From positions 1-46,505 of the forward strand of contig JACCQO010000025.1 of NCBI GenBank assembly GCA_015709205.1: a DNA stretch of 46,505 nt, written 5' to 3'. Each line of letters opens with the position of its first letter. Position 1 is the first letter of the stretch. Shown piece after piece: positions 1-46,505 of this stretch. The notes under the pieces are model-generated. The model was not told the origin of the DNA. It searched no databases and was given only the letters and a program-made list of their open reading frames with translations. A program made the translations under genes and the position numbers. Source of the DNA: Desulfovibrionaceae bacterium. Lineage in GTDB: Bacteria > Desulfobacterota > Desulfovibrionia > Desulfovibrionales > Desulfovibrionaceae.

Positions 1-7
1 CCTCCCC

Positions 8-31
8 TCCCCGCCTCCCCCCGGCTCTTCG
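8..31. repeat. Left copy of a 24-nt inverted repeat shared with the right window edge
   Basis: This C-rich stretch is the exact reverse complement of 46438-46461. It lies just outside the first promoter and may be the tail of a terminator for a gene to the left. The sequence is of low complexity, so shared terminator-family ancestry is a more likely explanation than a mobile boundary. Confidence 0.5.
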
Positions 32-92
32 TCCTCCCCAATCCCCCGGCGCCTTTCCGGGCGGTGCAACCGCCCCTATTTCGGCGGGTTAG

Positions 93-163
93 GGTTTGAC
101 AAAAAGCTATCTTGTCGGTCCAAAATCAAAATCGTTTGACAATATTTCGTTTCATCCGATAAC
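93..163 (+). promoter_or_regulatory. Putative promoter and operator region of the cit operon
   Basis: The only AT-rich stretch before the citrate genes holds two TTTGACAA boxes 40 bp apart (starting at 95 and 135). The second supplies a -35 TTGACA (136-141) followed at 16 bp by GATAAC (158-163). The first box forms an inverted repeat, GACAA-N9-TTGTC (98-116), a plausible operator for the FCD-type GntR regulator encoded at the end of the operon. The start site is inferred near 170, which leaves a leader of about 80 nt. Confidence 0.45.
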
Positions 164-211
164 TTGGCGGCACACGAGCTTTGTACGGCGAGTATATGGA
201 GGGTTTTTTTC

Positions 212-256
212 ATGAGACAGAAGGCGGATTGCCAAGGAGTGAGCAACGATGAATGA
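212..256 (+). CDS. Putative 14-codon leader ORF overlapping the transporter start
   Basis: An ATG at 212 is preceded by GGAGGG (198-203) with 8-nt spacing, a better Shine-Dalgarno than many genes here. The frame reads MRQKADCQGVSNDE and stops with TGA at 254-256, so it runs over the transporter start codon at 249 by eight bases in another frame. This layout fits translational coupling. The transporter also has its own AAGGAG at about 233-238, which lies inside this small ORF. No attenuator run of one amino acid is visible, so it is not an amino-acid-type leader. It could also be chance. Confidence 0.35.
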   Translation: MRQKADCQGVSNDE

Positions 257-1523
257 AGGGCGAATGGAAATCAAAGACGTACCGGTTCTCTACTTCGGGA
301 TTTTTTTTGTCATCGTCGTGGCGGCGGCCTACATGGGCAAGCTGCCCGGCGGCATGGTCGGAGGCTTCGGCATCACCATGGCCCTGGGGTTCCTCTTCGA
401 GCACGTGGGTGACAGGACGCCCATCGTCAAGGACTACCTTGGCGGCGGAGCCATCGTGTGCATCTTTCTCAGCGCGGCGCTGGTCTACTGGGGCGTGATG
501 CCCGAGAAGACCAAGGGCGTCATCGACGGGTTCATGAAGGGCGGGGGCTTCCTGACCTTTTACATCGCCTCGCTGATCACGGGCAGCATTCTGGGCATCG
601 ACTCGCGCCAGCTCGTGCGTGCGGGAGCGCGGTTCGCCGTGCCCTTGCTGCTCGGACTGCTGGCCGCCAGCGTGCTGGCGGGCATCGTGGGCCTGATCAT
701 CGGCTTCGGCTGGAAGAACGGCATCGCCTACGTCACCTACCCGATCATGGGCGGCGGTCTGGGCGCGGGCGTGCTGCCCATCTCCGAGATCTTCGCCAAG
801 GCGGCGAACCTGAAGACCGACCAGATCCTGCCGTTGCTCATTCCGCCCATGGCCCTGGGCAACGTGCTGGCGATCATCGCGGGCGGCCTGCTCGACAAGC
901 TGGGCAAGGCCCGGCCGGGCCTCACGGGCAACGGCCTGCTGATGAAGGACACCCGGCACATCGAGACCGAGGAGAAGCAGCGCCCCCTGACCATGAAGGC
1001 CCTGGGCGTGGGCATCTTCGTGACCTGCACCCTGCTGGTCCTCGGGCGCATCGAGAGCAAGTTCATCCCCGGCGTGCACTACTACGCCCTGATGATCATC
1101 TCCGTGGCGCTGATCAAGATCTTCCATCTGCTGCCCGAGGAGATCGAGGACGCCTGTGCCGTGTGGTTCAAGTTCGTGGCCAAGTACATGACCGCGCCCC
1201 TGCTCGTGGGCGTGGGCGTCACCTACACCGACCTGGGCATGGTCCTGAACGCCCTGGGCATCCAGAACATCGTGCTGGTCGTCGCCGTGGTCGTGGGCGC
1301 CATCGTCGGCGCGGGCTTCGGCGGCACGCTCGTGGGCTTCCATCCCATCGAGTCCGCCTTGGCCGCCGGGCTGTGCATGGCCAACATGGGCGGAACGGGC
1401 GACGTGGCCGTGCTTTCGGCCGCCAAGCGCATGGAGCTGATGCCCTTCGCGCAGATATCCTCGCGCCTGGGCGGCGCGCTGGTGCTGATCATCGTCGGCC
1501 TGACGCTGCCCATCTTGATGTAG
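249..1523 (+). CDS. 2-hydroxycarboxylate transporter family permease (CitS/MaeN type, probable citrate or malate carrier)
   Basis: A 424-residue integral membrane protein, the usual 2HCT length. Members of this family import citrate or malate with Na+ or H+. The two family signatures are visible: a Gly-rich re-entrant loop MGGGLGAGVLPIS near residues 168-180, and the C-terminal block GGTGDVAVLSAA followed by LMPFAQISSRLGG, whose Arg406 corresponds to the substrate-carboxylate-binding Arg of CitS. About a dozen hydrophobic segments span the protein. The start is the ATG at 249 with AAGGAG 10 nt upstream. As first gene of the operon it most likely supplies citrate to the lyase encoded downstream. 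Citrate versus malate cannot be decided from sequence alone; the citrate lyase context favours citrate. Confidence 0.9.
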   Translation: MNEGRMEIKDVPVLYFGIFFVIVVAAAYMGKLPGGMVGGFGITMALGFLFEHVGDRTPIVKDYLGGGAIVCIFLSAALVYWGVMPEKTKGVIDGFMKGGGFLTFYIASLITGSILGIDSRQLVRAGARFAVPLLLGLLAASVLAGIVGLIIGFGWKNGIAYVTYPIMGGGLGAGVLPISEIFAKAANLKTDQILPLLIPPMALGNVLAIIAGGLLDKLGKARPGLTGNGLLMKDTRHIETEEKQRPLTMKALGVGIFVTCTLLVLGRIESKFIPGVHYYALMIISVALIKIFHLLPEEIEDACAVWFKFVAKYMTAPLLVGVGVTYTDLGMVLNALGIQNIVLVVAVVVGAIVGAGFGGTLVGFHPIESALAAGLCMANMGGTGDVAVLSAAKRMELMPFAQISSRLGGALVLIIVGLTLPILM

Positions 1524-1582
1524 GTCGTACGGGCGGGCCGCCGGAGACATGTCTGCTCCCCGGACAACGGCCGCCAACCTCT

Positions 1583-1614
1583 CCCCCGCGCGCCGCGTTT
1601 GCGCCGCGCGGGGG
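1583..1614 (+). other. Intercistronic GC hairpin between transporter and citC
   Basis: A perfect 10-bp stem, CCCCCGCGCG (1583-1592) with CGCGCGGGGG (1605-1614), encloses a 12-nt loop. No T-run follows directly, so it is more likely an mRNA processing, stability or partial attenuation element than a full terminator. A weaker 6-bp hairpin with a T-rich loop follows at about 1624-1646. Confidence 0.5.
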
Positions 1615-1691
1615 ATGACCGGTGGCCCGCCCCTTTTTCCGGGCCGCGGGAGCGGTCCCGTGGCGCAACGAAGCGAAACCGCGAGGAAACC

Positions 1692-2735
1692 ATGCTCGAA
1701 CAACGCGAACTGCTGACCGACGACGACCTGCGCGCCGCCCGCGACCTGCTCGCCCGCGAGGGGCTGGGCTGGCCGGAGGGCGCGGACTGGTCCACGGCCG
1801 TGTTCGACGACGGCACGGTCGCGGCCACGGGTTTTCTCGGCGGCAACGTGATCATGGGCGTGTGCGTGGACAGCGACCGGCGCGGCGAGGACCTCTCGGC
1901 CCGGATCGTCACGGCCCTGCTCAAGCGCGCCAATGCCGTGGGGTTGGAACACATCTTTCTCTTCACCAAGCCGTCCATGGCCGAGCGGTTTGCGGCCATG
2001 GGCTTCAAGCGCGTGGCCGAGGCCCCGGAGCGCGCCGCGTTGCTGGAATTCGGCTGGCCGGATTTCGCGCAGTGGATGCGCACGCTCAAGGCCGACCTCG
2101 GTCCGGCCTTCGATCCCGCGCCCGCGCCCGTGGGCGCCATCGTGATGAACGCCAACCCGTTCACCCTGGGCCACCGGCATCTGGTGCGCAGCGCGGCCGC
2201 CGAGTGCGCCACGACCTATGTTTTCGTGGTCCAGGAGGATTCGTCCGTCGTGCCCTATGCCGTGCGCCTGGCCCTGGTGCGTGCGGGCACGGCGGACATC
2301 TCCGGTTGCGTGGTGCTGCCCGGCGGGCCCTACATGGTCACCCGGGCCACGTTCCCGTCGTACTTCACCGGGGCCGAAGGCCACGCCCCGGCCCACGCCG
2401 CCCTGGACGCGACCATCTTCGCCGGGCGCATCGCCCCGCCCCTGGGCATCACGCGCCGCTATCTGGGCACCGAGCCGTACTGCCCGGTGACGCGCGCCTA
2501 CAACGGCGCGCTGGCCGAAATCCTGCCCCGCGCGGGGGTGGAGGTGCGCATTGTCGAGCGGCTGGCCAACGGTGGCGAGGCCGTGAGCGCCTCGCGGCTG
2601 CGCGACATGCTGCGCACGGGCTCGCTGGAGGGCGCGGAGAACCTTGCCCCCGCGACCACCCTGGAGTGGCTGCGCAGCTCCGAGGCCGCGCCGGTGATCG
2701 CGGCCCTGGCCAAGGGCCACGGGAGGCACGACTGA
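1692..2735 (+). CDS. citC: [Citrate (pro-3S)-lyase] ligase CitC
   Basis: A 347-aa protein that activates citrate lyase by ATP-dependent acetylation of the thiol of the acyl-carrier prosthetic group. An N-terminal GNAT-like segment (about residues 1-130) is followed by a nucleotidyltransferase core with NANPFTLGHRHL at about 152-163, the (T/H)xGH signature of this family, and the downstream VQEDSS and PGGPYMVTRATFPSYF blocks. The length matches the family (about 350 aa). The ATG at 1692 is chosen over the in-frame ATG at 1599 because GAGGA lies 6 nt before it and conserved homology begins there. It overlaps the next gene by one base (TGATG), indicating translational coupling. Confidence 0.93.
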   Translation: MLEQRELLTDDDLRAARDLLAREGLGWPEGADWSTAVFDDGTVAATGFLGGNVIMGVCVDSDRRGEDLSARIVTALLKRANAVGLEHIFLFTKPSMAERFAAMGFKRVAEAPERAALLEFGWPDFAQWMRTLKADLGPAFDPAPAPVGAIVMNANPFTLGHRHLVRSAAAECATTYVFVVQEDSSVVPYAVRLALVRAGTADISGCVVLPGGPYMVTRATFPSYFTGAEGHAPAHAALDATIFAGRIAPPLGITRRYLGTEPYCPVTRAYNGALAEILPRAGVEVRIVERLANGGEAVSASRLRDMLRTGSLEGAENLAPATTLEWLRSSEAAPVIAALAKGHGRHD

Positions 2736-3739
2736 TGGACCGCGCCACGCCGCACGGCGGGATCCGGCAGGCCGCCGCGTTGCAGCCCGAACCGTTCGAC
2801 GGACGGGCCTGGGCCATCGCCTCGGCCCTGCACCAGGGCGTGCTGCACGAGGCCGTGTGCAACGGCAAGCCCGGCCTGGTCTGCGGCGATTCCATGGGCG
2901 CGCACACGGACATGGACGCGCACACCTTCATGGCCGGAGCCGCGGCCATGCTGCCCCATTTCCTGGAGGCCGCGCGCCTCGGGCTTGCGCCCTGTGCCGG
3001 GACGGACGACGGACCGGACGGAAACCGGGCGCTCTTCGCCCGGCTGCGCGCGGGCGGGCTGCGCTGGGAGGCCGATCTCCTGCGCGCCACGCGCGGGGTG
3101 AACACGCACCGGGGCATGCTCTTTCTCGGCGCGCTGGCCTGCGCCGCCGCCGGGCGCGTCCTGCGGGACCTCCCGCCTTCCCCGGCCGCCACGGGCATCC
3201 CCACCACGGGCATTCCGGCCGCGCGCATTCCGGCCGTGCGCATCGGGGCGCTGGTCGCGGACATGACCCGGGGGCTGTGCGCGCGCGAGCTGGCGGCCAC
3301 GGCGCGGGCCGACAGGGCCGTGACCGCGGGCGAGCGGCTCTTCGCGGCCTACGGCATGACCGGGGTGCGCGGCGAGGCCGAGGCCGGGCTGCCGCATGTG
3401 CTCGAATGCGGCCTGCCCGCGCTGGGGCGCGCCCTGGACGCCGGCGCGGAGCTTTCGCGCGCCCTGCTGCACGCCCTGCTGGAGCTCATGGCCGTGGTGC
3501 CGGACACCACGGTGGTGCACCGCGCCGGGCCCGAGGGGCTGGCCCTGGTGCGCGCGGGCGCGCGCGCGGCCCTGGAACTGGGCGGCGCGCTGACGCCGGA
3601 GGGCCGCGCGCGCACGGCGGAATTGGGCCGCGCCTGCGTGGCGCGTTCCGTCAGCCCGGGCGGCTCGGCCGACCTGCTGGCAATGACCGCCGGGCTGTAC
3701 CTGCTCGAACACGGCAGCTGGCCGGGACGAATTTTGTGA
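2735..3739 (+). CDS. citG: Triphosphoribosyl-dephospho-CoA synthase CitG
   Basis: A 334-aa enzyme that makes 2'-(5''-triphosphoribosyl)-3'-dephospho-CoA from ATP and dephospho-CoA, the precursor of the citrate lyase ACP prosthetic group. Recognisable CitG blocks are GLVCGDSMGAHTDMDAHTF (about residues 48-66; KPGLVD..NSGSHKDMD in other CitGs) and TRGVNTHRGMLF (about 119-130). The protein is somewhat longer than usual. The surplus includes a low-complexity tract of imperfect GIP/ARIP repeats encoded at about 3187-3245 and not expected to be catalytic. The ATG overlaps the citC stop. A hairpin with an 8-bp stem follows before citD. Confidence 0.9.
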   Translation: MDRATPHGGIRQAAALQPEPFDGRAWAIASALHQGVLHEAVCNGKPGLVCGDSMGAHTDMDAHTFMAGAAAMLPHFLEAARLGLAPCAGTDDGPDGNRALFARLRAGGLRWEADLLRATRGVNTHRGMLFLGALACAAAGRVLRDLPPSPAATGIPTTGIPAARIPAVRIGALVADMTRGLCARELAATARADRAVTAGERLFAAYGMTGVRGEAEAGLPHVLECGLPALGRALDAGAELSRALLHALLELMAVVPDTTVVHRAGPEGLALVRAGARAALELGGALTPEGRARTAELGRACVARSVSPGGSADLLAMTAGLYLLEHGSWPGRIL

Positions 3740-3742
3740 GTT

Positions 3743-3763
3743 CGGCCGCCGCTGCGGCGGCCG
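3743..3763 (+). other. Intercistronic hairpin between citG and citD
   Basis: A perfect 8-bp stem, CGGCCGCC with GGCGGCCG, and a 5-nt loop GCTGC, followed by an A-run rather than T's. It ends 25 nt before the citD start and just upstream of its GAGGAG. It could protect the distal mRNA and help raise citD expression, since the ACP is needed stoichiometrically. Confidence 0.45.
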
Positions 3764-3788
3764 GATGAAAAAAACAGAGGAGTAGCCC

Positions 3789-4112
3789 ATGCGGATCGCG
3801 AAACCGACCGTACAACCAATTGTGAAACCGTCAATGGCGGGATCCCTGGAATCCAACGACTGCCTCGTGTCCCTGCATCCCCTGGCCAAGGAGGAGTTGC
3901 GGGAGGGCGAGGAGGTGCGCGTGGAAGTGGACAGCATCGTGCAGATCCAGTTCGGCGCGCAGATCGAGGCCACGGCCCGCGACGTGCTGGCCCGTTTCGG
4001 CCTGACGCGCGTGCTCGTGCGCATCCAGGACAAGGGGGCCCTGGACTGCACCCTGCGTGCGCGCCTGGAAGCGGCCGTGCTGCGCGCGGGAGGAGACGAC
4101 CATGAAGCGTAG
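3789..4112 (+). CDS. citD: Citrate lyase gamma subunit (acyl carrier protein) CitD
   Basis: A 107-aa acyl carrier protein of the citrate lyase complex. The signature AGSLESNDC (17-25) contains Ser22, equivalent to E. coli CitD Ser14, to which phosphoribosyl-dephospho-CoA is attached. VQIQFGAQI (about 51-59) and DKGALDCTLRARLEAAVLRA (about 81-100) are the other conserved blocks. It starts at 3789 after a clear GAGGAG, and overlaps citE by 11 nt. The order citC-citG-citD-citE-citF-citX differs from the enterobacterial citCDEFXG but contains the same complement. The N terminus has a few extra residues relative to E. coli. Confidence 0.94.
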   Translation: MRIAKPTVQPIVKPSMAGSLESNDCLVSLHPLAKEELREGEEVRVEVDSIVQIQFGAQIEATARDVLARFGLTRVLVRIQDKGALDCTLRARLEAAVLRAGGDDHEA

Positions 4113-5004
4113 AACCATGCTCTTCGTGCCCGGCAACAACCCGGGCATGCTCATCAGCGGCCCCGTCCTCGGCGCGGATGCGCTGATCTTCGACCTGGAG
4201 GACGCCGTGGCCGAGGCGGAAAAGGACGCTGCGCGCCTGCTGGTGCGCAACGCCCTCAAGACCCTGGAATGCGGCGCGACGGAGCGCGTGGTGCGCATCA
4301 ACGGCGTGGACACGCCGCACTGGCGCGCGGACGTGGCCGCCATCGTGGCCAAGGAGGCGGGCGCGGGCGCGGGCACGGTGCTCCTGCCCAAGTGCTCCAC
4401 TCCGGCCGACGTGGCCCTCGTGGCCGAGGCGCTGAGCGCGGAAGAGAAGCGCGCGGGCCGCGCCGACGGCGAGGTGAGGCTGCTGGCCCTGCTGGAAAGC
4501 GCCCTGGGCATCGAGAACGCCTTTGCCGTGGCCACGTGCAGTCCGCGCGTGAGCGGCCTGTTCCTGGGCGCGGAGGATCTTTCCGCGGACCTGGGCGCGC
4601 AGCGCACGCTCACGGGCGAGGAGATCGCCTATGCCCGCGGGCGCGTGGTCGTCGCGGCCAAGGCCGCGCGCGTGGACGCCATCGACACGCCCTTCACCGT
4701 GGTGGACGACCTGGAAAACCTGGAGCGCGACGCCCAGCTGGGCCGCCGGATGGGCTTTGACGGCAAGGCCGTGATCTCGCCCCAGCACGTGCGCATCGTC
4801 AACCGCGTCTATTCCCCGTCCGACAAGGAAATCGCCTGGGCCGAGAAGATCCGGGCGGCCATGCAGCGGGCCACGGCCGAGGGCAAGGGCGCCTTTTCCG
4901 TGGACGGCAGCATGGTGGACGGGCCCATCGTCAAGCGCGCCCTGCGCATTCTGCAAACCGCCGGCCGGCTCAATCAGGAGGCCGACGGGCTTCGCGAGGA
5001 GTGA
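4102..5004 (+). CDS. citE: Citrate lyase beta subunit (citryl-ACP lyase) CitE
   Basis: A 300-aa HpcH/HpaI-family lyase that cleaves citryl-ACP into oxaloacetate and acetyl-ACP. Visible motifs are RRTMLFVPGNNPGML at the N terminus, FDLEDAV (about 30-36), RINGVDTPHW (about 67-76), the LLPKCS strand, the metal-ligand block LLALLESALG (Glu) and the distal Asp in LGAEDLSADLG. The length is typical. The ATG at 4102 lies within the end of citD and is preceded by GGAGG; the longer frame from 4057 carries no homology. Its stop overlaps the start region of citF. Confidence 0.95.
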   Translation: MKRRTMLFVPGNNPGMLISGPVLGADALIFDLEDAVAEAEKDAARLLVRNALKTLECGATERVVRINGVDTPHWRADVAAIVAKEAGAGAGTVLLPKCSTPADVALVAEALSAEEKRAGRADGEVRLLALLESALGIENAFAVATCSPRVSGLFLGAEDLSADLGAQRTLTGEEIAYARGRVVVAAKAARVDAIDTPFTVVDDLENLERDAQLGRRMGFDGKAVISPQHVRIVNRVYSPSDKEIAWAEKIRAAMQRATAEGKGAFSVDGSMVDGPIVKRALRILQTAGRLNQEADGLREE

Positions 5005-5009
5005 TGACC

Positions 5010-6410
5010 ATGCGCGAGAAGACAGCCGCCACGCTGCGCCAGGCCATGGAGGCCGCGCACCTTGAAGACGGCATGACCATTTCCTTTCACCACCATCTGC
5101 GCAACGGCGACTTCGTGCTGGACATGGTCCTGCGCGAGGCCGAGGCCATGGGCCTCAAGGGCTTGCGCGTGGCGGCCAGCTCCGTGTTCCCGTGCCACGG
5201 CCGTCTGGCCCGGGCCGCCGAACGCGGCGTGGTCGCCGGACTGGACACCAACTACATGAGCGGCCCCGTGGCCGCGGCCGTGGCGCGCGGCGCGTTCGCC
5301 GAGCCGGTGCGCTTCCGCACCCACGGCGGCCGCCCCAGGGCCATCGACGCGGGCGAGCTGCACATCGACGCGGCCTTCATCGCCGCACCCGCCGTGGACC
5401 CGCTCGGCAACCTCAGCGGCGTGGAGGGCCCCTCGGCCTGCGGTTCCCTGGGCTACGCCATGGCCGACGCCGCGCACGCGGACACGGTCATCGCCGTGAC
5501 CGACCACTTCCTGGACCACTCGCCTGAGCGCATCTCCATCGACCACGGCCAGGTGGACGTGGTCGTCAAGGTGGACCGCATCGGCGATCCCGCGGGCATC
5601 GTCTCCGGCACCACCAAGGTCACGCGCGACCCCGTGGGCCTGGTCATCGCGGAATACGCGGCCAGGGCCATCGAGGCCGCCGGGCTCCTGCGCGACGGGT
5701 TCTGCTTCCAGACCGGCGCGGGCGGCGCATCCCTGGCCGCGGCGAGCTTCGTGCGCGAGCGCATGCGCGAACAGGGCGTACGCGGGCGGTTTCTGCTCGG
5801 CGGCATCACCGGCTACTTCGTGGACATGCTCGAGGAGGGCCTCTTCGAGGACATCTACGACGTGCAGTGCTTCGACCTGGCCGCGGTCCGGTCCATCAGG
5901 GAGAACGCCCACCACCACGAGATCTCCGCGTCCGACTACGCCAGCGTGGGCCGCAAGCGCTGCTACGTGGACGACCTGGGCGCGGTGCTCCTGGGCGCCA
6001 CGGAGATCGACCTGGACTTCAACGTCAACGTGCACACGGACTCCAACGGCGTGATCATCGGCGGTTCCGGCGGCCACAGCGACGCGGCCGCGGGCGCGGA
6101 AATGGCCATCATCGTGGCCCCGCTGCTGCGCGCCCGGCTGCCCATCGTGGTTGACCGCGTGCGCACCGTGAGCACGCCGGGCAGGACCGTGGACGCGCTG
6201 GTCACCGAATACGGCGCGGCCGTGAACCCGGCGCGGCCGGAACTGGCGCAGCGCCTGCGCGACTTCGGCCTGCCCGTGTTCGAGATCGCCGAGCTGCGGC
6301 GCAAGGCCCTGGCCATGGCCGGGGAGCCCGTGCGCGCGCCGCAGGGCGAGCGCGAGGTCGCGGTGGTCGAATACCGCGACGGAACGATCATCGACCGCAT
6401 CATGGCGTAG
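5010..6410 (+). CDS. citF: Citrate lyase alpha subunit (citrate:acetyl-ACP transferase) CitF
   Basis: A 466-aa CoA-transferase-fold subunit that exchanges acetyl for citrate on the ACP. Conserved blocks include GMTISFHHHLRNGD near the N terminus, SGELNIDVAF-like AGELHIDAAF, CGSLGYAMADA, QTGAGGASLA, GGITGYFVDM and ISASDYASVG, ending with VVEYRDGTIIDRI. It is about 40 residues shorter than E. coli CitF, lacking the long N-terminal extension, a difference in length rather than damage. Three in-frame starts lie close together: GTG 5001, ATG 5004 and ATG 5010. ATG 5010 is preferred because GAGGAG (4996-5001) is then 8 nt away; ATG 5004 would give a TGATG overlap with citE. Confidence 0.93.
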   Translation: MREKTAATLRQAMEAAHLEDGMTISFHHHLRNGDFVLDMVLREAEAMGLKGLRVAASSVFPCHGRLARAAERGVVAGLDTNYMSGPVAAAVARGAFAEPVRFRTHGGRPRAIDAGELHIDAAFIAAPAVDPLGNLSGVEGPSACGSLGYAMADAAHADTVIAVTDHFLDHSPERISIDHGQVDVVVKVDRIGDPAGIVSGTTKVTRDPVGLVIAEYAARAIEAAGLLRDGFCFQTGAGGASLAAASFVRERMREQGVRGRFLLGGITGYFVDMLEEGLFEDIYDVQCFDLAAVRSIRENAHHHEISASDYASVGRKRCYVDDLGAVLLGATEIDLDFNVNVHTDSNGVIIGGSGGHSDAAAGAEMAIIVAPLLRARLPIVVDRVRTVSTPGRTVDALVTEYGAAVNPARPELAQRLRDFGLPVFEIAELRRKALAMAGEPVRAPQGEREVAVVEYRDGTIIDRIMA

Positions 6411-6498
6411 CGGTGCGCCCGAGGACCATGCCTGCACATCCGAACAGCCTTGCGACGCCCAGGTTCGGGACGGCCGGCGTCGCACGCCGCCGGGCGCT

Positions 6499-6530
6499 CC
6501 CGGGCGACGGACGCGAGTCCGTCGCCCGGG
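6499..6530 (+). other. Strong hairpin between citF and citX
   Basis: A 14-bp perfect stem (6499-6512 with 6517-6530) capped by a GCGA tetraloop lies in the 157-bp gap after citF. No T-tract follows. It probably stabilises the citDEF part of the message or reduces read-through into citX and the regulator gene, which are needed in small amounts. The rest of the gap shows no ORF or promoter. Confidence 0.55.
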
Positions 6531-6567
6531 CCCGGCGTTTGCCGCGCCGTCCCGGGCGGGCAGCGGC

Positions 6568-7188
6568 ATGACCTGCGGCGCGCGTCTCCCCGCCGACCCG
6601 GCGGGCCCCCGCGCGGCCGGGACGCGGTGTTCGGCCGATGCCCGGCGCGACGAAGCGGCCCTTGCCGCCGCGCGGATCCTCGCCGCGCGCGAGACCCGCT
6701 GGCACCGCCGATTGGCTCTTGCCAAGCGGACCGGAAAGACCGTAATTTGCATTGGTCTTGTCATGCCCGGTGCGGACAAGGATCCGTCCGGCGCGCCGGA
6801 GGCCTTTGCCGAGCTTTTGGGGGCCCTGCTGCGCCTCCTTTCCGAGCGGGGCATGACCTGCACCGAGCGGGATATCTGGACCTCGGCCGACGGCAGACAC
6901 GCGCTGCTGGCCGTGGACGCGGACGCGCGGTCGGCCAAGGCCGCCTGCGTGGCCCTGGAGGAGCACCATCCCCTGGGCCGCCTGGCTGACGCGGACGTGA
7001 CCGGAGCGGACGGGAGGGCCGTGGGCCGCACGGAGCTGGGCCTGCCGCCCCGGCGCTGTCTGCTCTGCGGGCGGCCCGCCGCGGAATGCGCCCGCGCCCG
7101 CAGCCATCCGTTGGAAGAGGTGCTCGGCTGCGTTCGATCCATACTTCAAGGCGTTCGCGCCGTTGCGGAGGATCTTCCCCGCTCCTAG
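6568..7188 (+). CDS. citX: Apo-citrate lyase phosphoribosyl-dephospho-CoA transferase CitX
   Basis: A 206-aa nucleotidyltransferase that transfers the phosphoribosyl-dephospho-CoA group from the CitG product to the serine of CitD. Supporting motifs are RETRWHRRLALAK near residues 42-54 and the C-terminal family signature: HPLGRLADADV, then RRCLLCGRPAAECARARSH with the two CxxC-like cysteines. It is about 20 residues longer than E. coli CitX because of a poorly conserved N terminus. The chosen ATG at 6568 has only a weak G-rich ribosome-binding site, so a start further downstream is possible. It lies 23 nt before the regulator gene and is probably cotranscribed with it. Confidence 0.88.
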   Translation: MTCGARLPADPAGPRAAGTRCSADARRDEAALAAARILAARETRWHRRLALAKRTGKTVICIGLVMPGADKDPSGAPEAFAELLGALLRLLSERGMTCTERDIWTSADGRHALLAVDADARSAKAACVALEEHHPLGRLADADVTGADGRAVGRTELGLPPRRCLLCGRPAAECARARSHPLEEVLGCVRSILQGVRAVAEDLPRS

Positions 7189-7211
7189 CGCGCGCCGACC
7201 CAGGAGCAGGA

Positions 7212-7955
7212 GTGAGTCCGACCAAACGTCCCTCGGGCCGCGTCGACCAGGCCGTAGTGGATATCGAGCGGCTGATCTTCAAAGGCGAGTTGAAGTCCGG
7301 CGAGCACATCAAGGAGCTGGACATCGCCAACCGCCTCGGCATCAGTCGCGGCGCGGTCCGCGAGGCCTTCAAGTCCCTGGCGCGCTCGCGCCTGGTGGAC
7401 ATCGTGCCCCACCGCGGCGTGTTCGTGCGCGCCTTTTCCTACAAGGAAACCCTGGACATGTTCGACATGCGCGTGCATTTCGCGCTCATGGCCCTGCCCG
7501 AGGCCGCGCAGAACATCACCCCGCGCAAGGCCGCGGAACTCCACGCCCTGCTCGACCGCATCGACGAGGCCAACAAGGAAGGCGACCCGGACACGGTCAT
7601 GAGCCTGAACTGGGAGTTCCATTCCAAGATCTACGATCTCTGCGACAACTCCATCCTCAAGACCCTGGCCGAAGACATCCGCATGAAGCAGTACCTGAGT
7701 TGCCGCCATTCCTTCCGCGTGCCCACCAGCGTGGCCGACTCCAACCAGGAGCACCGCCTGGTGCTCGAGCGCCTGGAGCGCAACGACGGCGAGGGCGCGG
7801 CCAAGGCCATGGCCGCGCACGTCATGTGCGGCAAGCGCCGCTTCCTGGAGGCGGTCAATCCCGACCAGCTCGAAAAGCTCGACCTGCACCCCCCGGAGCG
7901 GGAAGAACACCCCTTCGCCTCCTTCATCCAGAACGAACTGCGGCTCAGGCACTAG
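7212..7955 (+). CDS. GntR/FadR-family transcriptional regulator with FCD domain, probable regulator of the cit operon
   Basis: A 247-aa regulator: a winged helix-turn-helix (about residues 10-75, with LDIANRLGISRGAVREAFKS and the wing HRGVFVRAF) followed by an all-helical FCD effector domain (about 85-220, including NWEFHSKIYDL, whose histidine is a typical FCD metal ligand). FCD regulators commonly bind organic acids. The GTG start at 7212 follows CAGGAGCAGGA; the extra upstream residues in the open frame are within citX and lack homology. As the last gene of the cit cluster it is the natural candidate for a citrate-responsive regulator acting at the boxes near 93-163. CitO-like function is inferred only from position and family. 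Confidence 0.87.
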   Translation: MSPTKRPSGRVDQAVVDIERLIFKGELKSGEHIKELDIANRLGISRGAVREAFKSLARSRLVDIVPHRGVFVRAFSYKETLDMFDMRVHFALMALPEAAQNITPRKAAELHALLDRIDEANKEGDPDTVMSLNWEFHSKIYDLCDNSILKTLAEDIRMKQYLSCRHSFRVPTSVADSNQEHRLVLERLERNDGEGAAKAMAAHVMCGKRRFLEAVNPDQLEKLDLHPPEREEHPFASFIQNELRLRH

Positions 7956-8020
7956 GCCGCGTCCGGCGCACTCCGTCCCCTCGCGCCGCCCGCAACCCTT
8001 TCGGTCCCTGCCAAAAAGAG

Positions 8021-8044
8021 GCGGGGGCGCGGTTGCGCCCCCGC
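8021..8044 (-). terminator. Rho-independent terminator of the cstA-like gene
   Basis: A perfect 10-bp stem, GCGGGGGCGC with GCGCCCCCGC, and a 4-nt loop. On the minus strand it is followed by CTCTTTTT, giving a proper T-tract for transcripts coming from the cstA-like gene. On the plus strand no T-run follows, so it is weaker for the cit operon arriving from the other side. Confidence 0.8.
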
Positions 8045-8052
8045 CATCGAAG

Positions 8053-8079
8053 CCCGGCCCCGGGCAAAGCGGGGCCGGG
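8053..8079. terminator. Second hairpin in the convergent cit/cstA gap
   Basis: CCCGGCCCC (8053-8061) pairs with GGGGCCGGG (8071-8079) around a 9-nt loop, between the cstA-like stop codon and the main terminator. It probably assists termination of both convergent units; no T-tract of its own. Confidence 0.5.
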
Positions 8080-8093
8080 TGCAGGGAGGTTCG

Positions 8094-9512
8094 TCAGGCG
8101 GTCGGAGCGTCGGCCACCCGGCGGTTGCGGAAGTAGGCCATGAAGATTGCGAAGGCCACCAGCCCGCAGGCGATGCCGCCGTAGTTGGCCACCGTGATCG
8201 GCAGGTTGAAGCCGATCTTCTCGTAGAGGATGTAGGTGCTGACCACCGTGGTCATGAACGTGGCCGGCAGGGTCACGATCCAGTGCATCTTGCCGCGCTT
8301 GATCATCCACGCGGCCGCGGCCCAGAGCACCAGCGCCGCCAGGGTCTGGTTGGCCCAGCCGAAGTAGCGCCAGAGCACGTTGAAGTCCACGCGGGAAACC
8401 ACGATGCCGATCACGAACAGCGGGATGGCGATGGCCAGGCGCCGCGCGGCCTTGGACTGGGAGATGTGCATGAAGTCGGCCACGATGAGCCGCGCGCTGC
8501 GGAAGGCCGTGTCGCCCGTGGTGATGGGCAGGATCACGACGCCGATGATCGCCAGGATGCCGCCGAACCCGCCCAGCAGGGTGGTGGCGACCTCGTTGAC
8601 CACGTGCGCCGGGCCGCCGGCGGCCAGGGCCGCGCTCAGCGCCTCGGGGCCCTTGTAGAAGCTCAGGCCCAGGGTGACCCAGATCAGGCCGATGATGCCC
8701 TCGCCGACCATGGCCCCGTAGAACACCGTGCGGCCGTGCCGCTCATTGGCCATGCAGCGCGCCATCATCGGCGACTGCGTGGAGTGGAACCCGCTGATGG
8801 CGCCGCAGGCGATGGTGATGAACATCAGCGGCCACAGGGGCAACCCCTTGGGATGCAGGTTGGAGAAGTCCAGGGTCGGCAGGATGTCGTAGCCCTCGGT
8901 GAGCAGGCCCGCCGTCAACCCCACGGCCATGAACAGCAGCACGGCGCCGAAGAACGGGTAGATGCGGCCGATGATCTGGTTGATGGGCAGGATCGTGGCC
9001 AGGAAGTAGTAGCAGAAGATGATCACGACCCACGTGACCGTGGACATGCCCGTGAGGTTCTCCAGCAGCTTGGCCGGGCCGAGCACGAAGACCACGCCCA
9101 CCAACAGGAGCAGCAGGATGGAGAAGGCGCGCATGAACTGCTTGAAGCCGTAGCCCAGCTCCTGGCCCACGACCTCGGGCACCGAGGCGCCGTTCGAACG
9201 GATGGACAGCATGCCCGAGAAGTAGTCGTGCACCGCGCCGCCGAAGATCGTGCCGAGCACGACCCAGAGCAGCGCCGCCGGGCCGTACAGCGCGCCCAGG
9301 ATCGGGCCGAACACCGGTCCCAGGCCCGCGATGTTCAGCAGCTGGATCAGGTACAGCTTCCAGATGGGCATGGGGATGTAGTCCACGCCGTCGGCCATGG
9401 TGCACACCGGCGTGGTCCTGGCCGGATCGGCCCCGAAGAGTCGCTCCACAACGGAGCCGTAGACGAAGAACCCCAGGATCAGCAGTCCCAACGAAGCAAA
9501 GAAGAACAACAT
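8094..9512 (-). CDS. cstA: CstA-family carrier (carbon starvation protein A, short form)
   Basis: A 472-residue polytopic membrane protein of the CstA family, whose characterised members take up peptides or pyruvate. Recognisable are GADPARTTPVCTMADGVDYIP (a CstA N-terminal block), the NIAGLGPVFGPILGALYGP segment, GGAVHDYFSGMLSIR, and SGFHSTQSPMMARCM. The protein is much shorter than E. coli CstA (about 700 aa), in line with the short group. The ATG at 9512 is chosen because AGGAGG lies 8-13 nt upstream and the first transmembrane segment begins at once (MLFFFASLGLLILGFF); the 80-residue upstream extension is Arg-rich noise. The substrate is not determinable here; pyruvate or peptides are both possible. 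Confidence 0.85.
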   Translation of the reverse strand: MLFFFASLGLLILGFFVYGSVVERLFGADPARTTPVCTMADGVDYIPMPIWKLYLIQLLNIAGLGPVFGPILGALYGPAALLWVVLGTIFGGAVHDYFSGMLSIRSNGASVPEVVGQELGYGFKQFMRAFSILLLLLVGVVFVLGPAKLLENLTGMSTVTWVVIIFCYYFLATILPINQIIGRIYPFFGAVLLFMAVGLTAGLLTEGYDILPTLDFSNLHPKGLPLWPLMFITIACGAISGFHSTQSPMMARCMANERHGRTVFYGAMVGEGIIGLIWVTLGLSFYKGPEALSAALAAGGPAHVVNEVATTLLGGFGGILAIIGVVILPITTGDTAFRSARLIVADFMHISQSKAARRLAIAIPLFVIGIVVSRVDFNVLWRYFGWANQTLAALVLWAAAAWMIKRGKMHWIVTLPATFMTTVVSTYILYEKIGFNLPITVANYGGIACGLVAFAIFMAYFRNRRVADAPTA

Positions 9513-9640
9513 AGCGCTTCCTCCTTCAAGAGATGGCCGTCGCACGCGCCGAAACCGGCGGGTGCGTGGCGATTCGGGCCGCGATTGGGGCCGGAGCGGA
9601 CCCCGCCGCCAGACGATGAGTCCCATGCGCGACCATGCCT

Positions 9641-10018
9641 CTACCTCCGCCCGGGAACCGGAAACATCTTGGCCTCGGTCCGCTCGGGATGCCGCTCGAT
9701 GTGCGCCATGCGCCGCAACGCCCGTCCGGCCAGCCGCCGCAGGATGTGCCACAGGTCCGAACGCGCCACGGCTGCGCCCACGCGCCGATCGTCGCGCAAT
9801 CGCTCGGACAGCAGAAAGCCCTCCCGCACGTCCGGCGCCAGACGCACGTCGCCAGGCGCCAACTCCATCCCCGGCCCCATGGTCATGAACAGCAGGTCCC
9901 GCGCCGTGCGCTCGAACACCGCGCGCACCTCCTCCGACGTCTCGGCGAGATCCACCTGCACGCGAAACCCGGACTCCAACTCCCGCTCGAAACGGGTGTA
10001 CGACTCGCGTCTATCCAT
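9641..10018 (-). CDS. Conserved-looking small protein of unknown function
   Basis: A 125-aa, Arg- and Glu-rich soluble protein that I do not recognise. It starts with MDRRESYTRFERELESGF and looks mostly helical, with a central segment DLLFMTMGPGMELAPGD and the stretch REGFLLSERLRDDRR. The ATG at 10018 has GGGAGG 5 nt upstream; the upstream residues in the open frame are unsupported. It lies 128 bp before the cstA-like gene on the same strand and 105 bp after the next small gene, so a shared transcript is possible. No signal peptide or membrane segment. A role linked to CstA is only positional. Confidence 0.6.
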   Translation of the reverse strand: MDRRESYTRFERELESGFRVQVDLAETSEEVRAVFERTARDLLFMTMGPGMELAPGDVRLAPDVREGFLLSERLRDDRRVGAAVARSDLWHILRRLAGRALRRMAHIERHPERTEAKMFPVPGRR

Positions 10019-10123
10019 CGCCGCCTCCCGTTCCCGGCCCCGGGGAGCCCCCGAGGCCGACACCGGACAAAATCCCCCAACGTCCGATTCCCTCGCCCGC
10101 ACCATCCACATCCTCTCGCCCGC

Positions 10124-10384
10124 TTATCCCTTGCCTCCCAGGCGAAAATCCACGGGCACGATCTCGTAGCACAGCACTTCCATTCCGGAGCCCTGCCGCA
10201 TGCGCACTACCTTGCCCCGCACCCGGATGCGTTTGTGGTACAGGAGTCTGGCCTCGTCCGGCGTGATGCCGCCCGTAACCACGTATTCCTGTTCGTCGTT
10301 CCCCTGGATGCACACGCCGCCCGTTCCGGGTTCCCCCGGTGCGCCCCACGGAATCGCGACTCCCACAACCGTGACAACCCGCAT
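10124..10384 (-). CDS. Small protein of unknown function, possibly OB-fold-like
   Basis: An 86-aa protein, MRVVTVVGVAIPWG at the start, then a Gly-rich stretch and a C-terminal half rich in alternating hydrophobic and charged residues (KRIRVRGKVVRMRQG, then EVLCYEIVPVDF). This beta-strand-like pattern could be a small OB or SH3-like barrel, but no family is recognised. ATG 10384 is preferred over ATG 10474 because GGGGTG lies just upstream and the extra 30 residues look non-coding. First gene of the minus-strand group leading to the cstA-like gene. Coding status is moderately supported by codon bias only. Confidence 0.5.
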   Translation of the reverse strand: MRVVTVVGVAIPWGAPGEPGTGGVCIQGNDEQEYVVTGGITPDEARLLYHKRIRVRGKVVRMRQGSGMEVLCYEIVPVDFRLGGKG

Positions 10385-10951
10385 CGCACACCCCACTGCG
10401 CGGCCTGCGCCGCAGCCAAGGCGGTTTATCCCTCTTTTGCAGGCCCTATTCCATTTGTAATATCTTGGAATCATGGCACTAGTTTGTCCTTTCCAGGGAA
10501 ATAAAACGGCATTGTGGTTCCGAAAAAAAAGCGGGGGTAAAACAACATGCTAAAATAAAACAATATCAAGGCAACACTCGAAAACCGGAACTGCTTGTGA
10601 AAACCAGAACGTTGTTTCCGAAAAATCGGCGGGAGCGGGCAAAAAGGAGACCCAGGAGGAGAGCAGGAGATGTGGGAGAGGAGGATACGGGAGAGAGCCG
10701 CCGTATGGAGAGGCCGTTGGCTGGAGCAGGGGAGGTTGTTGCGCGGTGCGGGAAGAGGCGGGACGTAGGGCCGCCGGGCTGGGGCCGCGTTGGGCGGCGG
10801 AAGGGGCCCGGACCTTGCAACCGAGGCGGGTGCCCCGGGAATGCGGCAGCCGAGCGCGGGCGTAGGAGTGCCGGTGCGTCATCGCGGCAGCGAGGGCTGC
10901 GAAAGGGGTGCAGCGGCATTGCTGCCCCGGAGAAGGGGTGGAGTTACGCCA
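10385..10951. other. Non-coding, partly AT-rich region with short repeats
   Basis: No convincing gene. The part from 10436 to 10630 is unusually AT-rich for this genome and probably contains the promoter of the small minus-strand genes. It includes ATTCCA-N12-TGGAAT (10448-10471), a 19-bp tandem repeat (10580-10617), and two copies of TTCCGAAAAA followed by CGGG about 97 bp apart. From 10630 to 10900 the plus strand is purine-rich. At 10910-10927 a degenerate GGGTGCAGC...TGCTGCC unit related to the neighbouring repeat appears, followed by a 7-bp hairpin at 10935-10955. Confidence 0.5.
10580..10617 (+). repeat. Two-copy 19-bp tandem repeat
   Basis: GAAAACCGGAAC-TGCTTGT is followed immediately by GAAAACCAGAAC-GTTGTTT, so the first 12 bases agree in 11 positions at a 19-bp period. 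It lies in the AT-rich non-coding region upstream of the small minus-strand genes and could be a regulator or nucleoid-protein binding site. Confidence 0.5.
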
Positions 10952-11279
10952 CCCCTGCGCTGGTTCGCAATGGTGCGGAGGGAGGGGAGAGGAGGAGGCG
11001 CGGGGTGCGGAGACGGCGGAAGCAGGGGGTCGGCGCGTGGAGCGCGGGCAGGTTGGTGGCCCGTTGGCGCTTCGCGCGGGCTGCTTTTGCAGCGCGCGCC
11101 CAAGGGTGGTGGGAGGGCATTCGGCCGCTGGCGCGGCCAGGGATGCAGGATCGCGACTATCCGGTTCCGCAGGCGCGGGCGGTGGAAAGCGGTTGCGCCG
11201 ATGTGGCACCCGCCGACCGCGAAAAGGGTGCAGCGCCACGCTGCCCGCGAAAAGGGTGCAGCAGCATTGCTGCCTGCCC
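10952..11279 (+). repeat. Structured ~320-bp repeat, copy A
   Basis: This segment matches the reverse complement of copy B (14012-14327) with interspersed mismatches and small indels. Shared landmarks in order are CCCCTGCGCTGGTTCGC, GGAGACGGCGGA, a GC-rich hairpin with GCTGC-TTTT-GCAGC core (about 11071-11105), GGCCGC-TGGC-GCGGCC (about 11123-11138), GCAGGCGCGGGCGG and a 35-bp identical end with GAAAAGGGTGCAGCAGCAT. The reading frames shift between copies, so it is not protein-coding. Its end abuts the uspA stop, where on the minus strand GCAGCA-ATGC-TGCTGC followed by ACCCTTTT may serve as the uspA terminator. Confidence 0.75.
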
Positions 11280-11281
11280 GG

Positions 11282-12202
11282 TTATGGGGTGAGCCAGAGG
11301 GTGGCGGAGCGGAGGGCGTCGAGGACGCGGGCCGCGGTGGAGCCCAGAAACTGCGCGCGGCCCGGACGTTCGCCCGCGCCGGTGCGGCCCATGGCCACCG
11401 CGGAGAATCCCTCGCGCTCGGCCAGCGCCAGGATCGTTTCGGCCGGGCCGCGCGAATCCGAGGGCAGCACGCGCTCCACCACGCGCTCCGGCGCGAATCC
11501 GTTGTTCGCCAGTTCGCCGCGCGCACGCTGGAAAACGCGCGCGGCCGCCTCGGGCTCGGCGTCGCCGTCCACGTGCAGCAGGGTCAGCAGCGCATTGGGC
11601 TGTGGCGCGAGCACGAAGGACGCGTGGTCCGCCGCCGCGATGGACGGGCGCGAGCCGTCCAGGCACACGAGCACGCGCGCCGGGTCGGGCGTGACGGCGT
11701 GCTGCGGCGCGCCCGCCGCGCCGTCCTCGTCCTCGGGCTCGCTGCACCAGATGGGGAAGCTGACGCTGCCGCGCAGCAGTTCGAGGTTGGTGGGCTCTTC
11801 CAGATAGGGCAGGGCCACGTCCAGCAGGTCGCGGTCCAGGAGCACGGCGTCCGGCAGCTCACGGCCGATCTCGCGCAGCACCTCGGCCACGGCCCCGAAG
11901 TCGCGCATCCACAGCCGCGTGGTCAGGTTGTGCGCGGGGTACCCGTGCGCCTGGAGGTGCTCCCGGGCGCGGGCCAGGGCGGCCTCGGCGCGATGCTGCA
12001 GGGCCAGGCGCGCGGCGAGCACGGCCGGGTCCGCGGCCTCGCGCAGCCAGGCGGCCGGGCTGCCCGCCACGCACACCAGGTCGCAGCGCACGTCGCCCTT
12101 GTCGGCGAACAGCGCGGAAAGAAACGCCAGGGACAGGGGCGCGCCCCGGTCCGCCTGCACGGCCAGGATCACGGAACGGTTCAGGGTCTCGCGTTGTTCC
12201 AT
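11282..12202 (-). CDS. Universal stress protein, two tandem UspA domains
   Basis: A 306-aa cytoplasmic protein with two UspA-type Rossmann domains (about residues 8-155 and 174-305). The second domain starts RVLVCLDGS and ends with GRTGAGERPGRAQFLGST, the G-2x-G-9x-G(S/T) ATP-binding motif. The first domain ends LRGSVSFPIWC and has lost this motif, so only the C-terminal half is expected to bind ATP. The ATG at 12202 has AGGAGG 6 nt upstream. Last gene of a three-gene minus-strand cassette with a second Usp and a kinase-like protein. Its physiological role is unknown beyond the family's link to stress and energy limitation. Confidence 0.87.
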   Translation of the reverse strand: MEQRETLNRSVILAVQADRGAPLSLAFLSALFADKGDVRCDLVCVAGSPAAWLREAADPAVLAARLALQHRAEAALARAREHLQAHGYPAHNLTTRLWMRDFGAVAEVLREIGRELPDAVLLDRDLLDVALPYLEEPTNLELLRGSVSFPIWCSEPEDEDGAAGAPQHAVTPDPARVLVCLDGSRPSIAAADHASFVLAPQPNALLTLLHVDGDAEPEAAARVFQRARGELANNGFAPERVVERVLPSDSRGPAETILALAEREGFSAVAMGRTGAGERPGRAQFLGSTAARVLDALRSATLWLTP

Positions 12203-12422
12203 GGGTGCCTCCTCGTCGATTCCCGTCCGGCCGTCACACCAATTCCGGCCATTGCCTCCTGGTCATGCCGTTGCCCGCACCATTTGCCCACGCCATCCGG
12301 TCCGCATGCCGCCCCCGCTTCCCGGCCATTGCACACCCGGCTATCGCCTTCGTCAACCCTTCGGCGTAGGCACGCCATTGCATCCGTCGATCCGTTCGCC
12401 GTGCGGCCATCGATGCGGACGG

Positions 12423-12917
12423 TCATTCCACGACCCAGACGGTGCAGTCGCGGGCCTCGCGCACGACCTTGCCGGAGACGCTGCCGCACAGGAACTCCTG
12501 GGCCTTGGACACGCCGCGCCGCCCCAGGACCACGGTGCCGCAGCCGGTCTCCTGGCGCGCCTCGAGGATGGCGCGGGCCACGTCCGGGCCCGGGTGCGCC
12601 GGGCGCACGTCGCACACGGACACGGCTTCGGGCTCCACGCCGCGCTCCACGAGCCGTTCGCGCGCCGCGTGCAGCAGCGCGGCCGCGCGTTCGTCCTGCG
12701 CGGCGCAGGCCGTGCGCCATGCCCCTTCGGCGGCGAAGAGGTCGCGCTCGGGCGGGGTGCGCACGTGCAGCAGGTGCACGCTAAAGCCCGGCGCTCCGGC
12801 GACGATGCCGGCCACGTAGTCCAAGGCGCGCGCGGCGTTTTCCGAGCCGTCCACGGCGAGCAGGAGGTGCCTTTCGTTGGCGGCGCCCGGGCCGCTTGCG
12901 GCGTTCTTGGTGGTCAT
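12423..12917 (-). CDS. Universal stress protein, single UspA domain
   Basis: A 164-aa UspA protein. The first strand HLLLAVDGSENAARAL (about 17-32) carries the usual Asp-Gly-Ser, and the C terminus has GRRGVSKAQEFLCGS, an intact G-2x-G-9x-G-S nucleotide-binding signature, followed by VVREARDCTVWVVE. An insertion of about 15 residues (PPERDLFAAEGAWR) sits after the second strand. It lies 30 bp after the kinase-like gene and 220 bp before the two-domain Usp gene, on the same strand. The ATG at 12917 is preceded by GGGGAGAAACGCC. Together the genes look like an ATP-sensing stress module. Confidence 0.88.
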   Translation of the reverse strand: MTTKNAASGPGAANERHLLLAVDGSENAARALDYVAGIVAGAPGFSVHLLHVRTPPERDLFAAEGAWRTACAAQDERAAALLHAARERLVERGVEPEAVSVCDVRPAHPGPDVARAILEARQETGCGTVVLGRRGVSKAQEFLCGSVSGKVVREARDCTVWVVE

Positions 12918-12947
12918 GGCGTTTCTCCCCGGCCGCGCAGGCGGCCG

Positions 12948-13898
12948 TCAGCGTCCCAGGGCCGCCAGGCACGGCCCGAGGTCGTCCAGCAGTTCGTCCA
13001 CGGTCTCGTAGAACACTTCGGCCCCCTGGGAAAAGTGCAGGAGCACGCGGCTGAGCGTATCCGGGATGTAGGGGAAGAGCCGCTGCAGGTTCACCAGCCG
13101 GTGCCGAAACACGAGTGAGAAATCCGCGGGCTCCAGGCCCAGGTCGTCGAAGCGGTCGATGAGGTCCTGCACGGTGTGGAAGCCCTTGCCCGTGAGCAGG
13201 AGCAAAACGTTGCCCAGGCCGAAGATGTCCAGGCCGAAGGGGCTGGGCTGATGGTCGTAGCCGTAGTCGAAGTCGATCCAGCGGAACGCGCCGGTGTCGG
13301 ACTCGACCCAGACGTGGTCGTTGCGCACATCGCCGTGCTTTTCGCCGTGGCGGTGCAGGAAGCCGATGGCCGCGCACGCGCCCAGGTACTTCTCCAGCAG
13401 CGCCGGATAGCGCGTGTGGAAATAGGTCTCGTGGTCGTCCTCGATGCGGTCGATCACGTCGTCCAGCCGCTGGCCGCGGATGACCTCCAGCACGCGCACC
13501 AGGTTGCCCGCCGCGTCGGGCAGGGTGAAGCCCTGCATGAAGCGCGGGTCGCCGCGCACCAGGTCCAGGATGCGCGCCTCCTTGTGGCCGCTGCGGTAGC
13601 AGGATATCTCTACCTGCCCCAGGCGCTGGGTGAAGGTCTCGTGGAACACGAGCTTGAGGATGCGCGGCTCGTCGCCTTCCAGCCAGCGGCAGCGCTTGAC
13701 CCAGAATTTCGGGTCTTCCAGGCCGAACTTGCGTTCCATCTCGTCGCGGGCCACCAGGTAGTGCGCGTCGCCCAGGCGGATCACGTCGCCGGAGGTGATG
13801 CGCATGAAATCGCTGGTGTCGGTGTAGAGCGTGCCGAAGGGGCCGGAGGAATCGGGGCGGAAGCGGAGGATGACGGGTCGGGCGGACGGTGGCTGCAC
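12948..13898 (-). CDS. Protein-kinase-like phosphotransferase
   Basis: A 316-aa protein with degenerate eukaryotic-type kinase motifs: a candidate ATP-anchoring Lys82 in ILKLVF, the catalytic loop HGDVRNDH (188-195, cf. HRDxKPEN) and the metal-binding IDFDYG (208-213, cf. DFG), followed by a helical C lobe. Residues 1-75 are a separate N-terminal part. The GTG at 13898 is chosen over an in-frame ATG at 14003 because AAGGGAGG lies 6 nt upstream and because a promoter-like sequence (13982-14009) would start transcription downstream of 14003. First gene of the cassette with two UspA genes. It may phosphorylate a protein or a small molecule; the substrate is unknown. Confidence 0.75.
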   Translation of the reverse strand: MQPPSARPVILRFRPDSSGPFGTLYTDTSDFMRITSGDVIRLGDAHYLVARDEMERKFGLEDPKFWVKRCRWLEGDEPRILKLVFHETFTQRLGQVEISCYRSGHKEARILDLVRGDPRFMQGFTLPDAAGNLVRVLEVIRGQRLDDVIDRIEDDHETYFHTRYPALLEKYLGACAAIGFLHRHGEKHGDVRNDHVWVESDTGAFRWIDFDYGYDHQPSPFGLDIFGLGNVLLLLTGKGFHTVQDLIDRFDDLGLEPADFSLVFRHRLVNLQRLFPYIPDTLSRVLLHFSQGAEVFYETVDELLDDLGPCLAALGR

Positions 13899-13981
13899 GG
13901 AACGCCTCCCTTGCGGCCGAGGGCGGCCGACTGCGGTTGCCCGGGCGACCGCCCGGGGCGTAACCAGGGCTTCTGTCCCAA

Positions 13982-14009
13982 CTAATACACATTCTCCCCC
14001 CATTGTCGA
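13982..14009 (-). promoter_or_regulatory. Putative sigma-70 promoter of the kinase-uspA cassette
   Basis: On the minus strand TCGACA (14009-14004) is followed after 16 bp by TATTAG (13987-13982), predicting a start near 13975. The promoter touches the inner edge of repeat copy B. In the leader, CCCGGGC and GCCCGGG (13940-13957) can form a 7-bp hairpin 40 nt before the GTG start. Confidence 0.45.
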
Positions 14010-14011
14010 GG

Positions 14012-14327
14012 CAGGCAGGCAGCAATGCTGCTGCACCCTTTTCGCGGGCGTCGCGTGCCGCGACGGCGCGGGCGCTTTCCCCCGCCCGCGCCTGCGGAGT
14101 TGGACAATCGCGCTTCCGCTCCCCGGCCGCGCCAGCGGCCAAAGTCTTTCTCCGCAAATTTTCCCCACCGTCCCTGGGCGGGCGCTGCGAAAGCAGCCCG
14201 CCCGAAGCGGCAACGGGCCTTGGCCCCGCCCGCGTCCCCCGCGTCGGCACCCCAGCCTCCGCCGTCTCCGCGCTCTTCGCGTCACTACCGCCCTCCTTCC
14301 TGCGCGCCGTCGCGAACCAGCGCAGGG
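14012..14327 (-). repeat. Structured ~320-bp repeat, copy B (inverted relative to copy A)
   Basis: The reverse complement of this segment aligns along its whole length with copy A. The end nearest the kinase gene is a 35-bp near-perfect match to the end of copy A nearest uspA, so the two copies point at each other across the 2.7-kb kinase-uspA cassette. The central hairpin (14177-14204) keeps the GCTGC/GCAGC core and the two-base bulge. It has a compensated base pair (C-G in A, G-C in B). The far end stops at GCGAACCAGCGCAGGGG, where a 99-nt palindrome begins. Confidence 0.75.
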
Positions 14328-14423
14328 GGCGGGGGGCCCTTTTCGCAGGTATTTCGATCGGGGCGGGTCTGGCGCAGCCGCCCCGCCCCGATCGACCAGC
14401 CAAGAAAAGGGCCCCCCGCCCCC
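14325..14423. repeat. 99-nt nested palindrome
   Basis: A 20-bp exact outer arm (14325-14344 with 14404-14423, GGGGGC...CCCTTTTC) and a 13-bp exact inner arm (14355-14367 with 14382-14394, CGATCGGGGCGGG) are separated by internal loops of 10 and 9 nt and a 14-nt apical loop. It could form a long RNA hairpin or a cruciform. The A/T-rich flank of the outer arm (CCCTTTTC / GAAAAGGG) echoes the CCCTTTT tail of the adjoining repeat. Confidence 0.8.
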
Positions 14424-14745
14424 GGAGCGGCGACCACGACCACGAATCCCCGCTCCCGCCTCAGCGCGCTCCTGCTCCTGCCTCCGCCCCGGCCGGAGCG
14501 CCCATCGCCGCCGCCTTCCGCGCCGCGCCCTTTCCATCGGCGCGCGTACGTGTCACGGTTTGCCCCCAGTGCCAGAACATGAGGAGGAGCATGATTTTTG
14601 CGGCCGTGGGGCAAAGCCCTACTATGCTCCATAAGACATAATGACTCCCCGTCTCCGGCGGCGTGCGCGCGACGTGCGTGGCGGAACGCCCGGCAGCGGG
14701 GGAGCGGAACGCCAGCCGGCGCCGATGGCGCGGGAGGACAGGGAA
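14424..14745 (+). other. Leader and promoter region of the molybdenum/formate dehydrogenase locus
   Basis: No gene is supported here. An inverted repeat TTTGCCCC (14561-14568) and GGGGCAAA (14608-14615) flanks a segment with GAGGAGGAGCATG. A weak promoter-like pair TTGCGG-N16-TACTAT lies at about 14598-14625, and a second -10-like CATAAT at about 14637. Because the next gene is molybdopterin-related, a molybdenum-cofactor or ModE-type control element is conceivable, but I cannot match a known riboswitch by eye. The rest is GC-rich and featureless. Confidence 0.35.
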
Positions 14746-16413
14746 ATGCAAGCGACGCAGAGTCGTGCGACAGAGGCGGCCATCGGGCCGTATACCTTTG
14801 AGGAATACCTGGAGCTGGCGCGCAGCTTCCATTCGTATCCGGCCCCCGGCCTGCTCGTGGGCGGCTTCATGGTCGCCGAGGCGCAGCGGCGCATGCCCGA
14901 GGGCGTGCTCTACGACGCCGTGTCCGAGACGTCCTGGTGCCTGCCCGACGCCATCCAGATGCTCACGCCCTGCACCATCGGCAACGGTTGGATGCGCGTG
15001 CTGGACCTCGGCGTCTACGCCATGGCCTTGTTCGACAAGCTCTCGGGCGAGGGCGTGCGCGTGGCCATCGACGCGGACAAGCTCGAGGCGTGGCCGCACA
15101 TCGCCACCTGGCTGTTCAAGACCAAACCCAAGCGCGAACAGGATTCCCCGGCCCTGCGCGAGTCCATCCGCGAGGCGGGCGCGTCCATCCTGCGGGCCGA
15201 GGCCGTGCGCATGCCGCCGGGGTTCCTCAAGCGCCGCTCCAAGGGCGCCATCGTGCGCTGCCCGCTGTGCGGCGAGCCCTATCCGGAGCGCTACGGCCCC
15301 ATCTGCCGCCGCTGCCAGGGCGACGCCCCGTACCTGGACGACGGCAGCGCCGCGGGCCGCCCCGCGCCCTCGCTGCGGCCGACGCCCGCGCTGCGCGCCG
15401 TGCCGGTGGAGGAGAGCGTAGGCCACGCCGTGATGCACGACATGACGCGCATCGTGCCCGGCGCGAGCAAGGGGCCGGAATTCAAGCGCGGCGACGTGAT
15501 CACCCCGGGCGACGTCTGCCGCCTGCACCAGATGGGCCGTTTCCACGTGCTCCTGGAGCAGGACTGTCCCGAGGGGTTCGTGCACGAGAACGACGCGGCC
15601 AAGGCCTTCGGCGCGGCCATGGCCGGGCCCGGCACGCGCGTGGCCGCGCCGCCGCGCGAGGGCAAGGCGCAGATCGTGGCCGACGAGCCCGGCCTGCTCG
15701 TGGTGCGCGAGAATCTGCTCGAGGCCTTCAACATGCTGCCGGACGTCATGGCCGCCTCGCGCCACGCCTATTCGGTGCTGGACAAGGGCCGCCCCGTGGC
15801 CGCCACGCGCGCCATTCCCCTGTTCCTGGAGCGGTCGATCTTCGACCGGGCCATGCATCTGCTGGAGGGCGAGCCGCTCTTCGAGATCAAGCCGTTGCGC
15901 CCGGCGCGCGTGGGCATCCTGGTCACGGGCAACGAGGTCTTCAGCGGGCTCATCGAGGACAAGTTCGGGGCCATCGTCTCGGCCAAGGTCCTGGCCCTGG
16001 GCTGTACGGTGGTGGACACGGTCATCGCGCCCGACGACACCGCGGTCATCGCCCGGGCCGTGGAGCGCATGGCCGATCAGGGGTGCGACCTGGTGGTGAC
16101 CACGGCCGGGCTCTCCGTGGATCCGGACGACGTGACGCGCAAGGGGCTGGTGGCCGCGGGGGTCACGGACATGCTCTACGGCATGCCGGTGCTGCCCGGG
16201 GCCATGACCCTGCTGGCCCGGCGCGGGAACATGCAGATCCTCGGCGTGCCGGCCTGCGCCCTGTTCTACAAGACCACGAGCATGGACCTGCTCCTGCCCC
16301 GGCTGCTGGCCGACGTGCCCATCACCCGGCGCGACCTGGCCAAGCTCTCCTCGGGCGGACTGTGCCTGGAATGCGCCAAGTGCAGTTATCCCAAGTGTCC
16401 CTTCGGCAAGTGA
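14746..16413 (+). CDS. FmdE-like domain fused to MoeA/MogA-like molybdopterin-binding domain
   Basis: A 555-aa fusion. Residues 20-165 resemble FmdE (formylmethanofuran dehydrogenase accessory family): FHSYPAPGLLVGGFMVAEA, then CLPDAIQMLTPCTIGNGWMRV. The usual first Cys (LCPGL) is replaced by Ala. A zinc ribbon follows (Cys172, 175, 187, 190). After a Pro-rich linker, residues 240-535 form a MoeA/MoCF-type domain with RVGILVTGNEVFSG, TTAGLSVDPDDVT and VLPGAMTLLA. The tail carries four cysteines (540, 543, 546, 551), a possible metal site. ATG 14746 has GGAGG at 8 nt; two upstream ATGs lack support. Probably inserts or delivers Mo/W-pterin cofactor to the formate dehydrogenase encoded downstream. 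Confidence 0.85.
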   Translation: MQATQSRATEAAIGPYTFEEYLELARSFHSYPAPGLLVGGFMVAEAQRRMPEGVLYDAVSETSWCLPDAIQMLTPCTIGNGWMRVLDLGVYAMALFDKLSGEGVRVAIDADKLEAWPHIATWLFKTKPKREQDSPALRESIREAGASILRAEAVRMPPGFLKRRSKGAIVRCPLCGEPYPERYGPICRRCQGDAPYLDDGSAAGRPAPSLRPTPALRAVPVEESVGHAVMHDMTRIVPGASKGPEFKRGDVITPGDVCRLHQMGRFHVLLEQDCPEGFVHENDAAKAFGAAMAGPGTRVAAPPREGKAQIVADEPGLLVVRENLLEAFNMLPDVMAASRHAYSVLDKGRPVAATRAIPLFLERSIFDRAMHLLEGEPLFEIKPLRPARVGILVTGNEVFSGLIEDKFGAIVSAKVLALGCTVVDTVIAPDDTAVIARAVERMADQGCDLVVTTAGLSVDPDDVTRKGLVAAGVTDMLYGMPVLPGAMTLLARRGNMQILGVPACALFYKTTSMDLLLPRLLADVPITRRDLAKLSSGGLCLECAKCSYPKCPFGK

Positions 16414-16421
16414 GGACGACC

Positions 16422-16934
16422 ATGCATCCCGGCACGACGACACTGCGCCCCGCGCCGCGCCGCGCCAAGCTCGCCGCCCGGGCGGGCCGGGCCCCGGCCC
16501 CGGCGCAGCCCGCGGTCCGCGGCACCCTGCGGCTCAAGGTCTGGTTCGAGAACGAGGAGGGCGTGCTCTTCGGCATGGGCCGGTACCTGCTGCTCCGGCA
16601 GGTGGGCGAGTCCGGCTCGCTCAAGGCCGCGGCCGCGGCCCTGGGCATGTCCTACCGCGCGGCCTGGGGCAAGATAAAGGCCACCGAGGCGGCCATGGGC
16701 GTGCGGCTCATCGAGAAGGGCGGCTGCAAACGCGCGGGCTATCACCTCTCGGCCGTGGGCGAGCAGCTGCGCCGCAGCTACGAGCGGTTCTACCGCGAGG
16801 TGGAGGCCCATGCCCTGGACCGGGCCCAGCAGGTCCTGCACTTCGACCTCTACCCCTTTGACGAGGGCGGCGGCGTGGTGCTCGAAGCGGCGGACCGAGC
16901 CCAATGTGTTAATATTAACACATTGCAATCATAG
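16422..16934 (+). CDS. ModE-like regulator containing only the N-terminal winged-helix domain
   Basis: A 170-aa LysR/ModE-type DNA-binding protein. After a basic Ala/Pro-rich 30-residue N terminus comes LRLKVWFENEEGVLFGMGRY and the helix-turn-helix SGSLKAAAAALGMSYRAAW, with the dimer-helix region GYHLSAVGEQLRRSYERFYR. No molybdate-binding TOBE (molbindin) domains follow, so oxyanion sensing must be indirect or use another surface. It starts 8 nt after the preceding gene with GAGGA in front and is cotranscribed with it. Its 3' end contains a perfect 24-bp palindrome next to the fdhA promoter, which suggests that it regulates formate dehydrogenase; this is inferred from position. Confidence 0.83.
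   Translation: MHPGTTTLRPAPRRAKLAARAGRAPAPAQPAVRGTLRLKVWFENEEGVLFGMGRYLLLRQVGESGSLKAAAAALGMSYRAAWGKIKATEAAMGVRLIEKGGCKRAGYHLSAVGEQLRRSYERFYREVEAHALDRAQQVLHFDLYPFDEGGGVVLEAADRAQCVNINTLQS
16902..16925. promoter_or_regulatory. Perfect 24-bp palindromic operator candidate
   Basis: CAATGTGTTAAT (16902-16913) is followed directly by its exact reverse complement. It is AT-rich in a very GC-rich region and lies within the last codons of the ModE-like gene, encoding the tail CVNINTL. Its right end overlaps the first bases of a -35 element for fdhA. A dimeric ModE-type repressor or activator site fits, by position only. Confidence 0.65.
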
Positions 16935-16950
16935 GATTTTATGCCATACT
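16923..16950 (+). promoter_or_regulatory. Putative promoter of fdhA
   Basis: TTGCAA (16923-16928) and CATACT (16945-16950) are separated by 16 bp, giving a start near 16957. The first transcribed bases form an inverted repeat, CCATGTC-N7-GACATGG (16956-16976), which could be a 5' stabilising hairpin or a second operator. A 70-nt leader then precedes AAGGAGG and the fdhA ATG. Confidence 0.4.
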
Positions 16951-17044
16951 CGGAGCCATGTCTTCCTATGACATGGTAAACGGCGAGGAGTGTTTCCCCC
17001 AGAGGCGAGACGTTTCGCCAGGTTGCGTAACGAAGGAGGAATCG

Positions 17045-20000
17045 ATGCACTGCAACCGGAGAGGATTCATGAAGCTGAGCGGCGCGGCGCTGACGTGCCT
17101 GTCGCTCGGCCAGCTCGGCAACGCGCTCACGCCCGTGAAGGCGTACGCGGCCGGGCTGAAGATCGACGGGGCCAAAGAGGTGCTGACCGTATGCCCCTTC
17201 TGCTCGGTCAGTTGCCACATCGTGGCCTACGTCAAGAACGGCAAGCTGGTCAGTTCCGAGGGCGACCCGGACTATCCCATCAACCAGGGGGCCCTGTGCG
17301 CCAAGGGTGCGGCCATGTTGACCATGACCACCAACGAGCACCGGCTGCACAAGCCCCTGTACCGCGCGCCCTACAGCGAACAGTGGGAAGAGAAGAGCTG
17401 GGACTGGGTGATCGAGCGCATCGCCCGGCGCGTGAAGGAAACCCGCGACAAGGACTTCCTGGAGACCAACGCCAAGGGGCACCGGGTCAACCGGCTCGAT
17501 TCCATGTTCCTGCTCGGCACCTCCCACGCCGACAACGAGGAATGCGCACTCTTTCATCAAGCCATGAAAGGCCTGGGCGTCGTCCACATGGACCACCAGG
17601 CCCGTATTTGACACAGCGCCACTGTAGCGGCTCTGGGAGAGTCGTTCGGACGCGGCGCGATGACGAATCACTGGATTGACATCAAGAACGCCGACGCCAT
17701 TCTGATAATGGGCAGCAACGCGGCGGAACACCATCCCATTTCCTTCAAGTGGGTCCTCGACGCCAAGGACAAGGGCGCCGTGGTCATGCACGTGGACCCG
17801 AAGTTCTCCAGGACTTCGGCCCGGTCCGATTTCCATGTGCCCCTGCGCTCGGGCACGGACATCGCCTTCCTCGGCGGCATGATCAACCATATCGTCCAGA
17901 ACAAGCTGTACTTCCGGGAATACGTGGCCAAGTACACCAACGCCGCGTTCATTCTGGGCAAGGACTATTCCTTCAAGAACGGCCTGTTCAGCGGGTACGA
18001 CCCGGCCACGCGCTCCTACGACCGGAGCAAGTGGGCCTTTGAAAAGGACGCCAACGGCGTGCCCAAGCGCGACGAGAGCCTCACGGATCCCAGGTGCGTC
18101 TTCCAGCAGCTGGCCAAGCACTACTCGCGCTACACCCTGGACAAGGTCTCCGCGACCACGGGCGTGCCCGAGGACCAGCTCCTGCGCGTCTACAAGGCCT
18201 TCGGCGCCACGGGCCGCCCGGACAAGGCCGGCACCGTGATGTACGCCCTGGGCTGGACCCAGCACACCGTGGGCGTGCAGAACATCCGCTCCGCGGGCAT
18301 CATCCAGCTGCTGCTGGGCAACATCGGCATCGCGGGCGGCGGCATCAACGCCCTGCGCGGCGAGCCCAACGTGCAGGGGTCCACGGACCACACCCTGCTC
18401 TACCACATCGTGCCCGGCTACATGGCCCAGCCGCACGACGGCTGGCAGACCCTGGCCGAGTACAACAAGGCCAACACGCCGGTCAGCAAGGACCCGGAAA
18501 GCGCCAACTGGTGGCAGAACAAGCCCAAGTACTTCGTCAGCCTGCTCAAGGCCTGGTACGGAGACAACGGCACGCCGGAGAACGGGTTCGGCTACGACTA
18601 CCTGCCGAAGATCGAGAAGGGCGGGGACTACTCCTACCTCTTCCTCTTCGACCGCATGTACCGCGGCGCGGTGCGCGGCGGCTTCATCATGGGCCTCAAT
18701 CCCATGCAGTCCGTGCCCAACTCCAACAAGGTGCGCAAGGCGCTGGACAACCTGGAATGGCTCGTGACCTCGGAGCTGCACAATTCCGAGACCACGGACA
18801 ACTGGCGTCGCCCCGGCCACGACCCCAAGAAGGTCAAGACCGAGGTCTTCCTGCTGCCTTCGGCGCACCGCCTGGAGAAGGAAGGCTCGGTGACCAACAG
18901 CGGCCGCTGGCACCTGTGGCACTACGCCGCGGTCAAGCCCGGCGGCGAGGCCCAGCCCTTCGGCTGGATGATCGTCAAGATCCTGAACCGCGTGCGCGAG
19001 CTCTACGCCAAGGAGGGCGGCGTCTATCCCGACCCGGTCACCAAGCTGGACTGGCCCGATCACTACGACGCCGAGGAAGTGGCCAAGAAGGTCAACGGCT
19101 ACTTCACCAAGGACACCACGGTCGGCAAGAAGCTCTACAAGGCCGGCCAGCAGGTGCCGAGCTTCACGGCCCTCAAGGACGACGGCTCCACCGTGTCCCT
19201 GAACTGGCTCTACGCGGGCGGCTTCACCGAGGAGGACGGCAACAAGAGCAAGCGGCGCGATGCGTCGCAGACGCCGCTGCAGGCCGCCATCGGCCTGTAT
19301 CCGAACTGGTCCTGGTGTTGGCCCGTCAACCGGCGCATCCTCTACAACCGCGCCTCGGTGGACGTGAACGGCAAGCCCTGGAACCCGGCCAAGACGGTCA
19401 TCGCCTGGGACGGGGCCAAGTGGATCGGCGACGTGCCCGACGGCGGCTGGCCGCCGTTGGCCACGGGCAAGGGCCGCCATCCGTTCATCATGTCCAAGGA
19501 CGGCTTCGGCCAGCTCTTCGGTCCCGGACGCCTCGACGGCCCGTTCTCCGAGCACTACGAGCCCGTGGAGACCCCGGTGGCCAAGAACCTGTTCTCCAGG
19601 CAGCTGAACAGCCCGTGCTACAAGTTCGTCGCAAGCGACATGGACCTGTTGTCCAAGCCCGCCACGCCGAAATTCCCCATCGTGCTCACCACCTACTGCG
19701 TGACCGAGCACTGGTGCGGCGGCGGCGAAACCCGCAACGTGCCCAACCTCCTGGAGGCCGAGCCCCAGCTCTACGTGGAGATGAGCCACGAGCTGGCCGA
19801 GGAGAAGGGCATCAAGAACGGCGACGGCGTCATCGTCTCCAGCATCCGCGGAGAGGTCCAGGCCATCGCCATGGTCACGGTGCGCATGCGCCCGCTCAAG
19901 GTGCACGGCCGAATCATTCACGAGATCGGCATGCCCTTCTGCTTCGGGTGGACCACCCCCGGCTGTGGCGATTCCACCAACCGGCTTACGCCTTCCGTGG

Positions 20001-20086
20001 GCGATCCCAACACGACCATTCCCGAGTTCAAGGCGTGTCTGGTGAACATCCGCAAGGCCGAAAAGCTCACGGAGCTCTCGATGTAA
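17045..20086 (+). CDS. fdhA: Periplasmic formate dehydrogenase, catalytic alpha subunit, selenocysteine-containing
   Basis: A 1013-aa molybdopterin oxidoreductase oxidising formate (or reducing CO2). It opens with a Tat signal (NRRGFMKLSG, hydrophobic stretch, cleavage near AYA-A at about 36), then a [4Fe-4S] site CPFCSVSCHIV with a later ALCAKG. The in-frame TGA at 17609-17611 encodes Sec189 in HQARI-U-HSATVA, the exact context of selenocysteine FDHs, and is followed by a SECIS-like hairpin. The second half continues without a break: FGRGAMTNHWIDI, ILIMGSNAAEHHP, and a C-terminal aspartate-decarboxylase-like fold. ATG 17045 has AAGGAGG upstream. Length fits soluble W/Mo FdhAB enzymes of Desulfovibrio. 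No cytochrome subunit is nearby. Confidence 0.95.
17609..17644 (+). promoter_or_regulatory. UGA selenocysteine codon and SECIS-like hairpin
   Basis: Sixteen bases after the UGA, CGGCTCT (17628-17634) can pair with AGAGTCG (17638-17644; one G-U pair) around GGG. Bacterial SelB recognises a short hairpin at about this distance. The reading frame on both sides belongs to one conserved protein, so recoding rather than termination is expected. Confidence 0.75.
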
Positions 20087-20094
20087 ACCGGAAT

Positions 20095-20118
20095 CCCGGG
20101 AGGGTTCGCCCTCCCGGG
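20095..20118 (+). other. TTCG-capped hairpin between fdhA and fdhB
   Basis: A perfect 10-bp stem, CCCGGGAGGG with CCCTCCCGGG, is capped by the very stable TTCG tetraloop. It begins 9 nt after the fdhA stop and ends just before the fdhB ribosome-binding site. There is no T-tract, so it probably blocks 3' exonucleases and sets subunit stoichiometry. Confidence 0.65.
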
Positions 20119-20134
20119 CCCGCAGGAGAACGAA

Positions 20135-20878
20135 ATGCCAAAGTCCTTCTTGATAGACACCTCCCGGTGCACCGCCTGCCGCGGCTGTCAGATCGCGTGC
20201 AAGGAGTGGCACGGGTTGCCGGCGAACAAGACCAAGCAGTACGGCTGGGGAAGCCATCAGAATCCCCAGGACCTCAACCCCAACAACTACAAGCTGGTGC
20301 GCTTCACCGAGCGGCTGGACGAGAACGGCGTGGTCCGCTGGAACTTCTTCCCGGACCAGTGCCGCCACTGCGTGGAGCCGCCCTGCAAGGACATGGCCGA
20401 CACCGTGGTGGAAGGGGCCATCCTGCACGACAAGGAAACCGGTGCGGTGCTCTACACCGACAAGACCAGGCTGCTCAGCGAGGACGACTTCGCGAGCGTC
20501 CGCGACGCCTGCCCCTACAACATCCCGCGGCGCGACCCGGAAACGGGGCTGGTCTCCAAGTGCACCATGTGCAACGACCGCGTGCACGCGGGCATGCTCC
20601 CGGCGTGCGTCAAGTCCTGCCCCACCGGGGCCATGAACTTCGGCGAACGGGACGAGATGCTCACCCTGGCCAACCGCAGGCTGGCCAAGGTGCGCAAGAC
20701 CTTCCCCGAAGCCATGCTCGTGGACCCGGCGGACGTGAACGTCATCTACCTGATCGCGGACAAGCCCGAATTCTTCGGCGAGTACGTGGTCGCGGAGAAC
20801 GCGCCGTCCATGGGCCGCAGGCAGCTTCTGGCCAAGGCGGGCAGGCCCTTCCAGGGGCTGTTCGACCACCTGACGTAA
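20135..20878 (+). CDS. fdhB: Formate dehydrogenase beta subunit, iron-sulfur protein
   Basis: A 247-aa electron-transfer subunit with four ferredoxin-type Cys clusters: CTACRGCQIACKEW (12-25), CRHCVEPPCKDM (about 76-87), the block around RDACPYNIPRRD, and KCTMCNDR...ACVKSCPTGAM. They are expected to bind four [4Fe-4S] centres relaying electrons from FdhA to periplasmic cytochromes c. No signal peptide and no C-terminal transmembrane helix are seen, so it is presumably co-exported with the Tat-targeted FdhA and stays soluble, as in FdhAB of Desulfovibrio. The ATG at 20135 follows AGGAG. Confidence 0.94.
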   Translation: MPKSFLIDTSRCTACRGCQIACKEWHGLPANKTKQYGWGSHQNPQDLNPNNYKLVRFTERLDENGVVRWNFFPDQCRHCVEPPCKDMADTVVEGAILHDKETGAVLYTDKTRLLSEDDFASVRDACPYNIPRRDPETGLVSKCTMCNDRVHAGMLPACVKSCPTGAMNFGERDEMLTLANRRLAKVRKTFPEAMLVDPADVNVIYLIADKPEFFGEYVVAENAPSMGRRQLLAKAGRPFQGLFDHLT

Positions 20879-20922
20879 CCGTGACCGCCTGATTCGCCCT
20901 TCGGCAACCAGGCATGCCGTCC

Positions 20923-20948
20923 CCCGGGCCGCCTTCGGGCGGCCCGGG
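20923..20948 (+). other. TTCG-capped hairpin between fdhB and fdhE
   Basis: A perfect 11-bp stem, CCCGGGCCGCC with GGCGGCCCGGG, capped by TTCG, lies in the 93-bp gap between fdhB and fdhE. It is the counterpart of the hairpin after fdhA. No T-run follows, so reduced read-through or mRNA protection is more likely than full termination. Confidence 0.65.
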
Positions 20949-20971
20949 CCACGACGGCAAAAGGATACGGC

Positions 20972-22051
20972 ATGCAGCACGACACCGACACCATGCCCGG
21001 CACCGGGAGCGGCACGGCGCACGAGGCGGACGCCGCCGGGCGCGCCGCCGGGCCCGAAGGCCTCGTGGCCGCCCTGGCGGCCATCAAGCAGCGCCGCCCG
21101 GCCTACGGGGCGCTGGTGGACCTCTTCACCGACCTGCTGCGCGAGCAGGCCGTCCTGGCCGAGACGTTCGCGGCCGAGGCCCCGACCCCGGAGCTGCCCG
21201 ACCCCGAGCGCTGGCGGCAGGGGGTCTTTCTGCTCGCGGACGTGGATCTTTCCGCCCACGCCGAACCCCTGGGCCGCGCCTTCGACGCGCTGCTGCCCGT
21301 GCTCGGCGCGTCCTTCGGCCTGGAGCGCGAGATGGACGTCCTGCGCGCGGCCCGGGCCGGCCAACAAGAGAGCGCCGCCAAGGGCGGGAGCACCGCCACG
21401 GACGCAACCGCGCCGCAACCGGACCTGCCCCTGCTGGCGCACGCCTGCCTGGACGGGCACGCCAAGCCGCTGGAGGACGCGGGCGCGGCCCTGGGCGTGG
21501 AGCCCTCGACCCTGGCCCTGGCCGTGCGTTCGGCGCTCGCGCCGGTGCTCGCGGGCTGGGCGCGGGCCAACGGTCCCCGCTTCGCGGCGCGCAACTGGAC
21601 CCAGGGGTACTGTCCGTTCTGCGGCTCGCCTCCGGCCGTGGCCACGCTCTCGCGCATCGAGAACCCGCGCGGCGAGAACCTGGTGGGCGGCGGGGGCAAG
21701 AAGCACCTGCACTGTTCCCTGTGCGGCCACGAGTGGGCCTTTCGCCGCGACGCCTGCCCGGCCTGCGGCAACACGGACCACGACCGGCGCGAGGTGCTCT
21801 TTGCCGAGGACGCTCGTCACGAGCGCATCGAGGCCTGTTCGGCCTGCTCGTCCTACCTGCTCTGCGTGGACCTGCGCGAGGTGGACGGCGACCTGAGCAT
21901 GGAGGCCGTGCCCCTGGGGCTGGTGCACCTGGACGTCATCGCCCGGGAAAAGGCCCTTGCGCCCATGGCCGTGATGCCCTGGACCGTGCTGGACCCGGCG
22001 CTGGACCCGGTGCTGGACCCGGCGCCGGACCCGGCGCCGGACGAGAAATAG
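20972..22051 (+). CDS. fdhE: Formate dehydrogenase accessory protein FdhE
   Basis: A 359-aa cytoplasmic maturation factor needed for active formate dehydrogenase; FdhE proteins bind iron through paired CxxC sites. Here these are YCPFCGSPP, CSLCGHEW, ACPACGN and EACSACSSYLLCVD, in the usual order in the C-terminal half (about residues 210-300). The N-terminal half is helical with DLFTDLLREQ. Two low-complexity insertions are visible: a Thr/Ala-rich stretch near 130-148 and a C-terminal tail of tandem four-residue LDPx/PDPA repeats encoded by a 12-bp minisatellite (21989-22042). The ATG at 20972 follows AAAAGGA. The transcript ends in the strong stem at 22083-22135. Confidence 0.9.
   Translation: MQHDTDTMPGTGSGTAHEADAAGRAAGPEGLVAALAAIKQRRPAYGALVDLFTDLLREQAVLAETFAAEAPTPELPDPERWRQGVFLLADVDLSAHAEPLGRAFDALLPVLGASFGLEREMDVLRAARAGQQESAAKGGSTATDATAPQPDLPLLAHACLDGHAKPLEDAGAALGVEPSTLALAVRSALAPVLAGWARANGPRFAARNWTQGYCPFCGSPPAVATLSRIENPRGENLVGGGGKKHLHCSLCGHEWAFRRDACPACGNTDHDRREVLFAEDARHERIEACSACSSYLLCVDLREVDGDLSMEAVPLGLVHLDVIAREKALAPMAVMPWTVLDPALDPVLDPAPDPAPDEK
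21989..22042 (+). repeat. 12-bp in-frame minisatellite in the fdhE tail
   Basis: Four and a half copies of CTGGACCCGGCG (with one T and two C substitutions) encode the LDPA/LDPV/PDPA tail of FdhE. Being a multiple of three, copy-number changes would keep the frame. Confidence 0.8.
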
Positions 22052-22082
22052 CGACGAGAGCGGCCGCGCGCGGCGCGGCCGA

Positions 22083-22135
22083 AAAGGGAGCGGCGCACCG
22101 TGTTCCACCGTGGAACACGATGCGCCGCTCCCTTT
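22083..22135 (+). terminator. Long terminator stem of the fdh operon containing an activator-like palindrome
   Basis: Fifteen base pairs (22083-22097 with 22121-22135, AAAGGGAGCGGCGCA arm), one C-A mismatch and nine more pairs close on a 3-nt loop. The downstream edge ends in CCCTTT. The inner nine pairs form CGTGTTCCA-CCG-TGGAACACG, which contains a perfect TGTTCCA-N3-TGGAACA (22101-22117), the same 17-bp motif found twice upstream of the sigma-54 promoter at 25572. Confidence 0.75.
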
Positions 22136-22190
22136 GTCGTCCTGCGGGCTTGCCGCTTCGCCGCAGGCGCATAAAAAAGTTTGGGAGAGT

Positions 22191-22220
22191 CCAGAGAACC
22201 CTTTCCAAAGGGTTCTCTGG
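22191..22220 (-). terminator. Terminator palindrome after the sigma-54 response regulator
   Basis: CCAGAGAACCCTTT pairs perfectly with AAAGGGTTCTCTGG over 14 bp with a CC loop. On the minus strand a TTTTTT run follows about 13 nt later (complement of 22172-22177). The form resembles a repeated terminator family I associate with Desulfovibrio genomes. It serves the gene ending at 22243 and insulates the convergent fdh operon. Confidence 0.75.
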
Positions 22221-22242
22221 CCGCCGGAGGCCTTCCCCTCCT

Positions 22243-23580
22243 TTAGCCCTCGTAGGACTTGAGCTTGCGCCACAGGGTCGTGCGCGGGATGCCCAGGATC
22301 TGCGAGGCCAGCCCCTTGTTGTAGCCGGTCTTCTCCAGCACGCGCAGGATGTAGCGCTTCTCCATCTCCTCCATGGACAGGAGGCCGTCGCCCTCCACGG
22401 TGGCGAACTCCAGTTCCTGCAGGTCCGCGGGCAGGTCCTGCACGCGGATCTGTTCGCCGTCGGTCAGGGCCACGGAGCGCTCCACGATGTTCTCCAGCTC
22501 GCGCACGTTGCCCGGGAAGCTGTAGCGCATGAGCACATGCAGGGCCTGGGGCTCGATGCCTTCGACCTTCTTGCTGAAGGCCAGGCTGTACTTCTGGATG
22601 AAGTGCTTGACGAGCAGGGGGACGTCCTCGCGGCGGTCGGACAGGGCGGGCAGGGCGATGGAGACCACGTTGAGGCGGTAGAAGAGGTCCTCGCGGAAGG
22701 TGCCCTCGGCCACCTCGTGCTTGAGGTCCTTGTTGGTGGCCGCGATGAGGCGGATGTCCAGCTCCACGGGGCGCACCCCGCCCACGCGCAGGATGCGCCG
22801 CTCCTGGATGACGTGCAGGAGCAGGACCTGCATGTTCAGGGGCATCTCGCCGATCTCGTCCAGGAAGACCGTGCCCCCGGCCGCGGATTCCAGGAGCCCG
22901 ACCTTGGTGGCCTGGGCCCCGGTGAAGGCCCCCTTTTCGTAGCCGAAGAGCTCGCTGCTGATCAGTTCGTCCGTGAATCCGCCGCAGTTGAAGGACACGA
23001 AGGGCTTGGAGCTGCGCGGGGAGTTGCGGTGGATGGCCTCGGCCACCAGGGCCTTGCCCGTGCCGCTCGCGCCCTCCAGGAGCACGTTGCAGTCCACGGG
23101 CGCGACCTTGCGGATCACGGAGTAGAGCTTCTGCATGGCCGGGCTGGCCCCGACCATGCGGTTCAGCCGTCCGTCCTGGATGGCCTCGCGCAGCCGCTCG
23201 TTCTCGCGCCGCAACAGGACCTTGTCCAGGGCCGTGCGCGCCAGCAGGCGCACGTCCTCCAGCTGCATGGGCTTGGTCAGGTAGTGGTAGGCCCCGTTCT
23301 TGATGGCCTCCACCGCGCCCTCGATGGTTCCGTAGCCGGTGATGATGATCACCTCGGCACCGCCGTGCACGGCCTTGATGCGTTGCAGGAGGTCCAGGCC
23401 GTTGACGTCCGGGAGCATGAGGTCGAGGAAGACCACGTCGAAGGGCGCGGCGGTCATGCGTTCCAGGAAGCGCTGGCCGAACTGGAAGGTCTCGGTCTCG
23501 TAGCCCTCCTTGCTCAGGGTCTGGCCGAGGCGGCGGCACACGGTCAGTTCGTCGTCCACCACGGCGATGCGGCAGGTCAT
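22243..23580 (-). CDS. Sigma-54-dependent response regulator (NtrC family)
   Basis: A 445-aa activator: receiver domain (1-120; acidic Asp9/Asp10, phospho-acceptor Asp53 in VVFLDLMLPD, Lys103 in LTKP), AAA+ domain (about 140-375; Walker A GASGTGKA at 170-177, GYEKGAFTGA with the sigma-54-contacting GAFTGA at 217-222, Walker B VFLDEIGEM) and a Fis-type helix-turn-helix at the C terminus (GYNKGLASQILGIPRTTLWR). The Walker A box has Ala where GESGTGKE has Glu at two places; the core GTGK is intact. Its ATG overlaps the kinase stop (ATGA). The candidate targets are the paired TGTTCCA-N3-TGGAACA sites before the divergent operon at 25613. Confidence 0.93.
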   Translation of the reverse strand: MTCRIAVVDDELTVCRRLGQTLSKEGYETETFQFGQRFLERMTAAPFDVVFLDLMLPDVNGLDLLQRIKAVHGGAEVIIITGYGTIEGAVEAIKNGAYHYLTKPMQLEDVRLLARTALDKVLLRRENERLREAIQDGRLNRMVGASPAMQKLYSVIRKVAPVDCNVLLEGASGTGKALVAEAIHRNSPRSSKPFVSFNCGGFTDELISSELFGYEKGAFTGAQATKVGLLESAAGGTVFLDEIGEMPLNMQVLLLHVIQERRILRVGGVRPVELDIRLIAATNKDLKHEVAEGTFREDLFYRLNVVSIALPALSDRREDVPLLVKHFIQKYSLAFSKKVEGIEPQALHVLMRYSFPGNVRELENIVERSVALTDGEQIRVQDLPADLQELEFATVEGDGLLSMEEMEKRYILRVLEKTGYNKGLASQILGIPRTTLWRKLKSYEG

Positions 23581-25133
23581 TGCGGCTCCTTGAAGGTGTC
23601 GGGGGGAGTGCCTGGGGGAGTGCCGGGGGCCGGATCCGGCTCCGCGGGTTCGGTGCGCACGGCGGGGAGGTAGATGGAAAAGACCGTGCCGCCGTCGGGC
23701 TCGCTCTGTACCTCGATGCGGCCGCGGTGGCGGCGCACCAGGGAATAGGTCACGGCCAGCCCCAGCCCGGTGCCCTGGCCCACGCGCTTGGTGGTGTAGA
23801 AGGGCTCGAAGATGTGCTGCATCTGCTCCTCGGACATGCCCTTGCCCGTGTCGCGGATGTCCACGCGCACGCCCTCGCCGGAGCGGTGCGCGCCCAGGGT
23901 GATGGTTCCGCCTTCCTCCATGGCCTGGATGGCGTTGAGGATCAGGTTCATGAAGGCCTGTCCCAGGTTGCGCGCGTTGCCCGCCACGCGCGGCAGGTCG
24001 CGCTCCAGGTCGGCCCGGAGGGTGACGTTGTTGACCATGAGCTGGTTCTTGAGCAGGCCGATGGTGTCCTGGATCACGTCGAGGATGGACAGGGGCGTGA
24101 ACGAGGGCTGCTCGGTGCGCGAGAAGTCCAGGAGATCCTTGACGATCTCGCCAGCGCGCTCGGACTGGGTGATCAGGTCGCCGAGCATTTCCGTGGCCTC
24201 GGCGTCCAGGGTTTCGCCGTAGTCCTCCACCAGGGCCTGGGCCGTGATGGAGATGTTGTTGAGCGGGTTGTTCAGCTCGTGGGCGATGCCCGCGGTGAAG
24301 GTGCCCAGGGCGGCCATCTTGCGGGCCTGGAGCAGGTCCTCCTGGTTGACCTCCAGCTCCTGGGCCATGCGGTTCAGGGCGCAGAGCAGGTCGTGGATCT
24401 CGTCGTGCTCCATGCCCTCGCAGGAGACCGGGCTGAAGTCGCCCCGGGCCACGCGCCGGGTGACCTGGGACACGGCGGCCAGGGGCTTGAGCAACCGGCT
24501 GAAGAGCAGCTTGCCCAGCAGGACCATGAGCAGCACGAAGACCGCCAGGAAGAAGAAGGGCAGGATCGAGGTGCGCAGGATGGCGCTGTGGATGCGCGCG
24601 CGCTTGGTCTTGAGCAGCCCGTCCACGTACTGGAGCATCTCCTTGCCCAGGGCGCGGATGCGCTCGCCCACGGCCAGAGCCGGGTCGGTCCCGGGCGCGT
24701 TGCTTCTCACGGCCGGGGCCGCGTCGCCCGCCTCCGCCTCCGCCGTCGCGCGCACGGTCATGGCGTGGAACTGCTGCGCCAGGTGCTTGTAGGCCGTCAG
24801 GTCGTTGCGGAACCGGGTAAAGCGCTCCGCGCTGGACACGGCCACGATGTCCTCGGCCAGCTCGTCGCTCAGGACCTCGATCTTGTCCAGAAAGCCGAGC
24901 TGGTCCGCCAGGCTCTCGGGGTCGTGGAAGTAGAGCAGGTTCTTCTCGAACCGGCGCACCTCCAGGATGGACTTGAGCAGGTCGTCGTAGCGTTCGCTGG
25001 TCAGCAGCCTGCCGCGTACGATGTACAGGCTGGCCACGCTCCACAGGGTCAGCATGCAGATGGACACGAAGGTCACGGCGAAGAGGATGACGACCTTGCC
25101 GCGGATGGTCTGGGTCAGTTGGCGCAAGCGCAT
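23577..25133 (-). CDS. Membrane-bound sensor histidine kinase
   Basis: A 518-aa kinase with transmembrane segments at about 13-36 and 190-212. They enclose a periplasmic, mainly helical sensor region of about 150 residues, followed by a HAMP domain, a HisKA domain with His285 in FTAGIAHELNNPLN, and an HATPase domain (N box NLILNAIQAM, G boxes DTGKGM and GQGTGLGLAV). A short Pro-rich tail follows. The ATG at 25133 begins MRLRQLTQTIRGKVV, a basic segment before the first helix; the Arg-rich upstream frame is not supported. It is translationally coupled to the sigma-54 response regulator, its presumed partner. The ligand is unknown; the periplasmic part lacks a Cys or haem motif. Confidence 0.92.
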   Translation of the reverse strand: MRLRQLTQTIRGKVVILFAVTFVSICMLTLWSVASLYIVRGRLLTSERYDDLLKSILEVRRFEKNLLYFHDPESLADQLGFLDKIEVLSDELAEDIVAVSSAERFTRFRNDLTAYKHLAQQFHAMTVRATAEAEAGDAAPAVRSNAPGTDPALAVGERIRALGKEMLQYVDGLLKTKRARIHSAILRTSILPFFFLAVFVLLMVLLGKLLFSRLLKPLAAVSQVTRRVARGDFSPVSCEGMEHDEIHDLLCALNRMAQELEVNQEDLLQARKMAALGTFTAGIAHELNNPLNNISITAQALVEDYGETLDAEATEMLGDLITQSERAGEIVKDLLDFSRTEQPSFTPLSILDVIQDTIGLLKNQLMVNNVTLRADLERDLPRVAGNARNLGQAFMNLILNAIQAMEEGGTITLGAHRSGEGVRVDIRDTGKGMSEEQMQHIFEPFYTTKRVGQGTGLGLAVTYSLVRRHRGRIEVQSEPDGGTVFSIYLPAVRTEPAEPDPAPGTPPGTPPDTFKEPQ

Positions 25134-25440
25134 GGTGGTGTCCCCGCTGGGCCGGGATGCGGCGCGGCGCGTGCCCCGGGACGGGGCGCGCGGGCGCGGG
25201 CCGCGGGATTTCGCCCGGCTCCGGCGCAGGTAGCAAAGTTCGTTCCTGTATGGACTGCGCGCGGGCCCTGATGGTCCGGCGGAAGCGCAACGCCGTTCGC
25301 GCCGCGTCCCCCGCGATTTTTTCCCTTTCCCCTCGGCCGGATACGGCCGGAACACGGCCCCCAGCGCCGGAACGGCGCGCCGCGTCCCGGCCGTCCCAGG
25401 CCCGTCCACGCACGCTCCAGCCTACCCCTTTTCCCCGGTT
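25134..25440. other. Upstream region of the kinase gene, no gene seen
   Basis: This 300-bp GC-rich stretch contains the unresolved promoter for the minus-strand kinase-regulator pair. No consensus -10/-35 or sigma-54 pattern is convincing. The open frames crossing it are Arg/Pro-rich extensions without homology. Confidence 0.4.
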
Positions 25441-25457
25441 TGTTCCAGCGTGGAACG
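25441..25457. promoter_or_regulatory. Activator site UAS1, TGTTCCA-N3-TGGAACG
   Basis: The motif TGTTCCA-GCG-TGGAAC has 6-bp perfect arms (25442-25447 and 25451-25456). Its centre is 41 bp from UAS2, about four helical turns, and about 148 bp before the inferred start site. That placement is typical for NtrC-family hexamer assembly. Confidence 0.7.
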
Positions 25458-25481
25458 ACGCGCCTGAAATGCCGCACATCG

Positions 25482-25498
25482 TTTTCCATATTGGAACA
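25482..25498. promoter_or_regulatory. Activator site UAS2, TTTTCCA-N3-TGGAACA
   Basis: The second copy of the 17-bp motif, with one mismatch in the left arm and an AT spacer (TAT). Centre about 107 bp before the inferred start site. UAS1, UAS2 and the perfect copy at 22101-22117 share TTCCA-N3-TGGAAC. Confidence 0.7.
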
Positions 25499-25541
25499 AG
25501 CGGTCCGCCTCGGCCCGGTCCGCTGTCCGGTCCTCCTCAAA

Positions 25542-25554
25542 AAAATATTTGATT
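25542..25554 (-). promoter_or_regulatory. IHF-like bending site
   Basis: On the minus strand AATCAA-ATAT-TTT matches WATCAA-N4-TTR except the last base, next to an A-tract (25538-25545). It lies between UAS2 and the -24/-12 promoter, where IHF normally bends DNA to bring the activator to sigma-54 polymerase. Confidence 0.5.
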
Positions 25555-25571
25555 GCGGCCTGTTGCCCGCG

Positions 25572-25586
25572 TGGCACCGTCGTTGC
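25572..25586 (+). promoter_or_regulatory. Sigma-54 (-24/-12) promoter
   Basis: TGGCAC (25572-25577), five bases, then TTGC (25583-25586), an exact match to the sigma-54 consensus. Transcription is expected at about 25597, 16 nt before the first ATG of the operon. With UAS1, UAS2 and the IHF-like site this forms a complete NtrC-type control region. Confidence 0.88.
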
Positions 25587-25612
25587 TTTGGCCCGGGCAA
25601 GCGAGGAGACGC

Positions 25613-26053
25613 ATGGAGAAGATTCTTGTCGGCATGCACGCCGCGCACTGCGGCTGGGAAGCGCTTTCCAGGGCGCTGTCCCTGGCCGGGCGCATGGAGG
25701 CGGTGGTCTACGTGCTCCTGGTGAAGTCCGCCGAGGAGCACGGGCCCGCGGCCATGCGCGACCAGGAGCTGGAGCGGTCGCTGCGCGCGCGCATCGACCA
25801 GGCCCAGCAGCCCGGGCGCGTGCCTCCCGGCCGGGTGCAGCTTTTCACGGCCGCGGGCAATTACGAGGAAGAGGTCGTCGGGTTCGCGAATCGGTACAGG
25901 ATCACGCTGCTGGTGGCGGAGACCGCGGAGTCCGAGTCCGGCGGCGCGCACAGGGGGCCCTCGGCCATGGACAGGATCCGGCACCGGCTGCGCTGCCGGG
26001 TCGAGCTGGTGGCCCCGAAACGACGCACAACCACACGAGGGAACGAGCAATGA
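25613..26053 (+). CDS. Small Usp-like (Rossmann-fold) protein
   Basis: A 146-aa cytoplasmic protein with the layout of a universal stress protein: first strand MEKILVGMHAAHCGWEALSRAL, a second strand AVVYVLLVKS, a third VQLFTAAGNYEEEVVGFA, and RYRITLLVAET. The terminal ATP-binding G-2x-G-9x-GS is absent (only MDRIRHRLRCRVELVAP), so nucleotide binding is doubtful. ATG 25613 follows GAGGAG by 5 nt and is the first start after the sigma-54 promoter. It overlaps the permease gene by four bases (ATGA). Its role in the operon is unknown; a regulatory partner for the permease or the kinase-like paralogues is possible. Confidence 0.78.
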   Translation: MEKILVGMHAAHCGWEALSRALSLAGRMEAVVYVLLVKSAEEHGPAAMRDQELERSLRARIDQAQQPGRVPPGRVQLFTAAGNYEEEVVGFANRYRITLLVAETAESESGGAHRGPSAMDRIRHRLRCRVELVAPKRRTTTRGNEQ

Positions 26054-26991
26054 GCATTTCGATGGATTTGTACCTGCCCATCGCGGGCAACGCCATGAAC
26101 ATCTTCGCCGTGCTGGGCCTGGGCGGGCTCGTGGGGTTGCTCTCGGGCATCTTCGGCGTGGGCGGCGGGTTCCTGATGACCCCGCTGCTGATCATGCTGG
26201 GCATTCCGCCCACGGTGGCCGCGGCCTCGGACTCCAACCAGATCGTGGGCGCGTCCACCTCGGGCACCCTGGCCCACTTCCGGCTCGGCAACGTGGATTT
26301 CAAGATGGGCGTGCTGCTGCTGGTCGGCGGCGTGGTCGGCGGCACCGGCGGCGTCCAGGTCATCAAGATTCTGCGCGCCATGGGCAACGCCGACTTCCTG
26401 ATCAACGCCACCTACGTGGTCATGCTCGGGCTCATCGGCGGCTACATGTTCTACGAGTCCCTGGCGTCCATGCGGGCCTCCAAGGCCCCCCGGAGCGCCG
26501 CCAAGAAGGCGCCGGCCAAGCCCTCGCGCTACGGCCGCATGCTCCAGGCCCTGCCCTGGCAGACAGACTTCCCGCGTTCGGGCGTGCGCATCTCCCTGCT
26601 CATGCCCCTGGTGCTCGGCGGCTTCGTGGGCGTGCTCGCGGCCATCATGGGCGTGGGCGGCGGCTTCATCATGGTCCCGGTGATGGTCTACCTGCTGCGC
26701 ATGCCCATGCACGTGGTCGTGGGCACGAGCCTGTTCCAGATCCTGTTCACCTGCATGAACGTGACCATCATGCAGGCGGCCACCAACCACACCGTGGACT
26801 TCGTGCTCGCCCTGCTGCTGCTCATCGGCTCGGCCGTGGGCGCGCAGTTCGGGGCCAAGATCGGCAAACGCCTGTCCGGCGACCACCTCAAGATCTTCCT
26901 GGCCACCCTGGTGCTCGTGGTCATGGTCAAGATGCTCTACGGCCTGCTGGTGCGCCCGGACGTGCTGCTGGCCTACGCGGGAGGGCACTAG
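26050..26991 (+). CDS. TauE/SafE-family membrane permease (DUF81)
   Basis: A 313-aa polytopic protein with two homologous halves typical of TauE/SafE. The repeats GLLSGIFGVGGGFLMTPLL (about 27-45) and GVLAAIMGVGGGFIMVPVM (about 198-216) are the family hallmark, each followed by a PxxVAxxxxSxxIV or MxxVVGTSLFQI block. A hydrophilic, Lys-rich loop (MRASKAPRSAAKKAPAKPS) joins the halves. Family members move sulfite, sulfoacetate or other organosulfur anions. In a sulfate reducer a sulfur oxyanion is tempting but unproven. It begins inside the end of the upstream gene and is followed after one base by the Alph_Pro_TM gene. Confidence 0.9.
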   Translation: MSISMDLYLPIAGNAMNIFAVLGLGGLVGLLSGIFGVGGGFLMTPLLIMLGIPPTVAAASDSNQIVGASTSGTLAHFRLGNVDFKMGVLLLVGGVVGGTGGVQVIKILRAMGNADFLINATYVVMLGLIGGYMFYESLASMRASKAPRSAAKKAPAKPSRYGRMLQALPWQTDFPRSGVRISLLMPLVLGGFVGVLAAIMGVGGGFIMVPVMVYLLRMPMHVVVGTSLFQILFTCMNVTIMQAATNHTVDFVLALLLLIGSAVGAQFGAKIGKRLSGDHLKIFLATLVLVVMVKMLYGLLVRPDVLLAYAGGH

Positions 26992-26992
26992 A

Positions 26993-27787
26993 ATGAAGAC
27001 GCTCAAGATCCTCTTTCCCCTGGCCTGCGCGCTGGCCTGCATCCTGGTGCTGGCCGTCCTGGCCGGTCCGGCCCGCGCCGCCGGGACCGAGCTCCTGGTC
27101 CAGCCCGAGTCCGTGCGCATCGGCACCTTCTACGACGGCGCGACCCTCACGGTCACGGGCGAGGTCCCGGCGGGCAGCGACGTGGTCGTGACCTTCGAAG
27201 GCAAGTCCGACGACCTGCACATGAAGCGCAAGGGCAAGGCGCTCGGCCTGTTCTGGATGAACATGGGCTCCGTGACCATCACCCACGCCCCGAGCGTGAG
27301 CCTGACGTGCGCCACCCGGCCCCTGGCCGAGCTGGCCGCGGGCAAGGGCGCGGACGCCGCGCTGGGCCTCGGTGAACTGCGCGGCGAGATCGGCATCGAG
27401 CCCTCCGGCCCGGACGACGCCATGCTCTTCGACGAATTCGTCAAGCTCAAGCGCGGCGAGGGCCTCTACAAGGAGACCGTGGGCAACGTGGAAATGGCCG
27501 CCGGGCCCGAGGGAAGCGCGGACGCGGCCACCTTCACGGCCACCGTGGACCTGCCCTCGCGCCTGGCCCCCGGCCCCTACCTGGTGCACGCCGTGGCCCT
27601 GAAGGACGGCGTGGTCGTCTGGCGGGGCAACGCGCCCGTGCAGGCGGAGCTGGTGGGCACGCCGAAGTTCATCGCGGATTTGGCCTTCAACCACGGCGCG
27701 CTCTTCGGTATCCTGGCGACGGTCGTCGCCATCCTCGGAGGCCTGATCATCGGCTGGCTCTTCCAGGGGGCGTCCGGAGCGCATTAA
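26993..27787 (+). CDS. Alph_Pro_TM / TIGR02186-type membrane-anchored extracytoplasmic protein
   Basis: A 264-aa protein with an N-terminal signal (hydrophobic stretch to about residue 27, ending GPARAA), a beta-rich extracytoplasmic part and one C-terminal transmembrane helix (ALFGILATVVAILGGLIIGW). Family features are ELLVQPESVRIGTFYDGATLTVTG, DVVVTFEGK, and GLFWMNMGSVTI. This family is commonly found beside TauE/SafE permeases, as here (1-bp gap), so a partner or substrate-handling subunit for the permease is likely. The central alpha segment FDEFVKLKRGEGLYKE is also characteristic. The biochemical role is not established. The next gene follows after 18 bp. Confidence 0.85.
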   Translation: MKTLKILFPLACALACILVLAVLAGPARAAGTELLVQPESVRIGTFYDGATLTVTGEVPAGSDVVVTFEGKSDDLHMKRKGKALGLFWMNMGSVTITHAPSVSLTCATRPLAELAAGKGADAALGLGELRGEIGIEPSGPDDAMLFDEFVKLKRGEGLYKETVGNVEMAAGPEGSADAATFTATVDLPSRLAPGPYLVHAVALKDGVVVWRGNAPVQAELVGTPKFIADLAFNHGALFGILATVVAILGGLIIGWLFQGASGAH

Positions 27788-27805
27788 CCAACCAAGGACA
27801 AGCAC

Positions 27806-30565
27806 ATGGCCGGTCTGAAGGACGCGCTGCACCGCCTCTTGCACCGGGAGCCCGAAGTGGGCTTCTCGGTCCGTTACCAGGAGTTCCGCACCCTGCTGGA
27901 GCGCAACAACCGCATCCAGGAACTCATGGCCGACATGGGCGACAAGCTCAGCGGCGAGTACGTCTTCGACCGCCAGTACATCCACAGCGCCTGCGACGAG
28001 CTCGGCGATCTGGTCCTCAAACAGATCGCCGAGCTCAGCGCGTTGCGCCAGGCCGTGACCCGCAAGGGCGACGACGCCCTGTTCGTGGCCTTCGACCGCG
28101 TCCAGCGCGCCCTGCAGGACGAGCTGGCGGGCCGCCGCCACTTCGGCGGCGGGCCGCGGGTGCTTTCCCTGGACGAGATAACCCTGGACCGGAGCGACGA
28201 GGTGGGCCGCAAGAACGCGGTGCTGGGGTTGGCGCGCAACGTGCTGGACCTGCCCACGCCGGACGGCTTCGCGGTCTCCTTCCGGGCGCACCGCGAGTTC
28301 TGGGAGGCCAACGGCCTGGGCGAGGCCGTGCGCGCGGCCGAGGCCCGGCTGGACGCGCTGGCGGGCCGCCCGGCCGCGGAGTGGGCCGTGGCCCTCAAGG
28401 AGGTTTCGGCCGAGATCCGCGAGCGCGTGCTCGCGGGCCAGGTGCCCAAGGCCCTGGCCCAGGAGATCCACCGCGCCGCGCGCCACGTGGCCCGGCGCTC
28501 CGTCGCGGCCACGGACCGGCTGGAGGTGCCCGTGCGCGAGACGCCCGTGACCTTCGCCGTGCGCTCCAGCGCCTGGGAGGAGGACGAGGCCCCCAGCTTC
28601 GCGGGCCAGAACCTGACTCTGCTCAACGTGGGGGCCGACGACCTGGCCGAGGCCTACAAGCGCGTGCTCGCCGGGGCCTACTCGCGGCGCTGCTGGCTCT
28701 ACCGCCGCAACCGGGGCATGCGCTCGGACGAGGCCGCCGTGGCCGTGGGCATGCACCGCATGGTCGATGCGCGCGTCAGCGGCGTGCTCTACACCCTGGA
28801 CCCCGCGCCGCCCGCGTGCGGCCCCGCGACGGCCGCCGAGACCTGCGCCGGTCCGACCGTCGATCCGGCCGCCGATCTGGCCGCCGCGCCGGGCGCGGCC
28901 GCCGGGCGCGCCATCCTGGTCAGCGCCACCTGGGGGTGCGGCGCGGCCGTGACCGACGGCAGCGCGCCCGTGGATTTCTTCCGCCTGGAGCGCGAGCACC
29001 CGCACCGCGTGCTGGAGTCGCGCATCGCCGTGAAGGCGCGGCGCATGGCCCTGGCCCCGGACGGCGGCCTGGAGGAGGCCGAGGTGGAGCCGGAGCTGCG
29101 CGAGGCCCCGTGCCTGACCCCGGAGCAGCTCGCCCGCCTGGCCGACGCGGCCCTGCTCTTGGAGCGCTACGACAAGCGGCCCCAGGACATGGAATGGGCC
29201 TTCGACCGCGAGGGGCGGCTGGTGGTGCTCCAGGTCCGGCCCCTGGCGCTGGAGCAGGCCGGGCCGGAGGCCTGCCCGGACATCGAGGCGGCCACGCGCA
29301 ACCACGAGGCGCTCTTCACCGGCCGGGGCCTGGTGGCCCAGCGCGGGGTGGGCATGGGCCGCGTCTTCGTGCTCCGCGACCTGGAGCGCATGGACGAGGT
29401 GCCCCAGGGGGCCGTGCTGGTCACGCGCTTTCCCTCGCCGCGCCTGTCGCGCGTCATGCGCCGCGTGCACGGCATCGTCACCGAGCTGGGCTCGCCCACC
29501 GGGCACCTGGCGACCATCGCGCGCGAGTTCCGCGTGCCGACCGTCGTGCGCGTGGAGAATGCCACCACGCTGCTGCCCGAGGGCGAGGCCGTGACCCTGG
29601 ACGCCGAGCACGGCACGGTCTACCGCGGCGCGGTGGAGGAGCTGCGCTATTTCGAGCTGACCGAGGAGAGCGTGTTCGAGGACTCGGCCGAATACCGGTT
29701 GCTGCGCCGGGTGCTGGAGCGCATCACGCCCCTGACGCCCATGGAGGGCGGGGATTCGGCGCTGCGGCCCGGCGTGCTGCCCGAGCCGGACCGCTGCCGC
29801 ACCCTGCACGACATCACGCGCCACATCCACCTCAAGGCCGTGGAAAGCCTGATCGCCTACAGCGAGCGCGCGGGCAACGGCTGCCCCGCGCCCATGCGCC
29901 TGGAGACCGGCCTGCCCCTGGGGCTGGTGGTCCTGGACTTCGACGGCGGGGTGGAGCCCGGGGCCGCGCGCGCCGGGCGCGACCTGGTCTGCGCGGACAT
30001 CGCCAGCCTGCCGCTGCGCCCGCTCCTGCAGGGCATGCTCTGCACGGACATGTGGCCCCGCGACCCGGTCTCCGTGGACCTGGGCAGCTTTCTTTCCAGC
30101 TTCACGCGGACCCTGTCCTTTTCCCAGGCCGCGCCGGACAAGGTGGGCCGCAACCTGGCGGTCATCGGCCGCCGCTACCTGAATCTCGGCCTGAGGCTGG
30201 GCTACCACTCCTCCTGGATCGTGGCCCAGATCTCCGACGTGCTGGAGGAGAACTACGCGACCTTCACCTTTCTGGGCGGGGTCACGCACGTGACGCGGCG
30301 GTCGCGCCGGGCGAGGTTTCTGGCGGACATTCTGGAGCGGTTCGACTTCAGGACCGACGTGCGCGGCGACATGGTCACCGCGCGGTTCAAGAACGGCCAG
30401 CCCGCGCGCATGCAGGAGCAGTTGCGCCTGCTCGGCTGGCTGATCGGCTACACGCGCCAGCTCGACGTGCAGATGTACGACGACGAGCAGGTGGACGCCT
30501 GCGTGGCGGATTTTCTGCAACGGGTGCAAAAGAACAGGGAGGCGGGCGATGACCGCGACTGCTGA
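27806..30565 (+). CDS. PEP-synthase-like paralogue 1: ATP-grasp plus phosphohistidine domain with a non-PpsA C terminus
   Basis: A 919-aa protein. Residues 15-95 form a helical N-terminal domain (FRTLLERNNRIQELM, GEYVFDRQY). Residues 110-485 resemble the PpsA/PPDK ATP-grasp: FAVRSSAWEEDEAPSFAGQN (250-269) and QDMEWAFDREGRLVVLQVRP (about 458-477). Residues 500-615 are the PEP-utiliser mobile domain with candidate phospho-acceptor His567 in GSPTGHLATIAREFRVP (cf. GGRTCHAAI in PpsA). The PEP/pyruvate TIM barrel (GSNDxTQ, etc.) is absent. Instead, residues 630-915 form a domain shared with the two paralogues (DRCRTLHDITRH, RRYLNLGLRLGYHS). First and best-preserved of three; overlaps the receiver gene by 17 nt. 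Confidence 0.85.
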   Translation: MAGLKDALHRLLHREPEVGFSVRYQEFRTLLERNNRIQELMADMGDKLSGEYVFDRQYIHSACDELGDLVLKQIAELSALRQAVTRKGDDALFVAFDRVQRALQDELAGRRHFGGGPRVLSLDEITLDRSDEVGRKNAVLGLARNVLDLPTPDGFAVSFRAHREFWEANGLGEAVRAAEARLDALAGRPAAEWAVALKEVSAEIRERVLAGQVPKALAQEIHRAARHVARRSVAATDRLEVPVRETPVTFAVRSSAWEEDEAPSFAGQNLTLLNVGADDLAEAYKRVLAGAYSRRCWLYRRNRGMRSDEAAVAVGMHRMVDARVSGVLYTLDPAPPACGPATAAETCAGPTVDPAADLAAAPGAAAGRAILVSATWGCGAAVTDGSAPVDFFRLEREHPHRVLESRIAVKARRMALAPDGGLEEAEVEPELREAPCLTPEQLARLADAALLLERYDKRPQDMEWAFDREGRLVVLQVRPLALEQAGPEACPDIEAATRNHEALFTGRGLVAQRGVGMGRVFVLRDLERMDEVPQGAVLVTRFPSPRLSRVMRRVHGIVTELGSPTGHLATIAREFRVPTVVRVENATTLLPEGEAVTLDAEHGTVYRGAVEELRYFELTEESVFEDSAEYRLLRRVLERITPLTPMEGGDSALRPGVLPEPDRCRTLHDITRHIHLKAVESLIAYSERAGNGCPAPMRLETGLPLGLVVLDFDGGVEPGAARAGRDLVCADIASLPLRPLLQGMLCTDMWPRDPVSVDLGSFLSSFTRTLSFSQAAPDKVGRNLAVIGRRYLNLGLRLGYHSSWIVAQISDVLEENYATFTFLGGVTHVTRRSRRARFLADILERFDFRTDVRGDMVTARFKNGQPARMQEQLRLLGWLIGYTRQLDVQMYDDEQVDACVADFLQRVQKNREAGDDRDC

Positions 30566-31091
30566 CGACGAACGGAACGGTGTCAATGAGATAGGCGGGA
30601 CAGGCGGGACTGGTGGGACTGGCAAGACAGCCGAGTCCGGCGGGCCCGGCGGAACGGGCGCGCACCGGCGGCGCATCCTCATCCTGGACGACGAGCCCAT
30701 CGTCTGCAAGCGGCTGCGGCCCGCGTTCCAGAAGGCGGGCTACGAGGTGGAGGTCTTCACGGACAGCGCCACGGCCATGGACGCCGTGCGCGGGCGCGAC
30801 TTCGACATCGTGATCACGGACCTGAAGATGGAGGGCACGGACGGCATGCGTTTTCTCACGGCGGTCAAGGAGCGGCGTCCGCGCACGGAGTGCATCGTGA
30901 TCACGGGCTTCGCCACCCTGGAGACGGCCAAGGAGTCCTTCCGCAAGGGGGCCTACGACTTCGTGGCCAAGCCCTTCAAGCTCAGCGACATCATGGCCGT
31001 GGTCCGGCGGTTGGAGCAGGAACGGTTCGGCGACCCCGACGGCGGGCAGCCGGGCCAGATCCAGTCCGAACCGGGTGAAAAGGACGCCTAG
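30549..31091 (+). CDS. Stand-alone response-regulator receiver protein
   Basis: A 180-aa protein with one CheY-like receiver (about 42-160): acidic pair Asp47/Asp48 (LILDDEP), phospho-acceptor Asp91 (IVITDLKMEG), Thr119 and Lys141 (VAKPFK). No DNA-binding output domain follows; the C-terminal 25 residues are a polar tail. The N-terminal 35 residues are a Gly/Thr-rich linker built of 9-bp tandem units (GGT-type repeats at about 30594-30640). It starts inside the end of paralogue 1 and lies between two PEP-synthase-like genes. It probably controls one of them by protein contact, or acts as a phosphate relay or sink; its cognate kinase may be the one encoded at 23577. Confidence 0.88.
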   Translation: MTATADDERNGVNEIGGTGGTGGTGKTAESGGPGGTGAHRRRILILDDEPIVCKRLRPAFQKAGYEVEVFTDSATAMDAVRGRDFDIVITDLKMEGTDGMRFLTAVKERRPRTECIVITGFATLETAKESFRKGAYDFVAKPFKLSDIMAVVRRLEQERFGDPDGGQPGQIQSEPGEKDA

Positions 31092-31100
31092 CCCCGCGCC

Positions 31101-34004
31101 ATGGCCGCCCGCCGCCCACCCCTCGGCCGCCGCAGGCGCCAGGCCCCGCCCGGGGCCGAGGCCGTGCGTTCGCTCTTCTCCAAGTTCCGGCGCATCCTGG
31201 AGCTGAACACCCGCGCCCTGGAGACCATGGCCGAGATGGAGCGCGCCCTGGGCGGCGACTACATCTTCGACCAGGCCTTCCTGGAAAAGTCCGTGACCCG
31301 CCTGGCCACCCTGGCGCACCAGGTGGTCTACAGCCTCAACGCCCTGTCCGGCGACCGCCACCTGGCCCTGCTGGACCGCTACCAGGCCGTGCGCACCGCG
31401 CTGCTGGACGTGCTCGCGGGCGGCCTGGGCCCGGCGGCCGGGGCCCTGGTCCTGGACCTGGACGAGGTGCACTGGGAGATGGCCCCGCTCACCGGGCTGC
31501 GCGCCGTGTGCCTGGCCGAGGCGCGCCGCCAGGCCGGAGTGCTCGGGGTGCGGCCGCCGGACGGCTTCGTGGTCACGGCGGCCGGGTGCGCGGCGCTGCT
31601 GGAGGTTCCGGGCGCGGGCGGCGGCGCGGGCGGCGGCGCAGGCAGGGGCACGGTCGAGAGCGTGGCCGACCATCTGGCCGGGCTGGCGCGCGAGGGCGTG
31701 GCTGGGCCCGGGCTGGCGGCCATGGCCGCGCGGCTGGTGCGCAGGGTCGAGGTCCCCGAAGCGCTGGCGCGGGCCCTGGCCGACGGGGTGCGCGATCTTT
31801 TCGCCCGGCGCGGCGGGCCGTGCGCCCTGCACGTGGCCGTCGGCCCGGCAGGCGGCGGCCACGGGGCGCGGGCCGCGTGGACCGCGCCGGGCCGCCGCCG
31901 CGCGAACGTGGCCCCGGAGGACCTGCACGCGGCCCTGCTGGACTGTTTGGCGGACGGCGTGGCCGAGGCCCTGGAGCGGGCGGACGGTGCGCCCGGCGCG
32001 CCCGATGCGCTCGCTACGGCCGGTGCCGACGGCGCGCCGCTCCTCGGGCAGTGGGCCGTGGCCGTGACCGCCTGGGAACCGGGCCGCGCGGCCGGGCGCG
32101 TGCGCACCCTGACGGCGGCCCCGGGCGGCCGCGACGCCGTGGAGGTGCTCGTGGGCCCGGCCGAGGCCCCGGGGACTCTGGGCCTGGACGCGGCGGCCGA
32201 ATCTCCGGTGCCGGGAGGCGGGCCGGGAGGGGCCGGGTCCGAGGCCGGAACCGGGGCCGGGGCCGAGCCTGAGGCCGGGCCCGTGGAACGCTACCTGCTG
32301 CGGCGCACCCCGCCGCACGAACTGGTCTTTTCGCGCATCGCGCCCAAGCCCCTGGAATCGGCCCGGCGCACCCTGGCCAGCCTGGCCGCGGGCGAGGGGC
32401 TGCGCCCGGGCGCGGCGCTGCTGTCCCTGGCGCGGCTCACCGGGCTGGCTGCGGCGGCCATGGGGCTGGAGCGGCTGCTCGGCCTGCCCCAGGAAATCCT
32501 GTTTACGGACAACGGCCGCGACGGCGCGGCCGTGCTCGACGTGCGCCCCCTGCCCAGCGCCTGGGGCGAGGAGCCCTCGGCCGCGGAGCTGGAGGCCCTG
32601 GAGCGCGAGCTGGCCGGGGCGCGGGTGCTGCTTTCCGGCGGCGAGACCGCGCAGTCCGGCGTGGCCGCGGGCCGCGTGGTGCACGTGGACGCGGAGACCC
32701 CGGCCGAGACGTTTCCCCTGGGCGGCGTGGCCGTGGCGCGTTTCGCCGCGCCGCAGCTCAGCCCGCTGCTGCGCCGCGCCGCGGCCCTGGTCACCGAGGT
32801 GGGCGGGACCATGGGCCACCTGGCGACCATCGCCCGCGAATACCGCGTGCCCGCCGTGGTCGGCGCGTCCGGCGCGTTGGCCCGGCTGCCCCAGGGCGCG
32901 GAGGTCACCGTGGACGCCGAGGAGGACGTGGTCTACGCTGGCGCGTTGCAGGCCCTGCTGCGCTTCCGCGCCTCGGGCGTGGAGCTCTACCCCACGGACC
33001 CGGAATACGTGCGGCTGCGTCTGCTGCTGCGGCTGATCACCCCCCTGCACCTGCTGGACCCCGAGTCTCCGGAGTTCGCGCCCGAACACTGCCGCAGCGT
33101 GCACGACCTGATCCACTTCGCGCACGAGCGCGCCGTGGGCGAGCTGCTGGACATGCAGGCGCGCCTGGAGCGGCGGGGCGGCGGCGCGCACGTGCTGCGC
33201 GCGCGGCGGCTGGACCTGGACGTGCCCCTGGACGTGCGCGTGCTCGACGTGGAGGGCGCGACCATCGCGCCGCTGGAGGCCGATACGGCGGATTCCGGGC
33301 CGCTGACCCTGGACCGGGTCCGCTGCATCCCCCTGCGCGCCTTTGCGCGCGGGCTGTCGCTGACCGGGATGTGGAACGACGAGCCGCGCGACCTGCGGCT
33401 GCGCGACGTGTTCCTGGCCATGGGCCGCAACACCGCCGTGCTCCCGGGCCAGACGCCCTTCGCCGGGCGGAACCTGGCCATCGTGGGCGGCTCCTATCTG
33501 AATCTCAGCCTGCGTCTCGGCTACCACTTCAGCGTGGTGGACGCCTTCGTTGCCGACAACGCGGACCAGAACACCGTGTATTTCCGCTTCGTGGGCGGCC
33601 TGGCCGATGAGCGCCGCCGCCGCCGCCGCGCCGAGCTGATCCGCACGATCCTGGACGGCCTGGAGTTCAGCGTGGCGGTCAAGGGCGACCTGGTGGTCGG
33701 GCGGCGCAAGTACGGCGAGCGCGCGGCCATGGAAGCCGTGCTCGCGCGCTTGGGCGCGCTCACGGCCTTCACCCGCCAGCTCGACGTGGCCATGCGCGAG
33801 GAGGACGACGTGCGGCGGCTCTCGGATCTCTTCGTGGACCGGCTCCTGGGGCGCGGCGCGGAGACGGCGAACGAGCCCGATCCGAACGCGACCGGCACGA
33901 ACGCGACCGGCACGAACGCGACCGGCACGAACGCGACCGGCACGAACGCGATCGACACGAGCGAGTCCGGCACGAACGCGCGGCCAAAGGACGGGCGGCC
34001 GTGA
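31101..34004 (+). CDS. PEP-synthase-like paralogue 2, with degenerate ATP-grasp region
   Basis: A 967-aa paralogue. The N-terminal helical domain (FRRILELNTRALETM, GGDYIFDQAF) and the C-terminal shared domain (EHCRSVHDLIHFAHERA, GGSYLNLSLRLGYHFS) align well with the neighbours, and the mobile domain keeps His573 in GGTMGHLATIAREYRVP. The nucleotide-binding part does not: the RSS motif is replaced by an Ala/Gly/Arg-rich stretch around residues 235-280, and the QDxEW block reads QEILFTDNG. Long Ala/Gly-rich low-complexity inserts occur (about 170-182 and 360-392), and the tail is a 15-bp minisatellite (NATGT repeats). Probably a pseudo-enzyme that receives phosphate from a partner or acts as scaffold. 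Confidence 0.82.
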   Translation: MAARRPPLGRRRRQAPPGAEAVRSLFSKFRRILELNTRALETMAEMERALGGDYIFDQAFLEKSVTRLATLAHQVVYSLNALSGDRHLALLDRYQAVRTALLDVLAGGLGPAAGALVLDLDEVHWEMAPLTGLRAVCLAEARRQAGVLGVRPPDGFVVTAAGCAALLEVPGAGGGAGGGAGRGTVESVADHLAGLAREGVAGPGLAAMAARLVRRVEVPEALARALADGVRDLFARRGGPCALHVAVGPAGGGHGARAAWTAPGRRRANVAPEDLHAALLDCLADGVAEALERADGAPGAPDALATAGADGAPLLGQWAVAVTAWEPGRAAGRVRTLTAAPGGRDAVEVLVGPAEAPGTLGLDAAAESPVPGGGPGGAGSEAGTGAGAEPEAGPVERYLLRRTPPHELVFSRIAPKPLESARRTLASLAAGEGLRPGAALLSLARLTGLAAAAMGLERLLGLPQEILFTDNGRDGAAVLDVRPLPSAWGEEPSAAELEALERELAGARVLLSGGETAQSGVAAGRVVHVDAETPAETFPLGGVAVARFAAPQLSPLLRRAAALVTEVGGTMGHLATIAREYRVPAVVGASGALARLPQGAEVTVDAEEDVVYAGALQALLRFRASGVELYPTDPEYVRLRLLLRLITPLHLLDPESPEFAPEHCRSVHDLIHFAHERAVGELLDMQARLERRGGGAHVLRARRLDLDVPLDVRVLDVEGATIAPLEADTADSGPLTLDRVRCIPLRAFARGLSLTGMWNDEPRDLRLRDVFLAMGRNTAVLPGQTPFAGRNLAIVGGSYLNLSLRLGYHFSVVDAFVADNADQNTVYFRFVGGLADERRRRRRAELIRTILDGLEFSVAVKGDLVVGRRKYGERAAMEAVLARLGALTAFTRQLDVAMREEDDVRRLSDLFVDRLLGRGAETANEPDPNATGTNATGTNATGTNATGTNAIDTSESGTNARPKDGRP
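33885..33974 (+). repeat. 15-bp in-frame tandem repeat in the tail of paralogue 2
   Basis: Four exact copies of AACGCGACCGGCACG (33885-33944) are followed by two degenerate copies, encoding NATGT-NATGT-NATGT-NATGT-NAIDT-SESGT. It lies 30 bp before the next start codon. Frame-neutral slippage could vary the linker length between strains. Confidence 0.92.
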
Positions 34005-36706
34005 CCCTCCATCCCCTGCAAAAGGCCGCGCGCGCCGCGCAGCGGCTGGCCGGGGCCTGGTCCGCGCGCCGCCGCCGCCGCGCCGAGGCCGTGCTCGACG
34101 AGCTCAAGCTCCGCTACCACGCCTTCCGCGCGCTCCTGGCGGACAACGACCGCGCCCTGGACCTGCTCAACGACCTGGACGTGAAGACGCGCACGGCCGC
34201 GCGCGGCGGCGCGGCGCTCTCCGGCGAGATCGAGGAGCTGCTGCACGTGACCTACGAGATGGTCGATGGCCTGAACCGGCTGGACGAGTTTCGCCACGAA
34301 TCCCTCTACGAGCGCCACGAGCGGCTCGCCGAGCGCATCCGCGCCCTGGCGAGCGCGACCTCGCCCCGGGCCCGGGAGGCCGCGCCCTGCGTGCCGCTTT
34401 CCGCCCTGGGCCTGCGGGACCGCGCCCTGGCGGGCGGCAAGGCCGCGGCCCTGGGGCGCATGGCGCGCACCGGGCTGCCCGTGCCCGAGGGCTTCGCCAT
34501 CACGGCCGACGCCGGGCGGCGGCTGCTCATGGACACCGGGCTGAGCTTCGCCCTGCGCAACCGGCTGCGGCGGCTGGAGGGCGAGCCGCCGAGCCCGGCC
34601 CAGGTGCGCGAGCACGCCGACGCCATGGGGCGCGAGATCATGGCCGCGGCGCTGCCCGAGCCGCTGCGCGCGGCCATCGCCGAGGCCTACGCGGCCCTGC
34701 GCGGGCCGGACGGCGCGGACGCGCCCGTGTCCGTGCGCTCCAGCGCCGTGGTCGAGGACGGGGCCGAGCACTCCTTTGCCGGGCAGTTCGAGAGCGTGCT
34801 CAACGTGGTCGGCGTCGAGGGAGTGGTCGCGGCCTACAAGAAGGTCCTGGCCAGCAATTGCAACGGCCGCTCCATCGTCTACCGGCTGCACCACGGGTTG
34901 CCCCTGGCGGATTTCGACATGGCCGTGCTCGTGCAGCGCATGGTGGACGCGCGCGCGGCCGGGGTGCTCTTCACCGTGGACCCGCGCGACGGCGCGGGCG
35001 GCCGCATGCTCCTGAGCGCGGCCCCGGGCGTGGGCGTGGGCGTGGTGGACGGCGACGCGCCCGTGGACGTGTACGCCCCGCCGCGCGCCGACCCGGACGG
35101 GGACGTGGAGCGCCGCGTGGCGCACAAGGACGTGCGCCAGGTCTGCGCCGGGGGCGGGGGGTTGCGCGCCGAGCCCGTGCCCGAGGCCGAGGCCGACGCG
35201 CCCCTGCTGGACGAATCCGAGGTGCGCGCGCTGGCCGGGTTCGGGCGGCTGGCCGAGAGCCTGTTCGGCGGGCCGCAGGACCTGGAATGGGCCGTGGACC
35301 GCGCCGGGCGGCCCTGGCTGCTGCAGTCGCGGCCCCTGCGGTTGCCGCCGCGCTCCGGCGCGCGGCCGCAACCGCTGCACGGGCGCACGCTCTTTTCGGG
35401 CGGCACGCCGTCCTCGCCCGGGCGGTGCATCGGCCGGGTCCGGCTGGTGCGCGACGCGGCCGACCTGGAGCGGCCCGCGCAGGGGCCGGAGGTGGCCGTG
35501 ATGCACCAGAGCCTGGTGCGCGCGGCGCGTTTCCTTCCAGTCTTTGCAGGCGTGGTCGTGGAGCTGGGCAACCCGGCGGACCATCTTTCCTCGGTGGCGC
35601 GCGAATACGCTCGGCCCATGCTCTGCGGTGCGGCCGGGATCATGGGGATTCTGTCGGAGGGCCGCTGGGTGCTGCTCGACGTGGAGGCCGGGGTGGTCCA
35701 GGAGGTGGACGAGGCCCTGGGGCTCGAGGCCGAATCCGTGTGGCGCGCGGAGCAGGCCCGGCCCTTGGCCGAGGGCGCGGCGTCCGGAGCGGCTTCGGGG
35801 AACCCGGCCCTGTCGCCGGAACTCGACGAACTGCGCTCCCTGCTCGTGCGCCTGAACCTCACGGACGCCTACGGCCCGACGTTCTCGATCATGGAGTGCC
35901 GCTCCCTGCACGACGTGGTGCGCTACGCACACGAAAAGGCCGTGCTGGCCATGTTCGAGGGCGGCGACCTGATGCTCGACGAGGCCGAATCCCTGGTGCA
36001 CCGGCTGGACGCGGGCATCCCCTTCCATTTCTTCATCATCGACCTGGGCGGCGGCCTGGGGCCGGACGTGGCGTCCATGAAGATCTCCATCGAGGACGTG
36101 CGCTCCCAGCCGTTCCTGGCCCTGTGGCAGGGCATCACCGCGCCGGGCCTGGCCTGGAACCGGCCGCCCCCGGCCGCCAACCTCTCGGGCCTGTTCGCGC
36201 GCAACCTGGTGGACGCGGGCGGCGCGCGGCCCCTGGGCTCCTTCAACTACGCCCTGGTCACGCGCGACTACCTGAACCTCAACGCGCGCGTGGACTACCA
36301 CTTCGCCATGGTCGATGCCGTGTGCGGGCCCGTGGCGCGGGAGAACTACGTGCGCTTCCGCTTCAAGGGCGGCGGCGCGGAGCTGCGCCAGCGCGAGCGC
36401 CGCGCGCGCTTCCTGGCCCTGGTGCTGCGCGAGCACGGTTTCTTCACGGACCGGCGCGGCGACCTGCTGACCGCCTCCCTGGCCGACGCGGACCGCGAGG
36501 CCGCCACCGGACGGCTGAACATGCTCGGCCGTCTGCTCTGCTTCAGCCGTCTGCTGGACGCGGGCATGCTCGACGAAAAGGCCCCGGAGCGCGTGGCCGA
36601 GGCCTTTTTGCGCGGCGACTACGCCCTGGCCAACCTGAGCGGGACGGACGACGCGGCGGACGCGGAGCCGGAGGCCGGGCAGGGCGGCGGCGCGATTGCG
36701 CCGTAG
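34001..36706 (+). CDS. PEP-synthase-like paralogue 3
   Basis: A 901-aa paralogue starting at GTG 34001, overlapping the previous stop (GTGA). The N-terminal helical domain (YHAFRALLADNDRALDLL) is followed by an intact ATP-grasp: VSVRSSAVVEDGAEHSFAGQ with Arg246, and QDLEWAVDRAGRPWLLQSRP. The mobile domain carries His528 in GNPADHLSSVAREYARP, with Asp rather than the Gly/Cys that usually precedes the histidine. The C-terminal domain again matches the siblings (MECRSLHDVVRYAHEKA, TRDYLNLNARVDYHFAMV), and no PEP/pyruvate barrel is present. Last gene of the sigma-54 operon; it ends 7 bp from the convergent phosphatase gene with no obvious terminator between them. Confidence 0.84.
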   Translation: MTLHPLQKAARAAQRLAGAWSARRRRRAEAVLDELKLRYHAFRALLADNDRALDLLNDLDVKTRTAARGGAALSGEIEELLHVTYEMVDGLNRLDEFRHESLYERHERLAERIRALASATSPRAREAAPCVPLSALGLRDRALAGGKAAALGRMARTGLPVPEGFAITADAGRRLLMDTGLSFALRNRLRRLEGEPPSPAQVREHADAMGREIMAAALPEPLRAAIAEAYAALRGPDGADAPVSVRSSAVVEDGAEHSFAGQFESVLNVVGVEGVVAAYKKVLASNCNGRSIVYRLHHGLPLADFDMAVLVQRMVDARAAGVLFTVDPRDGAGGRMLLSAAPGVGVGVVDGDAPVDVYAPPRADPDGDVERRVAHKDVRQVCAGGGGLRAEPVPEAEADAPLLDESEVRALAGFGRLAESLFGGPQDLEWAVDRAGRPWLLQSRPLRLPPRSGARPQPLHGRTLFSGGTPSSPGRCIGRVRLVRDAADLERPAQGPEVAVMHQSLVRAARFLPVFAGVVVELGNPADHLSSVAREYARPMLCGAAGIMGILSEGRWVLLDVEAGVVQEVDEALGLEAESVWRAEQARPLAEGAASGAASGNPALSPELDELRSLLVRLNLTDAYGPTFSIMECRSLHDVVRYAHEKAVLAMFEGGDLMLDEAESLVHRLDAGIPFHFFIIDLGGGLGPDVASMKISIEDVRSQPFLALWQGITAPGLAWNRPPPAANLSGLFARNLVDAGGARPLGSFNYALVTRDYLNLNARVDYHFAMVDAVCGPVARENYVRFRFKGGGAELRQRERRARFLALVLREHGFFTDRRGDLLTASLADADREAATGRLNMLGRLLCFSRLLDAGMLDEKAPERVAEAFLRGDYALANLSGTDDAADAEPEAGQGGGAIAP

Positions 36707-36713
36707 CCCACGA

Positions 36714-37505
36714 TCAAGCGTGATAGAAACGCAGTTCGCCCGAACCGGGCGGCACGGGCAGTTCCACGGCCGTGAGCAGGTTGCCGTACACCGCGCCCGT
36801 GTCGATGCCGATGCGCAGTTCGCTGACGAACGGGGTCTCGAAGACCGTGTGTCCGAAGACCACGGGTTCGCCCAGCTCCCCCGGCTCGTGCAGGAAGAGT
36901 TCGCGGATGCCCAGCAGGGTTTCCGTGGGGCTGTCCTCCGGTGCCTTGTCCGGCGAGACCCCGGCGTGCACGAAGAAGTAGCCGCCCTGGCGGTGGAAGG
37001 GTTTCAGGCGCTCCAGGAAATCCAGGTGGTCCGGGGGCAGGAAGGACAGGGAGCGCAGGGCGTGCGGCGGCGCGCCGTAGCTGTCCAGGGTGGCCTGCAC
37101 GCCCTGGGCCCGCAGGGTGGCCAGGAGGTCCAGGTCGCCGGAGCGCGCGTATTCCAGCAGGAGCCATTCGTGGTTGCCGAGCAGGAACACGGCCCCGGGG
37201 CAGCGCGTCCCGAAGTCCAGCAGGGTCTCGATCACCCGCCGCGACTGCGGCCCCCGGTTGATGTAGTCCCCCAGAAAGACCACGGCGTCCGTGGCCGTGT
37301 TCACGGGCAGCCGCTCCAGCAGGCGCGCGAGCTTGGCGTGCGCCCCGTGCACGTCGCCCACGGCGAAGAGGCGGCCTTCCTGGACGGGATCGGGGACGGG
37401 ATCCGGGGCGGGCGTGGCGTCGGGCATCGCGTCGGGCATCGCGCCGGGCGCGGAAACGGGCGCGGAAACGGGCGCGGAACCCGGGGGGCGGGTGGTGTCG
37501 GTCAT
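36714..37505 (-). CDS. PPP-family metallophosphatase (serine/threonine phosphatase-like)
   Basis: A 263-aa calcineurin-like phosphoesterase with the full PPP signature: GDVHG (50-54), GDYINRG (79-85), GNHEW (110-114) and a later FVHAG and GHT, giving the di-metal site. The spacing fits bacterial protein phosphatases of the PrpA/ApaH type; ApaH itself is less likely because of length and the YINRG variant. Residues 1-42 are a low-complexity Pro/Ala tail built from short repeats (APVS, AMPD, PDPV). The ATG at 37505 is the only early start. It faces the PEP-synthase-like operon, and its target could be phosphorylated proteins of that system, but this is only positional. Confidence 0.85.
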   Translation of the reverse strand: MTDTTRPPGSAPVSAPVSAPGAMPDAMPDATPAPDPVPDPVQEGRLFAVGDVHGAHAKLARLLERLPVNTATDAVVFLGDYINRGPQSRRVIETLLDFGTRCPGAVFLLGNHEWLLLEYARSGDLDLLATLRAQGVQATLDSYGAPPHALRSLSFLPPDHLDFLERLKPFHRQGGYFFVHAGVSPDKAPEDSPTETLLGIRELFLHEPGELGEPVVFGHTVFETPFVSELRIGIDTGAVYGNLLTAVELPVPPGSGELRFYHA

Positions 37506-37848
37506 GGTCGTTTTCGGCTGCGCCGCCGCAAGGCCCCCGGTCCATCCGGCGGCGGGCGGCGCGCCCTGCGAGAGTGGGGCAAAGGGCGCGCGCGGTCAAG
37601 CGCCGGGCGCAACAGGGAATGCGGGATCGGGCGCGGAAAACAGGGCCGCCCCCGTTGCGTCCCGGCGCGGCAAGGGCTTGCCGTGGAACGGGCGGGGGCG
37701 GCCGGTCGTCGGGCTGCGTGCGGGGCGTGGGCGCGCCGCGCGGGGAGCCCGGATTTCGGCTGGGCGTCCGGGCCGCCTCGACGGCGGCGCAGGCCTTCCT
37801 GCGGCCGCGCGCCGGTGCTCGCGCCGGTGCAGAGCACCCGGCCGCGCG
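37506..37848. other. Non-coding gap between phosphatase and glycerate kinase genes
   Basis: No gene is supported in these 343 bp. There is an interrupted inverted repeat GGCCGCCCC...GGGGCGGCC (about 37646-37702) and the hairpin at 37812-37841. The promoter of the minus-strand phosphatase gene should lie here, but no consensus elements are clear in this very GC-rich DNA. Confidence 0.4.
37812..37841 (-). terminator. Terminator-like hairpin after the glycerate kinase gene
   Basis: CCGGTGCTC (37812-37820) pairs with GAGCACCCGG (37832-37841) with one bulge. It lies inside weaker GCGGCCG/CGGCCGC arms (37801-37807, 37839-37845). It begins just after the glycerate kinase stop (reading leftward). 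No T-tract is present, so termination may be inefficient or Rho-assisted. Confidence 0.5.
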
Positions 37849-39225
37849 TCAGTGCACGAGAATCACGTGCAGGTCGCAGACGTTGGTGTTCGTGGGCCCG
37901 GTCTTGTAGAGCCGCCCGATGCGCTCGAAGAAATGGTAGGAGTCGTTGGCGCGCAAGTATTCCTCGGGCGACAGGCGCGCGGCCTCGGCCTCGGCCAGCA
38001 CCTCCAGGGAGGCGAAGGCCCCGGCCGCGTCCGTGGGCCCGTCGTTGCCGTCCGTGGACGCCGCCAGGAAGGACACGCCCTGGAACAGTTCCGGGTGGCG
38101 GCGGATCTCGTTGAGAAAGACCAGGGCCATCTCCTGGTTGCGGCCGCCTTTGCCAGAGCCGGTCAGCCGCACCACGGGCTCGCCGCCCGAGAGGATGCAC
38201 GCGGGCCGCTTGGCGAGCATCTCGCCCATGGCCGTGTCCGAGGCCATGGCGGCCAGCATCCGGGCCGTCTCGTCGGCGTCGCCGGTGATGCGCGAGGTCA
38301 GGCAGACCAGGTTGTAGCCCAGGTGGGCGGCGGCCTCGCGCGCCGCGGCCAGGGCCCGGGAATTGGTGCCGATGAGCACGTTGGTGCACAGGGCCGTGGC
38401 CGCGGCGTCGGGCTTGAGCGTTTCCTCCAGCCGCCCGGCCGCGCCGTGGCGCAGGGTGTCCAGCACGGGCGCGGGAATTTCGTCGGCCACGCCGTACTTT
38501 TCCACGATGCCCAGGGCGTCGGCGAAGGTCGTGGGGTCCGGCGCGGTCAGGCCCGAGGCGATGCTGCTCAGGTCGTCGCCGATCACGTCCGAGAGGATGA
38601 AGTTGATGCTCCGGGCCGGGGCGATGTGCGTCAGGAGCCGCCCGCCCTTGAGCGCCGAGAGGTGCTTGCGGATGCAGTTGATCTCGTTGATCGTCGCGCC
38701 GCAGCGCAGCAGCGCGCGCGTGACCTCCTGCTTGTCCTGCAGGGTCAGCACGGTCCGCGCGCCGTCCAGCACGTAGGAAAGCGGCGCGGGCACCAGGGCC
38801 GAGCCCCCGCCCGAAACCAGGGTCACGACCAGGGTCTTCTCGTCGGCCCCGTCGGCCAGCTCCAGCAGGGCGCGCGCCCCTGCCACGCCGTTCTCGTCCG
38901 GCACCGGATGGGCCGACTCCATGGTCCGCACGCGTTCCAGCGCCACGGTGTGGCCGTACTTGACCACGATGCATCCCGCGCTGATGCGTTCGCCCAGGAT
39001 GTCCTCGAAGGCCCGGGCCATGGGCGCGGTGGCCTTGCCCGTGCCGAGCACGAGGATGCGCCCGAACGGGGCCAGGTCGATCTCGTGGCACTCGTCCTCC
39101 ATTTCCACGAGCAGCCGCCCGCCCTCCAGGCGGACGTGGTCCAGGATCATGCGGTAGGGGTCCACGCGGGCCAGGCCCGCCCGAAAGATGGTGTCGAGGT
39201 GTGCGGCGGCGGCATCGAAGTGCAT
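37849..39225 (-). CDS. Glycerate 2-kinase (MOFRL/GckA family)
   Basis: A 458-aa glycerate kinase of the type-II (MOFRL) family, which phosphorylates D-glycerate to 2-phosphoglycerate. Visible are GRILVLGTGKATAPMARAFE (N-terminal nucleotide site), TLVSGGGSALVPAP, NCIRKHLSALKGGRL, ILSDVIGDDLSSIASGLTAPDPTTF, and the C-terminal MOFRL block ILSGGEPVVRLTGSGKGGRNQE with ASTDGNDGPTDAAGA. Length is typical. Older annotations call this family hydroxypyruvate reductase (TtuD). It is the last gene of a minus-strand operon with a TRAP transporter, suggesting that the transported acid is glycerate or is converted to it. Confidence 0.9.
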   Translation of the reverse strand: MHFDAAAAHLDTIFRAGLARVDPYRMILDHVRLEGGRLLVEMEDECHEIDLAPFGRILVLGTGKATAPMARAFEDILGERISAGCIVVKYGHTVALERVRTMESAHPVPDENGVAGARALLELADGADEKTLVVTLVSGGGSALVPAPLSYVLDGARTVLTLQDKQEVTRALLRCGATINEINCIRKHLSALKGGRLLTHIAPARSINFILSDVIGDDLSSIASGLTAPDPTTFADALGIVEKYGVADEIPAPVLDTLRHGAAGRLEETLKPDAAATALCTNVLIGTNSRALAAAREAAAHLGYNLVCLTSRITGDADETARMLAAMASDTAMGEMLAKRPACILSGGEPVVRLTGSGKGGRNQEMALVFLNEIRRHPELFQGVSFLAASTDGNDGPTDAAGAFASLEVLAEAEAARLSPEEYLRANDSYHFFERIGRLYKTGPTNTNVCDLHVILVH

Positions 39226-39259
39226 GGGTGCTCCTTGGTCGGCGGTCGGTTGCGTCCGG

Positions 39260-40606
39260 CTACTGGGCCGGGCCGATCATTTTTTCCGGCAGCCAGGTGA
39301 TGATCTCCGGGAAGATGGTGCACAGGGTCAGCGTGGTCATGATGATCAGCACGAAGGGCAGCACGCCCTTGATGATTTCGGCCATGGTCAGGCCCAGCTC
39401 CTTGGGCGCGGTGCCCTTGAGCACGAAGATGGACATGGCCATGGGCGGCGTCTGGAAGGCCATCTGCAGGTTGATGCAGATCATCATGCCCGCCCACAGG
39501 GGGTTGAAGCCCAGGGAGGCCAGGATGGGCGAGAAGATGGGCACGATGATGAAGACGATGCCTATCCACTCGATGAACAGGCCGAGCAGGAAGACGATGA
39601 ACATGATCATGGTGAACGAGGCCCAGCGGCCGCCGGGCACCGAGAGGATCACCTCCGTGACCACGTCGCCCGAGCCCGCGTTCATGAAGATGCCCACGAA
39701 GGCGTAGCACAGGGCCGCGATCATGACCACGAAGGCCGACACGCGCAGGGTCTCGATGGAGGCGTGCCTGATCAGGTCCCAGCTGAACTTGCGGTAGAAG
39801 ACCGCCAGCAGGATGGAGGCCAGACAGCCCACGGCCGCGGCCTCGGTGGGCGGCGCGATGCCCGCGAAGATCGTGCCCAGCACCGAGACCATCAGCAGCA
39901 CCGGCGGGGCCAGGGACTTGATCAGGGTCATGAGCTTGGCGAAGGAGAACGGCGTCATCTGTTCGGCCGGGATCGAAGGTCCCAGCGCCGGGTTCAGGTG
40001 GCAGCGCACGACCACGTAGAGGATGTAGAGGCCCGAGAGGATCAGGCCCGGGAAGACCGCGCCCATGAACATCTGGCCGATGGAGATGCCCGCCTGCGGG
40101 CCGTAGACCACGAGCATGATCGACGGCGGGATGAGAATGCCCAGCGTCCCGGTGGCCACGATGGTGCCCGCGGCCAGGGACTTGTCGTAGCCCCGGCTGA
40201 TCATCGGGCCCAGGGCGATGAGCGTGAGGATCGTGACCGAGGCCGCGATCACGCCCAGGCAGGCGGCCAGGATGGTGCCGAAGATGATCGTCACCAGCAG
40301 CAGGCCCCCCCGGAGCCGTCCCAGGGCCTCGTACAGGCTCTGGTAGAGGTCCCGCGTTATCCCCGAATGCTGCAGCACCACGCCCATGAAGGTGAACAGG
40401 GGCACGGCCAGGTAGGGATAGTTGAGCGAAAGGTCGTAGAACCGGCTGTAGAGGATGTGGAAGGTGGTCGTGGGACCGAACTCCAGGATGCCGACGAAAA
40501 AGGCCACCGAGCCGATGACGAAGGCGATGGGAAAGCCGGTCAGGACGAGGAAGAACACGCCTCCCAGCATGAGGAAGGCTACGGTTTCCGGGCTGAGATC
40601 AATCAA
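39260..40606 (-). CDS. dctM: TRAP transporter large permease subunit DctM
   Basis: A 448-aa, about 12-helix membrane subunit that couples Na+ entry to organic acid uptake. Family blocks include FFLVLTGFPIAFVIG, PLFTFMGVVLQHSG, GTLGILIPPSIMLVVYG and QMFMGAVFPGLILSG, and late GIVFIIVPIFSPILASLG. The start is TTG at 40606, with GGGGGAAGG just upstream and an 8-nt overlap with dctQ; the first ATG would be at 40570 and would cut into the first helix. It ends 34 bp before the glycerate kinase gene. Confidence 0.92.
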   Translation of the reverse strand: MIDLSPETVAFLMLGGVFFLVLTGFPIAFVIGSVAFFVGILEFGPTTTFHILYSRFYDLSLNYPYLAVPLFTFMGVVLQHSGITRDLYQSLYEALGRLRGGLLLVTIIFGTILAACLGVIAASVTILTLIALGPMISRGYDKSLAAGTIVATGTLGILIPPSIMLVVYGPQAGISIGQMFMGAVFPGLILSGLYILYVVVRCHLNPALGPSIPAEQMTPFSFAKLMTLIKSLAPPVLLMVSVLGTIFAGIAPPTEAAAVGCLASILLAVFYRKFSWDLIRHASIETLRVSAFVVMIAALCYAFVGIFMNAGSGDVVTEVILSVPGGRWASFTMIMFIVFLLGLFIEWIGIVFIIVPIFSPILASLGFNPLWAGMMICINLQMAFQTPPMAMSIFVLKGTAPKELGLTMAEIIKGVLPFVLIIMTTLTLCTIFPEIITWLPEKMIGPAQ

Positions 40607-41117
40607 TTTCCTTCCCCCTCACCAGAAAGTGGACGTCGCGGATGAGCTTGGCGAAACCTTGGAGCACGAGCAGCAGCAGGCCGAGGGCGAAGATCGTGCG
40701 GTAGGGCGCCGCGGGCGGATACCAGAAGCTGTTGAACATGACCTCGTGGATGCGCCAGGCGCGCAGGGCCCAGGTGATGGCCATCTTGAGCATCACGGTC
40801 ATCAGCGGGAAGAAGAAGAGCAGCGCGCAGACGATGTCCAGCAGGGCGCGCTTGCGCGGCGAAAGGTGGCTGTAGATGATGTCCACGCGCGTGTGCGCGT
40901 CGCGCATGTGGTCGTAGGACGCGCCGAGCAGGTAGACCACGCCGCCGGCCATGCACAGCGTGTCGTAGGACCAGATCGTCGGCGCGCCGAAGAAATGCCG
41001 GGAGATCGTCTCGTAGGACCCGACAAGGACAAGGAGAAAAGCAAACCATTTTCCCAAAGCGCCCGAAAGCTCGCTCAGGCGGTCTATGTATCGCGGCAGT
41101 TTCAGTAGAACGGACAT
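40599..41117 (-). CDS. dctQ: TRAP transporter small permease subunit DctQ
   Basis: A 172-aa protein with four hydrophobic helices, the standard DctQ topology. The motif SYETISRHFFGAPTIWSYDT corresponds to the conserved R-(x)-aromatic-P-x-W-S/T-E block of this family. HTRVDIIYSHLSPRKRALLD is the second signature. It bridges DctP and DctM. It starts at ATG 41117 with AAGGAGAAAAGC upstream and overlaps dctM. Hydrophobic ends and basic loops fit insertion with both termini in the cytoplasm. Confidence 0.9.
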   Translation of the reverse strand: MSVLLKLPRYIDRLSELSGALGKWFAFLLVLVGSYETISRHFFGAPTIWSYDTLCMAGGVVYLLGASYDHMRDAHTRVDIIYSHLSPRKRALLDIVCALLFFFPLMTVMLKMAITWALRAWRIHEVMFNSFWYPPAAPYRTIFALGLLLLVLQGFAKLIRDVHFLVRGKEID

Positions 41118-41140
41118 GCTTTTCTCCTTGTCGTCTCGGG

Positions 41141-42190
41141 CTACTTGCTGGCCGAATAGGCCTTTCCGAACTCGCGCATGGAGTTGTAGATCTCGCCGAA
41201 GATCGGGGCTTCGGTCTTGGACTTCTCGGCGTAGAACTTGTCGGCCTCGGCCTGCAGGGCGTCCTCGATGTCCTTGGGCACGCGCAGGACCTGGCAGCCG
41301 GCGGCCTTGAACTTGTCCACGGCCTTCACGGACTCGTAGACCAGGAACTCGTGCTGCTCCTGGGTGAAGCGGGCGATCTCGGCCTGGACGATGGCCTTGA
41401 GGTCCTGGGGCAGCGCGTTCCAGGCCTCCTTGTTCACGAAGAAGACCTGCGGGTCGCTGGGCGCGCGGGACGGGGAGAGGTAGACGTAGGGGGCCACTTC
41501 GTTGAAGTGCATGTTCCAGTTGGAGGCCAGGGTGGAGTACTCGAAGGCGTCGATGGTGCCGCGCTGCATGGCCTCGTAGAGCTCGCCGCCGGGGATGATC
41601 ACCGTGGCCGCGCCCATGCGCTTGAGGATCTCGCCGCCGTCACCCATGCACCGGGCCTTGAGGCCCTTGATGTCCTTCATGCTCTCCAGCTTGACCTTGG
41701 AGTGGAAGAAGACCTCTTCCGGCAGGGGCGACAGCGCGCCCGGGAAGGTGATCACGTTGTAGCCGTCCATCATCTTGTTCATCAGGTCCGCGCCCCCGCC
41801 GTAGTCGAACCAGGTGCGCAGGGCCTCGCCCGGCAGGCCGCCCGGACGCGAGCTGATCAGGCCCGCGGCGGACCACTTGTCCAGGTTGTACATGGGGCAG
41901 GTGTAGGCCATCTGCAGCACGCCCTGGTCCACGGCGTCCAGTTCCTTGTACGCGGGCACGATGGAGCCGCCCACGAAGGGCTTGACCACCAGGCGGCCGC
42001 CCGTGGCCTCGGTGATCGCGTTGCAGAGCTTGTCGTGGTAGATCTGGGACGGGTCCGAGGCCGGGCCGTGGCCCGAGGACTTCCAGACGATGGGTTTGTC
42101 GCCGGCGGACGCCGGGGCTTGGAACGCGAGCAGCACCAGGGCCGCGAAGGCCAGGGACACCAGGCCGAACACTCTTCTCCGCATGAGCAT
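41141..42190 (-). CDS. dctP: TRAP transporter periplasmic solute-binding protein DctP
   Basis: A 349-aa DctP-family receptor with a Sec signal peptide (basic MRRR, hydrophobic core, cleavage after APASA at about residue 29). The mature part begins DKPIVWKSSGHGP. The helix LKARCMGDGGEILKRMGA contains the conserved Arg that binds the ligand carboxylate. AFEYSTLASNW is the usual E-x-S block (cf. VDGxENP). The ligand is probably a hydroxy- or sugar-acid; glycerate is suggested by the kinase downstream. ATG 42190 is chosen because of AAGGAGGAGG at optimal spacing; GTG 42193 and ATG 42184 are alternatives. It lies 23 bp before dctQ. Confidence 0.9.
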   Translation of the reverse strand: MLMRRRVFGLVSLAFAALVLLAFQAPASAGDKPIVWKSSGHGPASDPSQIYHDKLCNAITEATGGRLVVKPFVGGSIVPAYKELDAVDQGVLQMAYTCPMYNLDKWSAAGLISSRPGGLPGEALRTWFDYGGGADLMNKMMDGYNVITFPGALSPLPEEVFFHSKVKLESMKDIKGLKARCMGDGGEILKRMGAATVIIPGGELYEAMQRGTIDAFEYSTLASNWNMHFNEVAPYVYLSPSRAPSDPQVFFVNKEAWNALPQDLKAIVQAEIARFTQEQHEFLVYESVKAVDKFKAAGCQVLRVPKDIEDALQAEADKFYAEKSKTEAPIFGEIYNSMREFGKAYSASK

Positions 42191-42272
42191 CACTCCTCCT
42201 CCTTAAACTGGTCAATGGGTGCGCGAACGCGGGGAGCGATTCCCCCCGACCGCGGTCCTCAACGGCGGCGCC

Positions 42273-43103
42273 CTATTCGACGAACAGGGAGCTCCCGGTC
42301 CGGTTGTGGAAGTATCTGCCGGCAAAGGACTCCAGGCCGCACATGGCCTCGGTCCCCGTGCAGTGCGAAACGCCGATGACGCGGATGTCCTTTTGGCGGA
42401 AGTAGTCCAGGGTCAGGGCCAGGCTGTCGCGCGGGGCCTCCACCAGGTGCGTGCCCCCGACCACGGCGTAAATGGGGCGCCCCAGCCGCTCGGCCGCCGC
42501 GTCGAGCATGTTCTTCACGCCCGGGTGCGAACAGCCGAGCAGGGCCACCAGCCCCTTGCGCGTGTCCGCGACCAGCATGACCTCGTCGGCGAAGTCGTCG
42601 GGCCGGAACCCGTTCGCCGTGCGGATCACGAACCGTTCGTTGACCACCTCGTCCGGGTGGCGGCGCGGGAAGGCGGTGAGCGCGAAGATGCCGGGGACGA
42701 TCTCGCGCACGGGCTCGTCCAGCTCGGCGCAGGAAACGGACCGCTCCGCCAGGAAGCGCGCGTCGTAGCTGTTGCCCAGGAATTCGCGCCTGGCCCCGTG
42801 GCGGGCGTACTTCTCTTCGAAAAAGCCCTTGCCCACGAGCACGTCGAAGCTCGTGTGGCGGGCCATGAGGTGGCGCAGGCCGCCGGAATGGTCGTAGTGC
42901 CCGTGGCTGAGGACCACGTGGCGCACGGCTTCCAGGTCGATGCGCAGTTCCGCGGCGTTGTCCAGCAGGGCGCGGGACCGGCCCGTGTCGAAGAGCAGCC
43001 GCCGATTGCCCGCGCGGATGTGGAAGCAGAGCCCGTGCTCGTGGACCAGGCCCAGGTGCTCGCCCGGGGAATTTTCGACAAGGGTGGTGATCTGCAGGGA
43101 CAT
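42273..43103 (-). CDS. MBL-fold metallohydrolase
   Basis: A 276-aa metallo-beta-lactamase-fold protein. The metal site HGHYDHSGG (His67, His69, Asp71, His72) is followed by LGCSHPGVKN and GVSHCTGTEA, which supply the other histidines. FDTGRS is the preceding strand. The architecture resembles the ribofuranosyl-aminobenzene-phosphate-synthase-like branch (MBL enzymes acting on phospho- or pterin compounds) rather than beta-lactamases or glyoxalase II. The enzyme probably hydrolyses an ester or lactone in the pathway of the neighbouring TRAP substrate. It is the second gene of the operon, 27 bp after the GntR gene and 82 bp before dctP. Confidence 0.85.
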   Translation of the reverse strand: MSLQITTLVENSPGEHLGLVHEHGLCFHIRAGNRRLLFDTGRSRALLDNAAELRIDLEAVRHVVLSHGHYDHSGGLRHLMARHTSFDVLVGKGFFEEKYARHGARREFLGNSYDARFLAERSVSCAELDEPVREIVPGIFALTAFPRRHPDEVVNERFVIRTANGFRPDDFADEVMLVADTRKGLVALLGCSHPGVKNMLDAAAERLGRPIYAVVGGTHLVEAPRDSLALTLDYFRQKDIRVIGVSHCTGTEAMCGLESFAGRYFHNRTGSSLFVE

Positions 43104-43130
43104 GCTGGCTCCGTAGGGGCGTCGGGCGCG

Positions 43131-43832
43131 TCAGGAAGGCTGGTGCAGCGAGGATTTGATGTCGCGGATGGCGTTTTCCAGGTGCGTGCGCATGTGCCGT
43201 TTCGCGGCCTCGGCGTCCTTTTCGCGCACGGCTTCGAGGATCAGGCCGTGCTCGTGCACGGTCTTGTCCATGCGCCCTGGGGTGTGGAAGCTGGAGATCC
43301 AGCCGTCCAGGAGCGAGGCGGTCATGGATTTGGTCAGGGCGAAGAGGGTCCTGTTGTGCGTGGCCTTGGCCAGGAGCTTGTGGAACTCCCGGTCGCTGCG
43401 GATGGTTTCGTCGGTGTTGGAGCGCGCCGCGTTGCGCACGAAGTCCTCGTGCACGGCCGAGAGTCTTTCGACCTCCTCGTCCGTGGCGTTTTCCGCGGCC
43501 AGCCGGGCGGTGTGCGGCTCGATCATCAGGCGGACCTCGAAGTGCTCCCGGATGGACTGGCCGTTGTCCCGGAGCCAGTCCACGAACCCTTCGAACTGGC
43601 GTGTGGCGGAATCGGCGATGAAGATGCCCTTGCCGTGGCGGACCGAGACCTGGCCCGTGACTTCGAGCATGCGCACGGCCTCGCGCACCGAGGAGCGGGA
43701 GACTTGCAGCCTTTCGGCGAGTTCGTTTTCGGAAAGGAACCTGTCGCCGGGCGCGAAGCCCTGGTCGGCGATCATTTGCCGGATGGCGTCGACCACGCTT
43801 TCCGAGAGCCTGACTTTGCGGATGGGACCCAT
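43131..43832 (-). CDS. GntR/FadR-family regulator with FCD domain
   Basis: A 233-aa regulator: winged helix at 8-75 (ENELAERLQVSRSSVREAVR, wing VRHGKGIFIAD) and an FCD domain at 90-220 with the ligand/metal residues in RSDREFHKLLAKATHN and the late EHGLILEAVREKD. FCD proteins typically sense hydroxy acids and are encoded with their target transport genes. As first gene of the minus-strand operon with the TRAP system and glycerate kinase, it is the likely substrate-responsive repressor. A candidate operator lies just upstream (ACTTATCTG...CAGACAAGT). The ATG at 43832 is preceded by GGAGA. Confidence 0.9.
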   Translation of the reverse strand: MGPIRKVRLSESVVDAIRQMIADQGFAPGDRFLSENELAERLQVSRSSVREAVRMLEVTGQVSVRHGKGIFIADSATRQFEGFVDWLRDNGQSIREHFEVRLMIEPHTARLAAENATDEEVERLSAVHEDFVRNAARSNTDETIRSDREFHKLLAKATHNRTLFALTKSMTASLLDGWISSFHTPGRMDKTVHEHGLILEAVREKDAEAAKRHMRTHLENAIRDIKSSLHQPS

Positions 43833-44182
43833 TCGCTCGGTCTCCTTTCCGTTTCCGGTGTGTTTTCGGCGTGTTCCCGTGCGGCGCGGCCTGCACAGCG
43901 GACTGAACTTATCTGCTCATCGACTCATTGACTCATCAGACAAGTCTAGGCCTACGATATTGTGCCGAAAAGGTCAACAAATGTGACGAAATTGCGACAG
44001 GCAGGGCGGTGCGGCGCGCCGCAGGGGCCCGGTCGCAGCCGGCCCGGGACGATTGCGACACGCTGTCGAGCGGTCCCGGAACGAGCGCCGCAGCAACGAC
44101 GCAACATCTTGGCACGGCAGCCCTTTCCGGCCGCTGGGGAGTCGCAAACCGTTGGTGTCGGGCCTTCGCGAGGATTTCCCAT
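43833..44182. promoter_or_regulatory. Divergent control region between the GntR gene and the PrpR-like gene
   Basis: No gene is supported. Near the GntR gene, ACTTATCTG (43907-43915) and CAGACAAGT (43937-43945) form an inverted pair around three GACTCAT-like direct repeats at 8-bp spacing, a plausible GntR operator. Further on, ATTGCGACA occurs twice (about 43990 and 44053), the second within CGACA-CGC-TGTCG, a possible site for the PrpR-like activator. TGGCAC at 44112 lacks a proper -12 element. Confidence 0.4.
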
Positions 44183-44211
44183 TTGAACAAACAGGCATTT
44201 TGGCCTATTCT
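44183..44211 (+). promoter_or_regulatory. Putative sigma-70 promoter of the PrpR-like activator gene
   Basis: TTGAAC (44183-44188), 17 bp, then TATTCT (44206-44211) matches the sigma-70 consensus in four of six bases at each box. The predicted start near 44218 leaves a leader of about 134 nt without an obvious strong ribosome-binding site (only TTGAGCA before ATG 44352). Confidence 0.45.
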
Positions 44212-44351
44212 GGTCGCAATTCTTCGAGAGGCTGCCTGGATCCGTTCCCTTCGGCATCGGGCCCCCGTGAGTTGGCACCGGCGGACCGCCCGCTCACGAT
44301 TCATTCGCAACTGCATCCGGGTGGCGGCCCGGCGTTTGCGGGGCTTGAGCA

Positions 44352-46316
44352 ATGATCAAGATCACGTTTGTGACGCCCTACGGCATCCTGACGCGCTTCG
44401 CGTGCGACAGGATCAACACCTTCACCAAAGACGACGTCCAGCTGGAAGTGGTTCAGGCGGTTGGCGAAGCCGAGGTCGATTCCCTGGAGTTGGCCAGCGA
44501 CGCGGTCATCAGCCGCGGCGCGACCTTTGTGGCCCTGCGCGAACGCCTGGAAGGCAAGATTCCCGTCATCGAGCTGCAGGTCAGCGGCTACGACGTGATC
44601 AGCGCCGTGCACCGCTGCAAGCAGCTCTACCACCCCAAGACCATCGCCGTGATCGGCTCGCACAACATGGTCGATGGCGTCCAAGGCGTGGCCGACGCCC
44701 TCGGCGTCTCGCTGCTGTGCAAGTTCATCAGCCGCGAGCGCGACGCGGACCGCTACATCCAGGAAAGCGTGCGCCGCGGCGTGGACGTGATCATCGGCGG
44801 CGCCATGGTCTACGAAAAGGCCCAGAAGCAGGGCATCGCCGCCGTGCTCATCGAGTCCGGCGAGGAATCCGTGCTGCACGCCCTGGACGAGGCCATCCAC
44901 ACCGCGCGCATCACCCGCCGCGAACGCGCCGCGGCCGAGCGCATGCGCCTGATCATGGACACCATCCACGAAGGCATCGTCAGCATCGACGAGCACGGCG
45001 TGGTCACCACCTGCAACAAGGCCGCGGCCCAGGCCCTGGGCGGCAACGCCGACCGCGGCGAATTCTTTGTGGGCAAGCCCGTCAAGGACGTCCTGCCCGG
45101 CTCGGAAATCCTCAGCGTGCTCGCCACGGGCGAAAAACGCCTCGGCTCCATCTACAAGAAGGGCGTCAGCGTCTACGTGGAGAACCTGCTGCCCATCAGC
45201 GTCAACGGCGCCCCCCTGGGCGTGGTCTCCACCTTCCAGAAGGCCAGCAGCCTGCAGGAACTGGAAGGCCAGGTGCGCTCCTCCATGCACAAGAAGGGCC
45301 ACGTGGCCCGCTACACCTTCGCCGACTGTAGAGGCGACAGCCCGGCCCTGCGCCGGCTCATCGAGCAGGCCAGGAAGTTCAGCCGCGTGGACGCCAACGT
45401 GCTCATCTTCGGCGAAACCGGCACGGGCAAGGAGGTCTTCAGCCAGAGCATGCACAACGCCAGCCTGCGCAGCCGCCAGCCCTTCGTGGCCGTCAACTGT
45501 GCGGCCCTGCCCGAAAACCTCCTGGAAAGCGAACTCTTCGGCTACGTGGGCGGCGCCTTTACCGGCGCGGCCAAGGGCGGCAAGATCGGCCTCTTCGAAC
45601 TGGCCCACAACGGCACCATCTTCCTCGACGAGGTTTCGGAAATCCCCCTCTCCCTCCAGGGCCGCCTGTTGCGCGTGCTCCAGGAGCAGGAAGTCATGCG
45701 CCTGGGCGACGACCGCGTCATCCCGGTCAACGTGCGCGTCATCGCGGCCACCAACAAGAGCCTCAAGGAACAGGCCCGCGCCGGGCTCTTCCGCAAGGAC
45801 CTGCTCTACCGGCTCGACGTGCTCGAACTGACCGTGCCGCCCCTGCGCGAACGGCGCGGCGACGTGCGCCTGCTGGCGCGGCACTTCCTGGACGAGTGTG
45901 GGCGGCGGCTGCGCGGCCACCCCGTGTACCCGACGGCCGAGGCCGAGGAACGGCTCGCGGCCTACGACTGGCCCGGCAACGTCCGCGAACTGCTCAACGT
46001 CTGCGAACGCATCAGCGTGCTGGCCCACGGCTCCGAGGCCCAGGCCGACGACGCCGATTGCGCCTTGGGCTCCTGCGAGCCCCCGGAAGCGCCGCGGCGC
46101 ATGGTCCCGCGGCACATCGGGCCCGCCTGCGTGATCCCCCACTCCCAGACCGAGGCCGTTTCCTCCGTGCGCCTGGCCGCGACCAACGCCATCGTCACGG
46201 CCCTCAACGAGTTCGGCGGCAACAAGACCCAGGCCGCCAAGGCCCTGGGCATCAGCCGCACGACCCTCTGGCGCAAACTGCGCACCCTCGAGTCCTCGTT
46301 CTCCTCCAGCGCATAG
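44352..46316 (+). CDS. PrpR_N-PAS sigma-54-dependent activator
   Basis: A 654-aa transcription activator. Residues 1-190 form a PrpR_N-type sensory domain (IKITFVTPYG, AVISRGATFVALRERL, TIAVIGSHNMVDGV), the family that in PrpR binds 2-methylcitrate. Residues about 198-310 are a PAS domain (MDTIHEGIVSIDEHGVV). The AAA+ domain follows with Walker A GETGTGKE (354-361), GAFTGA (401-406), Walker B IFLDEVSEI and arginine-finger region. A C-terminal Fis helix-turn-helix (NKTQAAKALGISRTTLWRKL) ends the protein. Its targets probably lie to the right, beyond the window, or are sensed carboxylates of nearby pathways. There is a 60-residue variable linker before the helix-turn-helix. Confidence 0.92.
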   Translation: MIKITFVTPYGILTRFACDRINTFTKDDVQLEVVQAVGEAEVDSLELASDAVISRGATFVALRERLEGKIPVIELQVSGYDVISAVHRCKQLYHPKTIAVIGSHNMVDGVQGVADALGVSLLCKFISRERDADRYIQESVRRGVDVIIGGAMVYEKAQKQGIAAVLIESGEESVLHALDEAIHTARITRRERAAAERMRLIMDTIHEGIVSIDEHGVVTTCNKAAAQALGGNADRGEFFVGKPVKDVLPGSEILSVLATGEKRLGSIYKKGVSVYVENLLPISVNGAPLGVVSTFQKASSLQELEGQVRSSMHKKGHVARYTFADCRGDSPALRRLIEQARKFSRVDANVLIFGETGTGKEVFSQSMHNASLRSRQPFVAVNCAALPENLLESELFGYVGGAFTGAAKGGKIGLFELAHNGTIFLDEVSEIPLSLQGRLLRVLQEQEVMRLGDDRVIPVNVRVIAATNKSLKEQARAGLFRKDLLYRLDVLELTVPPLRERRGDVRLLARHFLDECGRRLRGHPVYPTAEAEERLAAYDWPGNVRELLNVCERISVLAHGSEAQADDADCALGSCEPPEAPRRMVPRHIGPACVIPHSQTEAVSSVRLAATNAIVTALNEFGGNKTQAAKALGISRTTLWRKLRTLESSFSSSA

Positions 46317-46437
46317 GGCGCTCCTCCTTGTCGCCCCCTCCGCCACACCGCCCCGGGACGCTTTTCCCCACCACCGGCCGCGTCCACCCGGGCGCGGCCT
46401 GCGTTTGCGCGCGCCGCGGCGGTGAGCGGGGCGAAGG

Positions 46438-46461
46438 CGAAGAGCCGGGGGGAGGCGGGGA
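46438..46461. repeat. Right copy of the 24-nt inverted repeat
   Basis: Exact reverse complement of 8-31. It overlaps the left arm of the terminal palindrome, so the two window ends may carry members of the same terminator family in opposite orientation. Confidence 0.5.
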
Positions 46462-46505
46462 GAGGCGGGACCTCTTTGCAAAGAGGTCCCGCCTCTCCCC
46501 GCCTC
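46452..46505. terminator. 54-bp perfect palindrome at the window edge
   Basis: Two 27-nt arms (46452-46478 and 46479-46505) are exact reverse complements with the centre CTTTG/CAAAG. It lies 136 bp after the PrpR-like gene and reaches the last base of the window, so it may extend further. It probably acts as a bidirectional terminator; a T-tract, if any, is outside the window. Confidence 0.75.

Follow-up and report, generated by a model that had tools for sequence, protein, structure and literature searches.

Gene organization of the locus

The locus lies in a 46,505-nt stretch of DNA (hereafter, the window) from a 4.25 Mb genome. A sensor kinase gene and an NtrC-type regulator gene (22243–25133) are divergent from a set of seven genes (25613–36706) in the order Usp–TauE–Alph_Pro_TM–PEP1–REC–PEP2–PEP3. 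Neighbors within this set overlap or lie no more than 20 bp apart, a spacing from which we infer a single operon. Domains, coordinates and spacing all agree with the arrangement described in an earlier note on this DNA, although the range given there (23577–36706) took in the kinase gene and the operon and left the regulator gene outside. The genes are as follows.

22243–23580, minus strand: NtrC-type response regulator, 445 aa; receiver, sigma-54 AAA and Fis HTH domains (PF00072, PF00158, PF02954)
23577–25133, minus strand: sensor histidine kinase, 518 aa; HAMP, HisKA and HATPase_c domains
25613–26053, plus strand: universal stress protein-like protein (Usp), 146 aa, first gene of the predicted operon (PF00582, E 7.7e-7)
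26050–26991, plus strand: TauE/SafE (TSUP) permease, 313 aa (PF01925, E 1.5e-48)
26993–27787, plus strand: Alph_Pro_TM protein (PF09608, E 4.4e-41)
27806–30565, plus strand: PEP1, 919 aa; helical N-terminal region, ATP-grasp, mobile domain, C-terminal domain of no known family
30549–31091, plus strand: REC, a stand-alone receiver, 180 aa (PF00072, E 1.1e-27)
31101–34004, plus strand: PEP2, 967 aa; architecture like PEP1, ATP-grasp residues lost (no PF01326 match)
34001–36706, plus strand: PEP3, 901 aa; architecture like PEP1, ATP-grasp residues and histidine retained (PF00391, PF01326)
36714–37505, minus strand: convergent PPP-type metallophosphatase (PF00149), the tenth gene of the full module

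The kinase and regulator genes overlap by 4 bp, and the GAFTGA motif can be read in the regulator's protein sequence. The regulator is 68% and 66% identical to its cassette relatives in two other genomes (G040 and G190, respectively), and its best other full-length match in the seven genomes searched is 49% identical. The receiver, permease and Alph_Pro_TM protein are as the earlier note had them, each with a match to its Pfam family. The permease scores 166 bits against a PF01925 cut-off of 32.6 and is 64%–79% identical to 10 cassette relatives; that its substrate is a sulfur oxyanion is a guess. The Alph_Pro_TM protein scores 141.6 against a PF09608 cut-off of 24.5, and reaches 75 bits with the alph_Pro_TM equivalog model TIGR02186, below the curated cut-off of 255.25. 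Its AlphaFold2 model (pLDDT 93) has a helix at residues 4–23, a strand-rich, beta-sandwich-like middle and a second helix at residues 235–258; the protein is taken to be membrane-anchored and extracytoplasmic. The Usp identity and the convergent phosphatase were not named in the earlier note.

Regulatory DNA

The intergenic regions on either side of the kinase–regulator pair carry the following elements.

22080–22139, no strand assigned: terminator-like hairpin between an FdhE-like gene and the regulator gene (−48.4 kcal/mol, z −10.2)
25441–25457, plus strand: putative operator palindrome 1, TGTTCCAGCGTGGAACG, one mismatch to TGTTCCA-N3-TGGAACA
25482–25498, plus strand: putative operator palindrome 2, TTTTCCATATTGGAACA, one mismatch to TGTTCCA-N3-TGGAACA
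25542–25554, minus strand: weak IHF-like site, one mismatch
25572–25586, plus strand: predicted sigma-54 promoter element, an exact TGGCAC-N5-TTGC (0.09 expected in the window)

The two palindromes were expected from the earlier note, and both are present with starts 41 bp apart, but neither is a perfect copy. With up to two mismatches allowed, the operator matches three times in the window, versus 0.02 expected; with up to one, it matches at three places in the entire genome, all inside the window. The third copy, at 22101–22117, is perfect and forms the tip of the hairpin; the earlier note did not mention it, and none of the eight divergent relatives checked has a downstream copy of this kind. 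The promoter element is exactly as previously reported. The IHF-like site is also found where claimed, although six such matches occur in the window versus three expected.

Paired operators occur upstream of 19 of 39 related cassettes versus 4 of 2,097 controls, and sigma-54 sites upstream of 16 of 39 versus 1 of 1,252 controls. All the parts of an NtrC-type, sigma-54-dependent system are present: a regulator with receiver, AAA and Fis HTH domains, a kinase, paired upstream sites and a −24/−12 element. Because the operator is confined to the locus, and because relatives also have the paired sites and the promoter, the sequence supports a dedicated NtrC-type sigma-54 switch for the operon.

The PEP proteins and the receiver

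The mobile domain (PF00391) matches PEP1, PEP2 and PEP3, bearing out the description of three related proteins with such domains. PF01326 matches PEP1 and PEP3, and a Pfam scan gave no match to it in PEP2. The phosphohistidine, His567 in PEP1 (codon 29504–29506), is present in all 24 aligned proteins and in 165 of 166 in a larger family set. The ATP-grasp Lys, Arg, Glu and Gln, which we take to be catalytic, are retained in 157–159 of the 166; PEP1 and PEP3 have them and PEP2 has lost them. Seven PEP2-type proteins have likewise lost the ATP site and kept the histidine. In REC the predicted acceptor is Asp91 (codon 30819–30821), and the acidic pair, Asp, Thr and Lys are invariant in 14 of 14 receivers compared. 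The sequences therefore support retention of the residues for phosphotransfer, namely the ATP-grasp site with its histidine and the receiver's acceptor site. No biochemistry for any member of the module was found in the literature.

What kind of proteins are these? Across the ATP-grasp and mobile domains, the family profile finds PEP synthase, rifampin phosphotransferase and the HpeI entry 9goj, and a Foldseek search ranks these proteins too; the mobile domain matches Enzyme I as well. Identity with PEP synthase or PPDK is rejected: PEP1–3 have no Pfam match to a PEP/pyruvate-binding C-terminal domain, and PEP1 scores 249.9 with TIGR01418, far under the cut-off of 739.75. In place of the PEP/pyruvate domain is a domain unmatched in Pfam, NCBIfam or PDB sequences. 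Scanned alone, 24 of these C-terminal domains gave a best Pfam or NCBIfam match no better than E 0.033, and comparison with PDB sequences gave no match at E ≤ 10. The domain has an active-site-like set of residues, His668, Asp669, His675 and His801, conserved in 165–166 of 166 proteins. At least eight family members are encoded in the window's genome, and there are up to twelve matches to the C-terminal domain in one relative (G047). Another PPDK_N protein of the same genome (L001) shows no alignment with the family C-terminal domain and may be the ordinary enzyme.

Conservation of the gene neighborhood

Among the 80 best named loci of 592 found, TauE adjoins Alph_Pro_TM in 77. Where at least 3 kb of sequence lies beyond Alph_Pro_TM (65 loci), a PEP gene comes next in 39, and PEP plus REC in 37. 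The earlier note proposed checking whether all nine genes travel together. They do so, along with the convergent phosphatase, in five other loci (L044, L055, L061, L064 and L119), and a sixth (in G101) has the full set except for a detected Usp; this is no rule, since the core TauE–Alph_Pro_TM–PEP–REC is much commoner. In the five full cassettes the phosphatase adjoins PEP3; it also lies beside a PEP pair in L146 and beside a PEP3-like gene in G101, and its four best matches in 198 genomes all adjoin PEP genes.

The associations extend beyond the cassette, with the caveat that the neighborhood counts are drawn from related genomes and are not independent. A stand-alone receiver gene adjoins 32 of 47 PEP genes in TauE-anchored loci (versus 15 of 465) and 20 of 75 in non-cassette loci (versus 12 of 361 unlabelled genes), leaving 55 of 75 non-cassette PEP genes without a directly adjacent receiver. 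Of 60 non-cassette loci, 35 have TauE no more than 5 kb from PEP, whereas 121 TauE matches in 48.9 Mb would predict about 3.4%; the other 25 have no TauE in that range, some being cut short by contig ends. This proximity supports, at the level of sequence, a tie between the PEP family and anion transport.

A cluster of similar make-up with mutant phenotypes

A cluster of similar make-up, the "nitrate cluster", has been studied genetically in Desulfovibrio (DVU0251–DVU0245/Dde_0597–0605; Korte et al. 2014, PMC4001038). In the published data, insertions in D. vulgaris DVU0251 (TauE), DVU0247 (REC) and DVU0246 (PEP-like) allow growth in 100 mM nitrate, so these three genes have one phenotype in common. 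An insertion in DVU0245 remains nitrate-sensitive, which argues against polarity in D. vulgaris. The data on DVU0250 and DVU0245 are inconsistent. The kinase gene DVU0248 is annotated as a pseudogene, a call that the authors leave open; its isolated mutant gained little if any advantage (in preliminary data that are not shown), and its pool fitness was positive (1.43). In D. alaskensis G20, fitness in nitrate was positive for kinase Dde_0602 (2.34) and phosphatase Dde_0605 (2.08), where polarity is a possible cause. Because Dde_0602 and DVU0248 both gave positive fitness, the kinase could well be part of that pathway. The 2014 account gives no mechanism for the cluster, and we found no later explanation in the open-licence literature.

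The composition of the module is thus partly known already, contrary to the earlier note, which knew of no described pathway like it: the nitrate cluster brings together TauE, a kinase, a receiver and a PEP-like protein, and phenotypes are on record for its mutants. A locus elsewhere in the window's genome (L042: TauE, Phosphonate-bd protein, HK, REC, PEP) has the nitrate-cluster arrangement.

A possible mechanism and its alternatives

How might these parts work together? Our leading explanation, which we hold tentatively and at somewhat less than an even chance, is an anion-permease module run by an ATP-driven phosphotransfer switch derived from PEP synthase. The membrane kinase would sense a signal and phosphorylate the NtrC-type regulator, which would bind both palindromes and activate the sigma-54 promoter. 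The operon would then supply Usp, the PEP/REC machinery and the TauE permease together with Alph_Pro_TM, its partner anchored in the membrane. Like PEP synthase, PEP1 and PEP3 would transfer phosphate from ATP to the histidine of their own mobile domain, but they lack the domain that passes it on to pyruvate; instead, we infer, the phosphate would go to receiver Asp91, the new C-terminal domain, or both, and the phosphorylated state would switch on or gate TauE. PEP2, whose ATP site is not intact, may be a phosphate carrier or a pseudokinase partner fed by PEP1 and PEP3, and resetting of the system could fall to the convergent phosphatase. Counting for such a switch are the core synteny, PEP–REC adjacency, TauE proximity, the kept histidine, ATP-grasp and receiver residues, and the D. 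vulgaris mutants. Counting against it are the kinase genes next to REC in many loci, the positive nitrate fitness of kinase and phosphatase genes in the Desulfovibrio cluster, the inconsistent DVU0250 and DVU0245 data, the non-cassette PEP genes with no adjoining receiver or no nearby TauE, and the differences in composition between the window and the nitrate cluster. The earlier proposal of a switch-driven phosphotransfer complex, possibly tied to anion transport, is supported in part: operator, residues and TauE proximity stand at the sequence level. The sequence shows the genes with their domains, residues, operators and conservation, and published genetics show a common phenotype for TauE, REC and PEP-like genes of a similar cluster; the enzyme activities, the direction of phosphotransfer, control of the permease, the anion and the part played by the phosphatase are proposals.

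REC could instead be an ordinary kinase target, because kinase genes adjoin REC in many loci. Phosphorylated REC would then be an allosteric switch on PEP, and PEP, as the output, would phosphorylate either a protein (the permease or a different one) or a small molecule. This is possible, if rather doubtful. HK–REC–PEP triads occur in L090, L093, L102, L107, L109 and L042, 39 of 72 PEP genes have a kinase no more than 3 kb away, REC retains its phosphorylation residues, and the G20 kinase mutants also gain fitness in nitrate. On the other hand, the window's kinase gene overlaps that of its natural partner, the NtrC-type regulator, and REC is in another operon; and in D. vulgaris, as published, REC and PEP-like mutants resist nitrate even though the kinase is an annotated pseudogene whose isolated mutant gains little or nothing.

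In rifampin phosphotransferase and HpeHI, small acceptors are presented to the phosphohistidine. The PEP proteins may similarly be metabolic phosphotransferases, with TauE and Alph_Pro_TM importing an anion that the C-terminal domain offers to the phosphohistidine, and with the signaling genes controlling supply only. The profile and Foldseek matches and the four conserved C-terminal residues fit this explanation, which we nevertheless consider improbable: eight or more family members in a single genome, and receivers as frequent neighbors, look like signaling, and the resistance of PEP-like mutants to nitrate, as of TauE mutants, in the published data fits control of uptake better than later metabolism. 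That PEP1–3 are ordinary PEP synthases or PPDKs for gluconeogenesis with incidental neighbors, as their PPDK_N and mobile-domain matches might suggest, is very unlikely given the C-terminal domain, the missed TIGR01418 cut-off, the strong synteny and the presence of L001 as a candidate for that role. A chance neighborhood of unrelated genes, for which we found no support, is contradicted by the synteny counts and operator statistics and deserves almost no credence.

What are the implications of a phosphotransfer switch on TauE? First, sulfate reducers have many TSUP/TauE-type permeases of unknown substrate, according to published work (PMC5840216, PMC4641369), and the comparison suggests that the nitrate cluster belongs to a large family with a core of TauE, PEP-synthase-like protein and receiver. 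Second, it points to the phosphohistidine and the receiver aspartate as targets for mutation and predicts the route of the phosphate. Third, if the mechanism is true, it provides an ATP-grasp route into response-regulator signaling and a handle on how the entry of oxyanions is gated, among them the nitrate that is applied against souring.

Comparison with known systems

By published annotation, the nitrate cluster shares with the window a TauE-like permease, a histidine kinase, a stand-alone receiver and a protein with PPDK_N and mobile domains. It differs in having a phosphonate-type periplasmic protein, which is absent from the ten window proteins scanned, and a protein-tyrosine/dual-specificity phosphatase, with no Alph_Pro_TM reported; the window has Alph_Pro_TM, Usp, three PEP proteins, the divergent NtrC-type pair and a PPP-type phosphatase. 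The molybdate-responsive cluster DVU0539–DVU0545 (Rajeev 2011, PMC3333781; Trotter 2023, PMC10102598), compared by its description, resembles the window in control: a kinase and NtrC-type regulator are divergent from a Usp-first operon with an anion transporter and a small membrane protein; the binding site of the regulator has been defined, and in E. coli the regulator activates the operon promoter. Unlike the window, its transporter is of the PSE family, and the description includes no PEP proteins or receiver.

The window's PEP proteins share the ATP-grasp and swivelling phosphohistidine domains of PEP synthase, rifampin phosphotransferase and HpeI. They lack a match to the PEP/pyruvate domain and instead have a C-terminal domain that fits no known family; in addition, their N-terminal region is helical and receiver genes are their neighbors.

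The PEP-dependent sugar phosphotransferase system (PTS), like the window, links a phosphohistidine protein to transport, a likeness of working and not of membership. The boldest version of this comparison, which we regard as unlikely, is a new class of ATP-driven system, a PTS without PEP, in which PEP-synthase-derived paralogues autophosphorylate a swivelling histidine from ATP, charge a dedicated stand-alone receiver and thereby control TauE-family anion permeases, with PEP2-type proteins as pure carriers. If true, receivers would be charged by a route other than histidine kinases. Relative to the PTS, the predicted donor is ATP instead of PEP, the receiver takes the place of HPr, and the TauE permease that of EII.

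Genes and operators

The gene positions in the earlier note, which described a sigma-54-switched operon divergent from a kinase and NtrC-type regulator pair, were largely borne out; the span given there, from 23577, misses the regulator gene. Here PEP1, PEP2 and PEP3 are the PEP-synthase-like paralogues and REC is the stand-alone receiver. The features are as follows.

22080-22139: strong hairpin, 60 nt, -48.4 kcal/mol
22101-22117: third operator copy, perfect, at the tip of this hairpin, which separates the regulator gene from a gene matching FdhE weakly
22243-23580, minus strand: NtrC-type regulator gene, overlapping the kinase gene by 4 bp
23577-25133, minus strand: kinase gene
25613-36706, plus strand: predicted operon of Usp, TauE, Alph_Pro_TM, PEP1, REC, PEP2 and PEP3
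36714-37505, convergent: PPP-type metallophosphatase gene

Neighboring genes in the operon either overlap or have gaps of under 20 bp between them. The two palindromes described upstream of the operon, 41 bp apart from start to start, were found with one mismatch each, and the sigma-54 element is an exact match; the IHF-like site is present as a candidate, with a weak match. With one mismatch allowed, the operator TGTTCCA-N3-TGGAACA occurs at three places in the whole 4.25-Mb genome, all inside the window, and the copies other than that at the hairpin tip lie only upstream of the operon. It is conceivable that the hairpin with its operator tip is a regulated or protein-bound terminator. The third copy was rejected as a conserved part of the cassette: among 18 relatives checked, the eight with a divergent kinase-regulator pair have no strong site (at least 13/14) 3' of the regulator gene. 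Relatives with a tandem regulator gene have the operators themselves in the interval from that gene to the operon. That the window regulator is the same as DVU0539 or DVU0946 is unsupported; in seven genomes, which include no D. vulgaris sequence, full-length matches outside the cassette are at most 49% and partial ones up to 50%.

Beyond the phosphatase gene lies a gene for a DUF4147/MOFRL protein (37849-39225, minus strand), presumably of the glycerate kinase type.

Conservation of the gene set

Do all nine genes travel together? Of 297 genomes sampled from the phylum, 51 have Alph_Pro_TM, and the comparison covered 15 Alph_Pro_TM stretches of other genomes and the best 80 of at least 592 loci from a TauE alignment, with genes outside the window labeled by small profiles built on cassette members (in the receiver profile, one of ten rows, L041, is out of frame and contains a stop). 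The full set of nine occurs in five other loci: L044, L055, L061 and L119, of which the last two are from uncultured delta proteobacteria, and L064, from Desulfobulbus sp. Tol-SR. As a rule the nine are not found together: the order TauE, Alph_Pro_TM, PEP, REC is seen repeatedly without the full set, in both the 15 stretches and the best 80 loci. TauE adjoins Alph_Pro_TM in 77 of these 80, and in the 65 loci with enough sequence beyond Alph_Pro_TM, PEP follows in 39 and PEP plus REC in 37 (L095 counts as lacking PEP solely because its genes overlap). In genome G101 no Usp was detected; the other genes of the set are all there, with kinase and regulator lying within the series TauE, Alph_Pro_TM, PEP1, REC, kinase, regulator, PEP2-like, PEP3-like (44% identity) and convergent phosphatase.

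By name, most of the best 80 of the at least 592 loci belong to delta-proteobacteria (Desulfobacterota), Nitrospirae and Alphaproteobacteria, and a few to Acidobacteria, Planctomycetota, Latescibacterota and Myxococcota. No PEP gene was seen in the alphaproteobacterial loci among them, and the PEP C-terminal domain was found in 0/6 alphaproteobacterial genomes and was missing from one of nine others (8/15 positive). A gene for a Usp of ~285 aa, not PEP, follows TauE-Alph_Pro_TM in Nitrospirae loci including L088, L093 and L098. In the alphaproteobacterial L132 and L136, but not in L133 or L124, the gene after this pair resembles CcdA by eye. Alph_Pro_TM itself had no PDB match at E<=0.001, its best matches being varied beta-rich proteins.

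The convergent phosphatase, a tenth gene of the full set, was found by tblastn in six of the loci compared, namely the five other full cassettes and L146, a stretch in which it adjoins two PEP genes and in which TauE, Alph_Pro_TM and REC were not detected. Among its matches in 198 genomes of the phylum, the best four (50-100% identity) each lie beside a PEP gene; the other matches listed have at most 50% identity, with none seen beside the PEP genes listed, and look like a common family of the phylum. The phosphatase motifs GDxHG, GNH(E/D) and GH are retained wherever the sequence is complete.

Conservation of the switch

Upstream of the cassettes, we scored pairs of TGTTYCA-N3-TGRAACA sites 30-100 bp apart. 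Pairs precede 20/40 cassettes with PEP and regulator, or 19/39 with the window excluded by hand; since 19/39 are positive, half of these cassettes are without a pair at the chosen threshold. Pairs also precede 3/12 cassettes with PEP and no regulator seen, 0/13 with regulator and no PEP, and 1/26 with neither (L065, whose contig ends early), against 4/2097 control windows from the same loci. Of the 24 spacings, nine are 39-42 bp, seven 61-68 bp, one 74 bp and seven 80-89 bp, roughly whole numbers of helical turns. The sigma-54 element TGGCAY-N5-TTGC, with all ten scored positions required, precedes 17/40 cassettes with PEP and regulator (16/39 with the window again excluded by hand) and 1/12 with PEP and without regulator, against 1/1252 controls.

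The PEP protein family

The PEP proteins are not ordinary PEP synthases, an identity ruled out by the absence of the PEP/pyruvate domain: the mobile domain is matched by all three and PPDK_N by PEP1 and PEP3 only, no match to the PEP/pyruvate-binding domain was obtained in any of the three, and all three fall below the PEP synthase equivalog cut-off. In its place—from about residue 611 of PEP1—begins a C-terminal domain without a credible match, for which 24 members scanned alone gave best E-values of 0.12 in Pfam and 0.033 in NCBIfam, each from a single member, and no PDB sequence at E<=10. Of 166 family proteins, 165 keep the mobile-domain histidine and 157-159 the ATP-grasp Lys, Arg, Glu and Gln; in the C-terminal domain, His668, Asp669, His675 and His801 are each kept by 165-166. 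The PEP proteins appear to keep the features needed to form a phosphohistidine from ATP and to be without those for making PEP.

The ATP site is degenerate in 8/166, of which seven, including the window PEP2, keep the histidine; the eighth, L049_3953, lacks it and has a broken-looking ORF. In each of the six full cassettes the second PEP gene accounts for one of these seven, and the last is in L068. None of their tree neighbors, the L146 and G101 (L057) genes included, is degenerate at the ATP site. The C-terminal tail of PEP2 (window 33880-33960) carries a tandem NATGT repeat, absent from two PEP2-type relatives compared.

An AlphaFold2 model of PEP1 from 56 sequences (mean pLDDT 85) predicts a helical N-terminal region, the ATP-grasp, the mobile domain and a mixed alpha/beta C-terminal part. 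Foldseek ranked PEP synthase, rifampin phosphotransferase and PPDK best and also matched HpeI, in alignments whose aligned part is unspecified and some of which span ~900 columns at low TM-score. The genome of the window holds at least eight family members, three in the window and five elsewhere; the C-terminal profile counted nine matches there, eight of them among the matches listed.

PEP partners outside the cassette

The C-terminal profile matches 78/198 genomes, and from the matches listed we chose 60 loci, excluding known cassettes and scoring contig ends as misses. TauE, called with our own profile, lies within 5 kb of a PEP gene in 35/60, where ~3.4% would be expected by chance, a rate from Pfam TauE in 15 genomes of our choosing (121 matches, split and sub-threshold ones included, in about 48.9 Mb). 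A same-strand stand-alone receiver directly adjoins 20/75 PEP genes versus 12/361 unlabeled genes in these loci, and 32/47 versus 15/465 in the TauE-anchored loci. Receivers are not exclusive to PEP, since kinase genes in the non-cassette loci have one even more often (39/50); a kinase lies within 3 kb of 39/72 PEP genes, a total that differs from 75 because the edge filters differ. The loci are phylogenetically related, so that p-values overstate independence and effect sizes matter. In these gene neighborhoods, TauE, PEP and signaling receivers are the parts that most widely recur together.

Two further TauE subtypes were observed. In L181, a sigma-54 activator (weak Cache match) and PEP lie beside TauE and a DUF4881 gene (Pfam scan); L177, L180, L182 and L198 belong here by gene order, G006 and G014 belong here too, and DUF4881 has two matches in 20 genomes, both adjoining TauE. 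In L185 and L187, one or more receivers, a TauE of 424-428 aa and an unmatched protein (228-249 aa, hydrophobic at its start) precede PEP. Possibly a distinct membrane-anchored partner goes with each TauE subtype.

Genetics of a similar cluster and proposed mechanism

Korte et al. 2014 (PMC4001038) describe a nitrate cluster, DVU0251-DVU0245 in D. vulgaris and Dde_0597-0605 in D. alaskensis, with a TauE-like permease, a conserved hypothetical protein, a PtxB-like periplasmic protein, a histidine kinase, a receiver, a PPDK_N/mobile-domain protein and then a phosphatase (order taken from gene numbering). In that study, isolated D. vulgaris mutants with insertions in DVU0251, 0250, 0247 or 0246 were able to grow at 100 mM nitrate. 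The DVU0245 mutant was not, so a polar effect of the DVU0246 insertion on that gene is an unlikely cause. These genetics place TauE, PEP and receiver in one pathway.

What might this pathway do? REC keeps the features needed to accept phosphate. Because of the recurrence of the parts, the nitrate-cluster genetics and the residues kept and lost in PEP and REC, we prefer, with slightly more doubt than belief, a reading in which PEP would charge itself from ATP and exchange phosphate with REC, and the phosphorylation state of PEP and REC would control the permease. Alternatively, the kinase phosphorylates REC, which then acts on PEP, an order that we consider possible and on balance doubtful. The kinase data bear on both. 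The isolated mutant of DVU0248, a gene annotated as a pseudogene, showed at most a slight advantage in preliminary data but was positive in the pool (PMC4001038); the D. vulgaris kinase data lean towards PEP as the donor of REC. In D. alaskensis, kinase and phosphatase mutants both had positive fitness (same source), and gain of nitrate fitness by kinase mutants supports the kinase-to-REC order, as do HK-REC-PEP gene triads. Because of this gain, we give that order somewhat more weight than otherwise, though still less than the preferred reading, and we give somewhat less weight to self-charging of PEP with exchange to REC and to the proposal, in our view unlikely, of a novel class of ATP-driven PEP-to-REC phosphotransfer systems controlling TauE-family permeases.

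Comparison with known systems

The earlier note knew of no described pathway with this composition. For the cassette, or a PEP-receiver partnership, as such, we likewise found no description in our searches of the open-licence literature; the composition, however, is partly known from the published nitrate cluster. In the same literature, no paper turned up that mentions two of the genes DVU0147-0150 and DVU0152. The genome of the window carries a cluster of the same kinds of parts at L042, and the link of the compared loci to the nitrate cluster is by gene composition alone. For the nitrate cluster, its authors suggested a leaky thiosulfate transporter (PMC4001038). Rajeev 2011 (PMC3333781), Kazakov 2015 (PMC4641369) and Trotter 2023 (PMC10102598) describe further pairs of kinase and NtrC-type regulator, and sigma-54 operons that include anion transporters and Usp.
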